Shown here: positions 1 through 64,000 of the stretch, piece by piece
Position numbering within the stretch: position 1 is the first letter of the stretch
Layout: every line of letters begins with the position of its first letter
Assembly: GCA_947167515.1 (NCBI GenBank)
Contig: CAMVIM010000003.1
Span: 62,001 to 126,000, forward strand
Length of the DNA: 64,000 nt
Origin: an uncultured Prevotellaceae bacterium
GTDB lineage: Bacteria; Bacteroidota; Bacteroidia; Bacteroidales; Bacteroidaceae
Direction of reading: 5' to 3'
Position numbers and translations under genes: made by a program
The notes under the pieces: generated by a model
Told to the model about the DNA's origin: nothing
Databases searched by the model: none
What the model saw: the letters and a program-made list of their open reading frames with translations, nothing else

Positions 1-1523
1 AGAATCTCTTCCTTAGTGGAGATTTGGCGCTCTTCGGGCATGTACCAAGCGGCACCGAGTGCTTGGCCTCGTGGCACGATGGTCACTTTGACGAGCGGAT
101 TGGCATATTCGAGGAACCATGAGATGGTTGCATGGCCAGCCTCATGCAGGGCAATAGTGCGTTTCTCGTGAGCGGTGAGCAGTTTGGTCTTCTTCTCCAA
201 GCCGCCGATGATGCGGTCAACGGCATCGAGGAAGCATTGCTTGTCCACCCAATCCTTATTGTTGCGGGCAGCGATGAGGGCAGCCTCGTTGCACACGTTG
301 GCAATGTCGGCTCCTGAGAATCCGGGCGTTTGACGTGCCAGTTGCGCCACATCGACGGTTTCGTCTATCTTGAGGGGTTGCAAGTGAACCATGAAGATTT
401 CCTTGCGCTCGTTCAGGTCGGGCAAATCGACGTGTATCTGGCGGTCGAAACGTCCTGCACGGAGCAGGGCACCGTCGAGAATGTCGGCACGGTTGGTGGC
501 AGCCATGATGATGATGCCGCTGTTGGTTCCGAAGCCGTCCATCTCGGTGAGCAGCTGATTCAGTGTGCTTTCGCGCTCATCGTTGCCACCCATTGCGGCA
601 GTTTTGCTGCGCGCACGGCCAATCGCATCAATCTCGTCGATGAAGATGATGCAGGGTGCTTTGGCTTTTGCCTGCTGGAAAAGGTCGCGCACACGGCTGG
701 CTCCCACGCCGACAAACATTTCGACGAACTCGGAGCCGGAGAGCGAGAAGAAGGGTACACCTGCCTCGCCTGCTACAGCCTTGGCCAACAAGGTCTTACC
801 TGTTCCTGGAGGACCTACAAGCAAGGCTCCCTTGGGTATCTTACCACCAAGGTTGGTGTATTTCTCTGGGGTTTTCAGGAAATCGACAATCTCCTGCACT
901 TCCTGCTTGGCACTCGCCTGTCCTGCTACATCCTTGAAGGTGATTTTCGGCGTGTTCTTGTCGTCTTTGTCAAACAACTGCGCCTTTGAGCGACCCACGG
1001 AAAAGATGCTGCCGGCACCGCCCATGAAGCCTGAGCCGCTCCCCATGCCTCGCATGATGAACAGCCAGATGAGCACGATGATGATGATGGGGGCAAAGTT
1101 CCAGAGAAGGTTGCCCAGGAAGTCGTTATCCCTCTCGTAAGTGACCTTTCCCTTGAAGTTTCCCTTCTCGTTCTGCGCATCGAGGAAACTCTCCAGATTG
1201 TCGATGGAACCAAACTCCACCTTGATGCGGGCATCTTTTTTGTTGTTATTGCCCACACCAAACACCTGCCTGCTATACTTGGCATCGATGGCGAGTGTGA
1301 GGGTGTTGTTGTCCTTGTTGATGGTCACGTCAGACACATATCCCTTCACTACAAATTCCTTGAAAGTGGTGAAGTCAACGCTGCGTGAAGCAGAGGAGTC
1401 GTGGCGTGTGAAAATCATGAATGCCAACCCTGCAATGAGCAGGATGTAGAGCCACGTGAAGTTAAAGCGTGGCTTTTGCATTCTGTTGTTATTATCGCTG
1501 TTATTCAATTTCTTATCGTTCAT
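1..1523 (-). CDS. ftsH: ATP-dependent zinc metalloprotease FtsH, C-terminus cut by window edge
   Basis: Membrane-anchored AAA+ protease that degrades misfolded membrane proteins and short-lived regulators. The start chosen is ATG at 1523, giving [13 protein letters not shown]; 507 codons are visible before the edge. A first membrane helix lies at about residues 23-40 ([16 protein letters not shown]) and a second, rich in Ile and Trp, near 140-160. These are followed by a Gly-rich linker, Walker [10 protein letters not shown] (near base 810), Walker B IIFIDEID, and the second region of homology ending in [10 protein letters not shown]. The zinc site HEAGH is encoded at 132-146. The last part of the peptidase domain lies outside the window. 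It follows rsfS by 9 bp and is probably co-transcribed with it. The reading frame is intact. Confidence 0.97.
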
Positions 1524-1532
1524 GATTCTGCT

Positions 1533-1892
1533 TTATTCAATATCAGGCACATCGGTGATTTCTGCGTCTTCCCACAGGTTGTCAATGTCGTAGAATTCAC
1601 GTGCATCCGGCACAAAGATGTGGACAACCACATCGATGAAGTCGAGTGCTACCCAGAGGTTGTTTCTTGTGCCATCGACAGCCGACGGACGTGTGTTGGC
1701 TTGCTTGCGGGCGAACTCGCGCACCGATTCGGTCAGCGCTGCCACTTGGCTGGGCGAGTTACCTTCGCCGATGACCAGATATTTCGTGATGGTATCGTCG
1801 ATGCCTTCCAGGTTGACGATGCGTATTTTTTTGCCTTTCTTTTCTTGTATGCCTGCCACACAGGCGTTTACTAACTTTTGCGTTTCTGTCAT
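1533..1892 (-). CDS. rsfS: Ribosomal silencing factor RsfS
   Basis: 119 residues, normal for the family. RsfS binds ribosomal protein uL14 and blocks joining of the 30S and 50S subunits when nutrients are scarce. Seen: the family core GEGNSPSQVAAL followed by the conserved stretch NNLWVALDFIDVVVHIF and the ending FYDIDNLWEDAE, which match the usual RsfS pattern (S-Q-x-A-I, W-x-L-x-D, V-V-H-x-F, R-x-x-Y-x-L-E-x-L-W). It lies 9 bp upstream of ftsH on the same strand; rsfS-ftsH adjacency is common in Bacteroidales. The short upstream gap (1893-1948) is extremely AT-rich (TATATATAATATAATG). Confidence 0.95.
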   Translation of the reverse strand: MTETQKLVNACVAGIQEKKGKKIRIVNLEGIDDTITKYLVIGEGNSPSQVAALTESVREFARKQANTRPSAVDGTRNNLWVALDFIDVVVHIFVPDAREFYDIDNLWEDAEITDVPDIE

Positions 1893-1948
1893 GTATATAT
1901 AATATAATGTATATCAGTTTTCACTTGCGGAACCCCATGTGCCGAAGT

Positions 1949-2803
1949 TCACTCGCGGGCTTCTTCCATTTCCCGTTTCTTTTTCTCCTCAATCATTTGG
2001 AAGTCCTTGGGACGGAGCACGAAGTTGCTGCCGAGATACTTCTCTTTCACGATGTGGTTGTTGGCCAGTTCTTTCGGTGTTCCTTTGAAGAGGATGCGTC
2101 CCTCGAAGAGCAAATAGGCGCGGTCGGTAATGCAGAGCGTTTCCTGCACGTTGTGGTCGGTGATGAGGATGCCGATGTTGCGGTCTTTCAGTTTCCACAC
2201 CACATATTGGATGTCTTCCACGGCGATGGGGTCCACACCTGCAAAAGGTTCGTCGAGCATGATGAACTTCGGGTCGATGGCCAGACAGCGGGCAATCTCG
2301 CAGCGTCGCCGCTCGCCGCCCGAGAGCTGGTTGCCCTTGTTCTTCCTCACTTTCTGCAGGTTGAACTCATCGAGCAGGCGTTCGAGGTTCTCCCGTTGCT
2401 CCTCCGTCGATTTGTACTTCATCTCCAGCACCGTCATGATGTTATCCTCCACGCTCATGGTGCGGAACACGCTGGCCTCCTGGGCCAGGTAGCCCACACC
2501 CTTTTTGGCGCGGGTGGACACAGGGTCTTTGGTGATTTCCTGGTCGTTGATGAACACCTGTCCGGCATTGGGCACCACAAGCCCCGTGGTCATGTAGAAT
2601 GAGGTGGTCTTTCCGGCTCCGTTTGGCCCCAGCAATCCCACGATTTCTCCTTGTCGCACACTGATGGACACCTGATTGGCGACCGTGCGCTTGCCGTATG
2701 TCTTGACCAAATTGCGGGTGTAGAGGGTGTTTCGTTCGTCCGAATATTCGGGTATGTCCTCATCGCCCGCATTGGTGGTTGCGGATATCTTTTTTAACTC
2801 CAT
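1949..2803 (-). CDS. lptB: LPS export ABC transporter ATP-binding protein LptB
   Basis: Cytoplasmic ATPase that powers lipopolysaccharide extraction by LptFG. It has 284 residues, about 40 more than E. coli LptB, because of an N-terminal acidic extension (about residues 1-26). Walker A GPNGAGKT is at residues 59-66, the Q-loop at YLAQEASVF, the ABC signature LSGGERRR at 160-167, Walker B IMLDEPFAGVDP at about 181-192, and the switch His in ITDHNV. The pattern GVDPIAVEDIQ is typical of LptB. A match to the Bacteroidetes -7 box (TACTTTTG on the minus strand) lies at 2822-2829, just upstream. It is divergent from mlaE. Confidence 0.95.
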   Translation of the reverse strand: MELKKISATTNAGDEDIPEYSDERNTLYTRNLVKTYGKRTVANQVSISVRQGEIVGLLGPNGAGKTTSFYMTTGLVVPNAGQVFINDQEITKDPVSTRAKKGVGYLAQEASVFRTMSVEDNIMTVLEMKYKSTEEQRENLERLLDEFNLQKVRKNKGNQLSGGERRRCEIARCLAIDPKFIMLDEPFAGVDPIAVEDIQYVVWKLKDRNIGILITDHNVQETLCITDRAYLLFEGRILFKGTPKELANNHIVKEKYLGSNFVLRPKDFQMIEEKKKREMEEARE

Positions 2804-2903
2804 ATCATATCAAATTAGTTACAAAAGTACGAATTGTTTGTTGATTAGTCACTTTCTAAAGCAAAAAACTATGTTAAAATGTGCTCTTTTGAACAAAAAT
2901 GGC

Positions 2904-2911
2904 TAATTTTG
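2904..2911 (+). promoter_or_regulatory. Possible -7 box for mlaE
   Basis: TAATTTTG matches the Bacteroidetes -7 consensus TAnnTTTG, 41 bp upstream of the mlaE GTG. No properly spaced TTTG is visible at -33, so this is a weak call. Confidence 0.3.
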
Positions 2912-2952
2912 CAAAGATTTTGTCAAGTATAAATCATTAAAAACGCAATAAA

Positions 2953-3699
2953 GTGCTTTCGTTAAAGAGTGGATTGACCCATCTGGGCAGATATGTCATG
3001 CTGATGGGTAGAGTGCTTTCACAGCCCGACCGATGGCGGATGTTCATGAAGCAGTATGTGACCGAAATGTATCAGTTGGGTTACAACTCCATAGGCATCG
3101 TGCTCATCATTTCCTTTTTCATCGGTGCCGTGATATGCCTGCAGATTAAACTGAACATTCAAAGCCCCTGGATGCCCCGCATGGTGGTAGGTTACACCAC
3201 GCGCGAAATCATGCTCCTCGAATTTTCGTCGAGCATCATGTGCCTCATCCTGGCTGGTAAGGTGGGTTCTAACATCGCTTCAGAAATTGGTACAATGAGA
3301 ATAACTCAACAGATTGATGCTCTTGATATTATGGGAGTTAATTCAGCAAACTATCTCATCCTGCCGAAGATTGTGGGGTTGATGACCATCATGCCCATTC
3401 TCGTCACGCTGAGTGTGGCGGCGGGCATCATAGGCGCCTATGCCACCTCCCTGCTCGGCACCACGACGGTGCCCGAACTGACGGAGGGCTTCCGCTACCA
3501 GTTCAACCAGTGGTTCTTCTGGTGTGGCATGATCAAGGCGGTCGTCTATGCCTTTATCATCACCAGCGTATCCGCCTACAAAGGCTACACCGTGGAAGGC
3601 GGTAGCGTGGAGGTGGGCAAGTCGAGCACCGATGCCGTCGTCACAAGCAGTATTCTCGTACTGTTCTCCGACATTTTCCTGACCAACATGCTCACTTAG
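2953..3699 (+). CDS. mlaE: MlaE-family phospholipid ABC transporter permease
   Basis: Inner-membrane permease of the MCE-type lipid transport system that moves phospholipids between inner and outer membrane. 248 residues starting at a GTG. The family core EFSSSIMCLILAGKVGSNIASEIGTMRITQQIDALDIMGV is recognisable, notably the G-S-x-x-x-x-E-x-G-T-M-R and Q-x-D-A-L signature. Several hydrophobic helices follow, up to ILVLFSDIFLTNMLT. mlaF follows after 172 bp, an unusually long gap for this pair that holds a phased repeat array. No MCE protein (MlaD) is present in the window. Confidence 0.93.
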   Translation: MLSLKSGLTHLGRYVMLMGRVLSQPDRWRMFMKQYVTEMYQLGYNSIGIVLIISFFIGAVICLQIKLNIQSPWMPRMVVGYTTREIMLLEFSSSIMCLILAGKVGSNIASEIGTMRITQQIDALDIMGVNSANYLILPKIVGLMTIMPILVTLSVAAGIIGAYATSLLGTTTVPELTEGFRYQFNQWFFWCGMIKAVVYAFIITSVSAYKGYTVEGGSVEVGKSSTDAVVTSSILVLFSDIFLTNMLT

Positions 3700-3735
3700 T
3701 GAAGAGTGGAAGTGCTGCTTCGGCACGGATGCCGA

Positions 3736-3840
3736 TGTAGCAAATGCTACACTGACGTTGTAGCAAACGCTACACTGGCACTGTAGCAACTGCTACACTG
3801 GCGATGTAGCAACTGCTACACTAGGTAGTGTAGCAAAATG
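3736..3840. repeat. Phased dyad array 1 (five units, 23-bp period)
   Basis: Units begin TGTAGC at 3736, 3759, 3782, 3805 and 3829, so the steps are 23, 23, 23 and 24. The first four each form the dyad TGTAGC-NNNN-GCTACA followed by a 7-8 nt linker (CTGACGT, CTGGCAC, and so on); the fifth is a half unit. The four loop bases vary (AAAT, AAAC, AACT, AACT) while the arms are invariant. The array fills the gap between mlaE and mlaF. A second array with the same architecture lies at 32890-32988. It resembles a REP/BIME-type element; its function is unknown. Confidence 0.9.
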
Positions 3841-3871
3841 GGAAACGAACTAAAACCATAACAGAAACGGA

Positions 3872-4651
3872 ATGATTAAAGTAGAACATCTGTATAAGAG
3901 TTTTGAGGACCGTGACGTGCTCAAGGACATCAATGCCATCTTCCGCGATGGCGAGGTCAACCTCATCATCGGCCAGAGCGGTAGCGGAAAGACCGTGCTG
4001 ATGAAGAATATTGTGGGGCTGCTCACACCGACCAGCGGCAGCATCTATTACGACAACCGCGATTTCGTGACGCTGACGAAGAAGGAGAGAATCCTGCTGC
4101 GACGCGAGATGGGCATGATTTTCCAGAGTGCCGCGCTGTTCGACTCGATGACGGTGCTCGACAACGTGATGTTCCCGCTCAACATGTTTTCCTACGACGC
4201 TTATGAAGACCGTCGGAAACGCGCACTCGACTGCTTGGCGCGTGTCAACCTGCAAGGTGCCGAAAACAAGTTCCCGGGCGAGATTTCGGGCGGTATGCAG
4301 AAACGTGTGGCCATCGCACGTGCCATTGTACTCCAACCCAAATACCTCTTCTGCGATGAGCCGAACTCTGGTCTTGACCCCAAGACGAGCATCGTGATTG
4401 ACGAACTCATCGCCGGCATCACCCACGAGGACAAAATCACCACCATCGTCAACACCCACGACATGAACTCTGTGATGGGCATCGGCGAGAACATCACCTT
4501 CATTTGCGAAGGACGTGCTGAGTGGCAGGGTAATAACAAGGAAATCATGGATGCCACCAACAAGAAACTGGAAGACTTCATCTTCGCCAGCGATATCCTC
4601 CGTCAGGCAAAGGAACTGCACGACCAACAACAACGAATGTCACGAATATGA
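3872..4651 (+). CDS. mlaF: MlaF-family phospholipid ABC transporter ATPase
   Basis: ATPase partner of MlaE in MCE-type phospholipid transport across the envelope. 259 residues. Walker A is GQSGSGKT at residues 34-41, Q-loop MIFQSAALFDSMTV at about 82-95, signature ISGGMQKR at about 138-145, Walker B LFCDEPNSGLDP at about 159-170, and switch His in VNTHDMNSV. The FQSAALFDSMTV and SGGMQKR forms are typical of MlaF rather than of other ABC ATPases. It is on the same strand as mlaE and probably in the same transcript despite the repeat array between them. Confidence 0.95.
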   Translation: MIKVEHLYKSFEDRDVLKDINAIFRDGEVNLIIGQSGSGKTVLMKNIVGLLTPTSGSIYYDNRDFVTLTKKERILLRREMGMIFQSAALFDSMTVLDNVMFPLNMFSYDAYEDRRKRALDCLARVNLQGAENKFPGEISGGMQKRVAIARAIVLQPKYLFCDEPNSGLDPKTSIVIDELIAGITHEDKITTIVNTHDMNSVMGIGENITFICEGRAEWQGNNKEIMDATNKKLEDFIFASDILRQAKELHDQQQRMSRI

Positions 4652-4747
4652 CGAATTTTAGTAAGGCATCCATTCGTTTTCATTCGTTGCCGCTTGCGGC
4701 ATTGATGACTTGATTCGTTCAATTAGAAAAAATCGTTGTTGAAAAAC

Positions 4748-7009
4748 ATGATTGTTTGCATAGCAGAGAAACCGAGTGTGGCACGTGACATTGCCAATGT
4801 GTTGGGTGCCAGAGAGATGAAGCAGGGCTACATCGAGGGCAACGGCTATCAGGTCACATGGACGTTCGGTCATTTGTGCGAACTGAAGGAGCCTGATGAG
4901 TACAATCCCCGTTGGAAACGTTGGGACTTATGGGATCTCCCCATGATTCCGGCGCGTTTCGGCATTCGCCTGAAGGATGATGACGGAGTGAAGCGGCAGT
5001 TTGCCACCATCGAGAAACTCATGCAGGCAGCCGATGGCATCATCAACTGCGGCGATGCCGGGCAAGAAGGTGAACTGATTCAGCGGTGGGTGATGCAGAA
5101 GGCTGGAGCGAAATGCCCTGTCAAACGTCTGTGGATTTCTTCGCTGACCGAAGAGGCTATCCGTGAAGGATTCAACAATCTGAAAGACCAAATCGAATAT
5201 CAATCGCTCTATGAGGCAGGACTTTGCCGCGCCATCGGCGACTGGACACTCGGCATGAACGCCACACGCCTCTACACGCTCAAGTATGGACAGCAGAAAC
5301 AGGTGCTCTCCATCGGACGTGTGCAGACCCCCACACTGGCACTCATCGTGCGTCGCCAACAGGAGATTGAGAGTTTCGTGCCTAAACAGAGTTGGGTGCT
5401 CTCCACACTCTATCGCGACACCAAATTCACCGCCATCGCCCACGACGAGGAAGCCGAAGCCGAAGATGCCGCCGAAGTGAAAGCGGCTGCAGAGCAGGGC
5501 AAGACCCTCAAGGGCAAAGGACCCATCTACAAACAGGTGGAGTTCTCGACGGAAGAAGAGGGTAGGGCTGTACTCCAATCCATTGAAGGGCAACCTTTTA
5601 CCGTCACCGACATCCAGAAGAAGAAAGGAACGGAAGCACCGCCTCGACTCTACGACCTGACCTCCTTGCAGGTGGATTGCAACCGCAAGTTTGGCTATTC
5701 TGCCGAGCAAACTCTGCAACTCATTCAGAGCCTCTACGAAAAGAAATTCACCACCTATCCACGTGTCGATACCACCTTCCTCAGCGATGACATCTATGCC
5801 AAATGCCCCCAGACGCTCCGAGGCTTGAAAGACTATGAGCAGTTCACACAGCCACTCGAAGGCAAACCGCTCCCCAAGTCGAAGAAGGTCTTTGACTCAT
5901 CCAAAGTGACTGACCACCACGCCATTATCCCCACAGGTGTGCCAGCTATCAGTCTCACTGATATGGAACGCAGGGTGTACGACTTGGTGACTCGTGCCTT
6001 CATCGCCGTCTTCTATCCCGACTGCAAGTTCGAGACCACGACGGTGTATGGAGAGGTAATTCAAGCCCCCTCCGACTCCCCCAAGGGGGAGGAAGAGCCA
6101 TCCGGGGTGTTGTTTCGCGCCAGTGGACGGGTGATTCTTGACGAGGGTTGGAAGGTCATCTACAAAAACATAACAGACTCTTCCGACGAAAACATGCCGG
6201 ATGGTAACTCCTCCCCCTTGGGGGAGGCTGGGTGGGGGCGTGGCGAGTCTGGTCCTCACATCCCCTCTCTTTCCGAGAAATGGACACAACCTCCTAAACC
6301 CTACACGGAGGCGACGCTCCTTCGTGCGATGGAGACAGCAGGCAAGTTTGTTGATAATGAGGAACTCCGCGATGCCATGAAGGAGAACGGCATCGGCCGT
6401 CCTTCCACCCGTGCCGCCATCATCGAAACCCTTTTCAAGCGGCACTACATCCGCAAGGAACGCAAAAGCCTCGTTGCCACTCCCACAGGTGTGGAACTCA
6501 TCGGCATCATCCACGAGGAACTCCTCAAGAGTGCCGAACTCACTGGCCTTTGGGAAAAGAAACTCCGCGAGATTGAGCGTCATCAATACGATGCCCAGAC
6601 CTTCATCGCCGAACTCAAACAGATGGTCACCGACATCATCAACACCGTCCGCAATGACCACTCCAACCGGCAAGTGGCTGTGACGACTGAGGAAGACCTG
6701 AAGAAAAAACGCACATCCTCTAAGCCGGCCCCCCAACTCTCAACTGTCAACTCTCAACTGTCAACTTCCAATGCCCCAGCAGGCTTCCAACCCAGCCCAC
6801 GCGCTGGGCGAAGTTCAAAGTCTCGTAAAGCCCAATCCCCGAAAACTAAGACCACCGAGCAGGTCAAAGCCGAGCACAACCCCGATGAAATCATCGGCAT
6901 GCCATGCCCCGTCTGCCACGAAGGCCACATCATCAAAGGCAAAACCGCCTACGGCTGCTCCCGTTGGAAAGAAGGCTGCACCTATCGCCTGCCGTTTGAA
7001 CAAGCGTAG
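4748..7009 (+). CDS. topB: DNA topoisomerase III (type IA), with repeat-derived in-frame insertions
   Basis: Type IA topoisomerase that passes single strands and decatenates DNA. ATG at 4748 (MIVCIAEKPSVARD) is preferred to a TTG 12 bases upstream because the Toprim domain starts there. Seen: Toprim acidic motif INCGDAGQEGELIQRW, the active-site tyrosine region SIGRVQTPTLALIVRRQQEIE and KKFTTYPRVDTTFLSDD, and ENGIGRPSTRAAIIETL. A C-terminal four-Cys zinc finger (CPVC, then C and C in YGCSRWKEGC) closes the 753-residue protein. Unusual: residues near 440-450 and 487-497 are encoded by an inverted pair of GC-rich palindromes, and residues about 663-688 by heptanucleotide repeats and a further palindrome, all in frame. 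These lie in linkers outside the catalytic motifs, so the enzyme is probably functional. Confidence 0.95.
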   Translation: MIVCIAEKPSVARDIANVLGAREMKQGYIEGNGYQVTWTFGHLCELKEPDEYNPRWKRWDLWDLPMIPARFGIRLKDDDGVKRQFATIEKLMQAADGIINCGDAGQEGELIQRWVMQKAGAKCPVKRLWISSLTEEAIREGFNNLKDQIEYQSLYEAGLCRAIGDWTLGMNATRLYTLKYGQQKQVLSIGRVQTPTLALIVRRQQEIESFVPKQSWVLSTLYRDTKFTAIAHDEEAEAEDAAEVKAAAEQGKTLKGKGPIYKQVEFSTEEEGRAVLQSIEGQPFTVTDIQKKKGTEAPPRLYDLTSLQVDCNRKFGYSAEQTLQLIQSLYEKKFTTYPRVDTTFLSDDIYAKCPQTLRGLKDYEQFTQPLEGKPLPKSKKVFDSSKVTDHHAIIPTGVPAISLTDMERRVYDLVTRAFIAVFYPDCKFETTTVYGEVIQAPSDSPKGEEEPSGVLFRASGRVILDEGWKVIYKNITDSSDENMPDGNSSPLGEAGWGRGESGPHIPSLSEKWTQPPKPYTEATLLRAMETAGKFVDNEELRDAMKENGIGRPSTRAAIIETLFKRHYIRKERKSLVATPTGVELIGIIHEELLKSAELTGLWEKKLREIERHQYDAQTFIAELKQMVTDIINTVRNDHSNRQVAVTTEEDLKKKRTSSKPAPQLSTVNSQLSTSNAPAGFQPSPRAGRSSKSRKAQSPKTKTTEQVKAEHNPDEIIGMPCPVCHEGHIIKGKTAYGCSRWKEGCTYRLPFEQA
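6065..6095 (+). repeat. GC-rich palindromic element, copy A in topB
   Basis: The core CCCCCAAGGGGGAGG is preceded by GCCCCCTCCGACT. It is the inverse of the copy at 6208-6239 with a few mismatches, and it belongs to the same family as the pair around the second susD (35222-35252 and 35337-35366). It is translated in frame as A-P-S-D-S-P-K-G-E-E within TopB. Confidence 0.85.
6208..6239 (-). repeat. GC-rich palindromic element, copy B in topB (inverted)
   Basis: CTCCTCCCCCTTGGGGGAGG followed by CTGGGTGGGGGC. Its reverse complement aligns with the element at 6065-6095. Translated as S-S-P-L-G-E-A-G-W-G-R within TopB. The pair encloses 112 nt and could fold into a long stem in the topB mRNA. Confidence 0.85.
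6734..6768 (+). repeat. Heptanucleotide tract inside topB
   Basis: Five units: CAACTCT, CAACTGT, CAACTCT, CAACTGT, CAACTTC. They are translated as part of the low-complexity linker P-Q-L-S-T-V-N-S-Q-L-S-T. Seven is not a multiple of three, so gain or loss of one unit would shift the frame ahead of the C-terminal zinc finger. Confidence 0.85.
6792..6811 (+). repeat. 20-bp palindromic repeat in topB, second copy at 26946-26965
   Basis: CCAGCCCACGCGCTGGGCGA contains the dyad GCCCA-CGCGC-TGGGC. Its exact reverse complement occurs at 26946-26965 in an intergenic region. Both copies lie beside heptanucleotide tracts. Confidence 0.85.
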
Positions 7010-7078
7010 TTTGTTAATTCGTGTACTGCTGCACAAAAAAGTTGGGCAAGAACCACAAAAAAGTCCTTGCCCTTCTTG

Positions 7079-7107
7079 TTTGTTTCGAAAATTTTTTTGT
7101 ACCTTTG
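7079..7107 (+). promoter_or_regulatory. Bacteroidetes-type promoter upstream of candidate ncRNA
   Basis: TTTG at 7079-7082, a 17-bp spacer, then TACCTTTG at 7100-7107, an exact match to the -7 consensus TAnnTTTG. Predicted transcript start is about 7113-7115. It is followed by more than 350 bp without a gene, which supports a non-coding transcript. Confidence 0.6.
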
Positions 7108-7112
7108 TAACT

Positions 7113-7375
7113 GCATTGTCAATCAAACCTAAGCGTAGGTGGCAGTGTAACAACTTATTGGTAATAACAACAGCGTTTGTGCTATATTCGGTAATGTCCT
7201 AGAACCTAGCAACTTCATCCGACATTCACGAAAGGTAGAGTACTAACGTCTGCGCGGTAGCGTGGGCGGGACTTATCCTCGTGAATGGGTTTTGCTAGGA
7301 CCTTAGGACATAGGAAAGAGCCGTTTCACGCTCTTTTCATGCCCTAAGGTTCTTGCTTGTAGAACCCGTCCTTCC
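7113..7375 (+). ncRNA. Candidate structured non-coding RNA, type not identified
   Basis: A gene-free stretch with its own promoter and clear nested complementarity. ATGTCCTA (7194-7201) pairs with TAGGACAT (7304-7311), CCTAGCAA (7205-7212) with TTGCTAGG (7292-7299), and CATTCACG (7223-7230) with CGTGAATG (7280-7287), giving a rod about 118 nt long with small asymmetric internal loops. Inside it GTCTGCGC can pair with GCGTGGGC. Flanking hairpins are ACCTA-AGCG-TAGGT (7127-7140), AAAGAGC/GCTCTTT (7315-7336) and GGTTCT/AGAACC (7348-7366). A long interrupted rod is reminiscent of 6S-like RNAs, but I cannot confirm a family. It could also be the 5' leader of the following genes. Confidence 0.5.
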
Positions 7376-7485
7376 GAAGAACAGCCTTTCGCTTCAAGTA
7401 CAAAAACATCAAACTCCTTGCGATAATATAAACATCATAAAGGAACAAAACTTCTATATATAGTCATTAAAAAAACACTTACATT

Positions 7486-7776
7486 ATGGAGCATCTTGAT
7501 TTAGAAAAAGTAAAACAGGCTATTGATGCAATACCTGACATCAGATTCGATTCTCATCGTTTAATCAAAGAACTTGTAAAACAGCATGAGGATGAGTACA
7601 TCATGATGTTAAAACCTCATCAAGGAGGTTTTAGAGAACTACATGGCACAATTGGGCGTTTCCTGTCATCACATCAAGAAGAATTTAATATACAAAAAAT
7701 CGAAACTCAATCCAGTGAAAATGTAAAAGGGTATGAGAGTCGGAATGCATTATGGGAAAAGAAAAACAAGCATTAA
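7486..7776 (+). CDS. Small protein of unknown function
   Basis: 96 residues, not recognised. It begins MEHLDLEKVKQAIDAIPD, is soluble and charged with helical character, and has no signal peptide or membrane segment. The C-terminal third is rich in Asn, Glu and Lys. Base composition is clearly more AT-rich than in neighbouring core genes, as for the next two genes. It is the first gene after the candidate ncRNA. The absence of any competing frame in this AT-rich stretch and the in-line arrangement with the next two genes support it as real. Confidence 0.6.
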   Translation: MEHLDLEKVKQAIDAIPDIRFDSHRLIKELVKQHEDEYIMMLKPHQGGFRELHGTIGRFLSSHQEEFNIQKIETQSSENVKGYESRNALWEKKNKH

Positions 7777-7929
7777 TGAACTAACTTGTCAGAAGTAATT
7801 CTGCGGATAAGACTACTATTCTTTGTTATTAATTATGTTTGAGAGAAAAGTTGGAAGTACATAAAATGCTTAGGGAAAAGTAAAAGTGACATCTTCTAGT
7901 CTTTTCAAGAAAACAAAAAAGAAACTATC

Positions 7930-8421
7930 ATGATGAAAGGTTGTCTGAGTATTATATTGGTATCATTAGCAATAGTTCTTTGCTTTATGTTTCCATTCCT
8001 TTCTATTCCTGTGATTGCAACTGCATGTATAATTATAGGTCTTTTATTATGTAAAGAAGTTTTTTTGTTTATTTTAAACCTCTATTGGACTCTTTATGGG
8101 GCAATTCTTGACCTTTTCGTTGTGCTGATCAGTAATTTTTCTCCATCTTTTAGCCTACATTATGACAAATATAGGGTTTACTATATTACTTTGCTTGAAA
8201 TTGTATGTACGATTTTCCTTATTCATATAACAGGACTTCGTTTTTTATATTCGATTATAATATCACTTGTTATAGCAGTACCTTCTTTATTTAGAAACAT
8301 TACGGCAAAGCGTGCAATTTCCGAAGAACTTTGGGAAATGAAGAAGGCAAATCTTATTAGAAGTGGCAAATCGTATGAAGAGGCATTGGATTATTTAAAT
8401 GAACGCTTTACAATTGAATAA
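7930..8421 (+). CDS. Small integral membrane protein of unknown function
   Basis: 163 residues. There are two closely spaced hydrophobic helices at the N-terminus (about residues 4-45), another hydrophobic stretch (about 46-70), and a further pair at about 86-125 (YITLLEIVCTIFLIHITG, LRFLYSIIISLVIAVPSL). A charged cytoplasmic-type tail follows (KRAISEELWEMKKANLIRSG, then YEEALDYLNERF). The tail resembles short helical tails in many Bacteroidales membrane proteins, but I assign no function. AT-rich, and 153 bp downstream of the previous gene on the same strand. Confidence 0.6.
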   Translation: MMKGCLSIILVSLAIVLCFMFPFLSIPVIATACIIIGLLLCKEVFLFILNLYWTLYGAILDLFVVLISNFSPSFSLHYDKYRVYYITLLEIVCTIFLIHITGLRFLYSIIISLVIAVPSLFRNITAKRAISEELWEMKKANLIRSGKSYEEALDYLNERFTIE

Positions 8422-8497
8422 CGGACTATAATAAAATTGAGTATATGAGATATTCTGTTTACTGTTTTATTTTATTCATTAATTAAGAATCATCATT

Positions 8498-9496
8498 ATG
8501 AAATCGTTTAGAAGTAACAAAAAAATCATAAAAGCAACGCTCTGGAACAAAGAACGATATGTGCTTGTTTCCTTTTTTATTGGTATTAGCATCTCCTTGG
8601 GAGCGTGTAAAGAAAATTCTAATAATGAGGTGGATATAACTGAAGGGCTTATTAAAGCAGTGCACCGTTATTCGGACGAAATTGAAGCAAAAGAAAGGGT
8701 GGAAAGACAAAAAGAAGCAGAACTAATAGGAACATATATTATTGGCGAAAATTACGGAATAATGGGTATATATCCAGATAAGACCGTTAGGATAAAAATC
8801 CATGGTGGAACTTACGCTGGTTCCGTGGTCACAGGACTATTTGGAGATTACGATGATTATGTTGAAATAGACATATCCGAATCCATACCTGTAAAATGGA
8901 ATGGGTGGTTTTGGGAAGATGCTTTTAGTTTATATATGGATGTTCATAAAGAATATCTCTATTTTAGTTATAGTGCATACAAAGCAAAGGATGAGAATAA
9001 TAGATGGATGATTAGGAGGAGAAATCCTAATGATAATTCCTCGGAATACCCACAAAAGAAAATACGTGTCGTGACTGATAATTCAGAGAGCAGTTTATAT
9101 GAAAACTATGGAATGAAGATGTCTGTAAATGAAATGATTGAATTTGGAAAAAAATATGAGAAAGGATTGGACTGTAATAAAGATCCACAAAAAGCTTTTT
9201 ACTATTACCAAAAAGCAGCGGAAATGGGAGATGCCACAGGATTAAATAAGATGGGAAACATGTACTCACAGGGCATCGGATGTGAACGAGATCCTGCCAC
9301 CGCTTTTTATTATTATAAGCAAGCCGCAGAAAAAGGAAACATGTACGCACAGTTCAATCTCGCCAATTTTTATTGGCTCGGAAGCGTAGTGGAAGAAGAT
9401 AGGGAGTTGGCGATTATTTGGTTTCGCCGCTCTGCTGCACAAGGTTATACCCCCGCAAAAAAGTTCTTGAAAGAAATGGTGGGAGAGGAGATGTGA
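8498..9496 (+). CDS. Sel1-repeat lipoprotein
   Basis: 332 residues. A long basic n-region (about 20 residues) precedes a hydrophobic segment ending in the lipobox SLGAC, with the lipidated Cys near residue 37. The middle (about 75-185) is a beta-rich region with no recognised family. The C-terminal third contains three Sel1-like repeats: MIEFGKKYEKGLDCNKDPQK, then AAEMGDATGLNKMGNMYSQG and AAEKGNMYAQFNLANFYWLG, ending in ELAIIWFRRSAAQGYTPAKK. Sel1 repeats are alpha-alpha solenoids used for protein-protein contacts. It closes the AT-rich islet and is followed by a strong terminator. Function unknown. Confidence 0.8.
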   Translation: MKSFRSNKKIIKATLWNKERYVLVSFFIGISISLGACKENSNNEVDITEGLIKAVHRYSDEIEAKERVERQKEAELIGTYIIGENYGIMGIYPDKTVRIKIHGGTYAGSVVTGLFGDYDDYVEIDISESIPVKWNGWFWEDAFSLYMDVHKEYLYFSYSAYKAKDENNRWMIRRRNPNDNSSEYPQKKIRVVTDNSESSLYENYGMKMSVNEMIEFGKKYEKGLDCNKDPQKAFYYYQKAAEMGDATGLNKMGNMYSQGIGCERDPATAFYYYKQAAEKGNMYAQFNLANFYWLGSVVEEDRELAIIWFRRSAAQGYTPAKKFLKEMVGEEM

Positions 9497-9522
9497 GATT
9501 TTTCTTTTCCTTAGCCCCCATC

Positions 9523-9557
9523 AAAAGGCTCCACACAATATCGGAGCCTTTTTTTCG
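9523..9557 (+). terminator. Intrinsic terminator after the Sel1-repeat gene
   Basis: AAAAGGCTCC (9523-9532), a 10-nt loop, then GGAGCCTTTT (9543-9552) with a run of T residues to 9555. Perfect 10-bp stem. Confidence 0.9.
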
Positions 9558-9568
9558 TTTTTAGTAGT

Positions 9569-11671
9569 ATGCAACGGAGGATTTTCCACATATTTATATA
9601 TATAGCATTCATATACACGGTGGTGCTGATGGTGTGTGCCTGCTCCAACGAGAGTATTGCTTTCAAGAAGGCGGAGCAGAGTTATGCCATCGGTGAATAC
9701 TATGCGGCGAGCATCAACTACAAGAAGTCCTACTCCCGTTGTGCGCCGAAGGAGAAGGCGAAGCGGGCTGTCAGGGCTTTTATGATGGGTGAATGCTACC
9801 GGCGTATCGGCTACACACAGAAGGCGATGGCGGCTTATACGAATGCGCTCCGTTACAACGTGGAGGACAGTACCGCCTATCTGCACTTGGCGCGTCAGCA
9901 GTTGAAGGCTGGGCAATATAAGCAGGCGGCGCAAAACTTCACTCACTTTCTGGAATATGAACCGGGCAGTGAGTTGGCGCATAGCGGATTGCTGTCCTGT
10001 GAGTTGGGGCCGCAATGGAAAGCGAAACCAAATCAGTACAAGATAAAGAAAGAGGCTGTCTTCAATTCTCGACGTTCTGATTACAGCCCCATGCTGGTGG
10101 GCGATGATGCCGACCAGATTGTTCTGTCTTCCACTCGCAAGGATGCAACAGGCGATGACATTTCGGGTGTTACAGGTCTAAAGTTTGGAGACCTTTTCTC
10201 CTCCCGGAAGAACGAGCAAGGCAAGTGGCAACCTGTGGAAAAGATTGAGAGTGAGGTGAATACGGAGTATGACGAAGGAGCCTCTTGCCTCAGTCCTGAC
10301 GGCAAGACGATGTACTTCACCCGTTGCAGCAGCGATCCCGACTATCCGCGCTATGCCGAGATTTGGCAGTCGCAACGCAGCGATGCCTCTTGGAGCAAGC
10401 CGACCAAATGCGCCATCTCTCGCGACACTCTTACGGCTTTTGCCCATCCAGCCGTCAGCCCCGATGGTCAATGGCTCTACTTTGTCAGCGATGCTCAGGG
10501 CGGCGAGGGAGGACTTGACATCTGGCGCACACGCATTCTCCAGAGCGGCTTTGGCGGAATGGAGAATCTGGGACGGCCCATCAACACGGCAGGCGATGAG
10601 ATGTTCCCGTCGTTCCGTCCGAATGGCGACCTCTATTTCTCGTCCGATGGTCATCCGGGCATGGGCGGCTTGGACATTTTCATTGCCCATGAGGACTCTA
10701 TCCGTGGTACCATTGTGGAGAATCAGCAATACCCGCTCAACTCTGCTGCCGATGATTATGGCATGACCTTCGAAGGGGTGCATAATCGTGGCTACTTCTG
10801 TTCCTCGCGAGGTGACGGCAAGGGCTGGGAACACATCTTCTCCTTCGAATGTCCTGAAATCCTGCAGACGGTGACGGGCTGGGTGTATGAGAAGGACGGC
10901 TACGAATTGCCTGAAGCCCTTGTCTATATGGTGGGCAACGATGGCACTAACCTGAAGCTCTCCGTGAAAGGCGATGGCTCCTTCACGCAGGTGCTCAAGC
11001 CTGACGTGGATTATGTGCTGCTCGGTACCTGCAAGGGCTATCTGAATGTGAAGAACGAAATCCGTGTGATGGATGCTGAGGAGAGCCACGAGTACACGTT
11101 GCAATTCCCCTTGCCACCTATCAACGTGCCTGTGTTGATAGACAACATTTTCTATGAGTTTGACAAGGCTGACCTCACGCCCGAATCGACTGAAGCACTC
11201 GACAAACTAGTGGAGATGATGAACGAGAATCCCAATATCACCATCGAACTTTCAGCCCATTGCGACTACCGAGGCAACGATGACTACAACCGTCGCCTTT
11301 CTCAACGGCGTGCCGAGTCGGTGGTGCGTTATCTCATTCAGCACGACATAGCCAAAGATCGCCTCACCGCTGTGGGTTATGGTGAATCCCGCCCGAAAAT
11401 CATCACGAAGAAACTGGCGGAAACACTCCTTGCAGGCAATCCGAAGGTGGAGGTGCATGAGGCTGACACGCTCACAGAAGACTATATCCTCGCCTTCAAG
11501 GATAAAGATGCGCAGGAGGTGCTGAATGCTCTCAACCGCCGTACCGAGTTCCGTGTGCTGCGCACCACCTACGGTACGACACTCAACGAGTACAAACCTG
11601 AAGAAGAAGAAAAGAAAGCTGCGGCCAAACGGAAAGAAGAAACCGCCGAAGAGGAGAATTTCATCTTCTGA
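9569..11671 (+). CDS. porE: PorE-like type IX secretion component (TPR, PD40 propeller, CRD, OmpA domain lipoprotein)
   Basis: 700 residues. The lipobox MVCAC near residue 25 predicts an outer-membrane lipoprotein. Domain order: TPR-like helices (about 30-140), PD40/WD40-like beta-propeller repeats (about 165-430, with motifs such as ASCLSPDGKTMYFTR, PAVSPDGQWLYFVSD and PSFRPNGDLYFSSDG), a carboxypeptidase-regulatory-like fold (about 430-505), and a C-terminal OmpA domain (about 520-630: FYEFDKADLTPES, then RRLSQRRAESV). This four-part architecture and length fit PorE of the type IX secretion system, which anchors the machine to peptidoglycan. Two proteins elsewhere in the window end in T9SS-type domains. 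Homologues of the same architecture with other roles cannot be excluded. Confidence 0.8.
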   Translation: MQRRIFHIFIYIAFIYTVVLMVCACSNESIAFKKAEQSYAIGEYYAASINYKKSYSRCAPKEKAKRAVRAFMMGECYRRIGYTQKAMAAYTNALRYNVEDSTAYLHLARQQLKAGQYKQAAQNFTHFLEYEPGSELAHSGLLSCELGPQWKAKPNQYKIKKEAVFNSRRSDYSPMLVGDDADQIVLSSTRKDATGDDISGVTGLKFGDLFSSRKNEQGKWQPVEKIESEVNTEYDEGASCLSPDGKTMYFTRCSSDPDYPRYAEIWQSQRSDASWSKPTKCAISRDTLTAFAHPAVSPDGQWLYFVSDAQGGEGGLDIWRTRILQSGFGGMENLGRPINTAGDEMFPSFRPNGDLYFSSDGHPGMGGLDIFIAHEDSIRGTIVENQQYPLNSAADDYGMTFEGVHNRGYFCSSRGDGKGWEHIFSFECPEILQTVTGWVYEKDGYELPEALVYMVGNDGTNLKLSVKGDGSFTQVLKPDVDYVLLGTCKGYLNVKNEIRVMDAEESHEYTLQFPLPPINVPVLIDNIFYEFDKADLTPESTEALDKLVEMMNENPNITIELSAHCDYRGNDDYNRRLSQRRAESVVRYLIQHDIAKDRLTAVGYGESRPKIITKKLAETLLAGNPKVEVHEADTLTEDYILAFKDKDAQEVLNALNRRTEFRVLRTTYGTTLNEYKPEEEEKKAAAKRKEETAEEENFIF

Positions 11672-11686
11672 CGGTTTCTACGTTCA

Positions 11687-12307
11687 TTATGCTTCAGGGG
11701 TTTGTTCTGTGTTTTCTTCTGGCATTTCCTCGAACTCTTTCTCTCCTGTGCCATCTTCTCCTAAGAAGGTGTACTGGAACTTGTCGCTCTTGGCCGATGG
11801 GAACTGGGAGCGGGGGTCGATGTCGGGGCGATTCTGTAAATGTTCGAGGATGCGGAGGTGGGCATCCAAAGCGCTGTTGGCTTTGAGGCGCACACGGAAG
11901 GGGGTGTCAATGTATTGGCACTTGCCGGTGTCGGGCATGGTGATGACACGCTTGAACATGAGGAATACTTCCCACCAACCGATTTTCTGCTCGCTGAGAG
12001 CGTCCATGATGTTCTTCTTGCGCTCGGCCATGGTGACTGCGCGGTCGGCTTTTTGTTCCTTGCGCATGGCTTGTTCCTCCTTGAATTGTTCCATGGTTTC
12101 GGCTTCTGTCTTGAGGAAGAGCACGTAGTTGGAATAGCTCACCTTCAGACGAAAGGGGTAGAGATTGGATGAGTTGAGGAACGTGGCGATGCGGCTGGCC
12201 ATGTTGCTTTCCATCTTGATTTCACCGATGGAACGCAGGAATTCGAGTGCTTCATCAATACTTTTTGCCAAGCACTCGTGGTCGAAATATCTAACGTATA
12301 AATTCAT
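11687..12307 (-). CDS. Conserved protein of unknown function
   Basis: 206 residues, not recognised as a characterised family. No signal peptide or membrane helix. It starts MNLYVRYFDHECL; the middle has a Lys/Glu-rich helical stretch (EEQAMRKEQKADRAVTMAER) and the C-terminus is acidic (KEFEEMPEENTEQTPEA). It ends 15 bp from the convergent porE-like gene. A -7-type box (TATCTTTG on the minus strand) at 12337-12344 and a heptanucleotide tract lie just upstream of its start. Confidence 0.75.
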   Translation of the reverse strand: MNLYVRYFDHECLAKSIDEALEFLRSIGEIKMESNMASRIATFLNSSNLYPFRLKVSYSNYVLFLKTEAETMEQFKEEQAMRKEQKADRAVTMAERKKNIMDALSEQKIGWWEVFLMFKRVITMPDTGKCQYIDTPFRVRLKANSALDAHLRILEHLQNRPDIDPRSQFPSAKSDKFQYTFLGEDGTGEKEFEEMPEENTEQTPEA

Positions 12308-12336
12308 CTGTGTTGTTTAGCTTAGTTTTTTGTGTG

Positions 12337-12344
12337 CAAAGATA
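12337..12344 (-). promoter_or_regulatory. -7 box for the gene starting at 12307
   Basis: CAAAGATA on the plus strand reads TATCTTTG on the minus strand, an exact TAnnTTTG match 30 bp ahead of the ATG. The -33 position falls in the repeat tract and has no clear TTTG. Confidence 0.45.
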
Positions 12345-12348
12345 AGAA

Positions 12349-12462
12349 AAAAAGTGAAGAGAGAAAAGTGAAAAGTGAAAAATTTGCTGCCGCACTTGCA
12401 CATCAACGGGTGGCAAACTCATGCGGTGGCAAATTTTTCACTTTTCTCTTTTCTCTTTTCCC
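12349..12462. repeat. Inverted pair of heptanucleotide tracts
   Basis: On the left are GAAGAGA, GAAAAGT, GAAAAGT, GAAAAAT (to 12383) plus a preceding AAAAAGT. On the right are TTTTCAC, TTTTCTC, TTTTCTC, TTTTCCC (12435-12462), ending exactly at the rsmF-like stop codon. The inner arms GTGAAAAATTTGC and GCAAATTTTTCAC pair perfectly, and TGCCGCA with TGCGGTGGCA inside them can pair too, so the whole stretch can form a long hairpin that may end transcription of the rsmF-like operon. Confidence 0.8.
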
Positions 12463-13701
12463 TTATGATTTTCTGATTCTCCATTCTGCGGGGTAGAGGT
12501 TGTTGGCGCGGTTGCCGATGTTCTTGGCAAAACCAAGTGGATGGCCTTGATAAGCGATGAGCACATAGCCTCGGGGTGTGTTGGCTGGCAGCTGCAGTGC
12601 CTCAGTGCGCAGGTAGGCGATGGCTTGCTGTTCGTCCACCTCCACGATGGGAAAAGCCTGCCTGTTGAGGCCATTGCTCATGGCAAGGCTATGGCTGGGA
12701 CGTCCGTGCTTGTCGGTCAACATGGGGTCTTCCATGCCGGTATACACCACTTTCAGGGTACGTTTAGCCAGTTGTAACAACCGCTCAGAGGTGTGCTTTT
12801 TGCGATGGCTGATCACGGGACTCTCGTCTGTCGAAGTCTTGCGCAACACGCTGATAAAGAAGCCCTCGCCCCTCGTCTTGTGCGGATAGAAGTGTGTGTT
12901 TGTCTCAGTCAATCCCCATTCCTTCAGAGGATGGCACGAGAGCACCTTGGCTCCCAATGTCTCAGCCATCCACGTCACGTTCTCCTCGTCTTCCTTGGCG
13001 TTGTAGGTGCAAGTGCTGTAGATGAAAAGGCCTCCTTCCTTGAGCGTGTGCCAGATGTTGCTGACGATGTCGCGTTGGCGTCGCCAGCACACGTCCACGT
13101 TGGCGAGGCTCCATTCGCCAATGCTGTCGGGGTCTTTGCGAAACATGCCCTCGCCCGAACAGGGGGCGTCGCAGATGATGAGGTCGAACACGTCGCCGAA
13201 CGCCTGAAAATCTTCGGCACGGTTGTTCGTCACGATGCAGTTGGGATTACCCCATTTCGTGATGTTCTCTGCCAAGATGTTGGCGCGTTGCCGCATCACT
13301 TCGTTGGCTATCAGCAGTGAGCCGTCGGGCAGTTCCGACAGGGCCAATGTCGATTTGCCGCCAGGCGCAGCACAGAGGTCAAGTGCCACGACCGGTTCAT
13401 GCACATATTGATTCAGCACATGCGCCAGAAACATGGACGATGCCTCTTGTACATAATAGCACCCTGCATGGAAGAGCGGGTCGAAGGTGAACGAAGGACG
13501 TTCTTTCAGGTAGAAGCCGTCCTTGCACCAAGGCACTCGCTCAGCTTCTTTCAACATCGCCAATTCTTCGGCTCTGATTTTCTTGGCATTGATGCGTACG
13601 CTTGTCGGTGCGGGCAAGGACAATGCCTCGGCAAGTTTCTCATATTCGTCCTTGCCGAGCTGTTGGGTCATCTCCTGTTCAAAGTCGTGAGGCAGATTCA
13701 T
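12463..13701 (-). CDS. RsmF-like tRNA/rRNA cytosine-C5 methyltransferase (NOL1/NOP2/Sun family)
   Basis: 412 residues. SAM-dependent RNA m5C methyltransferase. Seen: SAM motif I ALDLCAAPGGKSTLAL, the Asp-containing motif LIANEVMRQRANILAEN, motif IV DAPCSGEGMFRKDP with a catalytic-type Cys, and motif VI STCTYNAKEDEENV with the second Cys. An extra C-terminal domain (about residues 300-412; ends AKNIGNRANNLYPAEWRIRK) matches the RsmF/YebU subgroup rather than RsmB. Its start overlaps the folA stop by 4 bp, indicating translational coupling in a thyA-folA-rsmF operon. The precise RNA target is not known from sequence. Confidence 0.9.
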   Translation of the reverse strand: MNLPHDFEQEMTQQLGKDEYEKLAEALSLPAPTSVRINAKKIRAEELAMLKEAERVPWCKDGFYLKERPSFTFDPLFHAGCYYVQEASSMFLAHVLNQYVHEPVVALDLCAAPGGKSTLALSELPDGSLLIANEVMRQRANILAENITKWGNPNCIVTNNRAEDFQAFGDVFDLIICDAPCSGEGMFRKDPDSIGEWSLANVDVCWRRQRDIVSNIWHTLKEGGLFIYSTCTYNAKEDEENVTWMAETLGAKVLSCHPLKEWGLTETNTHFYPHKTRGEGFFISVLRKTSTDESPVISHRKKHTSERLLQLAKRTLKVVYTGMEDPMLTDKHGRPSHSLAMSNGLNRQAFPIVEVDEQQAIAYLRTEALQLPANTPRGYVLIAYQGHPLGFAKNIGNRANNLYPAEWRIRKS

Positions 13702-14186
13702 GTTTTCCTCTCTAAATTGACAAACGCATATCGATAGGCGTGCTTCTCATCCACTTCATGCTCTTCCCGGAAGGTTTCCACCCACTCACTTTCAACAATC
13801 TCAGGGAAGAACGTGTCGGCCTTCGCTGGCGTGTCGTAGATGTAGGTCAGACACAGGCGGTCGGCCTTTGGAAGTGCTTCTTTATACACCGATGCACCGC
13901 CAATGATGTACACCTCTCCGTCGCACGAAGCCAAGGCCGCATCGAGGGTGGGGTAGAGCTCTGCCCCAGGGAAGTCCTCGGCCTTGCCTTTGCGAGACAA
14001 TACGATGTTGCGTCGGTTGGGCAAGGCACCCTTGGGCAGGCTCTCAAACGTGCGTCTGCCCATGATAATCGTGTTGCCCGTGGTCAGCGCCTTAAATCGC
14101 TTCAAGTCGTTGGGCAACCAATAAATCAGTTTGTTCTCCGAGCCAATCGCACGGTTCTCAGCTATGGCAACTATAATAGAAATCAT
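13698..14186 (-). CDS. folA: Dihydrofolate reductase
   Basis: 162 residues. Reduces dihydrofolate to tetrahydrofolate with NADPH. Seen: [32 protein letters not shown], with the active-site W-x-x-P-x-D-x-x-x-F pattern; [15 protein letters not shown] for NADPH binding; and [21 protein letters not shown] near the C-terminus. It overlaps thyA upstream (14183-14186) and the rsmF-like gene downstream (13698-13701) by 4 bp each, so the three are translationally coupled. Function pairs directly with ThyA, whose reaction produces the dihydrofolate. Confidence 0.97.
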
Positions 14187-14977
14187 ACGCTCACCGTTGC
14201 CTTGATGTGTGGATGTGGGTCATAATCCACCAGTTCGAAGTCATCATATTGGAAATCGAAGATGCTTTTCACCTGCGGATTGATTTTCATCTTCGGCAGT
14301 TTGCGAGGCTCGCGCGTCAACTGCAGCTTTGCCTGCTCGATGTGGTCGAGATATAGGTGCGTGTCACCCGTCGTGTACACGAAATCACCCGGTTGCAGGT
14401 CGCACACCTGTGCCACCATCATCGTCAGCAGCGCATATGACGCAATGTTGAACGGCACCCCGAGGAACGTGTCCGCACTCCGTTGATAGAGCTGGCAACT
14501 CAGTTTTCCGTCAGCCACATAGAACTGGAACAGGATGTGGCAGGGAGGCAGGTTCATGTTCTGGATGTCCGCCACGTTCCATGCTGACACAATCAGTCGG
14601 CGCGAGTTGGGATTGTTCTTGATTTGGTCAATCACCTCGCTGATTTGGTCTATATGCCCACCGTTATAGTCGGGCCAGCTGCGCCACTGGTAGCCGTAGA
14701 TGTGACCAAGGTTTCCGTCCTCGTCAGCCCACTCGTTCCAGATACGCACTCCACGCTCCTGCAGCCACTTTGCGTTCGTGTTGCCCTGCAAGAACCACAG
14801 CAGCTCATAGATAATCGATTTCAGGTGCAGCTTCTTCGTCGTCAGCATCGGAAAGCCTTCCTGCAGATTAAACCTCATCTGGTTGCCAAACACCGAGATG
14901 GTGCCTGTGCCCGTCCGGTCGCCCTTCTCCACACCCTCCTTCAGGATGCGGTCGAGCAAGTTAAGATATTGTTTCAT
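14183..14977 (-). CDS. thyA: Thymidylate synthase
   Basis: 264 residues, the same length as E. coli ThyA. Converts dUMP to dTMP using methylene-tetrahydrofolate. Seen: [18 protein letters not shown] at the N-terminus, [14 protein letters not shown], the catalytic Cys in [12 protein letters not shown], the dUMP-binding stretch [20 protein letters not shown], and ending [11 protein letters not shown]. First gene of the thyA-folA-rsmF-like operon, with a well-formed promoter at 15002-15032. Confidence 0.98.
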
Positions 14978-15001
14978 TGTTCAGTTTTGTTTACTGCTCC
15001 G

Positions 15002-15032
15002 CAAAGTTAACACATATTCGACATAAAACAAA
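15002..15032 (-). promoter_or_regulatory. Promoter of thyA operon
   Basis: On the minus strand: TTTG (15029-15032), 19 bp, TAACTTTG (15002-15009). This matches both Bacteroidetes promoter elements with ideal spacing and lies 25 bp ahead of the thyA ATG. Confidence 0.75.
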
Positions 15033-15084
15033 AAAATATGTCAGTTTATTGTTCGTTGTCCCTGTAATAGGTCTATTTTTCTTC

Positions 15085-15105
15085 AGTAGAAGAACTGCTT
15101 CTACT
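15085..15105. repeat. Isolated dyad
   Basis: AGTAGAAG-AACTG-CTTCTACT, a perfect 8-bp stem between the thyA promoter and the exbD terminator. It resembles a single unit of the GTAG/CTAC dyad arrays but is not repeated. The rest of the 14978-15273 gap shows nothing beyond the thyA promoter and the exbD terminator. Confidence 0.6.
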
Positions 15106-15217
15106 CTTCCCAAAGTCAACACTTGTTCCTCTGCTTAGAACCCCATCCTATATAGGTGCATTATCGGCACACTTTACTTTTACCTAAGAATTGTTGGAGG
15201 GCAAATAGTGAGTGACT

Positions 15218-15258
15218 AAAAAAAGAGCGGCTTCAGATAATGAAGTCGCTCTTTTTTA
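15218..15258 (-). terminator. Terminator of the exbB-exbD operon
   Basis: AAAAAAGAGCGGCTTC and GAAGTCGCTCTTTTTT form a 16-bp stem (one G-T pair) with a 7-nt loop, 15 bp past the exbD stop. The A-run on the plus strand gives U-runs for minus-strand transcripts. Confidence 0.85.
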
Positions 15259-15273
15259 TAGATGTTTGTTTTG

Positions 15274-15741
15274 TTAATCTTGCTTCTTGTTGGCCGAGTA
15301 AACAATCTTAAGTGCGTAAGCCTTTCGGAGCACCTGCTTCACATCGGTGATGATACCCATGGGGGTGTGGTGGTCAACCTTGAGTGAAACGGTGTAGAAG
15401 GGTTTGTCCGCCTCGGGCAGCTCGCCACGGTCAGACATCACGTAGTCATAGATTTCGGGTGCCTCAGCATACTTGTCGTTCAGCTGGATGCGGTGAGCCG
15501 TACCGAACTGGTCTCTAAGTGCATCGGTGGGCTGACCAATGTAGATGAATGAAGTACAAGACTTACGAGCAAGCTTTTCCAGCTGTGTACCTACTGGCTT
15601 CTCGAATTTCACCTTCAGCGTCACCTCACGCATGGTGGTTACCATCATGAAGAAGAACAGGATGGTGAAGATCAAGTCGGGGAGAGATGAGGTGTTCATC
15701 TCAGGCATTTCTCTGCCTGCGCCTTTGTTAAATCTACTCAT
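15274..15741 (-). CDS. exbD: ExbD/TolR family biopolymer transport protein (second copy)
   Basis: 155 residues. Single N-terminal membrane helix (about 20-40, LPDLIFTILFFFMMVTTM) carrying the conserved Asp of the proton path, then a periplasmic domain. With ExbB it converts proton flow into movement of TonB. Starts at the first base after the preceding exbD (stop and start overlap at 15741). It has the shorter periplasmic region of the two; paired ExbDs are common in Bacteroidetes, where they may form a heteromeric rotor core. Confidence 0.92.
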   Translation of the reverse strand: MSRFNKGAGREMPEMNTSSLPDLIFTILFFFMMVTTMREVTLKVKFEKPVGTQLEKLARKSCTSFIYIGQPTDALRDQFGTAHRIQLNDKYAEAPEIYDYVMSDRGELPEADKPFYTVSLKVDHHTPMGIITDVKQVLRKAYALKIVYSANKKQD

Positions 15742-16331
15742 TATTGTTGTCCTCCATATTTCTTTGGTTCAGCCTCAGATATCTTCTGTGGATAGACTTC
15801 GCGGATGGCTTTCTGCTGGTCTTCGGTCAAGAATTCGTACTTGTAGCCGAACTCAGCTTTTGCCAACTCATCGCGGAGCTCGTTGTAGGCTGCTACGAGA
15901 GCGTCCTGAACGGCGAAGTAAACTCCGTAGTCAGTACCACGGTCTGTCTGAACGGAGATGACGTGATTCTCGGTCACCATCATCGTCTTGCCAAGTCCTT
16001 TGATTTTCTTGGCTTTGAGTTCAGGCAGGTTGGGCCTGTTGTCTTCGTTCTTGATAAACTCTTTAGCTCTCTCCTTTACATCTGCGAGAGTGGCGTAGTC
16101 ATCGCCTATCATCACATAGTTGTCCTTGTTGATACGAATGTTGAGGATATTACGTTCCTTAACCTTGATTTCGTTGTTCAACTGGTCATCCTCTGGGGGC
16201 TTGGGGAGTGTACGTCCCAGACCCTGGTCGGTGTCCATTGATGTTGTTACAAGGAAGAAGATGAGCAACATGAATGAGATGTCGGCTGTAGAACTGGTGT
16301 TCAGTCCTGGCATTTTTCTTTTCTTTCCCAT
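15741..16331 (-). CDS. exbD: ExbD/TolR family biopolymer transport protein (first copy)
   Basis: 196 residues. Membrane helix at about 17-33 (TADISFMLLIFFLVTTSM) with the proton-path Asp in ADISF. The periplasmic region is longer than usual and ends in a charged, Gly/Gln tail (AEPKKYGGQQ). Third gene of the exbB, unknown, exbD, exbD operon; its stop overlaps the next start by one base. Confidence 0.93.
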   Translation of the reverse strand: MGKKRKMPGLNTSSTADISFMLLIFFLVTTSMDTDQGLGRTLPKPPEDDQLNNEIKVKERNILNIRINKDNYVMIGDDYATLADVKERAKEFIKNEDNRPNLPELKAKKIKGLGKTMMVTENHVISVQTDRGTDYGVYFAVQDALVAAYNELRDELAKAEFGYKYEFLTEDQQKAIREVYPQKISEAEPKKYGGQQ

Positions 16332-16355
16332 AATATTTGCTCTGAGTTAAATTGT

Positions 16356-16868
16356 TTACTTCTTGTTGGTTACCATACTGAAGACAGTCGCAACGATGGT
16401 TACAATCGTGAGAATCAGGATTGAAATCATGGATGTGTCTGTCAGGATGATGTCGGTCGGGTCGTTCCAGCGCTCACCGTTGATGAGCAGCACCTCGCTC
16501 TGGTTGGCAATACCAGTGACGATGCCGATGATGACTGACACGAGGAAGGTACCCCATGCCATGACACCAGCCTTGCTGGCCATGCCGATGTCCTCATTCT
16601 TGGACTTGTTGCCACCGCTGACGAAACCATAGATGACTGCGCCAATAGTTGCAAGAGCTGTTGCGATGATGAGGATGTAAGTCCAGATGATCAGGAGGTC
16701 TGTCATGGCTGGATCGTTGAACTTAGGATTCTCCTCATAAGGAGTATCGTAGCCGATAAGGAGGAAGAGAGCCGTGACCAAGATGGAAATGCCGATGAGC
16801 ACCCACAGCGTAATCTTGGAGATCTTCTCGACCTTATCCTGTGCGCATATTACTTGTGTATTATCCAT
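16356..16868 (-). CDS. Membrane protein of unknown function in the exb operon
   Basis: 170 residues with four hydrophobic segments at about 19-40, 60-84, 103-122 and 147-167, and a short cytoplasmic N-terminus. Not a member of ExbB or ExbD by motif. Its position between exbB and two exbD genes suggests an accessory subunit of the proton-driven motor, but this is inferred from context only. Confidence 0.75.
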   Translation of the reverse strand: MDNTQVICAQDKVEKISKITLWVLIGISILVTALFLLIGYDTPYEENPKFNDPAMTDLLIIWTYILIIATALATIGAVIYGFVSGGNKSKNEDIGMASKAGVMAWGTFLVSVIIGIVTGIANQSEVLLINGERWNDPTDIILTDTSMISILILTIVTIVATVFSMVTNKK

Positions 16869-16964
16869 TTTTGTTTTCTCCTTTAAGTTTTAGAATTAGT
16901 TAGTGACTGAGTGTAGGGAATAAGCTATAGATTTATTTGAATCTTTTATCCCTAAATCATTCAT

Positions 16965-17786
16965 TTACTTCTTGTTGCTGTACTTTGCAACAATGTCAAG
17001 GAGAGAAATGGTGGAGTCTTCCATCTTAGCGGTAAGACCTTCAATTTCAGCAAGGATGTAGTTGTAGAATACCTGAAGGATGAGGGCTACGACGATACCG
17101 AAGATTGTGGTCAAAAGGGCCACCTTCATACCTCCTGCAACGACTGTTGGAGAGATGTCACCTGCAGCCTGGATGTCGTCGAATGCCTGCACCATACCAA
17201 TCACAGTTCCCAAGAATCCGAGAGATGGAGCCATACCGATGAAGAGGGTAATCCAAGAGCATCCGCTTTCGAGCTTGGAAGCCTGTACTGCACCGTAAGC
17301 AACAACTGATTTCTCCACTGCGTCGGCACCATCGTTCAGACGGAGAAGACCCTGATAGAAGATAGAAGCGATAGGACCGCGAGTTTCACGTGCGATGCTC
17401 TTAGCGCCTTCGAGGTCGCCCTTCTTGAGGAGAGCTTCTTCAACGTCCTCGATCAGTTTCACAGTGTTCACCTTTGAAAGTGCGAGGTAGATGATACGCT
17501 CGATACAGAAAGCAAGACCCAGAATGAGGGCGACGGCTACGAGTGCCATGAAGCCTGCAGAACCTTCGATGAACTTCGTTTTGATAGTCTTGTACATACC
17601 TGTCTCAACTGGCTCTGACTCAACAGGCTCTTCCTCTACGGCTGGAGCTGCTGCAGAGTCAACTGCTGCTGAATCAACCTGCTCAACTGCGGCAGTGTCT
17701 GCTGCTTCGTCCTGAGCTGAAACTGACTGTGTCATACCAAATGTGAACACACCCATCAATGCAATGATTGCAAAAACTTTTTTCAT
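16965..17786 (-). CDS. exbB: ExbB/TolQ/MotA-family proton channel
   Basis: 273 residues. Stator of the TonB energising complex. Unusual N-terminus: an apparent cleavable signal sequence (MKKVFAIIALMGVFTFGM, then SVSAQ) and an Ala/Glu/Val-rich acidic stretch (about 25-62), then the family core with three membrane helices at about 76-102, 170-195 and 215-240. Seen: IASIFYQGLLRL and the conserved SLGFLGTVIGMVQAF region and the ATTIFG-like LLTTIFGIVVAL. First gene of the exb operon. Confidence 0.92.
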   Translation of the reverse strand: MKKVFAIIALMGVFTFGMTQSVSAQDEAADTAAVEQVDSAAVDSAAAPAVEEEPVESEPVETGMYKTIKTKFIEGSAGFMALVAVALILGLAFCIERIIYLALSKVNTVKLIEDVEEALLKKGDLEGAKSIARETRGPIASIFYQGLLRLNDGADAVEKSVVAYGAVQASKLESGCSWITLFIGMAPSLGFLGTVIGMVQAFDDIQAAGDISPTVVAGGMKVALLTTIFGIVVALILQVFYNYILAEIEGLTAKMEDSTISLLDIVAKYSNKK

Positions 17787-17841
17787 TGTGTTGAAAATTT
17801 TAAGATTAATAAATTATTTAATTTTATTTCTTTCTTCCTTG

Positions 17842-17929
17842 CGGAGAGACGGGGATTCGAACCCCGGATGCGCTTTTGACGCATACACGCTTTCCAGGCG
17901 TGCCTCTTCAGCCACTCGAGCATCTCTCC
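17842..17929 (-). tRNA. tRNA-Ser(GGA)
   Basis: 88 nt on the minus strand. The acceptor stem GGAGAGA/TCTCTCC is perfect, followed by discriminator G. Anticodon arm CACGC-CTGGAAA-GCGTG gives anticodon GGA. The long class II variable arm (ATGCG paired with CGCAT) and T arm (CGGGG-TTCGAAT-CCCCG) fit serine tRNAs. The 3' CCA is not encoded (GCA follows). Confidence 0.97.
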
Positions 17930-18058
17930 TTGGCTTGTATGAGGATTTTCTCCTTACGAATAGGGCGCTTTTGGCAGTAAAAACAAACCGCATACCCATA
18001 ATTCGTGACAAAAATAATGATTTTTTTCCGTTCGAATAGTGTAAAAGGTGGGAAACTT

Positions 18059-18847
18059 TTAATTTTTATTGAAAAAAGTCGCTTTTTTGAAAACTTTGAG
18101 GGCATTTTCGGTTGTTTGAAGCACAATCTCATTAAAATTAACGCCATAAACCTCAGCGAGCTTTTCTGCCACGAATTTGATGTATGCACTTTCGTTCCTT
18201 TTGCCCCGATTGGGCACGGGTGCCATGTAGGGTGAATCGGTTTCGAGCACGATTCGTGACAACGGAATGGCATTTTTTACCACTTCTCTCAGTGTGGATT
18301 TCTTGAAGGTGAGCACTCCGCCGATGCCGAGCATGAAGTTTGGGAAGCTAAGCAGGTCGTGCGCCTCTTCTTCGGTGCCAGTGAAACAGTGAAACACACC
18401 ACAGAGGTTGCTTGTACGGTGCTTTTCCATGAGCTGCATGAGTTCGGCATGGGCATTACGTGAATGAACCATCAGAGGTAGGTTGTACTTTTCTGCCCAC
18501 TGAATCTGGTGGTCGAACACTTCCATCTGCTCGTTTTTGTGGGTGGCGTCCCAATAGAGGTCGAGGCCGACTTCGCCGATGGCAATGGTGTTGTTGTCTA
18601 TAAATTGCTCCAACTGGTCGAGTGCCACGTGGTAGTCTTCGTCCATGATGTTTTCGGGGTGAAGACCTATCATGGGGTGAAGGACATCGGGGTATGCCTT
18701 GCAGACTTCCAACAGGTGGGGGGTGTCTTTCCGGCAGATGCCAGGCACCAGAATTTTCTTGACTCCTGCCTCTTGAGCCCGTTGGATGACGGCATCCAGG
18801 TCTTCGGCAAACTCTGCCCCGTCTATATGTGCATGAGTGTCAATCAT
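18059..18847 (-). CDS. tatD: TatD-family metal-dependent hydrolase
   Basis: 262 residues from ATG at 18847 (MIDTHAHIDG). A longer reading from 18892 would overlap the upstream gene and add a non-conserved leader. DNase-type TIM-barrel enzyme with two metal ions: H-x-H in DTHAHID, Glu in IAIGEVGLDLYWD, the His of LPLMVHSRNAH, the His of GVFHCFTGT, and the Asp of IVLETDSPYMAP. Role in DNA repair or 3'-end processing is inferred from characterised homologues. Overlap-free, 13 bp after the polyprenyl synthetase. Confidence 0.95.
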   Translation of the reverse strand: MIDTHAHIDGAEFAEDLDAVIQRAQEAGVKKILVPGICRKDTPHLLEVCKAYPDVLHPMIGLHPENIMDEDYHVALDQLEQFIDNNTIAIGEVGLDLYWDATHKNEQMEVFDHQIQWAEKYNLPLMVHSRNAHAELMQLMEKHRTSNLCGVFHCFTGTEEEAHDLLSFPNFMLGIGGVLTFKKSTLREVVKNAIPLSRIVLETDSPYMAPVPNRGKRNESAYIKFVAEKLAEVYGVNFNEIVLQTTENALKVFKKATFFNKN

Positions 18848-18860
18848 GTTTGGGCTCTTG

Positions 18861-19829
18861 TCAGTATTTCCTTCCGAGCAGTTTGTTGGCAAACTGTCTC
18901 AGTTCCGTCTTCTTGCTATCCTCCACCTTCACTTTTTCGAGGCTTTGTAGAGATACAGCAAACAGTTTCTCGATGGTTTCCTGGGCGAGTTTGTCGATGC
19001 CTAATATATTATATATATGTGTAACCGCTGCAATCTTCTCGTTGGCATCACAGTCGGTAGTCTTCATCCACTTGTCAAGTTCAGCCTTTTGTTCTGCATT
19101 GGCACGTTGGTAGGCATTGATGAGCATGAATGTTTTTTTGTTATCAACGATGTCGCCTCCGAGTTTTTTCTTGAAGGTCTTGGGGTCGCCATACACATCG
19201 AGCAAGTCGTCTTGCAGTTGGAATGCCAGCCCCATCTTCTCACCGAAGGTGTAAAGATTGTCCACATCTTCCTTGGGAGCTCCCCCCAAGATGGCTCCAA
19301 TCTTTAGGGCGTAGCCCAGCAGCAAGGAGGTCTTCTGACGAATCATTTCCATGTATTCGGCTTCGGTCACGTCGTTGCGTGTCTCGAAGTCGATGTCGTA
19401 CTGCTGACCTTCGCCCACACCCAGGGTTGCCTCGATGAAGGCAGTCCAGGCTTCGTCGTTCTTCATGCCTTGGTTGAAGAGCTTGAAGGCCAGAATGAGC
19501 ATGGTGTCGCCCGAGAGGATGGCTGTGTTCTCGTTCCACTTTTTATGTACCGTCGGGTGGCCGCGGCGCATGTCGCTCTTGTCCATCAGGTCATCGTGCA
19601 GTAGGGTGAAATTATGGTAGGTTTCCAGAGCCAATGCGTTGTTCATGATGGAACTAACGTCCTCTTTATAAAGGTTGTAGCCCATCAGCATCAGCAGGGG
19701 ACGGATGCGTTTGCCTCCGATGGAGAGGATGTAGCGAATGGGGGTGTAGAGTCCTTCGGGTGTTGAGGGGTATGCGATGTTGCTTACTTCCTGGTTGACT
19801 TTTGTGGTCAGTTCTTCTGATGTGTACAT
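18861..19829 (-). CDS. Polyprenyl (trans-isoprenyl) diphosphate synthase
   Basis: 322 residues. Condenses isopentenyl diphosphate into longer prenyl diphosphates. Seen: GGKRIRPLL near residue 38, first Asp-rich motif LLHDDLMDKSDMRRGHPTVH, and second motif AFQLQDDLLDVYGDP followed by KKLGGDIVDNKKTFML. Chain length (farnesyl, geranylgeranyl or longer) cannot be set reliably from sequence. It forms a likely operon with tatD downstream. Confidence 0.93.
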   Translation of the reverse strand: MYTSEELTTKVNQEVSNIAYPSTPEGLYTPIRYILSIGGKRIRPLLMLMGYNLYKEDVSSIMNNALALETYHNFTLLHDDLMDKSDMRRGHPTVHKKWNENTAILSGDTMLILAFKLFNQGMKNDEAWTAFIEATLGVGEGQQYDIDFETRNDVTEAEYMEMIRQKTSLLLGYALKIGAILGGAPKEDVDNLYTFGEKMGLAFQLQDDLLDVYGDPKTFKKKLGGDIVDNKKTFMLINAYQRANAEQKAELDKWMKTTDCDANEKIAAVTHIYNILGIDKLAQETIEKLFAVSLQSLEKVKVEDSKKTELRQFANKLLGRKY

Positions 19830-19934
19830 ATTATAAAATGTGTAAATGTTTCGTTTTCTATGAGGGCGGAGAGGTGGATGAGGAGGGGCGGATTCTGGTG
19901 GCTGTAAGTTCCTTTCTATGGTAGGGCAGAAAAT

Positions 19935-19997
19935 CGTACCCCTCGGCTACGCTTTGCCGTACCCCTCGACTACGACCTGCCGTACCCCTCGGGTACG
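19935..19997. repeat. Phased dyad array 3 (three units, 23-bp period)
   Basis: Units CGTACCCCTCGGCTACG, CGTACCCCTCGACTACG and CGTACCCCTCGGGTACG begin at 19935, 19958 and 19981. Each is a CGTA...TACG dyad followed by a 6-nt linker. The sequence differs from arrays 1 and 2, but the 23-bp step and the GTA/TAC ends are shared. It lies 21 bp beyond the tonB terminator. Confidence 0.85.
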
Positions 19998-20017
19998 CTT
20001 GGTGAGGAGTGTAAAAG

Positions 20018-20048
20018 AGGGGGATGAGTTGTGTGAACTCATCCCCCT
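20018..20048 (-). terminator. Terminator of tonB
   Basis: AGGGGGATGAGTT (20018-20030), loop GTGTG, AACTCATCCCCCT (20036-20048). Perfect 13-bp stem with a short U-rich stretch beyond it on the minus strand, 59 bp past the tonB stop. Confidence 0.85.
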
Positions 20049-20106
20049 ATGTGGCATATTTCGCGTTTTCTCATGCCGCAGTTGGTGCAATGAGACGCAT
20101 GTGCGA

Positions 20107-20826
20107 TTACTGCAGACGGAAGGTGACGGGGAGCGTGAAGCGTACACGTACGGTCTTGCCACGCTGTTTGCCAGGAATCCACTTGGGCATGGCCTGAACC
20201 ACGCGCATGGCTTCCTTGTCGAGAGACTGGTCACCACCGGAACGAACCACTTTGGGGTCAACGATGGAACCGTCCTTGTTTACCACGAACTGTACGGTAA
20301 CACGACCTTGGATGTTGTTTTCCTGAGCGACTTGTGGGTACTTCAGGTTCTTGGTGAGCCACTGCATGAGAGCCTTGTCGCCACCAGGGAAGGAGGGGTT
20401 CTGCTCTACCACTTCAAAGATCTCATTCTCGTCGCTCTCTTCCTGCACGGGGCCAGGGGCTGCCATGACGGGACCAGAGGTGTGCTGAACAGAAGGACCA
20501 GACTGTGCTTCGTGAGTGTCCTCAGAGGATTCAATCTTCTCCTCTTCAATGTCGGTGTTGTTATCGACGATGTCGAGGATTTCGGCCACAGCGGGAGTCT
20601 CGGCTGGTGGAGGTGGAGCTGCGGTGAAGATGGGTTGAGTGATAGGAACGACTTCCTCTTCCGACACGAATGATGCAACAGAGTACACTTGGTCGGTCTC
20701 TTCAAACGTACGAGTCGTGTACTCAAAACAAGCGAACATAGCAGCAAGGGCTACGATGTAGCCAATGAGCAGTCCGGTGCTTTTGGTACCTTCGAGGTCT
20801 GCCTTTTTTGATTTTTTTACTTCCAT
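20107..20826 (-). CDS. tonB: TonB energy-transducing protein
   Basis: 239 residues. A single N-terminal membrane helix (about 18-35, TGLLIGYIVALAAMFACF) is followed by a Pro-rich and acidic periplasmic spacer (APPPPAETPAV) and a TonB C-terminal domain (about 145-239: LKYPQVAQENNIQGRVTVQF, then PVTFRL at the end). It couples the ExbB/ExbD motor to TonB-dependent channels such as the two SusC proteins here. Unlinked to the exb operon. A TAnnTTTG match (TACTTTTG, minus strand) is at 20922-20929. Confidence 0.95.
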   Translation of the reverse strand: MEVKKSKKADLEGTKSTGLLIGYIVALAAMFACFEYTTRTFEETDQVYSVASFVSEEEVVPITQPIFTAAPPPPAETPAVAEILDIVDNNTDIEEEKIESSEDTHEAQSGPSVQHTSGPVMAAPGPVQEESDENEIFEVVEQNPSFPGGDKALMQWLTKNLKYPQVAQENNIQGRVTVQFVVNKDGSIVDPKVVRSGGDQSLDKEAMRVVQAMPKWIPGKQRGKTVRVRFTLPVTFRLQ

Positions 20827-20921
20827 AGATTATATTTATTTTTTAGTTATTGCTGTTGTTTGAAAAGGATAAGAACCACTTTTCCGCATGGTCAAACGCA
20901 TGTTCTTGTCCAGTTTCGTGG

Positions 20922-20929
20922 CAAAAGTA
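20922..20929 (-). promoter_or_regulatory. Possible -7 box for tonB
   Basis: CAAAAGTA on the plus strand is TACTTTTG on the minus strand, about 96 bp ahead of the tonB ATG. No well-spaced -33 element seen. Confidence 0.3.
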
Positions 20930-20997
20930 ACACTTTTTTTTTGTTCGTCAGCTACAAAAGATGTTTTTTTTATCAAAAGAGCGTGATTTTTTCACTT

Positions 20998-23544
20998 TCA
21001 TGGGGTGTTAGGCTCCATTTTTGTAATACTTCTGATGTAAATGTCTTGTTGTGGGAACGGAATCTCGACATGGTTCTCGTTCAGCACTTGGTAGATTTTT
21101 TCCTTGGCTTGTGCCGTGAAGGCAATCTTGTGGTCAACGAGCACCCAAGCGATGAGCAGGAGGTCGATGCTGCTGGCTCCGAAGTCGGAAAAGGCAACCA
21201 TGATGGGGTGGTTGGGATTGACAATCGGTCGTCCGTCCTCTGCCTTTTTGCAGAGCGGCTTCACTCCTTCTGTAATCATCTCTCGTACAGTCTCCACATT
21301 GGTGCCATAGGCAACGCCGAACGGGATGGCGATGCGCTCATATTGGTGATTGCGCGTCAAGTTCTTGAAGTTCTTTCCGAATAGGTCTGAGTTCAGAATG
21401 GCCACCACGCTGCCGTCCAACGTGGTGATTTGGGTGCTCTGATAGGTGATGCTCTCCACCTTGCCGATGGTACCGTCGTATTCGATATAGTCGCCCACTC
21501 GTACACGGCCGCTCATGAGGGAAATGCCGTAGAAGAAGTTTTCCAGGAGGCTTTTCGATGCAAAACCCATACCTGTGGAAAGACCACCTGTCACGATGGC
21601 GATGCCAGTGCCTGGCACTTTCAACACCAGGAATATGGTGATGGTGTAGATGCCCCAAATAGCCAGTCCGATGATGTTCTTTGCCAGGGTGGCATTGAAG
21701 TCCTTGTTCTTCTGTGTTCTGCGGTATCGGAACCATGAGGAACGAACCAGGTAGTTGATGTATCGGAAGACGAAGAAGAGGGCGATGACAAAGCATACTT
21801 TGAAGGCTGATGCCGACATGAGCCGAGGAATCTCTATTTCGGTCATGAACCAACTCATGCACAGGTGGCGGAGGTCGAAGATTTCGGCAGCCATATAGAT
21901 GCTGAACATGATGGAGAACACGGCGCACACGGGGATGAAGGCGCGGTTGATGAGGTCGTAAGCCCATGTCTGATCGACGAAGTCTCCACGTTTCATTCTG
22001 AGGCGAATCTGGGCATCGGTCATCTCTTCGCCATAGTATTTCATGACGCGCTTGTACATGACACGGTTTTCATACATCTCCATGAGGTCGTAGCAACTGG
22101 TGATGGTGGCAATGGCTGCCAACTGGAAGGTCCACCAGACGATAATCTGCACCGCCATCAGCGTGAAGCCTATCCATGCCAATACACCGGATGCGAGCAT
22201 CACAATCAGGGAAATGAAGCAGTTGATGAAGTCGCTGGTTGGGACGTTCTTCCGGCTCTGAGTGAGGACGATGATTTGCCAGATGGTAAATATCAGCAGC
22301 AGGGGAGGGAAGATGATGTTGACCAGTGTGTTGGGTATGAGGATGATGCGGAAGCAGATGACGATGAGCGACATCAGAATGAAGGGGGTGTAGATTTTGG
22401 CTCCATCCCTGATTTGCTTACCGCTCAGACGGATGATGATGGAAATGAAGATGGCTTCAATGAGCCAGGCCATCTCAATCATGAGGCTGGTGGCCATCAG
22501 CATCAGGTTGTGGTGGATGAAGGTACGCACAATCATGACCGCGATGGCAAAGAAGAAGACGGCAAGTGTGGTGATGAGGGTGGGGCGTTTCTGTTTGAAC
22601 TTTTCGGTGCGGAAACGCTTCGGAACTAACCAGCGCAGCAACACATTGCTGAGGATGGCTCCTCCCAGCATATAGACGAGCATGAAGATGCTGGCAAACA
22701 TGACGATGGGACCTCTCCATTCTGATTTATAGACATGGAATTTCCCATTGTGTCCTTTCTCTTCCAGAGGTTTGTACTTGGTGCTGAAGTCATCCTCCAC
22801 TCGTTTCCATTGTCGGGGGAACTGACTGAGAATCTGGAAGTAGCTGGTGCCAGGATTGATGAAGATGCTCTGCTGCAAGGTTGTGTATTTCCGTTGGGCA
22901 TAGTCGTTTAGACGCTCCACTCGGTTGTACAGGTCGGTGTAGTACTTGTTGTCCTTTTCAACACGTTGCAGGATGATTTTCATGTTATCGCGGAGTACCT
23001 CGGCATAGCTGATGCACATGGCGCGATCCTTAATGCCTTGGGCATCCAGCCTGAAAGGTTTTTGGACATTCCCTTGAGCCGTGCTGGTCGTGTCTATATA
23101 TGAAAATGCCGTTTTTCCGCTGATGCTGTCTTCAAGGACAGGCGGAATTTGCCGCAACGAATAAATCAGACTGTCGTAGTTGTCAATCTCAATCTCGATG
23201 TAGGACTTGATTTGGTCGAAGGGTATTGTGGTTCTTTTTATTTCTTGATACAGCGTTGTGGCTTCCTGGCAAGCATAAGCCATGTCGAAGGTGAACTCCT
23301 GCCCCTGTGAATAGAGGATAAGGCTGGTTGTCTCGCTGCGCTTGATGATGTCAATCAGGCGGGCATGTTGCGCCTTGCTCCGGTCTTCCATCTGTTTCAT
23401 CCGCTCCTTTTGTTTCATCCACTTGTTGTAGAGCTCAAGGCGCAGGACATGCAGTGTCTTGCTGAGATCACGTTCTTTGAGCACGGCGTGGCTGGGTGCC
23501 GACACGCTCATGAGCAGTGTGAGGATAAAAAGAATCTTTTTCAC
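20998..23544 (-). CDS. Large MscS-family mechanosensitive ion channel
   Basis: 848 residues, far longer than E. coli MscS (286). A signal peptide (residues 1-20), a periplasmic helical domain (about 21-280), then many membrane helices (about 285-640) precede the MscS pore and vestibule. Seen in the conserved part: GTGIAIVTGGLSTGMGFASK (pore helix), ENFFYGISLMSGRVRVGDYI, GTIGKVESI and the Q-T-T-x-D-G-S-x-V-x-I-x-N-S pattern. The layout resembles MscK/YbdG-like large channels. It releases osmolytes under hypo-osmotic stress. Upstream gene starts at 24354. Confidence 0.9.
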   Translation of the reverse strand: MKKILFILTLLMSVSAPSHAVLKERDLSKTLHVLRLELYNKWMKQKERMKQMEDRSKAQHARLIDIIKRSETTSLILYSQGQEFTFDMAYACQEATTLYQEIKRTTIPFDQIKSYIEIEIDNYDSLIYSLRQIPPVLEDSISGKTAFSYIDTTSTAQGNVQKPFRLDAQGIKDRAMCISYAEVLRDNMKIILQRVEKDNKYYTDLYNRVERLNDYAQRKYTTLQQSIFINPGTSYFQILSQFPRQWKRVEDDFSTKYKPLEEKGHNGKFHVYKSEWRGPIVMFASIFMLVYMLGGAILSNVLLRWLVPKRFRTEKFKQKRPTLITTLAVFFFAIAVMIVRTFIHHNLMLMATSLMIEMAWLIEAIFISIIIRLSGKQIRDGAKIYTPFILMSLIVICFRIILIPNTLVNIIFPPLLLIFTIWQIIVLTQSRKNVPTSDFINCFISLIVMLASGVLAWIGFTLMAVQIIVWWTFQLAAIATITSCYDLMEMYENRVMYKRVMKYYGEEMTDAQIRLRMKRGDFVDQTWAYDLINRAFIPVCAVFSIMFSIYMAAEIFDLRHLCMSWFMTEIEIPRLMSASAFKVCFVIALFFVFRYINYLVRSSWFRYRRTQKNKDFNATLAKNIIGLAIWGIYTITIFLVLKVPGTGIAIVTGGLSTGMGFASKSLLENFFYGISLMSGRVRVGDYIEYDGTIGKVESITYQSTQITTLDGSVVAILNSDLFGKNFKNLTRNHQYERIAIPFGVAYGTNVETVREMITEGVKPLCKKAEDGRPIVNPNHPIMVAFSDFGASSIDLLLIAWVLVDHKIAFTAQAKEKIYQVLNENHVEIPFPQQDIYIRSITKMEPNTP

Positions 23545-23610
23545 GAGATTGTGTTATTTGTGATGTTAGTGTTTTTTATTAAGCGTGTTTGATGTATGGA
23601 ATCAATTCTT

Positions 23611-24354
23611 TCACTCTACATCCATGAAGTTCTTGGCGTGTGACATGAAGGACTTCCCAATCTTCATAGGCTTCTTTCCGTCGTTGGCTCCTTCTTCCAG
23701 AGCTTCTTCGATGATGTCATCTTCTGTCACTGCATCGGGGGCGGCTTCTTGCTGGTCTTCCTCCATGAATTTCTGGATGTTGTCTTTGACGTTATGTGAG
23801 GTATTGACCATCCATCCCTTGATGCCACCCTTCCGTTGGAATTCCTGATAAGCGCGTTTCCTTCTAATTCGCGACAGTTTCATGCCTCTTCTCCATCGTT
23901 TCAGACCTGCGATGGTCGCATGGTAGCCTTGAACAATCAGACGGCCAAGTTTCTTGATAGTGGGGCCTAAGTGGATGATGCCGTTCCAAGTGGCTTTTGC
24001 TCCAATGACGATGCCTTTTCCTGTAGCTTTGGCTGCGACTTTAATACCATGTCCTGCCACTTTCACTGCCTTGACACACCAGTCGCCAGCGGTGTTGATG
24101 ACTTGGATCAGAGTCGCTTTGATTTTGGCTACTTTTTGTTGTGTGTTGGTGTCGTGCCACCAGTCGTTGAGCCGCTTGCTTCCTTCTTCAATGGCCTGCA
24201 TACACCAAAGGATACCTTTCAAGATACGCTTGAAAACCCAGACAAGGAAGCGCCATATCAAGACAAAAATCAGGCGTAAAAGTTCTCGGGTCAGTTGCGA
24301 GGCACTTTTTCCCGAAAATTCATCTTTCTCGTTTTGTATTTCGTCTTCGGCCAT
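23611..24354 (-). CDS. Amphipathic membrane-associated protein of unknown function
   Basis: 247 residues, not recognised. After an acidic N-terminus there is a hydrophobic helix with interspersed basic residues (about 26-50, LLRLIFVLIWRFLVWVFKRI). Then comes an unusual Gly/Ala/Lys stretch (about 90-145) with repeating alternation such as AGHGIKVAAKATGKGIVIGA, a basic region (RWRRGMKLSRIRRKR) and an acidic C-terminus. This suggests peripheral membrane binding. It lies immediately upstream of the MscS gene on the same strand (gap 66 bp). Confidence 0.7.
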   Translation of the reverse strand: MAEDEIQNEKDEFSGKSASQLTRELLRLIFVLIWRFLVWVFKRILKGILWCMQAIEEGSKRLNDWWHDTNTQQKVAKIKATLIQVINTAGDWCVKAVKVAGHGIKVAAKATGKGIVIGAKATWNGIIHLGPTIKKLGRLIVQGYHATIAGLKRWRRGMKLSRIRRKRAYQEFQRKGGIKGWMVNTSHNVKDNIQKFMEEDQQEAAPDAVTEDDIIEEALEEGANDGKKPMKIGKSFMSHAKNFMDVE

Positions 24355-24454
24355 AAATATGCTGTAGAATAATCCTTATCAGTTGATTTTTATGCGAAGA
24401 TAGCACAAAAAAAGGATTTATGGTGATTTTAGACTATTAAAGTTACTTAATTAT

Positions 24455-25162
24455 TCAAATTTCTGTCAGTAGCAAGAAGGCAATGGCGAGAAAAAGGATG
24501 CCCGTGATGCCGTTTAGCCATTGCTGAAAGTGTTCAAACCCTTGACTGAGCTGTTCGGCTCTGTTCACGGCCTTGTTCATCAGCCAGGCTATCACCACCA
24601 CGGGAATGCTGGCTGCCAATCCGAAGATGAGGGGGACAAGGGCACCAACGGAACTAGAGATGCTGAGCGGTATCATCATGCCGAAATAGAAGATGGCACT
24701 TTCGGGACAGAAAGCGAAAGCCAAGGTCATGCCCAGAAAGAGAGACCCTAAAGGACCGTTGCGCTTGATGATTTTACCGCTGTTGTGACAATTCTCCCCA
24801 TCGTGATGGTGGCGATGGAAGGCTCTGTAGATGAGGTAGATGCCAATGGCAATGAGCACGTAGGGGACAAGGACTTCTGCTTTCGACAAGACGTTTTTGA
24901 GTCCCTCGATATTGTTCCCGCCACCAATCAGGCACATTGTCACCCATCCTAACAGGGTGTAGGTGATGGTTCGGCCGAAGGCATAGACTATGCCGTCCAA
25001 CAGTTGCTTGCCGTTGCGATATTCGTAGGCTAAGGCAGATACGCTGATGGCTAATTGGCAGGGGTTGAGGGCTACGAGTACACCGAGCACAAATGCAGCC
25101 AACAGAGGAAGGTCTGCTGACTGCATGAGGGTATGGAGTGTTTCTTCTATATTTAACTGCAT
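24455..25162 (-). CDS. DsbD/CcdA-like membrane permease
   Basis: 235 residues with about six membrane helices. The Cys-containing motifs in helices, LVALNPCQLAISVSALAY (about 30-47) and MTLAFAFCPESAIFYFGMM, are the paired Cys of the DsbD transmembrane/CcdA superfamily, which passes electrons across the membrane. A His-rich loop (RAFHRHHHDGENCHNSGK) suggests metal binding. The family also contains ArsG-type arsenical permeases of similar size; the sequence alone does not choose between them. The start region is tandemly duplicated (see 25153-25208). Confidence 0.75.
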   Translation of the reverse strand: MQLNIEETLHTLMQSADLPLLAAFVLGVLVALNPCQLAISVSALAYEYRNGKQLLDGIVYAFGRTITYTLLGWVTMCLIGGGNNIEGLKNVLSKAEVLVPYVLIAIGIYLIYRAFHRHHHDGENCHNSGKIIKRNGPLGSLFLGMTLAFAFCPESAIFYFGMMIPLSISSSVGALVPLIFGLAASIPVVVIAWLMNKAVNRAEQLSQGFEHFQQWLNGITGILFLAIAFLLLTEI

Positions 25163-25208
25163 GAGACTAACTGCATGAGGTTGAGCAGTATGGCGTTAAC
25201 TGCATAAG
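25153..25208. repeat. Triplicated start/stop motif between two genes
   Basis: TTAACTGCATGAG at 25153, CTAACTGCATGAG at 25167 and TTAACTGCATAAG at 25196. On the minus strand the motif is C-T-C-ATGCAG-T-T-A. The first copy in transcription order holds the stop of the AspT-like gene, the second opens a 7-codon mini-frame, and the third holds the ATG of the DsbD-like gene. Confidence 0.8.
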
Positions 25209-26905
25209 AGGAGGATGATGACCTGAGCCGTGATGATGCGCAGGAACATGGAGAGGGGATAGACTGTAGAGTATCCAACGGAGGGAATGCCATTGTTTGC
25301 GTTGGCTGTGCTGAACGCCAGTGCTGGAGGGTCGGTTGTTGCGCCACTCATGATACCCATCAGCAGGAAGTAGTTCATTCTCCACTTGATGCGGGCAAAG
25401 ACACCCATGATCAGCAAGGGAATCACAGTGATGAGGAAACCGATCCAGACGTAGTGGATGCCTCCGTTCATCACGGTGTCAACGAAGTTGCCTCCTGCCT
25501 TGATACCCACACTGGCTAGGAAGAGCACCAGGCCGATGTCTCGAATCATGAGCGATGCAGAGTTGGTCGTGTAAGCCACCAACTTGATTTTATAGCCAAA
25601 GCGGCCGAGCAGGATGGCGATGATGAGAGGACCGCCAGCCAAACCTAACTTCACGGGCATGGACATGCCTGGAATACTGATGGGCAGCATGCCGAAGACA
25701 ATGCCGACAAGTATGCCCAAGAATAGGGTGAGCAGATTGGGCTTGTCCAGTTGCTGCTTCTTGTCACCAATCTTATTGGCAAAGCGGTCAACGGCGTCTT
25801 CTGGCCCCACTACGGTGAGTATATCACCGACTTGCAGGATGATGCTCGGACTTGCAAACAATTCTATACCAGAGCGGTAGAGACGAGTCACGTTCACTCC
25901 GTACATCGAACTTGAGTGCAGGCTGCCAAGGGTCTTGCCATTAATGTCTTCCTTGGTGACCGTCAGTTTCTTCGATGCCATAGGCACATCCTGTTCGTCC
26001 CACTGCACTTCCACTTCGGGTCCGATGAAAGCAACGATTGCTGCCGCATCCTCCTCGGCACAGACGATGTAGAGTCTGTCATCTACGTTCAGCAGGGTCT
26101 CCTTGTTGGGCACCACCACATGGCCGTTGTGCAGCATACGTGAGCACACGAAATCACGACCGATGAAACCGCGCACCTGCAGAATGGTCTTGTCTGCAAT
26201 GGCAGGGTTGAACACCTTTACGGTCATCAAGTGCGGTTTAACCGCTTCCTTGTTGTTCTTTTTGTTGAAGTGTTCCTCCTCGGTCTGGAAGTTCACCTTG
26301 AAAATCAAGCGGATGAGGATGATGCTGCCGATGATGCCTACCACACCGAGAGGGTAGGCACAGGCATAACCGTTGGCAATGACTGGGATGCCATCCTTGA
26401 AGGGATGAATTTGGTTGATTTGCTCCAATGCAGCATTAGCTGCACCAAGTCCAGGGGTGTTGGTCACGGCTCCGCAGAGGGTGCCGACCAGCATGGGCAG
26501 GTCATCCACGGCAGGGATGACATTGCGGAAGCCGTAGTAGATGGCAAGCATCACCACAATGTTCAGCAACACGACGCCAGCGGCCACACCATTGGCCTTC
26601 AGACCTCCTTGCTTCAGGGAAGTGAAGAAGGACGGACCGACTTGTAGGCCGATGCTGAAGACAAAGAGGATGAGCCCGAAGTCTTGAATGAAGTTGATGA
26701 CAGCCTCATTCTCAGTGATACCGCCCCGCATGAGCAGGTCACCAGCCAAAATACCGACAAAGAGAATCCACGTCACGCCTAATGACACGCCGCCAAATTT
26801 AATTTTATTGCCAAGAAATACACCCACGGCGATGACAGCAGCATAGAGTATCACTGTATGGGGAACACCGCCACCTGTCGTGAAGAGTTGAATCAACCAA
26901 TCCAT
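25196..26905 (-). CDS. AspT/YidE/YbjL-family antiporter
   Basis: 569 residues from ATG at 26905 (MDWLIQLF); a TTG 15 bases upstream is less likely. Two homologous membrane halves with five to six helices each flank two TrkA_C (RCK) domains. Seen: GDLLMRGGITENEAVINF, LCGAVTNTPGLGAANAAL in the first half and its counterpart GIMSGATTDPPALAFSTANA in the second half. The central domains carry motifs like NGKTLGSLHSSSMYGVNVTR and DILTVVGPED. The AspT family exchanges aspartate for alanine; substrates of YidE-type members are not established. Its stop is 33 bp from the next ATG. Confidence 0.9.
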   Translation of the reverse strand: MDWLIQLFTTGGGVPHTVILYAAVIAVGVFLGNKIKFGGVSLGVTWILFVGILAGDLLMRGGITENEAVINFIQDFGLILFVFSIGLQVGPSFFTSLKQGGLKANGVAAGVVLLNIVVMLAIYYGFRNVIPAVDDLPMLVGTLCGAVTNTPGLGAANAALEQINQIHPFKDGIPVIANGYACAYPLGVVGIIGSIILIRLIFKVNFQTEEEHFNKKNNKEAVKPHLMTVKVFNPAIADKTILQVRGFIGRDFVCSRMLHNGHVVVPNKETLLNVDDRLYIVCAEEDAAAIVAFIGPEVEVQWDEQDVPMASKKLTVTKEDINGKTLGSLHSSSMYGVNVTRLYRSGIELFASPSIILQVGDILTVVGPEDAVDRFANKIGDKKQQLDKPNLLTLFLGILVGIVFGMLPISIPGMSMPVKLGLAGGPLIIAILLGRFGYKIKLVAYTTNSASLMIRDIGLVLFLASVGIKAGGNFVDTVMNGGIHYVWIGFLITVIPLLIMGVFARIKWRMNYFLLMGIMSGATTDPPALAFSTANANNGIPSVGYSTVYPLSMFLRIITAQVIILLLCS

Positions 26906-26917
26906 ATAGATAAAAAT

Positions 26918-26938
26918 CAAATGTCAAATGTTAAATGT
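26918..26938. repeat. Heptanucleotide tract upstream of the AspT-like gene
   Basis: CAAATGT, CAAATGT, TAAATGT, directly preceding the start codon at 26905 by 12 bp. The 20-bp palindrome at 26946-26965 follows. Confidence 0.7.
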
Positions 26939-26945
26939 AAGAAAA

Positions 26946-26965
26946 TCGCCCAGCGCGTGGGCTGG
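26946..26965 (-). repeat. 20-bp palindromic repeat, second copy
   Basis: TCGCCCAGCGCGTGGGCTGG, the exact reverse complement of 6792-6811 inside topB. Located between the GH28 stop and the AspT-like start. Confidence 0.85.
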
Positions 26966-26972
26966 TGCAAAG

Positions 26973-28337
26973 TTACTGCTTTTTTTCGGCTTTCACGTTC
27001 TTCACGGTGAAATTTTCTACATATTCGACGTGGAAGTCTGCATTCTTCGCCTTTACGTTCAGATTTTCGAAAGTGAAGTTGCTAAGATGATACTGGTCTT
27101 CCTGCTGCTTCACGTTGAAGAACACGTTGCAGTCGAAGGTGATGTTCCGCATGGTGATGTGGTCGCTGTATGACATGGGGACACTTTCCCGCCCCTTCAA
27201 GTCGTAGAACTGAGTCCACGGAGCCACGAGAATGAAGTTCTTTCCATTTCCTTCGATGTCCTCAACGGTGACATACTCATACTGTTGGGGCGTGTCGGGA
27301 CGCATTTTCAACCACAGCAGGTTGTTGGCCTCGTTCACCTTGATACGTCGCAGGATGATGTTGTGGTCATACACCGACTCGCTGCCCAAGGTGAGACACC
27401 CGTGGCAGAAGCCGTACTCGCAATCCTCGATGATGATATTTTCATTGCCACCATCGCCTACCATTTCTGGGAATTTGCTGATGTCGATGCCCTCATACGG
27501 GTTGCGCCAATAGTCAGCATAGGGGCCTTTGCCGCCTTTGATGGCCACGGCATCGTCATTCACGCTCATGTAGCAGTCCTTCACCAGGATGTTTTTCACC
27601 ACATCGAGGTCGATGGCGTCGGTGCTGGGAGCTTTCACGGGTTGGGCTGGCGAATAGATGTGCAGACGGAGCAGTTTCACGTTTTCACTATTATATATAT
27701 GTGTCGTCCAGAATGCCGAGTTCTGAAGTTTCACTCCATCAATCTGCACATTCTTCGAGTTGCTCACATACACCAGTCGTGGGCGCTGTTCGTCCTTGTT
27801 CGTGCAACGTGGATTCCACGAACGGCGTTCCCAGAAGTGCTTCCAGTAGGTGAAGCCGTTTCCGTCGATGGTGCCCTTACCTGAGATGGTGAAGCCGTCC
27901 AGTCCATCGGCATTGATGAGTGCCGAATAGTAGAGGCAAGTTTCTCCCTCCATGCGGGTTTTCAAGATGGGGTAGTCGCTTGGATCGTTGCTGCCCAGAA
28001 GGGTGGCACCGTCGTAGAGGTGGAGGTGTACACCCTGCTTGAAGAAGAGTGCTCCTGTCATGTAGATGCCTTCGGGCACCACGATGACACCACCGCCCTC
28101 GGCCGCTGCTTTGTCTATCAGTACTTGCAGTTCGGTTGTGTGCAGTCGTCCGTCGTTCACCACACCGTAGTCTGTCACCCGATACTGCTTGCCCAATGTC
28201 TTCACGTCAACGGGAGTCGTGTCTCTGAACCATTCGCTGATTTCTTTACCGTCAGGCCAAAAGTCGGTCTGCTTCTTGGCGAAAGATGGCATGCACAACA
28301 GTGCGCATGCCATCAATGATAATAGTCTGTATTTCAT
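26973..28337 (-). CDS. Glycoside hydrolase family 28 (polygalacturonase-like)
   Basis: 454 residues. Signal peptide at 1-20 (MKYRLLSLMACALLCMPSFA). A right-handed beta-helix enzyme of the GH28 type that acts on pectic galacturonans. Seen: a leading VTDYGVVNDGRLHTTELQVL region, the catalytic-type motif PSTDAIDLD, then VNDDAVAIKGG, the His of FCHGCLTLGSES and the RRIKVNEANNLLWLKM region. These correspond to the NTD, DD, GHG and RIK blocks, although the first and third are diverged (STD, CHG), so exact substrate is uncertain. Its start lies 1 bp from the upstream stop, indicating one operon with the 1220-residue protein. Confidence 0.85.
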   Translation of the reverse strand: MKYRLLSLMACALLCMPSFAKKQTDFWPDGKEISEWFRDTTPVDVKTLGKQYRVTDYGVVNDGRLHTTELQVLIDKAAAEGGGVIVVPEGIYMTGALFFKQGVHLHLYDGATLLGSNDPSDYPILKTRMEGETCLYYSALINADGLDGFTISGKGTIDGNGFTYWKHFWERRSWNPRCTNKDEQRPRLVYVSNSKNVQIDGVKLQNSAFWTTHIYNSENVKLLRLHIYSPAQPVKAPSTDAIDLDVVKNILVKDCYMSVNDDAVAIKGGKGPYADYWRNPYEGIDISKFPEMVGDGGNENIIIEDCEYGFCHGCLTLGSESVYDHNIILRRIKVNEANNLLWLKMRPDTPQQYEYVTVEDIEGNGKNFILVAPWTQFYDLKGRESVPMSYSDHITMRNITFDCNVFFNVKQQEDQYHLSNFTFENLNVKAKNADFHVEYVENFTVKNVKAEKKQ

Positions 28338-28338
28338 C

Positions 28339-31300
28339 TTATTTTACAAAAATCTTTTGCGTTGTACCATCGCTGTATCGGATGATGTTGAAGCCCGGCT
28401 GTGTTTCCTTCAGTTGTACACCACCCGTGGTGTAGATGCCCACCACACTCTTCTTGCCGTCCATGGTCTTGTTGCTTACGGCTATGCTCTGGATACCCGT
28501 TGCGATGGCCTTCTCCTGATAGTCTGCCAGTTCGTCCTCGCTCAGAATGATCCATTGCTGGGTGGTGGCACTATTGGCATAGTTAAAGTCTGCTTGAGCG
28601 ATGGCACCATAGCCGACTCCTTCCGACAAGGTGTTGGCACTCATGGACTTGAAGGTGGAAGAAGAAGGAGTCCATGTAAACCAGTAACCATGTGTGTTGA
28701 ATTTCTTTCCATCAATGCTGAAGGAAACGTCGGTGCGGTCTGGCATCAGCTGGAAGTTTTCTGTTGTGCTGGGTGAACTTGTTGACTTTAAGGAAACGGA
28801 AGTGCTGTTGGTTGAGTGGGTCAGGTATTTGCCAGAGGCAACATTCTTGAAGCGGTAATATCCCGTAGCTGGCACAAACTCCATGTACCATGCAGCATCG
28901 TCTTCCACTACCTCACCTGTCAGACATGGCTTCCACCCTACAGCGGCAGGTGCGCGCTGATAGAGCAAGCCTTCGCCCAGTCCTCGGTTGGCATCCTTGC
29001 ACATCAGGTAGTATTTCTTGTCATCGTCAAAGTTGTAGGTGTAGCCAGGAATGCCGTTGTGTTCGGTGTACCAGTATCCACCCGACGTTGGGTCGAGGCC
29101 GTCGATAAACATGCCATGCAGAACGCACATTCCTCCGATGTATTGCAACTCTAAATGTTTGTCGTTAGATGAGCCGTTGACCAGCCAGTCATAGGTGGCG
29201 TTCTGTCCCCATCCATGTGTTCCGTCGCCTACAAACACGTAGTCGGAATTGTCGTAAACATTCTCCAAGAAGTGGAAAACATCATTGGTTTCGCGACCTA
29301 GCCATGTCCAGTTGTGCAGGTTTGTGTCAGACCATCTGGCCTGTGTACCTACACCCACACCGTGGCCTGTCTCATGTAGTACGGTGCCAATGGCTTGGTT
29401 GGCTTGATTTTGGCTGATGCGCATCCAACCGCCGTAGGAGCAGTCGGCAGTGCCACTTCCTGCACCGGCACCAGGCACATAGTTACCCGTGAGGTGGAAG
29501 CCCATGATGCCAGTCCATTCGTTGAAGTAGTCGATGGTTTCCTTGATGGCATTACGGCAACGTTCATCGGTTGCATCATCTGCATCATTTCTATTCCATG
29601 ACCATGTGCAGGTTCCTTGAGGGTGGGTCACAATCTTCACCTCATCGCCGTACGCCACGGTGTAGGTCTTGTTCATCACGTATGGGCGAACGTAATAGAC
29701 AGTGGCTGGCTTCATGCCCGTGACGTGGAAGATTGTACCTCTTAGCGAGAAGGACTTGGTGCTACGGTTGTCCAGCACGGTAGGGTTGCGCTCGGTGCTC
29801 CAGCAAACGCCTTGCTCCAGAATGTTGCTGCCGGCAATGGTGGCACGCACAAGGGCTTGGGTGGCACCCGTGGCCACATAATGGTTGGTTTGGGTCACAG
29901 CTGGTGGGGTTCCGCTGCCAGGGGTGGCATTAGCTATGCGGAAGGCCAGCACGGCATTCTTCAGAATGTTCACCTCAGCCACAAGTGCTGCGGGTTCAGC
30001 CTCTCCATTGGTGACAAGTTCATTGGCTTTGTCAATTTCAGCCTTTAGGAGCTCGGCCTCGTTGAGGGTTTCGTCATACACTCTTTCGGCGGTGGTCAGT
30101 TCTGTTTGCACGTTCTTGTATAGTGTCACAGATTCCTTTGCCTGAGCATTGGCGGCTGTCAAGGCTGCTGCGGCACTCTGCACTTCGGCATCGGTCGATT
30201 GGGTCGTGATGGCCTGACCGTCATTGATGGCTGCTGTCAGAGCGTTCTTTGCTGCTGTTGACATCATGCTCTCCTGCATGGACGTGGCCGTGCGGAGTTG
30301 GGTGGCAATCGACTTGTATTCTGTGATGGCGGTCTGGGCGTGTGTATAGGCTGCGTTCAGTTTCTCAATGGCATCTGCCATGGCTGCATCGGTGGTTTCT
30401 GCAGGATTATTGTAGATGTTGTCGCCTTGAGTGATGGCTTCGGCCAGTTCTGTCGATGCCGTGATGGACATATTGCTTTTCTGGGCAGTCTTTGAGCGTG
30501 TCAGCAACGTCTGCAGGCTCTTATAGGCAGCAATGGAGGTTTGTGCCTGTTCTATCGCCTGTTGCAGTTGCAGAGTCCCTTTCTGAATATCTTCGGTGGA
30601 GGATTCTGTGGTGAGCGTTTTAGCATAGGAAATGGTTGTTGACAGTGTGGTTGCTGCATTGCCAGCCATGGGGCTCGTCTGGAGACCTTCTCCTTTCGTG
30701 ATGAACCCTTGGAGGGTGGCTAAAGTGCTTGCAGCATCCAAGGCACCGATGAACCGAAGACGGAAATTATCAGCACAAATCCAGTTGCCTTTCGCATTCT
30801 CTGCCACAAAGCCAATCTCTACCTCACCGGCGATGCTGTTGAACTTCAGGGTGTAGTCGCCAGGTGTATAAACTCTTGTCTTGGTGTTTGCATCGACCGC
30901 AAAGATGTAGGCTCCAGTGTTGCGTGTGGTCGGGCTGCTTTCGGTGAGATTCTGTGCAGCCACAGTCAGTTCGTAGATGCCATTAGGCAGGTTCTTGATG
31001 GTTTGTTTCACCGAGGCGTTGCCCACGGCTCCCGTCTTCACCCATTTCTCCACATAGATGTTGCCGACGCTGTAAGCAAAGGCACTATTCGTTTGGGTCA
31101 GCATGTTAACATTGGTCCATCCTTTGAAACCGTCTTCAAAGCTTGGATTAGTGATGTAGGAGGTCATGTCGTTGGCTGCATAGAAGGTTTCGCAGGCTTG
31201 GTTCAAGGCTGAAGCAGCTTCCACGATGGCTGTCATGTCAGCATCAGCATTGTCGTAAACATTTTGTGCTGCATCGATGGCTTCCTTCAGTTTGACGGCT

Positions 31301-32001
31301 TCGTGTGCGGTTTCATTGTAGAGCTTGTTGGCGTTGGTGATGGCATTGGTCAGAATCGTCTTGTCCACACTCATGTTTTCGCCGAGCAGTTGCACATAGT
31401 CAACCAGCAATTTAGCCGAATTGCCCGAACCGCCAGCGGCTGCCTTCATGCCGAACTGAATCTTGCCTGTAGTGGTCTTGGTCAGCGTGAACGTAATCTG
31501 GTCGAGTTTCCATTGATTAGTTGCGTAGCTGCTGACAGTCGATGTGACAGGTGTGCCACCTGTGGGAATCCAAGCCACTTGCGAGATGGCGGCAGTCTGA
31601 TTGCTGCCGTTGTAGGTGGGCACTCTCAGCGTGTAGGTGCCTGCCGGAAGACTGACGGTCTGAGAGAACTTGAAAGTCTGTTCCCAGCCAGTGGAGAAGG
31701 CCAGTCCACCACCTGATTCCCCATCATAACCGGTGGCGGGCACGGTGGCTGTATTGTAAACACCTTTGAACCCAAATTCATAGGTGCCTACGATGGTATA
31801 GGACGCACTTAAATCGGCTGTCCAGCCCGCAACAGCCTTGATTTCTTCTGCAACGTTGTTGGTCTGACCTGCCTTGTAGTTGAAGTTGGAGTCAAACCCA
31901 CTGTTGGACAGATAAAATTGCGAGATGTCCAATGGGGTGCTTTGTGCATTGGCACACAATGCAGCCAGCCATAAAATGTTAGTTAATAGTCTTTTTTTCA
32001 T
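28339..32001 (-). CDS. Secreted multidomain protein with metallopeptidase-like motif and T9SS tail
   Basis: 1220 residues. Signal peptide (1-19, ending CANAQ). Two beta-sandwich, carbohydrate-binding-like modules (about 20-210 and 285-420), a long helical segment of FIVAR-like repeats (about 425-690), an Fn3-like module (about 700-810), then a globular region with QAIGTVLHETGHGVGVGTQ near residue 900. A beta-trefoil-like region follows (RICIN-like, WYMEFVPATGYYRFKNVASG). The C-terminus (VVGIYTTGGVQLKETQPG, ending TQKIFVK) is a typical T9SS sorting domain. The HETGH motif fits zinc metallopeptidases, but the usual third ligand position (HExxHxxGxxH) is Thr. Protease activity is therefore plausible but unproven. 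Co-transcribed with the GH28 gene. Confidence 0.75.
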   Translation of the reverse strand: MKKRLLTNILWLAALCANAQSTPLDISQFYLSNSGFDSNFNYKAGQTNNVAEEIKAVAGWTADLSASYTIVGTYEFGFKGVYNTATVPATGYDGESGGGLAFSTGWEQTFKFSQTVSLPAGTYTLRVPTYNGSNQTAAISQVAWIPTGGTPVTSTVSSYATNQWKLDQITFTLTKTTTGKIQFGMKAAAGGSGNSAKLLVDYVQLLGENMSVDKTILTNAITNANKLYNETAHEAVKLKEAIDAAQNVYDNADADMTAIVEAASALNQACETFYAANDMTSYITNPSFEDGFKGWTNVNMLTQTNSAFAYSVGNIYVEKWVKTGAVGNASVKQTIKNLPNGIYELTVAAQNLTESSPTTRNTGAYIFAVDANTKTRVYTPGDYTLKFNSIAGEVEIGFVAENAKGNWICADNFRLRFIGALDAASTLATLQGFITKGEGLQTSPMAGNAATTLSTTISYAKTLTTESSTEDIQKGTLQLQQAIEQAQTSIAAYKSLQTLLTRSKTAQKSNMSITASTELAEAITQGDNIYNNPAETTDAAMADAIEKLNAAYTHAQTAITEYKSIATQLRTATSMQESMMSTAAKNALTAAINDGQAITTQSTDAEVQSAAAALTAANAQAKESVTLYKNVQTELTTAERVYDETLNEAELLKAEIDKANELVTNGEAEPAALVAEVNILKNAVLAFRIANATPGSGTPPAVTQTNHYVATGATQALVRATIAGSNILEQGVCWSTERNPTVLDNRSTKSFSLRGTIFHVTGMKPATVYYVRPYVMNKTYTVAYGDEVKIVTHPQGTCTWSWNRNDADDATDERCRNAIKETIDYFNEWTGIMGFHLTGNYVPGAGAGSGTADCSYGGWMRISQNQANQAIGTVLHETGHGVGVGTQARWSDTNLHNWTWLGRETNDVFHFLENVYDNSDYVFVGDGTHGWGQNATYDWLVNGSSNDKHLELQYIGGMCVLHGMFIDGLDPTSGGYWYTEHNGIPGYTYNFDDDKKYYLMCKDANRGLGEGLLYQRAPAAVGWKPCLTGEVVEDDAAWYMEFVPATGYYRFKNVASGKYLTHSTNSTSVSLKSTSSPSTTENFQLMPDRTDVSFSIDGKKFNTHGYWFTWTPSSSTFKSMSANTLSEGVGYGAIAQADFNYANSATTQQWIILSEDELADYQEKAIATGIQSIAVSNKTMDGKKSVVGIYTTGGVQLKETQPGFNIIRYSDGTTQKIFVK

Positions 32002-32023
32002 TTTAATATAGATTAATAGGATT

Positions 32024-32740
32024 TTACAGTTCGATGGCTGTCTCCAGTGCCAGTCGCATCATCTCGGTGAAGGAGTTTTGCCGCTGCTCGGAGGTGAGTT
32101 CCACATGGTTGACGAACGAGTCGCTGATGGTGAGCAGGCAGGCGGCTTGTTTACCCAGCACGTGGGCATTGTGGAAGAGGGCAAAACTCTCCATCTCCAC
32201 GCAGTCGCTGCCTGTCCGTTCGGCTATGTCCTGCCAGGTGCCTTGCGACGGGTCGGAATAGAATACGTCGCTGGAATGTACCACACTCATCTTCAACTCG
32301 ATGCCGAGTTCTTCCGCTTTCTTCTGAATGGCAGCGTTCAGCGTCTCGCTGGGTTTCAGGCTGTGGGATGTCTCTCCGCCTTGCACACGGGCGAAGGAAG
32401 ATTCGCTTACGGCACTCTCAGCCAATGTCACATCCATCACGTTGAGCCAGTCGCGGTAGCTGCCGGCGGAACCGATGCGGATGATGTTTTCCACCTCGTA
32501 GAACTTGTACAGTTCGTAAGAGTAGATGCCGATGCTGGGCATTCCCATGCCGCTGGCCATGACCGATACAGGCACTTCATGATAGGTGCCGGTGTAGCCC
32601 AGCACGTTGCGCACCGAGGTGACCAACTGCGGATCGGTCAGGAATGTTTCAGCGATGAATTTTGCCCGAAGAGGGTCGCCGGGCATGAGCAGCGTCTTGG
32701 CGAATGCGCCTGCTGGTGCGGATATGTGTGGTGTTGCCAT
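32024..32740 (-). CDS. deoD: Purine nucleoside phosphorylase DeoD-type
   Basis: 238 residues. Phosphorolysis of purine nucleosides in salvage. Seen: the phosphate-binding start LLMPGDPLRAKFIAE, MGMPSIGIYSYEL, RIGSAGS, and the substrate Glu in CVEMESFALF. The nucleobase site is followed by TISDSFV, where E. coli has VSD with the catalytic Asp. Sits 22 bp ahead of the 1220-residue secreted protein, probably on one transcript. Promoter-like -7 box at 32785-32792. Confidence 0.93.
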   Translation of the reverse strand: MATPHISAPAGAFAKTLLMPGDPLRAKFIAETFLTDPQLVTSVRNVLGYTGTYHEVPVSVMASGMGMPSIGIYSYELYKFYEVENIIRIGSAGSYRDWLNVMDVTLAESAVSESSFARVQGGETSHSLKPSETLNAAIQKKAEELGIELKMSVVHSSDVFYSDPSQGTWQDIAERTGSDCVEMESFALFHNAHVLGKQAACLLTISDSFVNHVELTSEQRQNSFTEMMRLALETAIEL

Positions 32741-32784
32741 AGGTTAGTGATGATGGTTGGTTAATTGTCTTTGTTATGCGAAGG

Positions 32785-32815
32785 CAAAGGTACGAATAAG
32801 TGTGGAAATGAACAA
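32785..32815 (-). promoter_or_regulatory. Promoter upstream of deoD
   Basis: TACCTTTG on the minus strand at 32785-32792 with TTG about 20 bp upstream (32813-32815). The spacing is close to the Bacteroidetes consensus, 45 bp ahead of the deoD ATG. Confidence 0.45.
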
Positions 32816-32889
32816 GCGTTTTCTCTTTTTTTATTTGTGGTGATTGAGTGAATGGCATGACAGGTGTGCAATTTCTCATTTGCAGGTGC

Positions 32890-32988
32890 TGTAGAATTTG
32901 CTACATGCCCAGTGTAGCAATTGCTACATTGGCACTGTAGCAGTTGCTACACTGGCGGTGTAGCGTTCGCTACACTGGGGTGTGTAGC
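32890..32988. repeat. Phased dyad array 2 (five units, 23-bp period)
   Basis: Units begin at 32890, 32913, 32936, 32959 and 32983, giving steps of 23, 23, 23 and 24 exactly as in array 1. Dyads TGTAGA-ATTT-GCTACA, TGTAGC-AATT-GCTACA, TGTAGC-AGTT-GCTACA and TGTAGC-GTTC-GCTACA, then a half unit. Loops vary while arms are nearly constant. It sits 16 bp beyond the SusD terminator. Apart from this, the terminator and the deoD promoter, nothing else is seen in 32741-33065. Confidence 0.9.
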
Positions 32989-33003
32989 GACAAGGGAAAA
33001 GAA

Positions 33004-33037
33004 AAGGGGGATATGCCACCGCTGGCATATCCCCCTT
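33004..33037 (-). terminator. Terminator of the FAS1/SusC/SusD operon
   Basis: AAGGGGGATATGCCA (33004-33018), loop CCGC, TGGCATATCCCCCTT (33023-33037): a perfect 15-bp stem 29 bp past the SusD stop, with a U-rich stretch after it on the minus strand. Confidence 0.88.
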
Positions 33038-33065
33038 GGGAGAATGTGTGTTGTAAAAAGAGTCT

Positions 33066-35300
33066 TTACTTCTTTTTCTTAGGCAGAGCGAAGTACCAAA
33101 CCGATGGGTCTTTCAGTTTCGTGTACAGTGTCGCGTCGAAGCCTTCGACAGCGGATGCATTGTCAGTTGCGGCCCTGGTGCCTCTATTGGCAATCTTCTT
33201 GGCAAGCCACTCTGTGCCTTCATAACCTGATGCGTTCTTGTGCTCGGCAATGCGGACAAGGTCGGTGAAGCGGTTGCCTTCGAAGGCGGTCTCAAGTGCC
33301 AGTTCATCAACGATGATGTTTTCTACGGCATTGATGATGTCCTCTTGTTCTGGCTCATTCTCCAAGTCAACGCCCTGTGCGAGCAGCAGTTTGGCGTAAT
33401 CATAATACACACTGTCACGATAGCCTGAGATGTTGGTTGTCACTTCGTTGTTGGCTGATGTCCAGTTGCCCACACCTGTTCCTCTGGCATGGATGCCGTA
33501 GGTTTTGTTCCAAGCGTCATCCTTGAAGTTGAGGAAGGTGTTGAACTTGCGCAGCTGGATGGAGTCAGTCACGTAGTACATGGCGCCGTAGGTGCCGTAA
33601 GAGATGGAGTCGTTTTCAAGGGTGTCTCTCACGAGTTCATCGTTGCGGGTGGTACCCGTGTATTCAACAAAATCTCCGTTTTCATCGTAGTAGTAGAAGA
33701 TGCCGGTCTCCACATCCTTGTAGTGATAGGCATCGTTTCTCTTGTCGTAATAGATGAGGCGGCCTTCGTCGTCGTATTTTTCAGGATATCGATTGACAAT
33801 CTTTGGCAAAGAGTACTGGTTGATACCGTCCTTCAGGATGGCGAAGGCGAACTCTGGATAGCCGGCACGGTTGATGGCCTCGGCCAGTCGCAACCAGATG
33901 AGTACCTTGCGGTAGATGGGGATGGTGTAGTAGAATGCGGATCCCTTGGCTGCCTTGGAGCAGAGAGGGTAAGGTTCGCCTTCGTAGGTGAGGTTCTCGG
34001 TAGAGTTGGCACTACCATTGCCATTGGAATTGCCGTAGCGAGCATCGCAGTTCTTGATGTAGGAAACAATGGGAGACTGGGTGTTGGTACCTTGGTAATT
34101 GACATAGGTCTGGTGGTTGGCTACATCCTGGAAGGCATTGGATGGAGCATACTGACGCTTGTAATTACGGGTGACTGAGATGGCACCGACAGCCTCCACC
34201 TCTGTCTCACCTTCATCGGTCTCGCTGGTGGAGGTTGACTGTGAAGAGGAAGGGGTGTAACCATAGATGTCAGCTACGCGGGTGAGCATCTTGCCAAGAC
34301 CGGCATTGGCAGAGCTTGGAATGAGCGAGATGACCTCGTTTCTGTCTGCTGTGTAGGTGTAGTTGGAAGCCCAGTTGCCCCAACCGTTAGCATTGCTGTA
34401 ATTAATGGTCGTGCCTGTGAGAGTGCGCACAGCCGAGCAATATTGCAGGTAGAGGGGTGTGGTTTCGCTCTTCAGATACTTGTAGTAGTATTGAGCTGCA
34501 TTCTCGTAATCGTCCTTAGAGGCACCACGCAACAGGTACATGTCGCCAAGCAAGACGTTGACGGGAATCATCATCAGACGTGCATGTACGGATACGGAAG
34601 GGGCACCAGTGTCCCACTTTCCGTCGGGATCGGATGCCGAACCGTATTGTGGGTAGGGGGTGTTGACGCAGTTGAGCAGCCCGTCTTCGATGACTTTATC
34701 AATGAGATTGTCTTTGTTCACCATGCCGTTTGCATAGTCGAAGTTGTCGAGAACACCGAGATTGTTGACAGGCTCAGTGATGAAAGGCACCTCCTTGTAG
34801 TTCTTGACCAACTGGAGATAGGCCCATGCACGGATGGCTTTCACCTGAGCGTACTCAGGAATCATAAACTTTTCGTTGGCCTTGACAGCATTCGTGTCGG
34901 CATAGTGGATGTAGAAGTTGCAGTTGTTGATGACATTGTAGTAGTCGCTCACTTGCAACATGGAGCAGCTCTTGTTGTTCTCGCTGCGGTCAAGCAGGTA
35001 GGTGTTGTCTGCATTGAGACCGAAACTGGAGATGGCGTTGAGTGTGTCGGTGGTGTACTCGGTCGAGGTGACGAGGTCACCACGAATTTCACCAAGAATG
35101 ACCTGACGCTCTGCCACGTCTTGCATGGCGCGCATGATGCCGAGGTAGGAGTAGAGCGTGTCTTGCGCATTGCTGTAAGCCTTGTCGCCCGTATCTACAG
35201 TCATCATGTCCTCGCAGGAGCTTAAGCCCCCCAGCCCCCAAAGGGGGAGGGCTATCGCTGCTGCGCGAAGGATGTATTTCTTTATTCTGTTGATTGTCAT
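33066..35300 (-). CDS. SusD/RagB-family nutrient-binding lipoprotein (second pair)
   Basis: 744 residues, larger than typical SusD (about 550-600). It caps its SusC partner and delivers glycan or peptide to it. The lipobox LSSC places the lipidated Cys at residue 29. Its signal peptide is in part encoded by a GC-rich repeat element (A-L-P-L-W-G-L-G-G-L just before the lipobox). Typical SusD features: Tyr/Trp-rich TPR helices (IRAWAYLQLVKNYKEVPF) and the C-terminal stretch LALETAFEGNRFTDLVRIAEH. Last gene of the seven-gene operon, 63 bp after SusC. Confidence 0.9.
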   Translation of the reverse strand: MTINRIKKYILRAAAIALPLWGLGGLSSCEDMMTVDTGDKAYSNAQDTLYSYLGIMRAMQDVAERQVILGEIRGDLVTSTEYTTDTLNAISSFGLNADNTYLLDRSENNKSCSMLQVSDYYNVINNCNFYIHYADTNAVKANEKFMIPEYAQVKAIRAWAYLQLVKNYKEVPFITEPVNNLGVLDNFDYANGMVNKDNLIDKVIEDGLLNCVNTPYPQYGSASDPDGKWDTGAPSVSVHARLMMIPVNVLLGDMYLLRGASKDDYENAAQYYYKYLKSETTPLYLQYCSAVRTLTGTTINYSNANGWGNWASNYTYTADRNEVISLIPSSANAGLGKMLTRVADIYGYTPSSSQSTSTSETDEGETEVEAVGAISVTRNYKRQYAPSNAFQDVANHQTYVNYQGTNTQSPIVSYIKNCDARYGNSNGNGSANSTENLTYEGEPYPLCSKAAKGSAFYYTIPIYRKVLIWLRLAEAINRAGYPEFAFAILKDGINQYSLPKIVNRYPEKYDDEGRLIYYDKRNDAYHYKDVETGIFYYYDENGDFVEYTGTTRNDELVRDTLENDSISYGTYGAMYYVTDSIQLRKFNTFLNFKDDAWNKTYGIHARGTGVGNWTSANNEVTTNISGYRDSVYYDYAKLLLAQGVDLENEPEQEDIINAVENIIVDELALETAFEGNRFTDLVRIAEHKNASGYEGTEWLAKKIANRGTRAATDNASAVEGFDATLYTKLKDPSVWYFALPKKKK
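35222..35252 (+). repeat. GC-rich palindromic element, copy C (in susD signal peptide)
   Basis: TTAAGCCCCCCAGCCCCC followed by AAAGGGGGAGGGC. Bases 35223-35251 are the exact inverse of 35338-35366. Translated on the minus strand as the hydrophobic core of the SusD lipoprotein signal. Confidence 0.9.
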
Positions 35301-35336
35301 AATATAATATTTTTGAATGGTTGTTTTGTTGCGTAA

Positions 35337-35366
35337 ACCCTCCCCCTTTGGGGGCTGGGGGGCTTA
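35337..35366 (-). repeat. GC-rich palindromic element, copy D (after susC)
   Basis: ACCCTCCCCCTTTGGGGG followed by CTGGGGGGCTTA. The TTA at its end is the susC stop codon (TAA). Forms a 29-bp perfect inverted repeat with copy C; the 86-bp loop contains the susD ribosome-binding region and start codon. Confidence 0.9.
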
Positions 35367-38300
35367 CAGGTTGATTTTAACACCAAGATTGAAACTTCTG
35401 TTGCTGGGGAGCAGACCGGCATCAATACCTTGATAGAGCACACTGTTGCCACAGGAGAACTCGGGGTCTTTGCCTGTGTATTTGGTGAGCGTGAAAAGGT
35501 TGTTAGTTTCAGCCCAGATAGTCAACCCCTGAATCCAAGAGGCATTGAGGGGAAGCTCGTAGGAAAGACGGATCTTCTTGAGCTTGAAGTAGGAGCCGTC
35601 TTCAATCCATCGGTCGGAGAAGCGCTCGTTGTTCACCCATTCTTCAGACTCAGGTGACATGGCACGGGGCAGAAGGGCGTTGTCGCCATCGTAGGTCCAA
35701 CGGTTGACGGCTGCTTTGGTCTGGTTGTAGAACGTGTTGAGCGACTCCAGCTGTGAACGTTGATAGTTGTAGATATCATTGCCGACAGAGTACTTGAAGT
35801 GGATGTCCAGACTCCAACGCTTGTAGGAAAGGTTGGTGTAGATGGTACCATAGATGTCGGGGTTGGGGTCGCCAATCAAGGTCTTGTCGCCCTCGTCGAT
35901 GATACCGTTGTCATCGATGTCAACGAAGTGTACATCACCAGCTGAGAAGTTGCGGTAGGGTGAGCTTGTGATACCGGTAGGATACTTCAAGTAGCCGTCT
36001 CGGCTTGCCGTGGTGGCGTGTGAAGCTGCTTCGTCGGAGGCAAACACGCCTGCGGTCTTGTAGCCGTAGAACACACCAGCGGAGTTACCTACAGAGGTGA
36101 GCACCTCTGCACCGTAGATGTTGTTGACGATGTCACCCTCAGGCAGGGATGTAATCTTGTTCTTGTAGTGTCCCATCGTGGCACCGATTTGCCACTTGAA
36201 GTCTTTGGCATTGAGCAGAATGATGTTGGCACGTACATCTACACCCACGTTGCGGAGCGAACCGCCATTGCACCAGTAGCTGGTGAGACCAGACATGTAG
36301 TTGATGCTCTTCTGGGTGATGAGGTTGCTCGTGTTGGACACGTAGAAGTCGGCACCAGCCTGAACGCGGTTGTTGAAGAACGAACCATTGAGGCCGAGAT
36401 TCCATCGACGGGTGGTTTCCCACTGGATGGCAGGGTTCTCGATGTTTTCGAGCTGGAGCGCAGTGGCTGTCTTGAGGAACATGTAAGATTTGAAGTAGGT
36501 GCGGGCTACGGAGTAGTCGATGTTGTCGTTACCAGACTCGTCGTAACCAGCGGTCAGTTTCAGATAGTCGAGACCCCGTACGTTGCTCAGCCACTTCTCG
36601 TTGGTGAGCACCCAACCAGCTTGGATGCTGGGGAAGATGCCCCAACGCACACCGAACATCTTGACACCTTCGCTGGCTTTCTTGCCGAAGCGTGAAGAAG
36701 TTTCGGCAGAGAGGGTCCCTTCGAGGATGTAGGTGTTCTTGACTGCCCAACGAGCCTGGGCATAGTAGGCGAGGTTGTTCCAACCATCCTGATTACCTTC
36801 GACTGAACGGAACTTGGTCGTCATGTTCGGCATATTGTCGTTACCAGTGTCGTAGGAACGCATGTAAGAGTCGGAGAAACGATTGCTGGTGAAGCGGAGA
36901 CCGCCGAAGACAGCGATGTCGTGCATGCCATAGTTGTTGTTCCAGTTCACGCGCAGCTCTTCATACACGGATGTCTCTTTCGAGAAGAGTGACTTCACCA
37001 CAGAAGTGACCTCGCCATAACCTTCATAGACGAAGATGGGCGCACCAGCTTCTGGAAGGTAGTACTTCTCGTTGGAGCGATTGAGCTGATAGGCAAAGCG
37101 GTTGGTGATGTTCAATTGCTTGTTGACTTCCCACTTGGGCATGATGTTGAGGTTGAACTGAGTCACCTCCTGGCGGTTCTTGTTGTCGCCATCGCCATTT
37201 GAAAGAATCCAGTAGGGGTTGTCGAGTGCCACGTTCACACCATAGGCACTGGCAAAGTCGAAAGGATAGTTGTCGTCTTTGTCTCTTCTGTACTTACCTG
37301 CGTAAACAGATGAGCGATGCAACTGGCTGTCATCACCTGTGTAGTAACCATACTTCGACAGGAAAGGTGCCTGAATGAGACCCAGCACATTGGGAGATGA
37401 AAGGGTTTGCGAAGTGTAGGACTCGGCCCAACCGTTGTCGCGAAGGTTGTTTGACAACTTGGAGTAGGAGAGGTCGAGCTGAGTGGAGAGGTTCTTGATG
37501 AGCTTGATGTCCGTGTTGAAACGGATGTTGAGACGGTCAAAACCATTCTCCTTGGCCGTTGACTTCGAGTTGGTGTAACCCAGCGAGAGGTTGTACATGG
37601 CCACATCGTCACCACCTTGCACGTTCACCTTGTAGTTCTGGGTGGCTGCCGTGCGGTACAATCCGTCTGACCAGTCGGTATCGTTGTGATACATGGGATA
37701 CCAGTAGTAGGAGGGGTCGTTGTTGAGGAATCGGATGGCTGTGCTGGCTGTGGTGTGCTCTGAACCATATTCGGTCGTACCCATCAAGTCACTGATGTAG
37801 CCACGATATTGGCTGGCGTTCATCATGGGGGTGAGCGATGGTTTCAGTTCGAAGCCTGCATTGACGCTCACGTTAATCTTCGTGGCCATAGAGTGGCCGC
37901 GTTTGGTGTTGATGATTACGACACCGTTGCCACCACGTGCACCATAAAGGGCGGTGGCGTTCTTCATCACTTCAACAGATTCGATGTCTTCGGGGTCGAG
38001 ACCTGCCAGCAGGTTGTTGAAGAAACCATCGTGGATGCTGGTGCGATCCAGCTGCGGATCCATCACCATGCCGTCGAGGATGATGAGTGGCTGTGCATTG
38101 ATGTTGAGAGAGTTGAGACCTCGGATGAACATCGCTGCACCCTGTCCGCGCATACCTGAGCGGTTGATGGTGTGGATGTCGCCAGAGAGACGGGTGTCAA
38201 TCTCTTCATCGATGGTGACCGCAGAGGTGTTGTCCAGGATGGCTGTTGCACCGGCTGTGATTTTCGTGGAGGGTGCATAGACAGCGTTGAACTTGCTGCT

Positions 38301-38684
38301 GTACATGCCTACAGAGGGAGCTGTGGCTCCATCGAAACTCACCTGCACATCGTTGTATTCGAGCACGGTGACATAGAGTGAGTTGATGAATACGGGTACT
38401 TTCAGTGTGTATTTCCCATCTTCGCCAGTCATGACTGAATAGCGGCTGTTGCCGTAGGCTTGCACTCTGGCTCCATCGATGGGTGCTTTGGTGGCGGCGT
38501 CATAGACGTAGCCGCTCACTTCCTTCATCTCGTACTGAGGAACTTGGGCAGCAGCATTTCTCGCCCTTGCTGGCTGTGCTGCCGGTTCATCAGCTTCCTG
38601 CGCAAAGAGGGTAGTCGCTCCTGATAACATCATGAGACCTATACCGAGGCGAAGAAAGCCTTTATGAATATTTTGATTTTTCAT
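35364..38684 (-). CDS. SusC/RagA TonB-linked outer-membrane channel (second pair)
   Basis: 1106 residues. TonB-dependent importer. Signal peptide (1-28, ending LFAQE), a low-complexity Ala/Arg/Pro insert (about 30-50), a carboxypeptidase-like regulatory domain (about 55-145, VSGYVYDAATKAPIDGARVQ), the plug (about 165-275, with SVEVMKNATALYGARGGNGV, the SusC hallmark), then a 22-strand barrel. Ends SFNLGVKINL: the final residue is Leu where the first SusC and most outer-membrane proteins end in Phe. The stop codon lies inside repeat copy D. Confidence 0.95.
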   Translation of the reverse strand: MKNQNIHKGFLRLGIGLMMLSGATTLFAQEADEPAAQPARARNAAAQVPQYEMKEVSGYVYDAATKAPIDGARVQAYGNSRYSVMTGEDGKYTLKVPVFINSLYVTVLEYNDVQVSFDGATAPSVGMYSSKFNAVYAPSTKITAGATAILDNTSAVTIDEEIDTRLSGDIHTINRSGMRGQGAAMFIRGLNSLNINAQPLIILDGMVMDPQLDRTSIHDGFFNNLLAGLDPEDIESVEVMKNATALYGARGGNGVVIINTKRGHSMATKINVSVNAGFELKPSLTPMMNASQYRGYISDLMGTTEYGSEHTTASTAIRFLNNDPSYYWYPMYHNDTDWSDGLYRTAATQNYKVNVQGGDDVAMYNLSLGYTNSKSTAKENGFDRLNIRFNTDIKLIKNLSTQLDLSYSKLSNNLRDNGWAESYTSQTLSSPNVLGLIQAPFLSKYGYYTGDDSQLHRSSVYAGKYRRDKDDNYPFDFASAYGVNVALDNPYWILSNGDGDNKNRQEVTQFNLNIMPKWEVNKQLNITNRFAYQLNRSNEKYYLPEAGAPIFVYEGYGEVTSVVKSLFSKETSVYEELRVNWNNNYGMHDIAVFGGLRFTSNRFSDSYMRSYDTGNDNMPNMTTKFRSVEGNQDGWNNLAYYAQARWAVKNTYILEGTLSAETSSRFGKKASEGVKMFGVRWGIFPSIQAGWVLTNEKWLSNVRGLDYLKLTAGYDESGNDNIDYSVARTYFKSYMFLKTATALQLENIENPAIQWETTRRWNLGLNGSFFNNRVQAGADFYVSNTSNLITQKSINYMSGLTSYWCNGGSLRNVGVDVRANIILLNAKDFKWQIGATMGHYKNKITSLPEGDIVNNIYGAEVLTSVGNSAGVFYGYKTAGVFASDEAASHATTASRDGYLKYPTGITSSPYRNFSAGDVHFVDIDDNGIIDEGDKTLIGDPNPDIYGTIYTNLSYKRWSLDIHFKYSVGNDIYNYQRSQLESLNTFYNQTKAAVNRWTYDGDNALLPRAMSPESEEWVNNERFSDRWIEDGSYFKLKKIRLSYELPLNASWIQGLTIWAETNNLFTLTKYTGKDPEFSCGNSVLYQGIDAGLLPSNRSFNLGVKINL

Positions 38685-38707
38685 GTTCTTGTTATTTAGG
38701 AGTTTTA

Positions 38708-40615
38708 TTATTCATCGTTTTTGTTACCATTATCCAGTGCCCAGTCTTTGGGTTTCAGGATGATGGAGTTCACCCAGATTTCACGGCTGTAGTATGATTT
38801 GTCACTGTTGGTGAAATTGCTCTTGATGTAAACTACAGGGTAGGCATTATCGGAAATTCTATAGTAACATACGGGGAACTCGAAATCTTTGGCAACCAGA
38901 ATCGTGTCGGTGTAGCATAGTTCACCCTGCTCGTTCCAATGGATACCTTTGTTGATGAAGTGCTTGTTCTTTCCATCTTCGTTGAACTTCTGACCTTTTC
39001 CGTCGATGGCATCAAGGTCGGGATTCACAAACTGGACAGGAGTTGTCACGCGCTTCTCTTCGGTGTCGTAATAAAGCTGTACATAGAATGAGTTGGGCAG
39101 TTTATCGAGTGTGTTGTAGTTGATGACTACATAGATGTCGTATTTGCATGACAAAACGTTGGTCAGCTTGAAGTAAGCACCTGGCTGTGAGGTCGTTTTA
39201 GCTGGCATCACTCGGCAGACGTTATATTTGAAGATGGAGTCGATGGTGACTTTTTGACCCTCCTCTTCTTGATTCTCGCTTGGGATGATGATGTCAGGCT
39301 TGTCATAGGTGAGCGAGTAGTGTGGGACGATTGTTGCTTGATTGTCTTTCGACTCATAAGAGAGTTCGTCAATCTCAGGTGCATAAATCTTGTAAGGCCA
39401 GTTGATGTTGTTCTGTATGTAGGCATAACCATTGCTCACCTCCACAGGGTCTTCGCCTCCGAACAGGGAACCGTAGTCATCCACCTCAACCACGTTGTAG
39501 CGATTGGTCTGGTTGAGTGTGCCGGTTTTCTTGAACTTGGTGCCTGCTGTGGAACGAAGTGAGTCTGAGACATTGATTTCTTCAATGGTGCTGATGGGCT
39601 TCTTTTCATACTGCCAGTTAGCGTTGAAGGCCAAATTCTCGCAGATGGCACTGTTTGCGTAGAAGTTTGTCAAGGAGTCTAACTCAGCCTCTGTGAATTC
39701 CGTGATTTTACCCTCAATGGTCGTGTCGGCGCCAGTTTCCGTCTGGGTGTTCACATCCTGCTTGTACAGGGTTTTGAAGTGGAAGTACTTCTGCGTGTTC
39801 TCCAGGAGGGATTTCCATACGTTGTTGGTGGGCATAATCATGGCATAGCAAGAGTCCTCACGGTCGAGAAGGGCACCCATATAAATGTTTGTATAATAAT
39901 TATAGGTATAGGTGATGGAATCGACCCAAGTCTTCACACCATTGATGGTCGGGCCTTCTGTTGAGGAATACTCGTCGAACTCAGTCCTTTCATAGCTCTT
40001 GATGAAGTCGTTGAGCATGCTGAGGTCTTCGCGGGAGCCGATGTACTCGTACAGGTTAGGCCGAAAAGAGAGAGGGTCTCGCATCACATAAAGCAGACCG
40101 TTGGAGATAGGCTCTGAACTGGGGATAGCCTGCACACCTTCAATGGTGTGGTTATTCAAGTCTATCGTCGCAGACTTACTGTTGAAAAGCTCAATCTTTC
40201 TCTCGCCAGTGCCATTCATCGTGTAGCTGTAGCGAGCCATCGTGTTGCGGATGAATTCCTTCTCCAGCTGATAGATGTCTTCGCGGCTGCCTGTGTTGAG
40301 AATGTTCATATAGTAGTCATAGTCGAACGTACCGTTCTGGGGAGCCCAGACCGTGAATGACTGATCGCCGTTCAGCAGGTCGGCGTATGTCTTCGTGCTG
40401 GTCTTTTTCTCGGTTTCGGAATAATAGACGCGCTGCAAGATGTCGGCATAGTCGCTCAACTGGCTGTTGCTCTGGATGTTCTCCCAGATGGTGTGCTTGC
40501 CAGCCGCAGCCGATGATATGTCGAAATGGTCGTCGGAGCAGGCGCTGATGCCAGCAGCGAGTGCTGCTGTCATCAGTGAACCTGTGAGCCATTTACTGAT
40601 ATTGTTGATTTTCAT
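38708..40615 (-). CDS. Fasciclin (FAS1)-domain surface lipoprotein, 635 residues
   Basis: Lipobox ISAC with lipidated Cys near residue 26. The N-terminal half carries FAS1-like features: repeated L-x-D-Y-A-D-I-L-Q pattern, FTVWAPQNGTFDYDYYMNIL, EFIRNTMARYSYTM, and IEGVQAIPSSEPISNGLLYV, where the S-N-G-x-L-x-V-x-D pattern is the second FAS1 block. The C-terminal part is beta-rich without a recognised family. Between two SusCD pairs, 23 bp upstream of the second SusC, so it likely acts as a SusE/F-like surface ligand-binding partner. That role is inference. Confidence 0.8.
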   Translation of the reverse strand: MKINNISKWLTGSLMTAALAAGISACSDDHFDISSAAAGKHTIWENIQSNSQLSDYADILQRVYYSETEKKTSTKTYADLLNGDQSFTVWAPQNGTFDYDYYMNILNTGSREDIYQLEKEFIRNTMARYSYTMNGTGERKIELFNSKSATIDLNNHTIEGVQAIPSSEPISNGLLYVMRDPLSFRPNLYEYIGSREDLSMLNDFIKSYERTEFDEYSSTEGPTINGVKTWVDSITYTYNYYTNIYMGALLDREDSCYAMIMPTNNVWKSLLENTQKYFHFKTLYKQDVNTQTETGADTTIEGKITEFTEAELDSLTNFYANSAICENLAFNANWQYEKKPISTIEEINVSDSLRSTAGTKFKKTGTLNQTNRYNVVEVDDYGSLFGGEDPVEVSNGYAYIQNNINWPYKIYAPEIDELSYESKDNQATIVPHYSLTYDKPDIIIPSENQEEEGQKVTIDSIFKYNVCRVMPAKTTSQPGAYFKLTNVLSCKYDIYVVINYNTLDKLPNSFYVQLYYDTEEKRVTTPVQFVNPDLDAIDGKGQKFNEDGKNKHFINKGIHWNEQGELCYTDTILVAKDFEFPVCYYRISDNAYPVVYIKSNFTNSDKSYYSREIWVNSIILKPKDWALDNGNKNDE

Positions 40616-40633
40616 ATTTTTTCATTTATTGGT

Positions 40634-42754
40634 TTACCAAATGTCTTCGTTATATTCGCCAGCGTAGATGGCCTTGGGAACAAGTTCAATGTAGTCATAG
40701 AAGAACTCTTTCTTGGGGTCATCAAGTACAGACTTGAAACGGATCCAATAGGTTGCACCTGCCTCAAGTGTACCCGTGAAGATAATCTTACGAACGTGAC
40801 CAGAGATGTCGCGGGCTGTATGGCCTGAATTGCGATAGATGTACTTCGGACCTTTCATGAAGCCCATGTTGCGCATGGTCTTCTGGTTTTCGTAGAGTGC
40901 CGTGGAGTCGCCGACTGTTGCGGTAATCTGGTCTTCAGATACCCAACCTGTCAAGTCTGTATTCACACCCGTAGAACGCAAGTCGAGAGGTACGCCGATG
41001 GCGGGTAGGTTGCGTGGGTTCTTGCCGAGATACACCTGCACCATGCCACGACGGTCACTGGTCCACACACCATAACGGAGTTCGTAGGTACCCGTGTAGG
41101 GAACGGGTGGTAGTTTCATCGTAAAGTCAACCTTGCCACGGATGTTGAACTCATCCATCTGGAAGTCAACCCATCCACCATCGTCTCCAGCCCAGCCTGT
41201 GTTAGGCATGTACTCAAGTTCTGTCTCCGCAGTGGCTTCGTAGATGTTGTCAAAGTAGTCGTTGGGGAAGAACCAGGAGTCGATGCGGTTCTGACGGATT
41301 TCGTTTGTCAGCAGTTCAGGGAAGAGTGCTGTCACGTCGTAACGCATACGTTCGTTCAATATCTTGGTCGGCACATCAAGGTTCCACAACAGGATGTCGT
41401 CGATGGGGTAGTAGAAACCGTTACGTGCCTCCATGGGACGACCCTCATTGTCTTCCTTGATGAGGATGCCAGGAATGTTGACCGAGCTATTCATCTCGCG
41501 ATAGTCAGACTGGCGGTACTCTGATTTACGGTTGATGCGACGCTGAACTTCACCAGCAATTCGGCAACCGGTAATCTTCATAGAACGGCGCTGAACACCC
41601 ATCGTTTCCCAATATTCCCACACGTTCACGCTGAAGCTGGTTTTACCTGTGCTTTGTTCATTCTTTCGTGTGGCTGGTGTGACACCATATTCGTTGGCAA
41701 AAGTAACCATTGTTCTGGTTGTCAGCTTTTCCGGAAGGATGTGGTATGCCACGAACTGGTTGAGCCAGTTGTACTCGTTTTCGTAGTCATCTTCCCAGCT
41801 AGTTTTATTGCCTTGGTTAGTTTCGTCATCAAAGTTGTTGTGTTCGCGGACGTATTCCTTCAGAGAAGCGAGGTCGGTGATGCCATTTGTTTCGAAGACA
41901 TCATCGGTCTCAACAAACACCGTGTAGCCGTAGTTACGCTTGTCGGGGAAGAGGCCTGAATAGCGGTCACTACCTGTGTAGTACTCAGCCTGCACTTTTG
42001 TGCCCAACTTGTCGTAGTGCTTGTCTTCCCACTCTGTATCCTTGAACTTGTTGATTTTCTCATCCCATCCAGTCAAGGAAAGCAGTTCACCGAATTTCTG
42101 CATGTTGTCGGTTCCGATAATCATTTCGGCGATGCTGGCTTTCGAGGGTGAAAGCACATGGTCAACGGTGTGGATGTAACCATTCTCCACCTCAATGTCT
42201 CCATCGACTATCTTTGAGTTGATGTTGATGTAGATGATGGTGTTGTTGTCCTCGTCGTTGCCATAGGATGGGGTGATGTATCGGCCATTCATGTTGGTCA
42301 AACTCAGTGGCTCGTTGTTCGAGAACGAGGTGGTTTGGAATGCTTCGTCGTTTCCGTTCTCAATGATGGAATTAAAGACGATGTCCTCTGCCACGGAGTC
42401 GGGAAGCTCGTTGATGTCGGTTGAAGAAACTTCGCCGATTTCCAGCAATGAGTCGATATACAAAGCAATGGCTTCGTTCGTTGGAGCAAAGCAAGTGTAG
42501 TTACCGCGAGCATCCAGCAATTCCTTCAGTGTGGAGGCCGAACGTTTGCTCAGGTGAACTCTGCTCAAGATGGTGAGGTAACTGCTGAAAGTTTCGGGAT
42601 TGTTCTCGAAGTGGTCTGTCATCATCTCACCCGTGAAGGTGTAGAGAGAACTCTCATCGATATTTTCCGAACAAGAATTCAGCGTTACTGCGGAGATGGC
42701 TGCAAGGAGCAGGGTGGCTCCGCAATATTTCTTAATATAATTCATCATTTTCAT
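40634..42754 (-). CDS. Fasciclin (FAS1)-domain surface lipoprotein, 706 residues
   Basis: Lipobox NSCS (Cys near residue 28). First FAS1 block: SSYLTILSRVHLSKRSAS, then GNYTCFAPTNEAIALYIDSL and the second block VDGDIEVENGYIHTVDHVLSP. Further FAS1-like features around residues 220-340 (LVAYHILPEKLTTR type). The C-terminal 200 residues form a beta-sandwich-like module (YTGTYELRYGVWTSDRRGMV, then FYDYIELVPKAIY) without a recognised fold name. Spaced 11 bp from SusD upstream and 18 bp from the next FAS1 gene. Confidence 0.82.
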   Translation of the reverse strand: MKMMNYIKKYCGATLLLAAISAVTLNSCSENIDESSLYTFTGEMMTDHFENNPETFSSYLTILSRVHLSKRSASTLKELLDARGNYTCFAPTNEAIALYIDSLLEIGEVSSTDINELPDSVAEDIVFNSIIENGNDEAFQTTSFSNNEPLSLTNMNGRYITPSYGNDEDNNTIIYININSKIVDGDIEVENGYIHTVDHVLSPSKASIAEMIIGTDNMQKFGELLSLTGWDEKINKFKDTEWEDKHYDKLGTKVQAEYYTGSDRYSGLFPDKRNYGYTVFVETDDVFETNGITDLASLKEYVREHNNFDDETNQGNKTSWEDDYENEYNWLNQFVAYHILPEKLTTRTMVTFANEYGVTPATRKNEQSTGKTSFSVNVWEYWETMGVQRRSMKITGCRIAGEVQRRINRKSEYRQSDYREMNSSVNIPGILIKEDNEGRPMEARNGFYYPIDDILLWNLDVPTKILNERMRYDVTALFPELLTNEIRQNRIDSWFFPNDYFDNIYEATAETELEYMPNTGWAGDDGGWVDFQMDEFNIRGKVDFTMKLPPVPYTGTYELRYGVWTSDRRGMVQVYLGKNPRNLPAIGVPLDLRSTGVNTDLTGWVSEDQITATVGDSTALYENQKTMRNMGFMKGPKYIYRNSGHTARDISGHVRKIIFTGTLEAGATYWIRFKSVLDDPKKEFFYDYIELVPKAIYAGEYNEDIW

Positions 42755-42765
42755 TGTTCTTTAGG

Positions 42766-44667
42766 TTATAGGTCATCTGTTCTTGATGAAGTCTCATTGA
42801 CAGCCCACACTCCGTTTTGGTAGAGCCAGCTGTTGTTCTTGATTTCATTGTTATAGACAGGCGAGAAGAGTGACTGCATATCAGCCAGTTTGGCTTGGAT
42901 GGCCTTGCTGTTGGTGTACTTCTTGCTCAGAATCTCGAGCATGTCTTTCGTGCTACCCCGACGGAGCGCGTAGCGAACAAGGTCGAACCAGCGCTTGCCT
43001 TCACCTACAAACTCTCTGCGGCGTTCTGCCAGCACCAGGCTTTCCATACTTTCGGAAGTGGTGAAAGTGCTTTTGAAGTTCAGAGAGTCACTCTTGGCAT
43101 TGCTGTTGTTAGGCTGATAAGCATAGGGGTTGGAACGCTTATAGACAGCCCGTACATACTGGAATGCCTTTCCCAGATTTTCTTCGTCCTCATACAACTG
43201 CGACATGGCTTCAGCCTTCATCAGATAGACTTCTGAGAGCCTATAGATAATCCAGTTGGCATTGAGGGTCGTTCTTTTGGTGCTCACAATGTCTGATCGG
43301 GAATCCAGGTTCGATGCCGTATTGTCAGTCATGTAAAGACGTGAGTTAGGACTGACTTGGCTCACATTGCTATTGATGAACTTACCAATGAGGAAGGTCT
43401 TCTGGTTGGGTTCAGAGAAGAGGATGGTTTCCCATCTACGGTAGTCCGTTCTTGTGAACACGGTGCCTGGCAAGGTCGTGTTTGGCGTTTCTTCTGCACC
43501 AGCAAAAGCTGCATCCACACCCACAAACTGACCCGCATTACCATTAAGGGCCGTGAAAAGGTCTGCCACCATGTTGTTGGTGTAGTCTGTTCCTTCAACT
43601 TGCAGCTCGAAGATGGATTCATCAGAGTTTCCAGTGCCAAAGATTTGTCTATAAGCATAATAACTGGAAGAGGAGTAAGATTCCATTGTTTCTTCATTCT
43701 GTGCAAGCAGGTCTTCGATATCCAGTTCGATCAGGTCTCCACCGATAATGGTGCCACGCTTTTCAATGAATTCCTTTCTCTCCTTCATGGCCATGTCGAT
43801 GATTAGGTCACAGTAGTCAACGCATTGCTGGTAGTCTTCTTCTGCAGTGGTGCCATACTCTTCCACTCGTGAACTGAGCTCTTCCTCTGTCAGAGGGCCA
43901 TTATAGCTTTTGGTCAAAATCACTTTGGAAAAAGGTTGGTTGTTGCCAGCCTTGTAGGAGGCACGCCAGAGATAGACATCAGCCAAGAGGGCATAGACGG
44001 CTTTCTTGGTGATGCGTCCCTTGTTCTCAACCGTGTTGCCATAGTCCACTACAGCATCGTCCTTGATAGATTCCAAGTCTTCGATGATGTTGTTCAACAC
44101 TGTCAGTTGTGTGGACTGCGCTGTGCGGAGTTCCTGTGAGTCGTTGTTGTAATCCACCGTGATATAAGGGATTTCGCCAAACGTACGCACCAGATAGAAG
44201 TGGCACAAAGCACGGAGTGTCACCATCTCAGCCTTGATGGGCTTCCAGTTGTTGTTGGAGAAACTTTCGTCTCTCTCGATGATCTCGGGGCCATGCGCCA
44301 ATACCTTGTTGCAATAGTTGATGGCGTTGTACATGGCTGTCCAGCTGAACTGCTCATAAGTGGGCAACAAGTTGGCGTTCATGATGTTTGCCACAGGACC
44401 TGATGCCGACACACCACTGGAACGCTCGAAGTTGTCAGAACGCTCTTCGCCCCAGTAGATATACTTGGCCAAGAGGTCATTGCCAACCAGACGCTTGTAG
44501 CATGCCATGACAGAACTGTTCAAGTCGTTCTTGTCTTTCCAGTAATCTTCCTCCACGATTTTGTTGGTTGGTGTGATGGTGAGGAAGTCGTCGCACGAGG
44601 CGAGTGTCATTCCCGCACCGACCGCCATCAGTCCGCAGAGTGTTATATTTTTAATGATATTTTTCAT
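42766..44667 (-). CDS. SusD/RagB-family nutrient-binding lipoprotein (first pair)
   Basis: 633 residues. Lipobox LASC (Cys at residue 25), followed by DDFLTITPTNKIVEEDYW, typical of SusD starts. SusD helices: MVTLRALCHFYLVRTFGEIP and the C-terminal SLVLAERRREFVGEGKRWFD, the best-known SusD signature. Partner of the SusC encoded 23 bp upstream. Confidence 0.93.
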   Translation of the reverse strand: MKNIIKNITLCGLMAVGAGMTLASCDDFLTITPTNKIVEEDYWKDKNDLNSSVMACYKRLVGNDLLAKYIYWGEERSDNFERSSGVSASGPVANIMNANLLPTYEQFSWTAMYNAINYCNKVLAHGPEIIERDESFSNNNWKPIKAEMVTLRALCHFYLVRTFGEIPYITVDYNNDSQELRTAQSTQLTVLNNIIEDLESIKDDAVVDYGNTVENKGRITKKAVYALLADVYLWRASYKAGNNQPFSKVILTKSYNGPLTEEELSSRVEEYGTTAEEDYQQCVDYCDLIIDMAMKERKEFIEKRGTIIGGDLIELDIEDLLAQNEETMESYSSSSYYAYRQIFGTGNSDESIFELQVEGTDYTNNMVADLFTALNGNAGQFVGVDAAFAGAEETPNTTLPGTVFTRTDYRRWETILFSEPNQKTFLIGKFINSNVSQVSPNSRLYMTDNTASNLDSRSDIVSTKRTTLNANWIIYRLSEVYLMKAEAMSQLYEDEENLGKAFQYVRAVYKRSNPYAYQPNNSNAKSDSLNFKSTFTTSESMESLVLAERRREFVGEGKRWFDLVRYALRRGSTKDMLEILSKKYTNSKAIQAKLADMQSLFSPVYNNEIKNNSWLYQNGVWAVNETSSRTDDL

Positions 44668-44690
44668 TGTCTTGTCTTTTTCTACGGTTT

Positions 44691-47600
44691 TTAGAATCCA
44701 AGATTTACACTGACGGTGAATGACTTAGCACGTGGTGTCTTTGATTTGTCGATACAAACACCCCATGTACCGTAAGAGACTTCGGGGTCGATACCTGTAT
44801 ATTTCGTCAGCACGAAGAGGTTGTTGGCAGATGCCGTGATGCGCAAGCTTTGGAAGCCGAGGTCTTTGCACACCTTGTTGGGCAGTGAGTAACCCAGCTG
44901 CATGTATTGCAGACGGAGGTAGTCACCTTTCTCCACAAAGCGGTCGCTGGCCAGTGAGTTGTAGGATGCACCAATGTTTGCGTTCATGGCGCGAGGAATC
45001 TCGGTGATGTCACCGTTCTTGCGCCATCGCCAAGCCACGGCACGAGACTGGTTGATGTTAGAGCGCATGGCCTCGTTGTTCAGACGTGTCAAGTTCGCAA
45101 TCTTGTTGCCAAGACGATAGTTGAAGGAGAGTTTCAGCGTCCACTGCCCGTAGTTGAAGTTGAAACCAAAACCACCATTTACCTTCGGGTTAGAGTTACC
45201 CAGATAAACGATGTCAAGCTCGTTGATCTGACCGTCGTGGTTGACGTCTTCATAAATCACATCACCGCCCTTGAACTCGTAGTTCTTGCCTCCATAGTTG
45301 AAATACATGTGGAGAGGATTACCCTTCGAGTCATAAAGGATGGCACCGCTGGCATCGCGTGCTACAGGGAGGGTGGCGTTTTCACCACGTTCCTCAGCTG
45401 CGGCAGCCGTGTTGTCGCCGTAGGTAGAGCGTGACAGCTCGGTGTAGCCGCTATGGTCGTAGTCGTAACGGTAAACGCCTTTGTAGCGGAAACCGTAAAT
45501 AGAACCGACGGCATTGCCAATCTGGATACGCTTCAAGAAGTCGGCATTGTTATAAGAGTAGTCACCGTTCATGGTTGCCAACACGGTTGCATCCATATCG
45601 GTGATTGTGTTGATGTTTTGAGCGATGTTGAAGTTGACAGACATGGAGAACTTGCCCTTCTTTAGGAACTTGCCTGTGTTGAGGAACAATTCCCAACCAC
45701 GGTTGCGCAAGCCTCCTACGTTTTTGGAACCTAACGAGCCGAAACCTGTTGAACCTGGGATACCCACGCCGCCCATCAGCAGGTCTTTTGTTTGCTTATT
45801 GTAGTAGTTGAAGTCGAACTGCAGCAAGTCGTTGAAAAGGTTCAGGTTGGCACCCAAGTTCCACGAAGTGGTGGTTTCCCACTTCAGATCTGTCAGTCTC
45901 AAGCCGTCAGGGTTGATGGCGGAGATGGTTCTGTTGCCTGAGCCGTACTTTCCGTAGCTGCTATACATATTATACATCAAGTATTCGGCACTTGGCTCAT
46001 GGCCTACGCGTCCCCACGATGGACGGAATGACAGCATGGATACGATGTGGTCGATGTGCAGTTTCTCGAAGAACGGTTCCTGGTTGATGTTCCAACGGGC
46101 GGAGATGCCGGGGAATGTACCCCACTTGCGGCCAGCACCGAACTTGGTTGAACCGTCGCGGCGCACAGTGGCGTCGAACGAGTAGCGGCCGTCGAAGAAG
46201 GAGATGTGCATGCTACCCAGCATGGAGGCTCTGCGCCACTGACTGGTGCCCGATGTTGCGCCAGTCAGGTAGGCTTCGGCGATGGAAGAGTCGATGCCAG
46301 TTGGCAAACCATTGTGCGAAATGTATTGGCTGGTACCATTACCGGAAGTGAACTCAAACTGTCCCAAGAAACTCATTGAAAGCAGTTCTGGATTGTTGAA
46401 GTGTGGAATGAAGATGAGTTTCTCTCGGTTGGTGAAAGCCAATGACTTATACTCGCTATTGCTGGTCTTGTTCACGCCTGAAGCCCAAGAATCGGTTGTC
46501 AGTGTGGACGGGAAGTACGTGTTGGTCGATTCGTTGTAGATGTCCATGTACACCTCCGCATTCAGGTTCAACTGATGAGACTCCGAATCTTTGCCCAAGA
46601 GTTTGTACTGGATGTTGAACTGCGGGTTGATACGATAGGTCGATTGGTTGTTGAAAGCCTGGTGTGCAATGGCTACAGGGTTGCCGATAGCCTTCATGTC
46701 GCGCAGATAGTAGGACGAGTAATAGTTGTTGCCGCCGGCATTTGTGGTCGGAATGGTGGGCAGCATCTTGTAGTAGTCACCTGTCAGCTGGCCGTACTGG
46801 TCATACTCATTGATGGACATGTTAGGCATGCTGTTGTATGCCTTGCCGAGAATGGATGTTGTTGAACTGCCATCCCAGTTACGGTGGTTGTCGGTGTAGG
46901 TGAGGGCGAAGTTGGTCGAGAAGCGGATGCGGTCAGACACATCGTAGTCGAGCACAAGACGCGTGGAGAAACGGTCGAGTGTCTGCTTGATGATGATACC
47001 AGTTTCATGGTCGTAACCGCCTGAAATACGGAACTTGGCCTTTTCACCACCACCATTGATGGTGATGTAGTAATTGTGTGTCTGACCAAACTGATTGACG
47101 GCATCCACCCAGTCTGTGTTCTTGTTGAAGTTGTAATATTGTACAGGGAAGGAGGGGTCGTAGTTCAACTCCACCATGTCTGATGTTGCAGCATTCTGCT
47201 TGGGGTTGAAGTAAGCCTCCTTGAGCATCATGGTGTAGCCGTCGCCGTCGAGCATGTTCAGGCCAGAGGGAGCCCATTTGCCTGTGAAGCGGTAGGAGAA
47301 GTTAATCTTCGTCTTACCAGCCACACCACGGCGAGTGGTGATTTCAATCACACCATTGGAACCCCTCGAACCCCAGATGGCGGTTGCGGCGGCGTCCTTC
47401 AGCACCTTGATTTCCTTGATGTCTTCAGGGTTGACGGAGAGGAGGGTGGAGAACTGTTCCTCGTTGTCGAGGTCTTCAAAGTTCACTTCCGACACGTCAT
47501 CAGGCAGGTCGAATATGTTGCCATCGACCACGATGAGTGGTTCTGCCGAGCCATTGATGGTGCTGACACCACGCATACGCATGGAGGTACCGGCACCCAG

Positions 47601-48113
47601 GTTACCAGAGTTGGCGATGATGTCGAGACCGGCAATCTTACCCTGCAGGGCTTCGTCGGCCGATGCGAAGGAAAGTCCTTCCACATCGTCCATGTTCATG
47701 GTCTGGGTGGCCACAGAGATTTCTTTCAGCGGGATGGTCATACCGTTGCTCTGCACCATAGGCTTGGCTTTCACCACCACTTCTGCCAACTGCGTGTTGT
47801 CTTGCAGACGGATGTTGAACTTGGCGGTGTTGCCAATCACTTGGCTCCAAGTCTTGTAACCGACGTAGCTGACCACCAGTTTGTCTTTGGGGTTCTTGAC
47901 GACCATGGAGAAGTTACCGTTGATGTCGGTCACGGCAGCTTCCACGATACGGTTGTTGTTGTCTCGCTCCACAACGTTGGCCATTGCGATGCCGCCTAAG
48001 TCGTCATAGACGTAACCCGTGACGCGTCGTTGTTGAGCCATGGCTGAACTTACACAGAAGAACAGCACGAGAGATGTGAGAATAAATTTGATCTTGTTCA
48101 TATTGCGTTCCAT
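44691..48113 (-). CDS. SusC/RagA TonB-linked outer-membrane channel (first pair)
   Basis: 1140 residues; ATG at 48113, or possibly the ATG at 48101 (MNKIKFILTSL), which gives a more regular signal peptide and has GGAA 9-12 bases ahead. Signal peptide ends SSAMAQQ. Regulatory CarboxypepD-like domain (RRVTGYVYDDLGGIAMANVV), plug with the SusC hallmark IKEIKVLKDAAATAIWGSRG, then a barrel ending in FTVSVNLGF with the usual terminal Phe. Uses TonB/ExbBD energy. Second gene of the operon, 9 bp after the first FAS1 gene. Confidence 0.95.
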   Translation of the reverse strand: MERNMNKIKFILTSLVLFFCVSSAMAQQRRVTGYVYDDLGGIAMANVVERDNNNRIVEAAVTDINGNFSMVVKNPKDKLVVSYVGYKTWSQVIGNTAKFNIRLQDNTQLAEVVVKAKPMVQSNGMTIPLKEISVATQTMNMDDVEGLSFASADEALQGKIAGLDIIANSGNLGAGTSMRMRGVSTINGSAEPLIVVDGNIFDLPDDVSEVNFEDLDNEEQFSTLLSVNPEDIKEIKVLKDAAATAIWGSRGSNGVIEITTRRGVAGKTKINFSYRFTGKWAPSGLNMLDGDGYTMMLKEAYFNPKQNAATSDMVELNYDPSFPVQYYNFNKNTDWVDAVNQFGQTHNYYITINGGGEKAKFRISGGYDHETGIIIKQTLDRFSTRLVLDYDVSDRIRFSTNFALTYTDNHRNWDGSSTTSILGKAYNSMPNMSINEYDQYGQLTGDYYKMLPTIPTTNAGGNNYYSSYYLRDMKAIGNPVAIAHQAFNNQSTYRINPQFNIQYKLLGKDSESHQLNLNAEVYMDIYNESTNTYFPSTLTTDSWASGVNKTSNSEYKSLAFTNREKLIFIPHFNNPELLSMSFLGQFEFTSGNGTSQYISHNGLPTGIDSSIAEAYLTGATSGTSQWRRASMLGSMHISFFDGRYSFDATVRRDGSTKFGAGRKWGTFPGISARWNINQEPFFEKLHIDHIVSMLSFRPSWGRVGHEPSAEYLMYNMYSSYGKYGSGNRTISAINPDGLRLTDLKWETTTSWNLGANLNLFNDLLQFDFNYYNKQTKDLLMGGVGIPGSTGFGSLGSKNVGGLRNRGWELFLNTGKFLKKGKFSMSVNFNIAQNINTITDMDATVLATMNGDYSYNNADFLKRIQIGNAVGSIYGFRYKGVYRYDYDHSGYTELSRSTYGDNTAAAAEERGENATLPVARDASGAILYDSKGNPLHMYFNYGGKNYEFKGGDVIYEDVNHDGQINELDIVYLGNSNPKVNGGFGFNFNYGQWTLKLSFNYRLGNKIANLTRLNNEAMRSNINQSRAVAWRWRKNGDITEIPRAMNANIGASYNSLASDRFVEKGDYLRLQYMQLGYSLPNKVCKDLGFQSLRITASANNLFVLTKYTGIDPEVSYGTWGVCIDKSKTPRAKSFTVSVNLGF

Positions 48114-48122
48114 GTAAGTTGA

Positions 48123-51098
48123 TTATTCGAGAATTCTGTAGTTGGCGAAATAGGAGTCGTGCATGCTCGGTGACTTCCACACAGAGTCGTAGCGTCCGCC
48201 CTCATAAGTGGTGAAGTTCAGCACACTGTTGATACCATGTATCACAGCGGAGGAACTGGTGGTGAGGGTGATGCTGATGGGGCTGCTGTTCTTGTTTGTG
48301 ATGTAGTCGCGCACGACGATGTTCTTGTCATCAGTGATGCTATGTTTCTCACCTGTAGCATCTTCTATGGTCAGTTCACCGTTGCCGGCACCTGAAACAA
48401 ACAACTTGCGATAAACGCCCGTCTTGCTGTTGATGGTGGCTGTTTCGTAGGCAGTGCGCTGAGTGGCGGGTGTGTCAGCAAAGATGCAGTCATCCTGGAA
48501 ATGATACTTGACGAAGTTCACCATCACTTCCACCATATCCTTCACTTCATTGTTACGCTGTTCCAGCTCTTCGTCAGTCATTTCAGTCCTATCTTCCGGA
48601 TCCTTGTCCAACTCCAGCAGTTCGCGCAGTTGATGCCAGGTCGGCAAGCCCTTGCTTTCTGCTTCTTCCATCGCGTCATTGGTAGGAATGTAGATGGTGT
48701 AGCGGTAGTTGTTGAAGAAACGAATGTTAGAGTTGTCACTACCACTGATTTTGCTGAAGGTGGTCGTGAAGTTGCCATCCTCGTCTTTTGTGTAGTAGTA
48801 GCAAGGCAGACCGCCGTTGTTGGCAAAGATGGTGAATTTCTGCTGTGCAGTGGTTGACTTGTAGCCAATTTCATCCAGGACTTCGGCGTCGGTCTGACAA
48901 AGATCGAAGAACTTGGAGAAGTCGGGGTTCTTATACATGGCAGAATAAACGCTCTCGATGGTTGGGATGAGCGGCTGGTCAATCATGTAGGCAAAACCGT
49001 TTCCGTAGCCGTTGGTCTGCGCCGATTTGTCATCGAAGCCCGTCACATAGCATTGTTCATCGTTGTTGATTTGCCATCCACCCTTCACCTTCATGCCTGC
49101 TTTTCGCTTTTCAGCATCCTCAGCATAGATGACGGCGTTGTTCTTGGTGTAGAAGTAGTGCTTGTCGCATTCCATACCCGTCTCAGTCTCCTTAATGAAT
49201 GAACCGGAAACACTGTCGCTGTGGATGACAGTGTGGGTTTCCAGCATGTCCTTCAGACGATTGTTGTAGGTGGCGGCAGATACATTCTCTGTTGCCACGA
49301 GTTCCCCCAAACTACCTGTTTGATTGATGGGGTCGTAGTTGTACTTGTAGGAAGCCACGCTCAGCTGGTTGCTCTTCTTGGTGGCATCCCATGTGTACTT
49401 GTAGGCACGTCCGATGAGGGTGGTGCCGTCTCCGAATGCAGGATTGTAGAACGACAGCGGGTCGATGTAGAGGAAGTTGTCGTCGTTGGGCACGAAGAAA
49501 GAAAAGCGTGAGCTCATGGCGAGCAGGTAGGCATTGTAGTTCAGAGGCACACTGCTGATGGTCATGTCCTTGATGGCATAACGGAAGATGTGCTTGTCTG
49601 TCTCGGTGTAGGTCGGTGCGAGCACGGCTGCGTATTCAGCAGGTGTGGTCACTTCGTCCATCAGGTAGATGACACCGTTGTTGGCAAAGAGCACGTCGAG
49701 AATCTTGCCGCGATGGTAGTCGTCAGTCTCGTCGAACATGGGGTCTTGTGCCGAGTTCTTGATGGTCTCAAACTTGCTGGGCACGGTGTTGTTGAAGGAA
49801 GCCTTCATCAGGTTGTTGAGCAAGCTCTGGATGACATCGATTGGAATTTGGTCAATAGCTTGATAGATGAGGTCGAGGTCTGTCGTGCTGGCAGAGATAC
49901 GATCCACCATGTCAGGAGCGTATGCCTTGATGAGGAAGTGTCCACCACCGTTCTCGTCGAAGAAGTACTGCGTGAGGTTCTTGTCGCTTGGACAGAAGAT
50001 GGCGGCCATGTCCTGCGCCTTGTCACTTTGGTCGTCGGCATAGGCGTTCCATCCTGGGTCGTAGTTCAGGTAGTGGCTCACAGCGTTGCCGGCAGGGTTG
50101 CCCACAGGGTCGGTGCCTGCATCGTTGAGGAGTTTGTTGTTACCTTGTGAACGGGTGGAGAAGTAACGCTTCTGGAAGACTGAATCCACATCGTTGCCAT
50201 AGAGCAGACGGTAGCGAGTGGTCAGGTCGGCACTGTAGAAAGGAGCCGAGAAGCGGTCTATCATGTGGCTGAAGATTTGTGTTCTGCTATCGGTGCGTAG
50301 CACTTCTGCCATGTTTTGTGGATTGACGAGCACTCTGTCGAGGCAATTGACGTATCCGTTCTGGCAGGTGATGTCTTGCTGCATCACCTTGCAGTTGTAG
50401 ATGTATGCATCATTCTTGTCGCGCTCCTGGCCGGTGAGAATCTTGAAGTCTGCATCGGTGATGTTCTTGTTGGCCATCTGTGCGGCCAGGAAGTGGGTCA
50501 TCATCGGGGTGGTGGCGTCGAGTGCCATGTAGATGCCCTTGTCGTTGTTGCGGAAACGTTCCCAGTAATCTTTGTCGTCAGGGTTGTAGCTGATGGGCAG
50601 GTCTTCTGCGAAGAGATGTGGCACCGAGTCGGTCACATCTGCTGCTGTTTCGCGGCGCAAAGCCTGTCCCTTTTCTGGCTGGTCGTTATCGCCGCCGCCA
50701 GCGGGGGTGCTTGACATCATTTCGAGCAGGTAGGCGTTGTTCACCATTGCGTTGTTCAGCAGCAGTTTTTTCTGACTCTTGGTCAGCTGGTCGTAGCTGC
50801 TTACTCCCCACGCATTGTTCTCGTAGAAGGTGTTGAAGGCCTCGTCGTTGGCAACGAAGAGCGTCTTTGAACCTGTACGAGCCAGAACCTCCTTGTAGTC
50901 AAGGTCGTTAATGAGCTTGACGAAGTTGGTGTAGTTGCCTTGGCTTTCAAGATATTGGTAAATGCTCGACCCAAGCCACGACGGATCTTCGTCGTCGAAC
51001 TTGTAGTCGTCCTTACACGAATAGGTTGAGCCGCACAAGACGAATAGGAAGAATGCTTTAGCGGCATACTGTCCTAATGTACAAAAGCGCTTGTTCAT
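48123..51098 (-). CDS. Fasciclin (FAS1)-domain surface lipoprotein, 991 residues
   Basis: Lipobox TYSC (Cys near residue 28), then an acidic stretch (KDDYKFDDEDPSW). Clear FAS1 starts: IYQYLESQGNYTNFVKLIND, ARTGSKTLFVANDEAFNTFY, and CQNGYVNCLDRVLVNPQNM, the second FAS1 block. Similar signals recur near residues 440-500 (FANNGVIYLMDEVTTPAEYA), and near 750-860 (FTIFANNGGLPCYY, RYTIYIPTNDAMEEAESKG), ending in a VIHGINSVLNF segment, so it has at least three FAS1-type units. First gene of the seven-gene operon. FAS1 modules mediate adhesion in other proteins; ligand unknown. Confidence 0.85.
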   Translation of the reverse strand: MNKRFCTLGQYAAKAFFLFVLCGSTYSCKDDYKFDDEDPSWLGSSIYQYLESQGNYTNFVKLINDLDYKEVLARTGSKTLFVANDEAFNTFYENNAWGVSSYDQLTKSQKKLLLNNAMVNNAYLLEMMSSTPAGGGDNDQPEKGQALRRETAADVTDSVPHLFAEDLPISYNPDDKDYWERFRNNDKGIYMALDATTPMMTHFLAAQMANKNITDADFKILTGQERDKNDAYIYNCKVMQQDITCQNGYVNCLDRVLVNPQNMAEVLRTDSRTQIFSHMIDRFSAPFYSADLTTRYRLLYGNDVDSVFQKRYFSTRSQGNNKLLNDAGTDPVGNPAGNAVSHYLNYDPGWNAYADDQSDKAQDMAAIFCPSDKNLTQYFFDENGGGHFLIKAYAPDMVDRISASTTDLDLIYQAIDQIPIDVIQSLLNNLMKASFNNTVPSKFETIKNSAQDPMFDETDDYHRGKILDVLFANNGVIYLMDEVTTPAEYAAVLAPTYTETDKHIFRYAIKDMTISSVPLNYNAYLLAMSSRFSFFVPNDDNFLYIDPLSFYNPAFGDGTTLIGRAYKYTWDATKKSNQLSVASYKYNYDPINQTGSLGELVATENVSAATYNNRLKDMLETHTVIHSDSVSGSFIKETETGMECDKHYFYTKNNAVIYAEDAEKRKAGMKVKGGWQINNDEQCYVTGFDDKSAQTNGYGNGFAYMIDQPLIPTIESVYSAMYKNPDFSKFFDLCQTDAEVLDEIGYKSTTAQQKFTIFANNGGLPCYYYTKDEDGNFTTTFSKISGSDNSNIRFFNNYRYTIYIPTNDAMEEAESKGLPTWHQLRELLELDKDPEDRTEMTDEELEQRNNEVKDMVEVMVNFVKYHFQDDCIFADTPATQRTAYETATINSKTGVYRKLFVSGAGNGELTIEDATGEKHSITDDKNIVVRDYITNKNSSPISITLTTSSSAVIHGINSVLNFTTYEGGRYDSVWKSPSMHDSYFANYRILE

Positions 51099-51226
51099 AA
51101 AGGTTAGATATTGTTTATAGTTTTAAAGATATTTAAATAGTCTTTCTTACATATATATATTATATATAATGTATGCTACATAGGAGTGATGAGTAAATAG
51201 GTTTATAAATTCTTTTCTGCGGCTCG

Positions 51227-51241
51227 CCCATTGAATGGGCC
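51227..51241 (-). promoter_or_regulatory. Hairpin at predicted 5' end of the operon mRNA
   Basis: GCCCATT-G-AATGGGC, a perfect 7-bp stem directly after the predicted start point of the FAS1/SusCD operon. A stabilising leader hairpin or regulator site is possible. Confidence 0.35.
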
Positions 51242-51251
51242 AAACCAATTG

Positions 51252-51259
51252 CAAAGATA
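51252..51259 (-). promoter_or_regulatory. Possible -7 box of the FAS1/SusCD operon
   Basis: TATCTTTG on the minus strand matches TAnnTTTG. It would give a leader of about 145 nt to the first ATG at 51098. No clear TTTG is present at -33, as expected for an activator- or ECF sigma-dependent promoter. The rest of 51099-51652 is AT-rich and holds array 4 and a terminator; no gene is seen. Confidence 0.4.
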
Positions 51260-51482
51260 ACAAGTATCTTCAAAACTTTGAGGTCATCAATGTGGTTTAA
51301 AGTCTTCTATTAACCTTTTTTAACGAATAAATAGTTAAATTCTATTTAAGAGGGTGATTTTTTACACACCAAAGTAGAAAAACTCTTCAACTATTTAACG
51401 GTTCTTTTCACTTCGATCTGCCGCTTTTAGCATCGTAAGCACACCAAACTGGGAGACGGAAATTCTGACTTAAGTGGAACGT

Positions 51483-51560
51483 CGTGCAAATTGTAATAGG
51501 AACGCCGTAGCATTTGTGTTTTGTGTGTCGTACAAATTGAATATGCAACGGCGTAGCACG
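51483..51560. repeat. Degenerate phased array 4 (23-bp period)
   Basis: CGTGC at 51483, CGTAG at 51506, CGTAC at 51529 and CGTAG at 51552: three exact 23-bp steps. Units 1 and 3 are similar to each other (GTCGTGCAAATTG and GTCGTACAAATTG, 46 bp apart) and so are units 2 and 4 (GCCGTAGCA and GGCGTAGCA). It lies 24 bp beyond the terminator of the GH128-like gene. Confidence 0.7.
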
Positions 51561-51583
51561 AAGGGTGGGAGCGGACAACAAAA

Positions 51584-51624
51584 AACAGCGGCATCGGGCG
51601 TTTGAATCTCCCGATGCCGCTGTT
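51584..51624 (-). terminator. Terminator of the M64/GH128 operon
   Basis: AACAGCGGCATCGGG (51584-51598), an 11-nt loop, CCCGATGCCGCTGTT (51610-51624). Perfect 15-bp stem, followed by a U-run on the minus strand, 28 bp past the stop. Confidence 0.9.
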
Positions 51625-51652
51625 GGCTGATGGTTGAAGATGGAATGTCTGT

Positions 51653-54589
51653 TTATTTGACCAGCACCTTGGCAGACTTTCCGTTGGCTCTCACTACGTA
51701 AATGCCTGGTGTCAGCACTGAGGTTGCAGACACTTGGGCTCCCGATGCCGTATAGACTTCAAAAGTGGCGGCACCATCCACGTAGATACGTCCATCGACG
51801 GTGCGTACACGGAGTTTTCCATTGCCTGACGAGGTGGCTGTCAGGTCTGTGATGGCAGTCGGAACGGTACCTCCTTCGGTGGCTGTAGCTATGACCACCC
51901 AGCCCAATTCGTCTCTGTATTTCTCGTCTGTGGTGCCGATGCTAATTTCCTTGCCGTCTTCGCCAGTGAAGCTGTGTTCGAGTGTACGTCTAGCCCTGAT
52001 ACCAGTCACCCATGTTTTGTCTTCTCTCTTTTCGGTCGCGTTGGTGCGACGCATCATGGTGACGGAGGGGAAATTGTTGGTTTGCAGGTCTGCCAAGATG
52101 ACGGGGTTGTAGAACGACGCTGCTTCCATGGTCTTTTCTCCACCGATTTCGGTCTCGATACGGAAAGTGTTCTCTCTTAGAGCGGATCCATATATCTTGT
52201 TGTCGCTCCCCAAGCCTGCGGCAATCATAATGCCGTTCTCTTCGTCCACCATACCAAGGCCTGGCTCAATGGCAAGGTAATTGACATTCAAACTGGTGGC
52301 TATTTTCCGTCCGGATGCCACTTCGGGGTAGATGATGAACTTGAAACCAGTGTTGGTAATGTCGAATATACGGATGGACAAGCCTGTTGACTTGCTGGTG
52401 GAAGTGGTATTGGCATATGCGGTGTTGTTGACCACTTCCGTTAAAACGACAGGAGTGACACCTTCTGGGAATGGCTGCTGGAAGGTCACTTCTGTCACGT
52501 CAGTGTAGGAATTGCTTGTAGCCTTGTTGGCTGATATGTTGCCCACTTCGTAGTTGAGGTCGCCAAACTTGCCGTACCCGTCGTTAAGCGCAAGGAATGG
52601 CACTTCGATGGCTGATGAGAAATTAGCGGTATTCGTGTTCCAGGGCAGCACCCTATACTTGAAATTGTTACGCCCCGTTGCGTTGCTTGTCACATTGCTG
52701 ATTGTGAAAGAGGCGTTTTCGTTCGACAGGATGCCGACAAACAGACGGTGGTTGGAATCGGGGAACGGGGTGTCGTAGTTCACCGTGTTGTCCTCTGTGG
52801 TGCTGACGCGCAGATTGCCGTACTGGAAACCTTCAATGCCTTGTGCCGGGTCAACGTTCACGGTCACTTCGTTGGTGTACTTATAGGTGGAGGATGAAGT
52901 GCTGTTGTAGGGAATGGCCCTGACGCGATAGGTGTAGGTGTCGGGGTCAGACACTTCGTCGGTGTAGGTGTAACTGACTCCAGCACTCGAATTCTTGTCC
53001 TTGGGAGTGACGGTGCCCACCTCTTTGTAAACGCTGGAAGTGAGGGACTTGCGCTGAATGCTGATGGTGCTCATCAGGTCGCCGTTGGGGTCTTCCCATG
53101 TGAGTGTCACGGTCTTGCTCCTGCTGTTATACTTAGACGTGAGTGTACCGAGGTCTGCCATGGGGGGGGTAGTGGGAATCTTTTGGATAGAAGCGTTGTA
53201 GCCCATGCCTTCGTTCATGTTGGCATAGTATTGGCCGAGGGTGGATAGTTCGCCTCCCTTATAGATTTTGGATCCGTCTTGTTCACTGTTCCAGTAATAA
53301 TAGCGTTCCACATATTTGCTGGCATTGAGTTTCTCCAGAATGGGCTTTGTGCCATCGTAACATACCTTCTGGTTGTTAGCGGAGAAGGTGATGTTGTCCC
53401 AATCATCCCTATCAGGTGCTTGAGCAAAGACACCACCGCTACTCCAGTTGCTTTTATTCCAGCTGGCACCCCAAACCCATTCGGATATCCAGATAGGGCG
53501 ACCACCGTAATTATTGTAGTAGTTCGAGAAATCGCCGAAGGATCCGGCTCCCCAGTAACAGTGAAGGTCGAGGATGTCGCATCGCCAACCACGTGCATCA
53601 ATGGCGCTGATGAAGGATTGAAGATGGCTCCAACTGCCGTCATGTGAAGACTCGGAACAGAGTCGCATGCCAGTGCGCATGAGGTTCTCCCAGTTGGCCA
53701 GCACGGTGGCCACATCCTGTGGAGAAGGGTCGGCTGAGTTGCCTGGCTCGTTGTTGGTCTTCAGGTGACAAGAATAAGTTACGCTACCACATGAGGATGG
53801 AGATGGCCAGTCCTCATAGATGTGGTGAGGCACACACTCGGTGTCGGGGTAGCGGTCTTCTCCAAGACCAAAAGAGTAGCAACTGGTTACGTTGAGGGCT
53901 TGTGTGATATTATACCCTGTGTCGTTGGCCAAACTTGCCTTGTGGGCATTTTGCCACTTGAAGATGCGGTAAGACGAGATGCGCTGGTCGAGAATGGCTG
54001 GTAATGTGCTGATTTCAAGGTCTTCCTGGTCGGCTATGAAGCAACGGCTGTAGCCCCAGCCTCCTGTGCCGATGGCGAAGGTGACCATGTAGCCACGCTT
54101 CAGTTTGAAGGAACGAATCTGGTTGTTCAAGGTGGCGGTGGTGAGCGTCTTCATGTATCCGCCGGAATGACCTTCGGAATAGTCGTTGCAGGCTTCACCC
54201 CCGAAATTCTGCTCGGTGTAGCAGGTCAGCGGCTTTATGTTGCTGGAGTAGGGAAAAACGATGGCACCCCGGTTGTACATCTTCACTTGACAGTTGGTAC
54301 CATTGACAGCTCTCACACCATTGATGTAGATGTGGCTCATCCAGCTGCTGATGACCTTGCTGGGCTTGACGCTGGAGAGAATGAGTACAGCGTGTTCCGT
54401 GTTCTGGATGTCCACGCTGCCTGTGGTGGTGAATGGCGTTGCATTGGTGATGATGTAATCGACATCGGTGGTCAGTTGTACGCCATCAGTCACTTGTGTG
54501 ACCGTGGTTTTTGTGTTGGCGGCATTGGCTGCAAGCCCGAGAGCCATGAGCAATGCGAAAGTGAGTTGTTTCAGTTTCATAGTTATCAT
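51653..54589 (-). CDS. GH128-like secreted glycoside hydrolase with T9SS tail
   Basis: 978 residues from 54589, or 975 from the ATG at 54580 (MKLKQLTFALLMALGLAANA), which gives a standard signal peptide. After a beta-rich N-terminal module (about 25-210) comes a glycosyl-hydrolase catalytic-core domain (about 215-480). Candidate catalytic Glu residues are in LKTNNEPGNSADPS and RPIWISEWVWGASW, with LDLHCYWG before the second, as in GH128 endo-beta-1,3-glucanases. Then an Fn3 module (about 500-595), a further beta region, and a T9SS sorting tail (FEVYTASGAQVSATSVLTPG to the end). Co-transcribed with the M64 peptidase. Confidence 0.82.
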   Translation of the reverse strand: MITMKLKQLTFALLMALGLAANAANTKTTVTQVTDGVQLTTDVDYIITNATPFTTTGSVDIQNTEHAVLILSSVKPSKVISSWMSHIYINGVRAVNGTNCQVKMYNRGAIVFPYSSNIKPLTCYTEQNFGGEACNDYSEGHSGGYMKTLTTATLNNQIRSFKLKRGYMVTFAIGTGGWGYSRCFIADQEDLEISTLPAILDQRISSYRIFKWQNAHKASLANDTGYNITQALNVTSCYSFGLGEDRYPDTECVPHHIYEDWPSPSSCGSVTYSCHLKTNNEPGNSADPSPQDVATVLANWENLMRTGMRLCSESSHDGSWSHLQSFISAIDARGWRCDILDLHCYWGAGSFGDFSNYYNNYGGRPIWISEWVWGASWNKSNWSSGGVFAQAPDRDDWDNITFSANNQKVCYDGTKPILEKLNASKYVERYYYWNSEQDGSKIYKGGELSTLGQYYANMNEGMGYNASIQKIPTTPPMADLGTLTSKYNSRSKTVTLTWEDPNGDLMSTISIQRKSLTSSVYKEVGTVTPKDKNSSAGVSYTYTDEVSDPDTYTYRVRAIPYNSTSSSTYKYTNEVTVNVDPAQGIEGFQYGNLRVSTTEDNTVNYDTPFPDSNHRLFVGILSNENASFTISNVTSNATGRNNFKYRVLPWNTNTANFSSAIEVPFLALNDGYGKFGDLNYEVGNISANKATSNSYTDVTEVTFQQPFPEGVTPVVLTEVVNNTAYANTTSTSKSTGLSIRIFDITNTGFKFIIYPEVASGRKIATSLNVNYLAIEPGLGMVDEENGIMIAAGLGSDNKIYGSALRENTFRIETEIGGEKTMEAASFYNPVILADLQTNNFPSVTMMRRTNATEKREDKTWVTGIRARRTLEHSFTGEDGKEISIGTTDEKYRDELGWVVIATATEGGTVPTAITDLTATSSGNGKLRVRTVDGRIYVDGAATFEVYTASGAQVSATSVLTPGIYVVRANGKSAKVLVK

Positions 54590-54669
54590 AGGTTTTTAGT
54601 TTGTTTTCTTTGGTAGGGTTATTATATGGGGTAAATAGGCTTAATAGGTCTTGATGGGTTTGTGTGGGT

Positions 54670-56109
54670 TTATTGGGCGGTGTAGAAGTCGGTGATTCTG
54701 ATGATGGCACGGGTGCAGACGGGACAGAAGTCCTGCACCTCGTTGATTTTCATGCGGCACTCTTGAGCAGGACGGTAGCAGCCTTTGCTCTGATAGCCAG
54801 CTCCTTCAAAAACGCCGACCACTTGGGTACACTTGTTGAGGGCAGCCATAGCCTTGGAGTCGCTCTTGTCAATCTTCTTGAAGTCGGGCACCTTGGGGTC
54901 GAGCGGTGTGGGGATGGGTTGCTTCTTGGGCATGAGGTCGGCCCACTTCGTGTTGAAATCCTTGAGGGTGGTGATGTTCGGTTCCCACGGCTCGGTGTCG
55001 GCAGGATACCACTCGGTGTCCATGTCGTCGTAGGCATATTCGTCAGCCAGACCTGCGTAACTGTGACCGAACTCGTGTACGAACACCTCCTTGAAGGTGG
55101 GGTGGTCGCTGGTGGAGAAGGTCACCTGATTGTAGATGCCACCACCACCGTAGGTGTCGGAGTTGACCAGCACCATGATGTGCTCAAAAGGAACGCCTGA
55201 CAGCAGGTCGTAGATGCGGTGCATATCCTGTGACATGAGGTAGCGGTCGGTATAGAAAGTGTCGTAGTGACTGCCGGCAGGAGTGGTGTGCCAGATGTTG
55301 CGATGGGGAACGGTGGGGCCTGCTTCGCGTGAAGGAGCAGCTACGGCCACTACGTTGAAGCGGTTTTTCAGCGACTTGAAGGGTTCGCGCTCGAAGAGGG
55401 CATCCACAGCACGCTCGCAATCATGGTAGAACTTGCCCATCTGAGCCTCGGTGTAGCCTTCAGCCACAATGGCGAGGTCGATGCACCCTGTGATGTCCAC
55501 ACCGCTGAATGGGTCATATTCGGAAGCGGTGTAGTCACGTCCCTTTCCGCTGCGAGGCTCATTGGCGGCAGAGGGACGGGAAAGATTGCCGTCCTGTGCG
55601 TTGGCAGGTTTCCACACATAGTAGAACGGGATGCCGTTGTCACCTATCTTGCGGATGAGGATGTCTTTGGGGTCAACCGTATGGGTCATTTCTGTGGTCA
55701 CTGCTTGATGGTTGTTGGTCAAGGTGACGGTCACATCGATGGGTCTTTTGGGGAAAGGCACGTTGTAGGAGGTCTCGAAAGCTTTGTCAACATGCTTGGC
55801 TTCATCGTATTGTAGCCACTCTTGGAACAGGGTGGAGAAGGTGTTCACGTAAATCACCTGTTGCGTGGCGTGATCACGAACGGTCACTTGTCCGTTACCG
55901 TTCAGAAACTTTTCTGACAGGCGGCTCTTTCGGCCAGCCCACTTGTCCTGCTTCTTCAGTTCTTGCAGGTAGATGTGTTGTTCTTTAGCATTGCCAGCAA
56001 AGATGTAGTCGAGGCGCAGCGTGGCATCTTCAAAGAACTCTTCGAAGGATTGTGCCTGTGCGGAGAGCAAGCAGCAGAAGGTCAATAATATCGTTAGTGT
56101 TCGTTTCAT
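54670..56109 (-). CDS. M64-family (IgA-peptidase-like) zinc metallopeptidase
   Basis: 479 residues. Signal peptide 1-20 (ends LLSAQAQ). N-terminal beta domain (about 20-140), then the peptidase domain. Seen: DLAIVAEGYTEAQMGKFYHD, NRFNVVAVAAPSREAG, MVLVNSDTYGGGGIYNQV and the zinc motif FVHEFGHSYAGLADEY (HExxH). The C-terminus has a Cys-rich region (CYRPAQECRM, then FCPVCTRAI). Peptidase M64 includes IgA1-cleaving enzymes of gut bacteria; this substrate is not shown by sequence. No T9SS tail is visible. First gene of an operon with the GH128-like enzyme. Confidence 0.92.
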   Translation of the reverse strand: MKRTLTILLTFCCLLSAQAQSFEEFFEDATLRLDYIFAGNAKEQHIYLQELKKQDKWAGRKSRLSEKFLNGNGQVTVRDHATQQVIYVNTFSTLFQEWLQYDEAKHVDKAFETSYNVPFPKRPIDVTVTLTNNHQAVTTEMTHTVDPKDILIRKIGDNGIPFYYVWKPANAQDGNLSRPSAANEPRSGKGRDYTASEYDPFSGVDITGCIDLAIVAEGYTEAQMGKFYHDCERAVDALFEREPFKSLKNRFNVVAVAAPSREAGPTVPHRNIWHTTPAGSHYDTFYTDRYLMSQDMHRIYDLLSGVPFEHIMVLVNSDTYGGGGIYNQVTFSTSDHPTFKEVFVHEFGHSYAGLADEYAYDDMDTEWYPADTEPWEPNITTLKDFNTKWADLMPKKQPIPTPLDPKVPDFKKIDKSDSKAMAALNKCTQVVGVFEGAGYQSKGCYRPAQECRMKINEVQDFCPVCTRAIIRITDFYTAQ

Positions 56110-56138
56110 TAAATGTTGGTTATGGTGTAGTTAGGTTG

Positions 56139-56146
56139 CAAAGGTA
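56139..56146 (-). promoter_or_regulatory. Possible -7 box for the M64 gene
   Basis: CAAAGGTA on the plus strand is TACCTTTG on the minus strand, 30 bp ahead of the M64 ATG. Confidence 0.4.
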
Positions 56147-56155
56147 AGCAAAAAA

Positions 56156-56197
56156 ATAATGTGAAAGAAAAACTTGGCCATTTTTCTTTCACATTAT
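56156..56197 (-). terminator. Terminator of uvrA
   Basis: ATAATGTGAAAGAAAAA and TTTTTCTTTCACATTAT form a perfect 17-bp stem around an 8-nt loop, 8 bp past the uvrA stop. Confidence 0.8.
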
Positions 56198-56204
56198 TTA
56201 TAAA

Positions 56205-59048
56205 TTATAACATTTTGTCCTGTAAGAACTGTCCTGTGTAACTGTATGGGCATTGCGCCACCTCTTCGGGAGTGCCTGTCACCACCACGTTTCCGCCCGC
56301 TTGTCCTCCTTCGGGGCCGAGGTCGATGATGTGGTCGGCACATTTGATGATGTCCATATTGTGTTCGATGATGAGGATGGTATGTCCACGTGCAATCAGA
56401 GCGTTGAAAGCATCGAGGAGTTTTCGGATGTCGTGGAAATGCAGCCCTGTTGTCGGTTCGTCGAAGATGAAAAGGGTGGGTTCCGCTTTCTCCTGGCTGA
56501 GGTAGTAGGCGAGCTTGATGCGCTGATTTTCTCCGCCAGAGAGGGTGGAGGAGGTTTGTCCGAGTTTGATGTATCCCAATCCTACATCTTGCAAAGGCTT
56601 CATCTTTTCCACAATCTTGTTCTGCCCATGCAAGGCGAAGAACTCAATGGCTTGATTGATGGTCATTTCCATGATGTCGTAGGCATTCATGCCTTGAAAC
56701 TTCACCTCCAGAATGTCGCTCTTGAATCGTTTGCCGTGACAGGCTTCACATTCCAAGACGAGGTCGTTCATGAACTGCATCTCTACGGTTACGGTGCCTT
56801 CCCCCTTGCACTCTTCGCATCGGCCACCTTCTGCGTTAAAAGAGAAGTAGGCAGGCGTGTATCCCATCTGCTTCGCCAACTGCTGATTGGCAAGGAGTTT
56901 GCGTATCTCATCCCATGCGCCGATGTACGTCACGGGGTTGGAGCGCGAGGAGGTGCCGATGGGGTTCTGGTTGACAAAATCAACGTGCTTGATGAGGTTT
57001 ATGTCGCCTTCCAGTTTTGAGAACAATCCAGGTTTTTCGGCACTTTCGTTCAGGTGGCGTTTCATTGCCAGGTAGAGGATGTCGCGCACCAGCGTGGATT
57101 TTCCAGAACCAGAAACGCCCGTCACGCAGGTCATCACGTTCAGGGGAAACTTCACGTCGATGTCTTTCAGATTGTTGGCACGGGCATTCTTCACCAAGAT
57201 GTAGTTGTTCCAGGGGCGCCGGCTTTCAGGGAGAGCGATGGTTTCGCGACCACTCAGGTAATCGAGCGTGTGGGATTGCACGTCTTTCACTTGCTTGGGG
57301 TCTGGGTTGGGTGTTCCTGCATACATGATTTTTCCGCCCAATCTCCCTGCATCAGGGCCTATGTCGATGATGAAGTCGGCAGCGCGCATGATTTCTTCGT
57401 CATGCTCCACCACGATGACCGTGTTGCCCAGTTGCTGTAGTTGTCTGAGCACACGGATGAGGCGTTGAGTGTCGCGCGAGTGCAATCCGATGCTCGGTTC
57501 GTCCAAGATGTACATGCTTCCCACCAGCGAGGAGCCGAGGCTTGTGGCGAGATTGATGCGTTGGCTTTCACCGCCCGAAAGGGAGTTGCTGAGTCGTGCC
57601 AGAGTCAGGTAACTGAGACCCACATCGACCAAGAACTGGAGGCGGCTCCTGATTTCGGTGAGTAGCCTTTGGGCAATCTTGGCTTCCTGCTTCGTCACCT
57701 TCAGGGTGCGGAAGAACTCGTGCAGGTCGGCGATGGAAAGTTCGCAGAGGTCAGTGATGCTTTTGCCGCCCACCTTCACATATTCCGCTTCCTTCTTCAG
57801 CCGCCTTCCATGACAAGTGGGGCAGACTGTTTTGCCTCTGTATCGTGCCAGCATCACGCGATACTGTATTTTATACTGGTTCTCTCGGAGCATGCGGAAG
57901 AACTCGTCGATGCAGATGGAATGGTTGCCCCATTCGTTCTCTTCATACACTCCATGCCACAGCACATCTTTCTGCCGCTGAGTCAGTTGACTATAAGGTG
58001 TGAAGACGGGAAAGTTTTCGTATTTCTCAGCCCTTCTGACAAATTCCTTTTTCCATTCCGACATCTTCTCTCCCTTCCAGCAAACGACAGCTCCATCATA
58101 TACGGAAAGTTCTGGGTCGGGAATGACAAGGCTTTCGTCGATGCCGATGATTTTGCCGTAACCCTCACATTCGGGGCAGGCACCAACAGGCGAGTTGAAC
58201 GAAAACATTTGGTCGGTTGGTTCTTCAAATTCGATGCCGTCGGCTTCAAACTTCAGCGAGAATGCCTTCACATCTCCGTTCTCAAACTTCAGCACACATT
58301 GTCCGTCACCCTCATAAAGTGCGGTGTTGGCCGAATCGACCAGACGGTTGATGGTCGCCTTGTCGTTCGCCACCTTCATACGGTCAATCACCAGAAGAAT
58401 GGAAATCTTACTCCCTCCCTGCTGGGAGGGTGAGGGGAGAGTCTTTATTAAATCCGTTATCCTCATCACCTCTCCATCCACCTCCACACGCTGGAAACCG
58501 CTTTTGTAATCCACGTCCAGTTGTTCTGCCAATGTCCTTCCGCTCCTCACCTTCAGTGGGGTCATCACCATCAGTTTCATGCCCTCCTCGTGAGCGAGCA
58601 GGCACTCGATGATATCATTTGTCGTGTTCTTCTTCACCTCTTGACCGCTTACGGGAGAATACGTGCGTCCGATGCGGGCATAGAGCATACGCAGATAGTC
58701 ATAAATCTCAGTGCTGGTGCCGACGGTCGAGCGTGGATTTCGGCTGCTCACTTTCTGCTCGATGGCGATGGCGGGTGAGATGCCTTCGATGAAGTCACAT
58801 TCGGGCTTTTTCAGACGTCCCATGAATTGCCGTGCATACGTCGAAAGGCTTTCCACATAGCGCCGTTGTCCTTCGGCATAGAGTGTGTCGAACGCCAGCG
58901 ATGACTTACCGCTGCCGCTCACACCCGTGATGACCACAAACTTGTCGTGTGGAATCTTTACATCGATGTTTTTTAGGTTGTTCACCCTTGCGCCTCTCAC
59001 ACTGATGAAATCCTTCAGTTCTGCGCGTTTTTGTTGTATCTTTTTCAT
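56205..59048 (-). CDS. uvrA: UvrABC excinuclease subunit A
   Basis: 947 residues, normal length. Damage recognition in nucleotide excision repair. Two ABC modules: Walker [10 protein letters not shown] near residue 42 and GVSGSGKST in the C-terminal half; signatures [12 protein letters not shown] and [12 protein letters not shown]; zinc Cys pairs in [20 protein letters not shown] and [11 protein letters not shown]. Unusual: residues about 203-213 ([10 protein letters not shown]) are encoded by a GC-rich palindrome at 58411-58442 that looks inserted into a surface loop. TAnnTTTG match (TAACTTTG, minus strand) at 59059-59066. Confidence 0.97.
58411..58442 (-). repeat. GC-rich palindrome inserted in frame in uvrA
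   Basis: CTCCCTCCCTGCTGGGAGGG followed by TGAGGGGAGAG. Core stem CCCTCCC-TGCT-GGGAGGG. Adds about ten residues to a UvrA loop. Confidence 0.6.
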
Positions 59049-59146
59049 AAATCGGCTACAAAGTTAGGAAAAAAACAGGTACTGGTGATGTTTTTTAGGA
59101 GAAAGATGCATGGAATGAATATTTTTTCTTACATTTGGCGCAGATT

Positions 59147-59773
59147 ATGAGAAAGATTGTGAAGAGCCTTTTGTGGGTTGCCCTGCTGCTGTTGGGTTGC
59201 GGAGAACCGCAAGAGGTGGTCGTGCTGACAGGCGAGGAGGCGTTTCGCGAGGGTGACCTCGTCATGCGATGTGGCTATGGTGTGGAGAGTAAGGCGGTGA
59301 CAGAAGCCAGCCAATCCATTTATTCCCACATCGGCATGCTGCACTACGACGGGTTGCTGGGGCAATGGATGGTCGTTCATGCCGTGCCTGACGAAGCTGA
59401 AAGGGGTGAACCTGAGTGGTTGAAGTGCGAACGGCTTTCGGACTTCTATGCAGCCGATCGTGCCATGCGAGGGGCGTGGATGAGGGTCGATTGTTCCGAT
59501 GCTGTGGCTGGTGCAGCTGTTCGTTATGCGTTGCAGAAGGTGAAGCAGAAAGTGGTGTTCGACAACGACTATTTGCTCTCCGACACCACCAGCCTCTATT
59601 GCACGGAACTCATTTGGCAGGCTTATCTCCATCAGGGCATCGACCTCAGCGACAGCCGCCGTCACGATGTGCCGCTGCTTTTCAGCAAGGACGGAGAGTG
59701 CATCTTTCCTGTAGATATAGAAGAAAGTGATAAGATATTATTTGTTCAACCTCTAAAAACTCAAAGAAAATGA
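59147..59773 (+). CDS. YiiX-like permuted papain-fold lipoprotein hydrolase
   Basis: 208 residues from ATG at 59147; a TTG 12 bases earlier is less likely. Signal with lipobox LLGC (Cys near residue 17). Permuted NlpC/P60 (YiiX/YebB) motifs: REGDLVMRCG, the His of SIYSHIGMLHYDG and the Cys of TSLYCTELIWQAYLHQG, which is the expected H-then-C order for a permuted papain fold. Likely acts on peptidoglycan stem peptides or lipids at the envelope. Its stop overlaps the next start by 4 bp (ATGA). Confidence 0.82.
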   Translation: MRKIVKSLLWVALLLLGCGEPQEVVVLTGEEAFREGDLVMRCGYGVESKAVTEASQSIYSHIGMLHYDGLLGQWMVVHAVPDEAERGEPEWLKCERLSDFYAADRAMRGAWMRVDCSDAVAGAAVRYALQKVKQKVVFDNDYLLSDTTSLYCTELIWQAYLHQGIDLSDSRRHDVPLLFSKDGECIFPVDIEESDKILFVQPLKTQRK

Positions 59774-60162
59774 AGAAAATTCTTTCCATTCTCAGCCTTG
59801 CCCTCGTGGCTTTGGCATTCGTGTCTTGTTCCAAGAATTCGCCCGAAGGCGTTGTGCAGGAGTATTTCACTCATGTGCAGAAAGGACAGTATGAAGAGGC
59901 TATTGACCTGCTCTACTTCAAGAAGGGTCTTTCCGACAAGGACAAGGAGCAGCTGGTGAGCATGTTCCGCGAGAAAGGTTCGAAGGAGTATGACAAGAAG
60001 GGCGGCATCTCAGAAGTGGTCATCGACAACGTGCAGATGCAGGAAGATGGCAATGCTGCTTTGGTCAACTACACCATCAAGTACGGCGACGGTTCTGCAA
60101 AGAGCGACAAGAACAAGGTGGTCAAGGTGGATGACAAGTGGCTGCTCGATTCGGGCAAGTAA
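59770..60162 (+). CDS. DUF4878-like small lipoprotein
   Basis: 130 residues. Lipobox FVSC (Cys at residue 20). The mature part SPEGVVQEYFTHVQKGQYEEAIDLL and the ending KVVKVDDKWLLDSGK show the NTF2-like cystatin pattern of DUF4878 proteins. Function unknown. Translationally coupled to the YiiX-like gene. Confidence 0.82.
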   Translation: MKKILSILSLALVALAFVSCSKNSPEGVVQEYFTHVQKGQYEEAIDLLYFKKGLSDKDKEQLVSMFREKGSKEYDKKGGISEVVIDNVQMQEDGNAALVNYTIKYGDGSAKSDKNKVVKVDDKWLLDSGK

Positions 60163-60228
60163 ACGCCATTTTTGACACTTCACAAGCGTTTGATTGTTAC
60201 AACGGCGTTTTGCCTTCCTCACAAGCGT

Positions 60229-61446
60229 TTATCGTTGATAACAGAAATAGTGCTTACGGATTTTTTTAGTGGCAAGCGATGTGCTCAGCATGTCGCTTGC
60301 TTCCGTTAGGTCGCGTGTGGTACCGTCGTTGAAGCGGATTTCGATTTGGTCATCGTCGAGGGAGTACATGTCTTTGCCTACCTCAATGTTGGAAATGAGA
60401 TAGTTGGCATCGTCGAGGGAAATGTGGTAGCGTTGTGCCAGTTCCTCGAGCTTTTCCTGTTTGTGCTCGTTGGAGAAGGGTTCGTCGCTCATCTCCACCT
60501 TGAAGATGTTGCGGTTGATGAAATCTTTGGCAAGTAAGGAAAGGATGGGGTCGGGGTGGTCGCACCACACCTTCATGGCTGACCAGATGTCGTTGTCATC
60601 GAGGGTCAGATAATGACGTAAGCAATCGGGATTGTGGAAGAATGTCTTGCGGTCAATCGTGTTGTAGAGGAAGAAGCGAAGGGCAGGGGAGGCAAAGAGT
60701 TCCATTCCCTGATGGGCCAGTTGCTTTGCGCGTAGCAGAGCGTTAATCATCACGTGCTCGGCAGCTACGGAGGTCTTGTGCAGATACACCTGCCAATACA
60801 TGAGGCGGCGGCTGACGAGGTAGTTCTCGATGGAGTAGATGCCTTTCTTATCGACAACCAGTTGGTCATCCACCATATCGAGCATGTCGATGATGCGTGA
60901 AGAGCCGATGTTGGCCTCGTTCACCCCCGTGAAGAAGGCATCGCGCTTGAGGTAGTCAAGCCTGTCCATGTCGAGTTGTGAGGAGATGAGCTGATGGAGG
61001 AAGCGTTTGGGGTATTCGTCCTTGAAAATCTTGATGGCGAGAGAGAGTTGTCCGCGAAACTCGTCATTCATCTGTTCCATCACCATCAACGAGATGTCCT
61101 CATGACTTACGCCGCTGATGAGGGTGTGTTCCAATACATGACTGAAAGGTCCGTGCCCGATGTCGTGCAAGAGGATGGCTGCCTGCACCGCTTCTGCCTC
61201 GCTGTCGAAGATGAAGTGCCCCTTCTGTTGCAGGGAAAAGATAGCCTTTCCCATCAGGTGGAAAGCACCTAACGAGTGCTGAAAACGGGTGTGTTGTGCT
61301 CCAGGATAAACGATGTTGGCACCCCCCAGTTGCTTGATGCGGCTGAGACGGTAGAAGGCAGGGTGACGCACGATGTCGAGCAACAAGCCGCGCGGCACGC
61401 GGATGAAACCAAACACGGGGTCGTTGATGATTTTTGCTGACTGCAC
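60229..61446 (-). CDS. HD-domain phosphohydrolase (dNTPase/SAMHD1-like)
   Basis: 405 residues; starts at GTG 61446, since no in-frame ATG lies upstream before a stop. Metal site: His in HTRFQHSLG, HD in AILLHDIGHGPFSHVLEH and a downstream Asp in LDMDRLDYLKRDAFFTG. The layout fits the dGTPase/SAMHD1 group, which hydrolyses dNTPs; the nucleotide preference is not known. A heptanucleotide tract begins 6 bp upstream of the GTG. Confidence 0.88.
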   Translation of the reverse strand: MQSAKIINDPVFGFIRVPRGLLLDIVRHPAFYRLSRIKQLGGANIVYPGAQHTRFQHSLGAFHLMGKAIFSLQQKGHFIFDSEAEAVQAAILLHDIGHGPFSHVLEHTLISGVSHEDISLMVMEQMNDEFRGQLSLAIKIFKDEYPKRFLHQLISSQLDMDRLDYLKRDAFFTGVNEANIGSSRIIDMLDMVDDQLVVDKKGIYSIENYLVSRRLMYWQVYLHKTSVAAEHVMINALLRAKQLAHQGMELFASPALRFFLYNTIDRKTFFHNPDCLRHYLTLDDNDIWSAMKVWCDHPDPILSLLAKDFINRNIFKVEMSDEPFSNEHKQEKLEELAQRYHISLDDANYLISNIEVGKDMYSLDDDQIEIRFNDGTTRDLTEASDMLSTSLATKKIRKHYFCYQR

Positions 61447-61451
61447 GATGA

Positions 61452-61485
61452 GAATTAGGAATTAGGAGTTAGGAATTAGGAGTTG
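61452..61485. repeat. Heptanucleotide tract upstream of the HD gene
   Basis: GAATTAG, GAATTAG, GAGTTAG, GAATTAG, GAGTTG, immediately before the GTG start at 61446. Confidence 0.8.
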
Positions 61486-61552
61486 TCATGCGGGATGCAA
61501 GCATCGCATTAGCTCAACTGTCAAATGTGGCGGAGGTTTTATTGCGGCAAGC

Positions 61553-61643
61553 CGCCGAAAGAAAAATAGGTAAAAACAAGTAAAAATAGATAAAAATATT
61601 TTTCTTTATTTTTTATGTCTTTTTTTATATTTTTCTTTCGGCG
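61553..61643. repeat. Inverted repeat between HD gene and pyrF
   Basis: CGCCGAAAGAAAAATA at 61553-61568 and TATTTTTCTTTCGGCG at 61628-61643: 16 bp, perfect, with a 59-bp loop of A/T. May serve as a terminator for pyrF or as a structured element. Confidence 0.65.
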
Positions 61644-61682
61644 CCAACGGCGCAATTAACTTTTGATGTTTATGTTTCACTG

Positions 61683-62498
61683 TCAACTTAAAAGCTTGGC
61701 CATTTGTTCTGCCACCTTTTTCGCTTCCTCGCCTGCTACCTCGGCAAACTTTTCGGTCTTGTCGGCATAGATGATGGCGCGTGAGGAGTTGACGATGAGG
61801 CCGCAATCCTTGGTCATGCCATACTTGCACACCTCTTCGAGGCTTCCGCCTTGTGCGCCGATGCCGGGAACGAGCAGGAAGTGGTCGGGAACAATCTTGC
61901 GGATGTCCTCAAACATCTTGCCTTGTGTGGCACCTACGACGTACATCATGTTGTCGGCATTGCCCCATTCCTGACTCTTCCTCAGCACTTTCTCGAACAG
62001 GCGTTCACCTTCGGTATCGGTGGTCAGTTGGAAGTCGTGGCTGCCCTTGTTCGAGGTGAGTGCCAAGAGGATGACCCACTTGCCTTCGTACTGGAGGAAC
62101 GGAGTCACGCTGTCCTCGCCCATGTAGGGAGCCACGGTGAGGGCATCGAGGTTGATTTCCTCGAAGAAGGTGCGGGCATACATTGCACTGGTGTTGCCGA
62201 TGTCGCCGCGCTTGGCATCGGCGATGATGAAGTGCTGTGGGTAGTTCTCGTTGAGGTACTGGATGGTCTTCTCAAACGAAATCCATCCCTTCACGCCCAT
62301 GCTCTCATAGAAAGCGAGGTTGGGCTTGTAAGCCACGCAATAGGGTGCTGTGGCGTCGATAATCGCCTTGTTGAAGGCGAAGATGGGGTCTTCCTCCTTC
62401 AGCAGGTGTTCTGGAATCTTCTTGATGTCGGTGTCGAGACCTACACACAGGAAGGTTTTCTTCGTGAAAATCTGATTGATAAGTTCTTGGCGAGTCAT
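61683..62498 (-). CDS. pyrF: Orotidine 5'-phosphate decarboxylase (type 2)
   Basis: 271 residues, the longer type-2 form usual in Bacteroidetes. Last step of UMP synthesis. Seen: [18 protein letters not shown], the substrate Lys in [13 protein letters not shown], and the catalytic [22 protein letters not shown] in the phosphate loop and the end block [13 protein letters not shown]. Lies downstream of prfA, a common order. A heptanucleotide tract precedes its ATG. Confidence 0.96.
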
Positions 62499-62500
62499 AT

Positions 62501-62556
62501 CATTTATTATTTATCATTTTTCATTTATCATTTATCATTTATCATTTATCATTTAG
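62501..62556. repeat. Heptanucleotide tract upstream of pyrF
   Basis: Eight seven-base units: CATTTAT, TATTTAT, CATTTTT, then CATTTAT four times and CATTTAG. It fills nearly all of the prfA-pyrF gap and starts 3 bp from the pyrF ATG. Confidence 0.9.
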
Positions 62557-62565
62557 CGCAGCGTC

Positions 62566-63678
62566 CTACAACTCCGCTTCTTTCAATCTTTCTGCATTCT
62601 CAGCCACAATCAGGTGGTCGATGCAGTCTTGGATGTTGCCGTCCATGAAGGCGGCGAGGTTGTAGATGGTGTAGTTGATGCGGTGGTCGGTGATGCGTCC
62701 TTGCGGATAGTTGTAGGTGCGGATTTTGGCAGAGCGGTCGCCGGTGGAGACGAGCGTCTTGCGGCGCGAGGCAATGTCATCGATGTACTTCTGATGCTCG
62801 CGGTCGTAGATGTAGGTGCGCAATCGGGCAAGGGCACGTTCCTTGTTCTTCGGCTGGTCGCGGGTTTCCGTACATTCCACAAGGATTTCCTCCTTCTCGC
62901 CCGTGTTGGGGTTGGTCCACATGTAGCGGGCACGCACACCCGACTCCACCTTGTTCACGTTCTGACCGCCAGCACCCGAGGAACGGAAGGTGTCCCACTT
63001 GATTTCACCCTCGTTAATCTGCACGTCGAAGGGTTCGGCTTCGGGCAATACGGCCACGGTGGCTGCTGAAGTATGCACACGACCCTGCGTTTCGGTGACA
63101 GGCACACGCTGCACACGATGCACCCCCGACTCATACTTCATGGTGCCATACACGTTCTCGCCCGTCACACTACAGATGATTTCCTTGTAACCACCCACGG
63201 CACCCTCGGAGAAGGAAGACACGGTGAGGTGCCAGCCTTTCATTTCGCAGTATTTTGAATACATGCGGAACAAGTCGCCAGCAAAGAGAGCCGCCTCGTC
63301 GCCACCCGTTCCGCCACGGATTTCCAGCGTCACGTTCTTGCTGTCCTCTGGGTCGGCAGGGATGAGCAGGAGTTTGATTTCCTCCTCCAGTTCTGGGATG
63401 CGCTTCTCGTTGGTGGCGATTTCCTCACGCGCCATCTCTTTCATCTCGGGGTCCTCCTCCAAAGCGAGCAGTTCCTTCGCCTCCTCCAGTCCCTTGGTGG
63501 CATTGATGTATTCCTGTCGGGCCTTCATGATGTCCTCCAGGTTCTTGTATTCCTTCGTCAACTGCACATACCGCTTCTGGTCGGCAATCACGTTCGGGTC
63601 GGTGATGAGGGTCGAGACCTCCTCAAACCGAGGCACCAACCCCTCCAGTTTCTCCAATAATGTATTTTCTGTTGCCAT
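62566..63678 (-). CDS. prfA: Peptide chain release factor 1
   Basis: 370 residues. Terminates translation at UAA and UAG. The stop-codon motif reads PVT in RVQRVPVTETQGRVHTSA (the PxT of RF1), and the peptidyl-hydrolase GGQ lies in SSGAGGQNVNKVESGVR. C-terminal KIRTYNYPQGRITDHRI is typical of RF1. The -7 box TAACTTTG (minus strand) lies at 63699-63706, about 20 bp upstream. Confidence 0.97.
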   Translation of the reverse strand: MATENTLLEKLEGLVPRFEEVSTLITDPNVIADQKRYVQLTKEYKNLEDIMKARQEYINATKGLEEAKELLALEEDPEMKEMAREEIATNEKRIPELEEEIKLLLIPADPEDSKNVTLEIRGGTGGDEAALFAGDLFRMYSKYCEMKGWHLTVSSFSEGAVGGYKEIICSVTGENVYGTMKYESGVHRVQRVPVTETQGRVHTSAATVAVLPEAEPFDVQINEGEIKWDTFRSSGAGGQNVNKVESGVRARYMWTNPNTGEKEEILVECTETRDQPKNKERALARLRTYIYDREHQKYIDDIASRRKTLVSTGDRSAKIRTYNYPQGRITDHRINYTIYNLAAFMDGNIQDCIDHLIVAENAERLKEAEL

Positions 63679-64000
63679 ATTGTTGTCCGTTTTGAGTGCA
63701 AAGTTACGAAAAAACGAGCGAAATAGAAAAGGAAAACTCGTTTAAGTTTTCATTTGGCTTTGCCGAAGGTTCCGAGTGCAAGTAACTTCGGCGGAGTCAA
63801 CATTGCGAAAAATGAACGAAATAGAGAGAAAAAGATGGGGAAATGTTTGGGCGTTTCCATTTTTTTCGTTTACTTTGCCGACGAATAGAGAATAATACTT
63901 CAAGTTTCGCATGTTAAAGAAGATATAGGAAGTTAAGGGGAGATAACTGCTTTTCAGCGGCGGGAGATAGAGGACGTTACCCTGTCTGCTACAATCATAT
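63679..64000. other. Gene-free right edge, prfA upstream region
   Basis: Holds the prfA -7 box (63699-63706) and a GCCGAAG/CTTCGGC hairpin (63762-63792). A motif around CGAAATAGA occurs at 63719 and again at 63817 in similar surroundings, suggesting a partial duplication of the promoter region. No reading frame supported. Confidence 0.5.

Follow-up and report, generated by a model that had tools for sequence, protein, structure and literature searches.

Arrays in the window

The window, that is the whole stretch of 64,000 nucleotides analysed here from the genome of an uncultured Prevotellaceae bacterium, carries four places at which a short unit recurs every 23 bp. One lies between mlaE and mlaF, and two face a terminator-like hairpin. 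The features are:

2953..3699, plus strand: mlaE (permease; Pfam PF02405, E 3.3e-60), upstream of W1
3736..3834, no strand assigned: W1, a family A element in the mlaE-mlaF spacer, defined by TRF, lag identity and dyad positions
3872..4651, plus strand: ABC ATPase gene (Pfam PF00005), mlaF by position; adjoins mlaE, downstream of W1
19935..19997, minus strand: family C element, three CGTACCCCTCGRCTACG-like units at 23 bp
32890..32988, no strand assigned: W2, a family A element with dyads at 32890, 32913, 32936 and 32959 and a half unit at 32983
32998..33037, minus strand: terminator-like hairpin with a T tract, facing W2
51480..51558, no strand assigned: family D repeat, a weak 23-bp direct repeat without a dyad array; similar units occur in L023 and L030
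51578..51622, minus strand: terminator-like hairpin with a T tract, facing the family D repeat

W1 contains four full TGTAGC-N4-GCTACA dyads (starts 3736, 3759, 3782 and 3805; steps 23, 23 and 23), followed after an 8-nt spacer by the half unit TGTAGC at 3829 (step 24). The element therefore holds 4.5 units, rather than the five counted in the first-pass annotation. W2 has the same layout, with imperfect arms in its first dyad. The description of arms as conserved and loops as variable is right for family A. At 19935-19997, three CGTA-N9-TACG units follow one another at steps of 23 and 23, with all three cores in the same orientation. These three arrays are clear 23-bp tandem dyad arrays: all are detected by TRF, and their lag-23 identities (0.72 at 3736, 0.71 at 32890 and 0.85 at 19935) are reached by none of 20,000 Markov shuffles each. 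The fourth array, placed at 51483-51560, was missed by TRF on the window. At lag 23 it has an identity of 0.49 (p = 7.5e-4 for that lag by itself, 0.05 across all lags from 8 to 44), and the slightly longer stretch 51476-51575 gives p 0.0015 across lags. The 23-bp repeat at this place is real but weak, and it is a direct repeat, not the degenerate dyad array first proposed; by eye, its units are CGTCGTGCAAATT, CGCCGTAGCATTT, TGTCGTACAAATT and CGGCGTAGCA, starting at 51480, 51503, 51526 and 51549.

Abundance and period in the genome

The host genome (3.68 Mb in 74 contigs, 98.85% complete) contains TGTAGC-N4-GCTACA at 25 places, versus two for the reversed pattern, and a generic 23-bp search brought out a second family, GTAATTACNTTTACGTCGTTNNC. 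Frequencies were taken from a sample of 464 kb, made up of the window and 20 stretches of 20 kb selected independently of repeats. At TRF scores of at least 50 the commonest period in this sample is 23 (25 rows, some overlapping), followed by 7 (18 rows) and 21 (14 rows), and 21 of the 25 period-23 rows are intergenic according to greedy ORF calls. A TRF-free lag scan of intergenic segments returned lag 23 in 23 cases, lag 46 in 15, lag 21 in 13 and lag 22 in seven, with 0-8 for the other lags.

Array calls were made with short periods filtered out and a single best lag kept per place, a procedure that loses any array lying within a spurious ORF, as happens to the 19935 array. The sample then yields 42 intergenic calls, 28 of them at lag 21-24 and 19 at exactly 23; the 26 placed arrays compare with 121 intergenic regions of at least 120 bp. 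The same pipeline gave no array call in the shuffled sample, and two in Escherichia coli, neither at 21-24 (28 kb of intergenic DNA, against 45 kb in the own sample). The search of the genome and its relatives that had been suggested as a check thus places phased arrays far above chance. Clustering at 70% unit identity (the maximum among 400 shuffled-unit pairs being 0.70) divides the 19 arrays at 23 into 15 sequence groups, between which distant kinship is conceivable. Arrays of different sequence do therefore share the 23-bp step, as claimed, and do so far beyond the window from which the claim was drawn, although the pitch ranges from 21 to 24 between families. The arrays are a real and abundant class of intergenic element, defined by pitch more than by sequence.

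Other repeats accompany them. Heptamer repeats (periods 7, 14 and 21) form a second common class, for example at 6734-6766 and 62498-62555 of the window, and the 21-bp signal consists in part of three heptamers. Over-represented intergenic 10-mers are chiefly promoter-like sequences and heptamer repeats. Arrays with different units lie side by side in a single intergenic region at L002, L007, L009, L019, L029 and L035, where the L035 cluster (16781-16988) spans 208 bp, or about nine 23-bp steps. Two family A arrays are found at contig ends (G000:C6:13 and G000:C63:7779, in L004 and L010), so that the elements may break short-read assemblies.

Internal layout of the families

With the two contig-end elements left out, complete family A elements have four dyads in seven cases and five in three (n = 10), and 32 of their 33 steps are 23 bp. 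The dyad has matches in 13 of 45 genus genomes, and two or more phased places occur only in the own genome, G007, G031, G036 and G042. G036 is the second richest of the 45; there, all five elements have four dyads and all 15 steps are 23. Family C occupies 40 places in the own genome at up to one mismatch, with three units in 9/12 elements and every step at 23. Its asymmetric core is found in either orientation inside fixed CGTA/TACG arms, and the order -++ in five of the nine three-unit elements (2.25 expected if random) is a weak sign of whole-element copying.

Family F, of which no element was found in the window, is built from the unit GGTSTGASTCASACC, which has 109 places in the genome (control, 0), or about 36 elements if each has three units. 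Its elements, at L083-L092, L021, L022 and L034, outnumber the arrays reported. Exactly three dyads are present in 18 of 20 elements at the loci sampled, the two exceptions having two and one, and in 12 of 13 in the own genome, where they stand between inverted flanks, CCTCAAAATC...GATTTTGAGG or variants. The step is 24 in 24/25 cases in the own genome, 24 and 24 in an element of G036, and 23 in 10/10 (five elements) in G024; at a further G024 place, C106, units lie 48 apart, which suggests a 24-bp step and therefore that G024 is not uniform. G007, G010, G012, G032, G035 and G036 each have family F-like elements at nine or ten places or more, that being about the number of candidates scored per genome. 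The dyad varies in length (15, 16, 17 or 20 bp), and the spacer fills the remainder to 22-24.

How would arrays so regular be made? Slippage duplication in place, with template switching at quasi-palindromes, would produce minisatellites in which switching perfects the arms and flips the loops, and the copying machinery sets the narrow pitch. Such an origin accords with loops, spacers and the family C core lying in both orientations within fixed arms, with the many different unit sequences that have been amplified and with the lack of clear dyads in about half of the arrays. However, slippage predicts no single narrow pitch that differs between clades. Furthermore, unit numbers are near-fixed, and end features (the 8-nt last spacer of family A and the inverted flanks of family F) recur at unrelated loci, which suggests copying of whole elements. 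Formation in place is considered rather unlikely.

The same sites in related species

The mlaE-mlaF junction was compared by eye across 28 congeneric loci. In L126, from the G036 genome, it holds a 23-bp dyad array with arms as in W1, and in L123 a 23-bp dyad array with TGTTAC/GTAACA arms. L127 and L129 carry unrelated 22-bp dyads (AGTACCTC/GAGGTACT and AGTACTTC/GAAGTACT, respectively), and L139 has a 9-bp CTAG array instead (about 7375-7470). In at least eight of the 28 loci mlaE and mlaF overlap, leaving no spacer; the genes of the others are separated by spacers, some short and some longer, that showed no dyad array by eye. Judging by coordinates, family A dyads lie about 40 bp from mlaE in G031. 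At the W2 site, four TGTTAC/GTAACA-type dyads follow one another every 23 bp in G007, two further genomes have other sequence, and G010 and G012 have no array and a spacer about 140 bp shorter.

Between species the arms change together (TGTAGC/GCTACA versus TGTTAC/GTAACA), and orthologous arrays with different arms could owe their difference to conversion, or to separate insertions into a site that is favoured. Empty sites exist at both places, in spacers too diverged for a target-site duplication to be read by eye. It is this distribution, the presence and absence at the mlaE-mlaF junction and at W2, from which mobility is inferred.

Gene orientation offers a second view of where arrays lie. 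In the genus, convergent spacers are enriched (19/51 arrays versus 57/293 regions, p 0.009) and divergent spacers are depleted (6/51 versus 77/293, p 0.03), counts from which six of 57 arrays were dropped because a flanking gene was missing or the region exceeded about 900 bp. Together with the conserved arms and variable loops of W1 and its counterpart in L126 (by eye), this bias would suit functional sites of the host, selected at gene ends, where they would give a nucleoid or regulatory protein a phased platform. It fits landing in harmless places equally well, which would yield the same bias, and the Prevotella-like genera are without it (4 convergent and 8 divergent of 28). Since arrays are also patchily present between sister species at the same site, a host role of this kind is judged unlikely. 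A position directly behind terminators was likewise considered and rejected as a rule: a terminator-like hairpin faces 5/24 own arrays within 80 bp (against 1.4 +- 1.2 when other regions are taken and 2.7 +- 1.4 when positions are drawn at random within the same region); equally many (5), however, lie on the hairpin's other side, and the other three groups show nothing.

Pitch between clades

The genus consists of uncultured rumen and hindgut Bacteroidaceae, and its member L145 is Candidatus Colivivens caballi, assigned as congeneric by MlaE identity (86%). With the same pipeline, lags of 21-24 account for 10 of 22 calls in random stretches of the genus and 19 of 35 at its mla locus. At the mla locus of Prevotella-like genera they make up 31 of 55, and exactly 22 is the lag in 26 of these 55. 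Further out, the corresponding counts are 7/14 in other genera of the family, 3/10 in other families of the order, 2/6 in other orders of the class and 0/2 in other classes of the phylum. When the own-genome sample and the first five comparison groups were shuffled, seven calls resulted in total, none at 21-24.

The pitch itself differs with relatedness. Genomes with an MlaE identity of at least 94%, the own genome included, have 35 arrays at 23 and six at 22, as against six at 23 and 36 at 22 for the remaining members of the genus taken together with the Prevotella-like genera (Fisher p 3e-11, with the 94% line drawn after the mla set was viewed, arrays of the same family being non-independent, and G042, a genome without an MlaE match, included in the far group). 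MlaE-distant members of the genus are represented by seven 10-kb stretches and one of G024, so the pitch there comes from few arrays. An AGTAC-type array keeps 22 in G036.

Some arrays have a shorter step. AT-rich 21-bp arrays with CTAAAACTCAAACTTTGAGTT-like units lie at L024:17635-17714, L025:11925-11994, L128:18451-18566 and L266:11879-11992; to judge by eye, several species of the genus seem to share this class, with the 21-bp step unchanged. Arrays of 21 bp with TTTACGTCGTAAA-type dyads are found at L195:3977-4096, in another genus, and at L261:11236-11345 (G037). By eye these dyads resemble the core of family B, which has a 23-bp step in the own genome.

Hairpins or duplex half-sites

Are the dyads kept as RNA hairpins or read as DNA? 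Strings of hairpins at mRNA 3' ends or in operon spacers, protecting or attenuating transcripts, were among the roles first proposed, and W1 does lie between two co-directional genes. W1, W2 and a family F element also fold into long rods far better than their shuffles (z -4.9, -8.7 and -11.0), and at some positions pairing between the outer flanks of family F exceeds that of flanks exchanged among elements, an excess that subfamily structure may inflate. However, the other two window arrays show no folding advantage over their shuffles: the 19935 array has z -1.2 (equalled by 20/200 shuffles) and 51476-51575 has z -0.7 (45/200). W2 and the repeat at 51483 lie past a terminator-like hairpin, and an Rfam search of nine sources matched two tRNAs and nothing else.

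The halves of the stems vary without covariation in families A and F. At positions 4/12 of family F the bases are complementary in 20/37 units, versus 22.9 expected under independent halves. At position 6/11 of family A, the 44 units comprise 33 CG, 7 TG, 4 CA and 0 TA. Compensatory change within dyads is confined to position 5/12 of family A, where double changes (AT) occur in 2/44 units with about 0.8 expected by chance, which leaves room for a little covariation. Nor do dyads 1 and 3 of family F covary with each other (34/54 versus a control of 35.1). With these tests negative for both families and no Rfam match, an RNA family was rejected; the proposal that the arrays are kept as RNA structure finds no support, and hairpin strings are seen as very unlikely.

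Symmetry is a property of the phased arrays all the same. With double and triple lags left out, arrays palindromic beyond column shuffles (z > 3) in five Bacteroidaceae groups number 45/95 at lag 21-24 versus 4/48 at other lags, and in all groups 46/100 versus 5/60; about half of the arrays at 21-24 are without a clear dyad. Independent stem halves and an excess of palindromes point to duplex half-sites rather than RNA stems, and these half-sites would be read by a protein. A role as protein-binding sites, also among those first proposed, would agree with the half-site counts. In family A the loop is purine...pyrimidine in 40/44 units, a pattern that would suit half-sites extended by one base each.

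Search for a mover and comparison with known systems

REP, BIME and REPIN sequences with RAYT are short, dispersed intergenic palindromes that occur in groups. The present arrays are likewise dispersed intergenic palindromes, and a REP-type transposase encoded elsewhere had been suggested to act on them. In contrast to REP, BIME and REPIN, they are tandem at one pitch and have many unit sequences, and neither the own genome nor G036 has a match to the Y1 transposase profile PF01797 at E <= 0.001. The same profile matches in 20/45 genus genomes at that threshold (14 above the curated cut-off). Movement by a RAYT (Y1) transposase is contradicted unless a much-diverged enzyme escapes the Pfam model, and we hold this origin to be highly improbable. 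A RAYT/REP origin was set aside for want of a PF01797 match in the own genome.

Two other carriers were considered and rejected. The genome has one DDE_Tnp_1 (PF01609) transposase only, whose end repeats are unlike the family F flanks, and this unrelatedness speaks against a link to an IS of this transposase family. Carriage by phages or plasmids was dropped after viral contigs gave no exact match to a family A pair or a family F pair (24-bp spacing) and a plasmid search with a family F element, at E <= 1e-5, came back empty. Family F is MITE-like in being short, non-coding and bounded by inverted flanks; such TIR-like flanks are seen in this family only, and we know of no general occurrence of internal phased dyads in MITEs.

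The closest known system is BrickBuilt, a minisatellite/MITE of Porphyromonas gingivalis, which is described as 23-nt tandem units without spacers, always intergenic and present in 19 dispersed copies in one genome, with 1 to 22.8 units, a number that varies between strains (PMC4596501). It is a single family with a leader and a tail, IS5-type TIRs and predicted long stem-loops, and one copy sits behind a Rho-independent terminator (PMC4596501). BrickBuilt and the present arrays share 23-nt tandem units (families A-C; family F is mostly 24), an intergenic and dispersed location and a Bacteroidales host, and W2 and the family D repeat also lie behind terminator-like hairpins. BrickBuilt is one family with a variable unit number, whereas here there are many families with a near-fixed number: four or five in 10/10 elements of family A and three in 18/20 of family F. 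Its unit AGAYCATARTATCCTCTCRTRTG has no match in the whole genome or the window at up to three mismatches, and 275 loci contain no exact copy of it. Nor was an IS5-type partner found for the present arrays, the sole PF01609 match having ends unlike the family F flanks. Literature searches, which covered few subscription papers, turned up nothing closer than BrickBuilt (see also PMC5771137 and PMC8040213). As far as these searches reach, the wider phenomenon is apparently undescribed.

A proposed element and its pitch

The array elements are about 65-115 bp long, non-coding and dispersed, with units set a constant 21-24 bp apart, or roughly two turns of the helix. We put at about even the chance that they are small non-autonomous mobile elements of phased half-sites, probably read as duplex by a dimeric protein. 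Under such a scheme the whole element would be copied and inserted as a unit by a trans-acting enzyme. Its dyads would be read as duplex DNA, each half separately, by a dimeric, perhaps polymerising, DNA-binding protein sitting once per pitch, which may be either the transposition enzyme or a host protein. With one dimer per pitch, it would make sense that loops, spacers and even the sequence of the arms turn over, whereas the pitch and the symmetry of the half-sites persist.

Why should the pitch be so constant? The spacing may be under selection, and it is possible that a protein imposes it. In a wider and more tentative form of this idea, which is conceivable though not probable, a trans-acting protein in the Prevotella-like Bacteroidaceae imposes the pitch (22 for the majority of genera, 23 for the clade to which the window belongs) on any sequence, through binding or copying, with one dimer per two helical turns. 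Families would then diversify while the ruler is kept, shifted by 1 bp in one clade. Alternatively, since the pitch is inherited within families (for family F, mostly 24 here and 23 in five G024 elements), its constancy could reflect descent rather than selection.

Ordinarily, a repeat element is recognised from its sequence. What is constant here is the spacing, across 15 unit groups, and it is 1 bp shorter in related genera. Even if descent alone accounts for it, the arrays are a frequent repeat class for which the literature searches returned no description, and they bear on annotation, on assembly breaks and on the spacing of genes inside operons. If a protein does impose the pitch, this would be a new way to recognise or build DNA repeats, in common bacteria of the gut and rumen.
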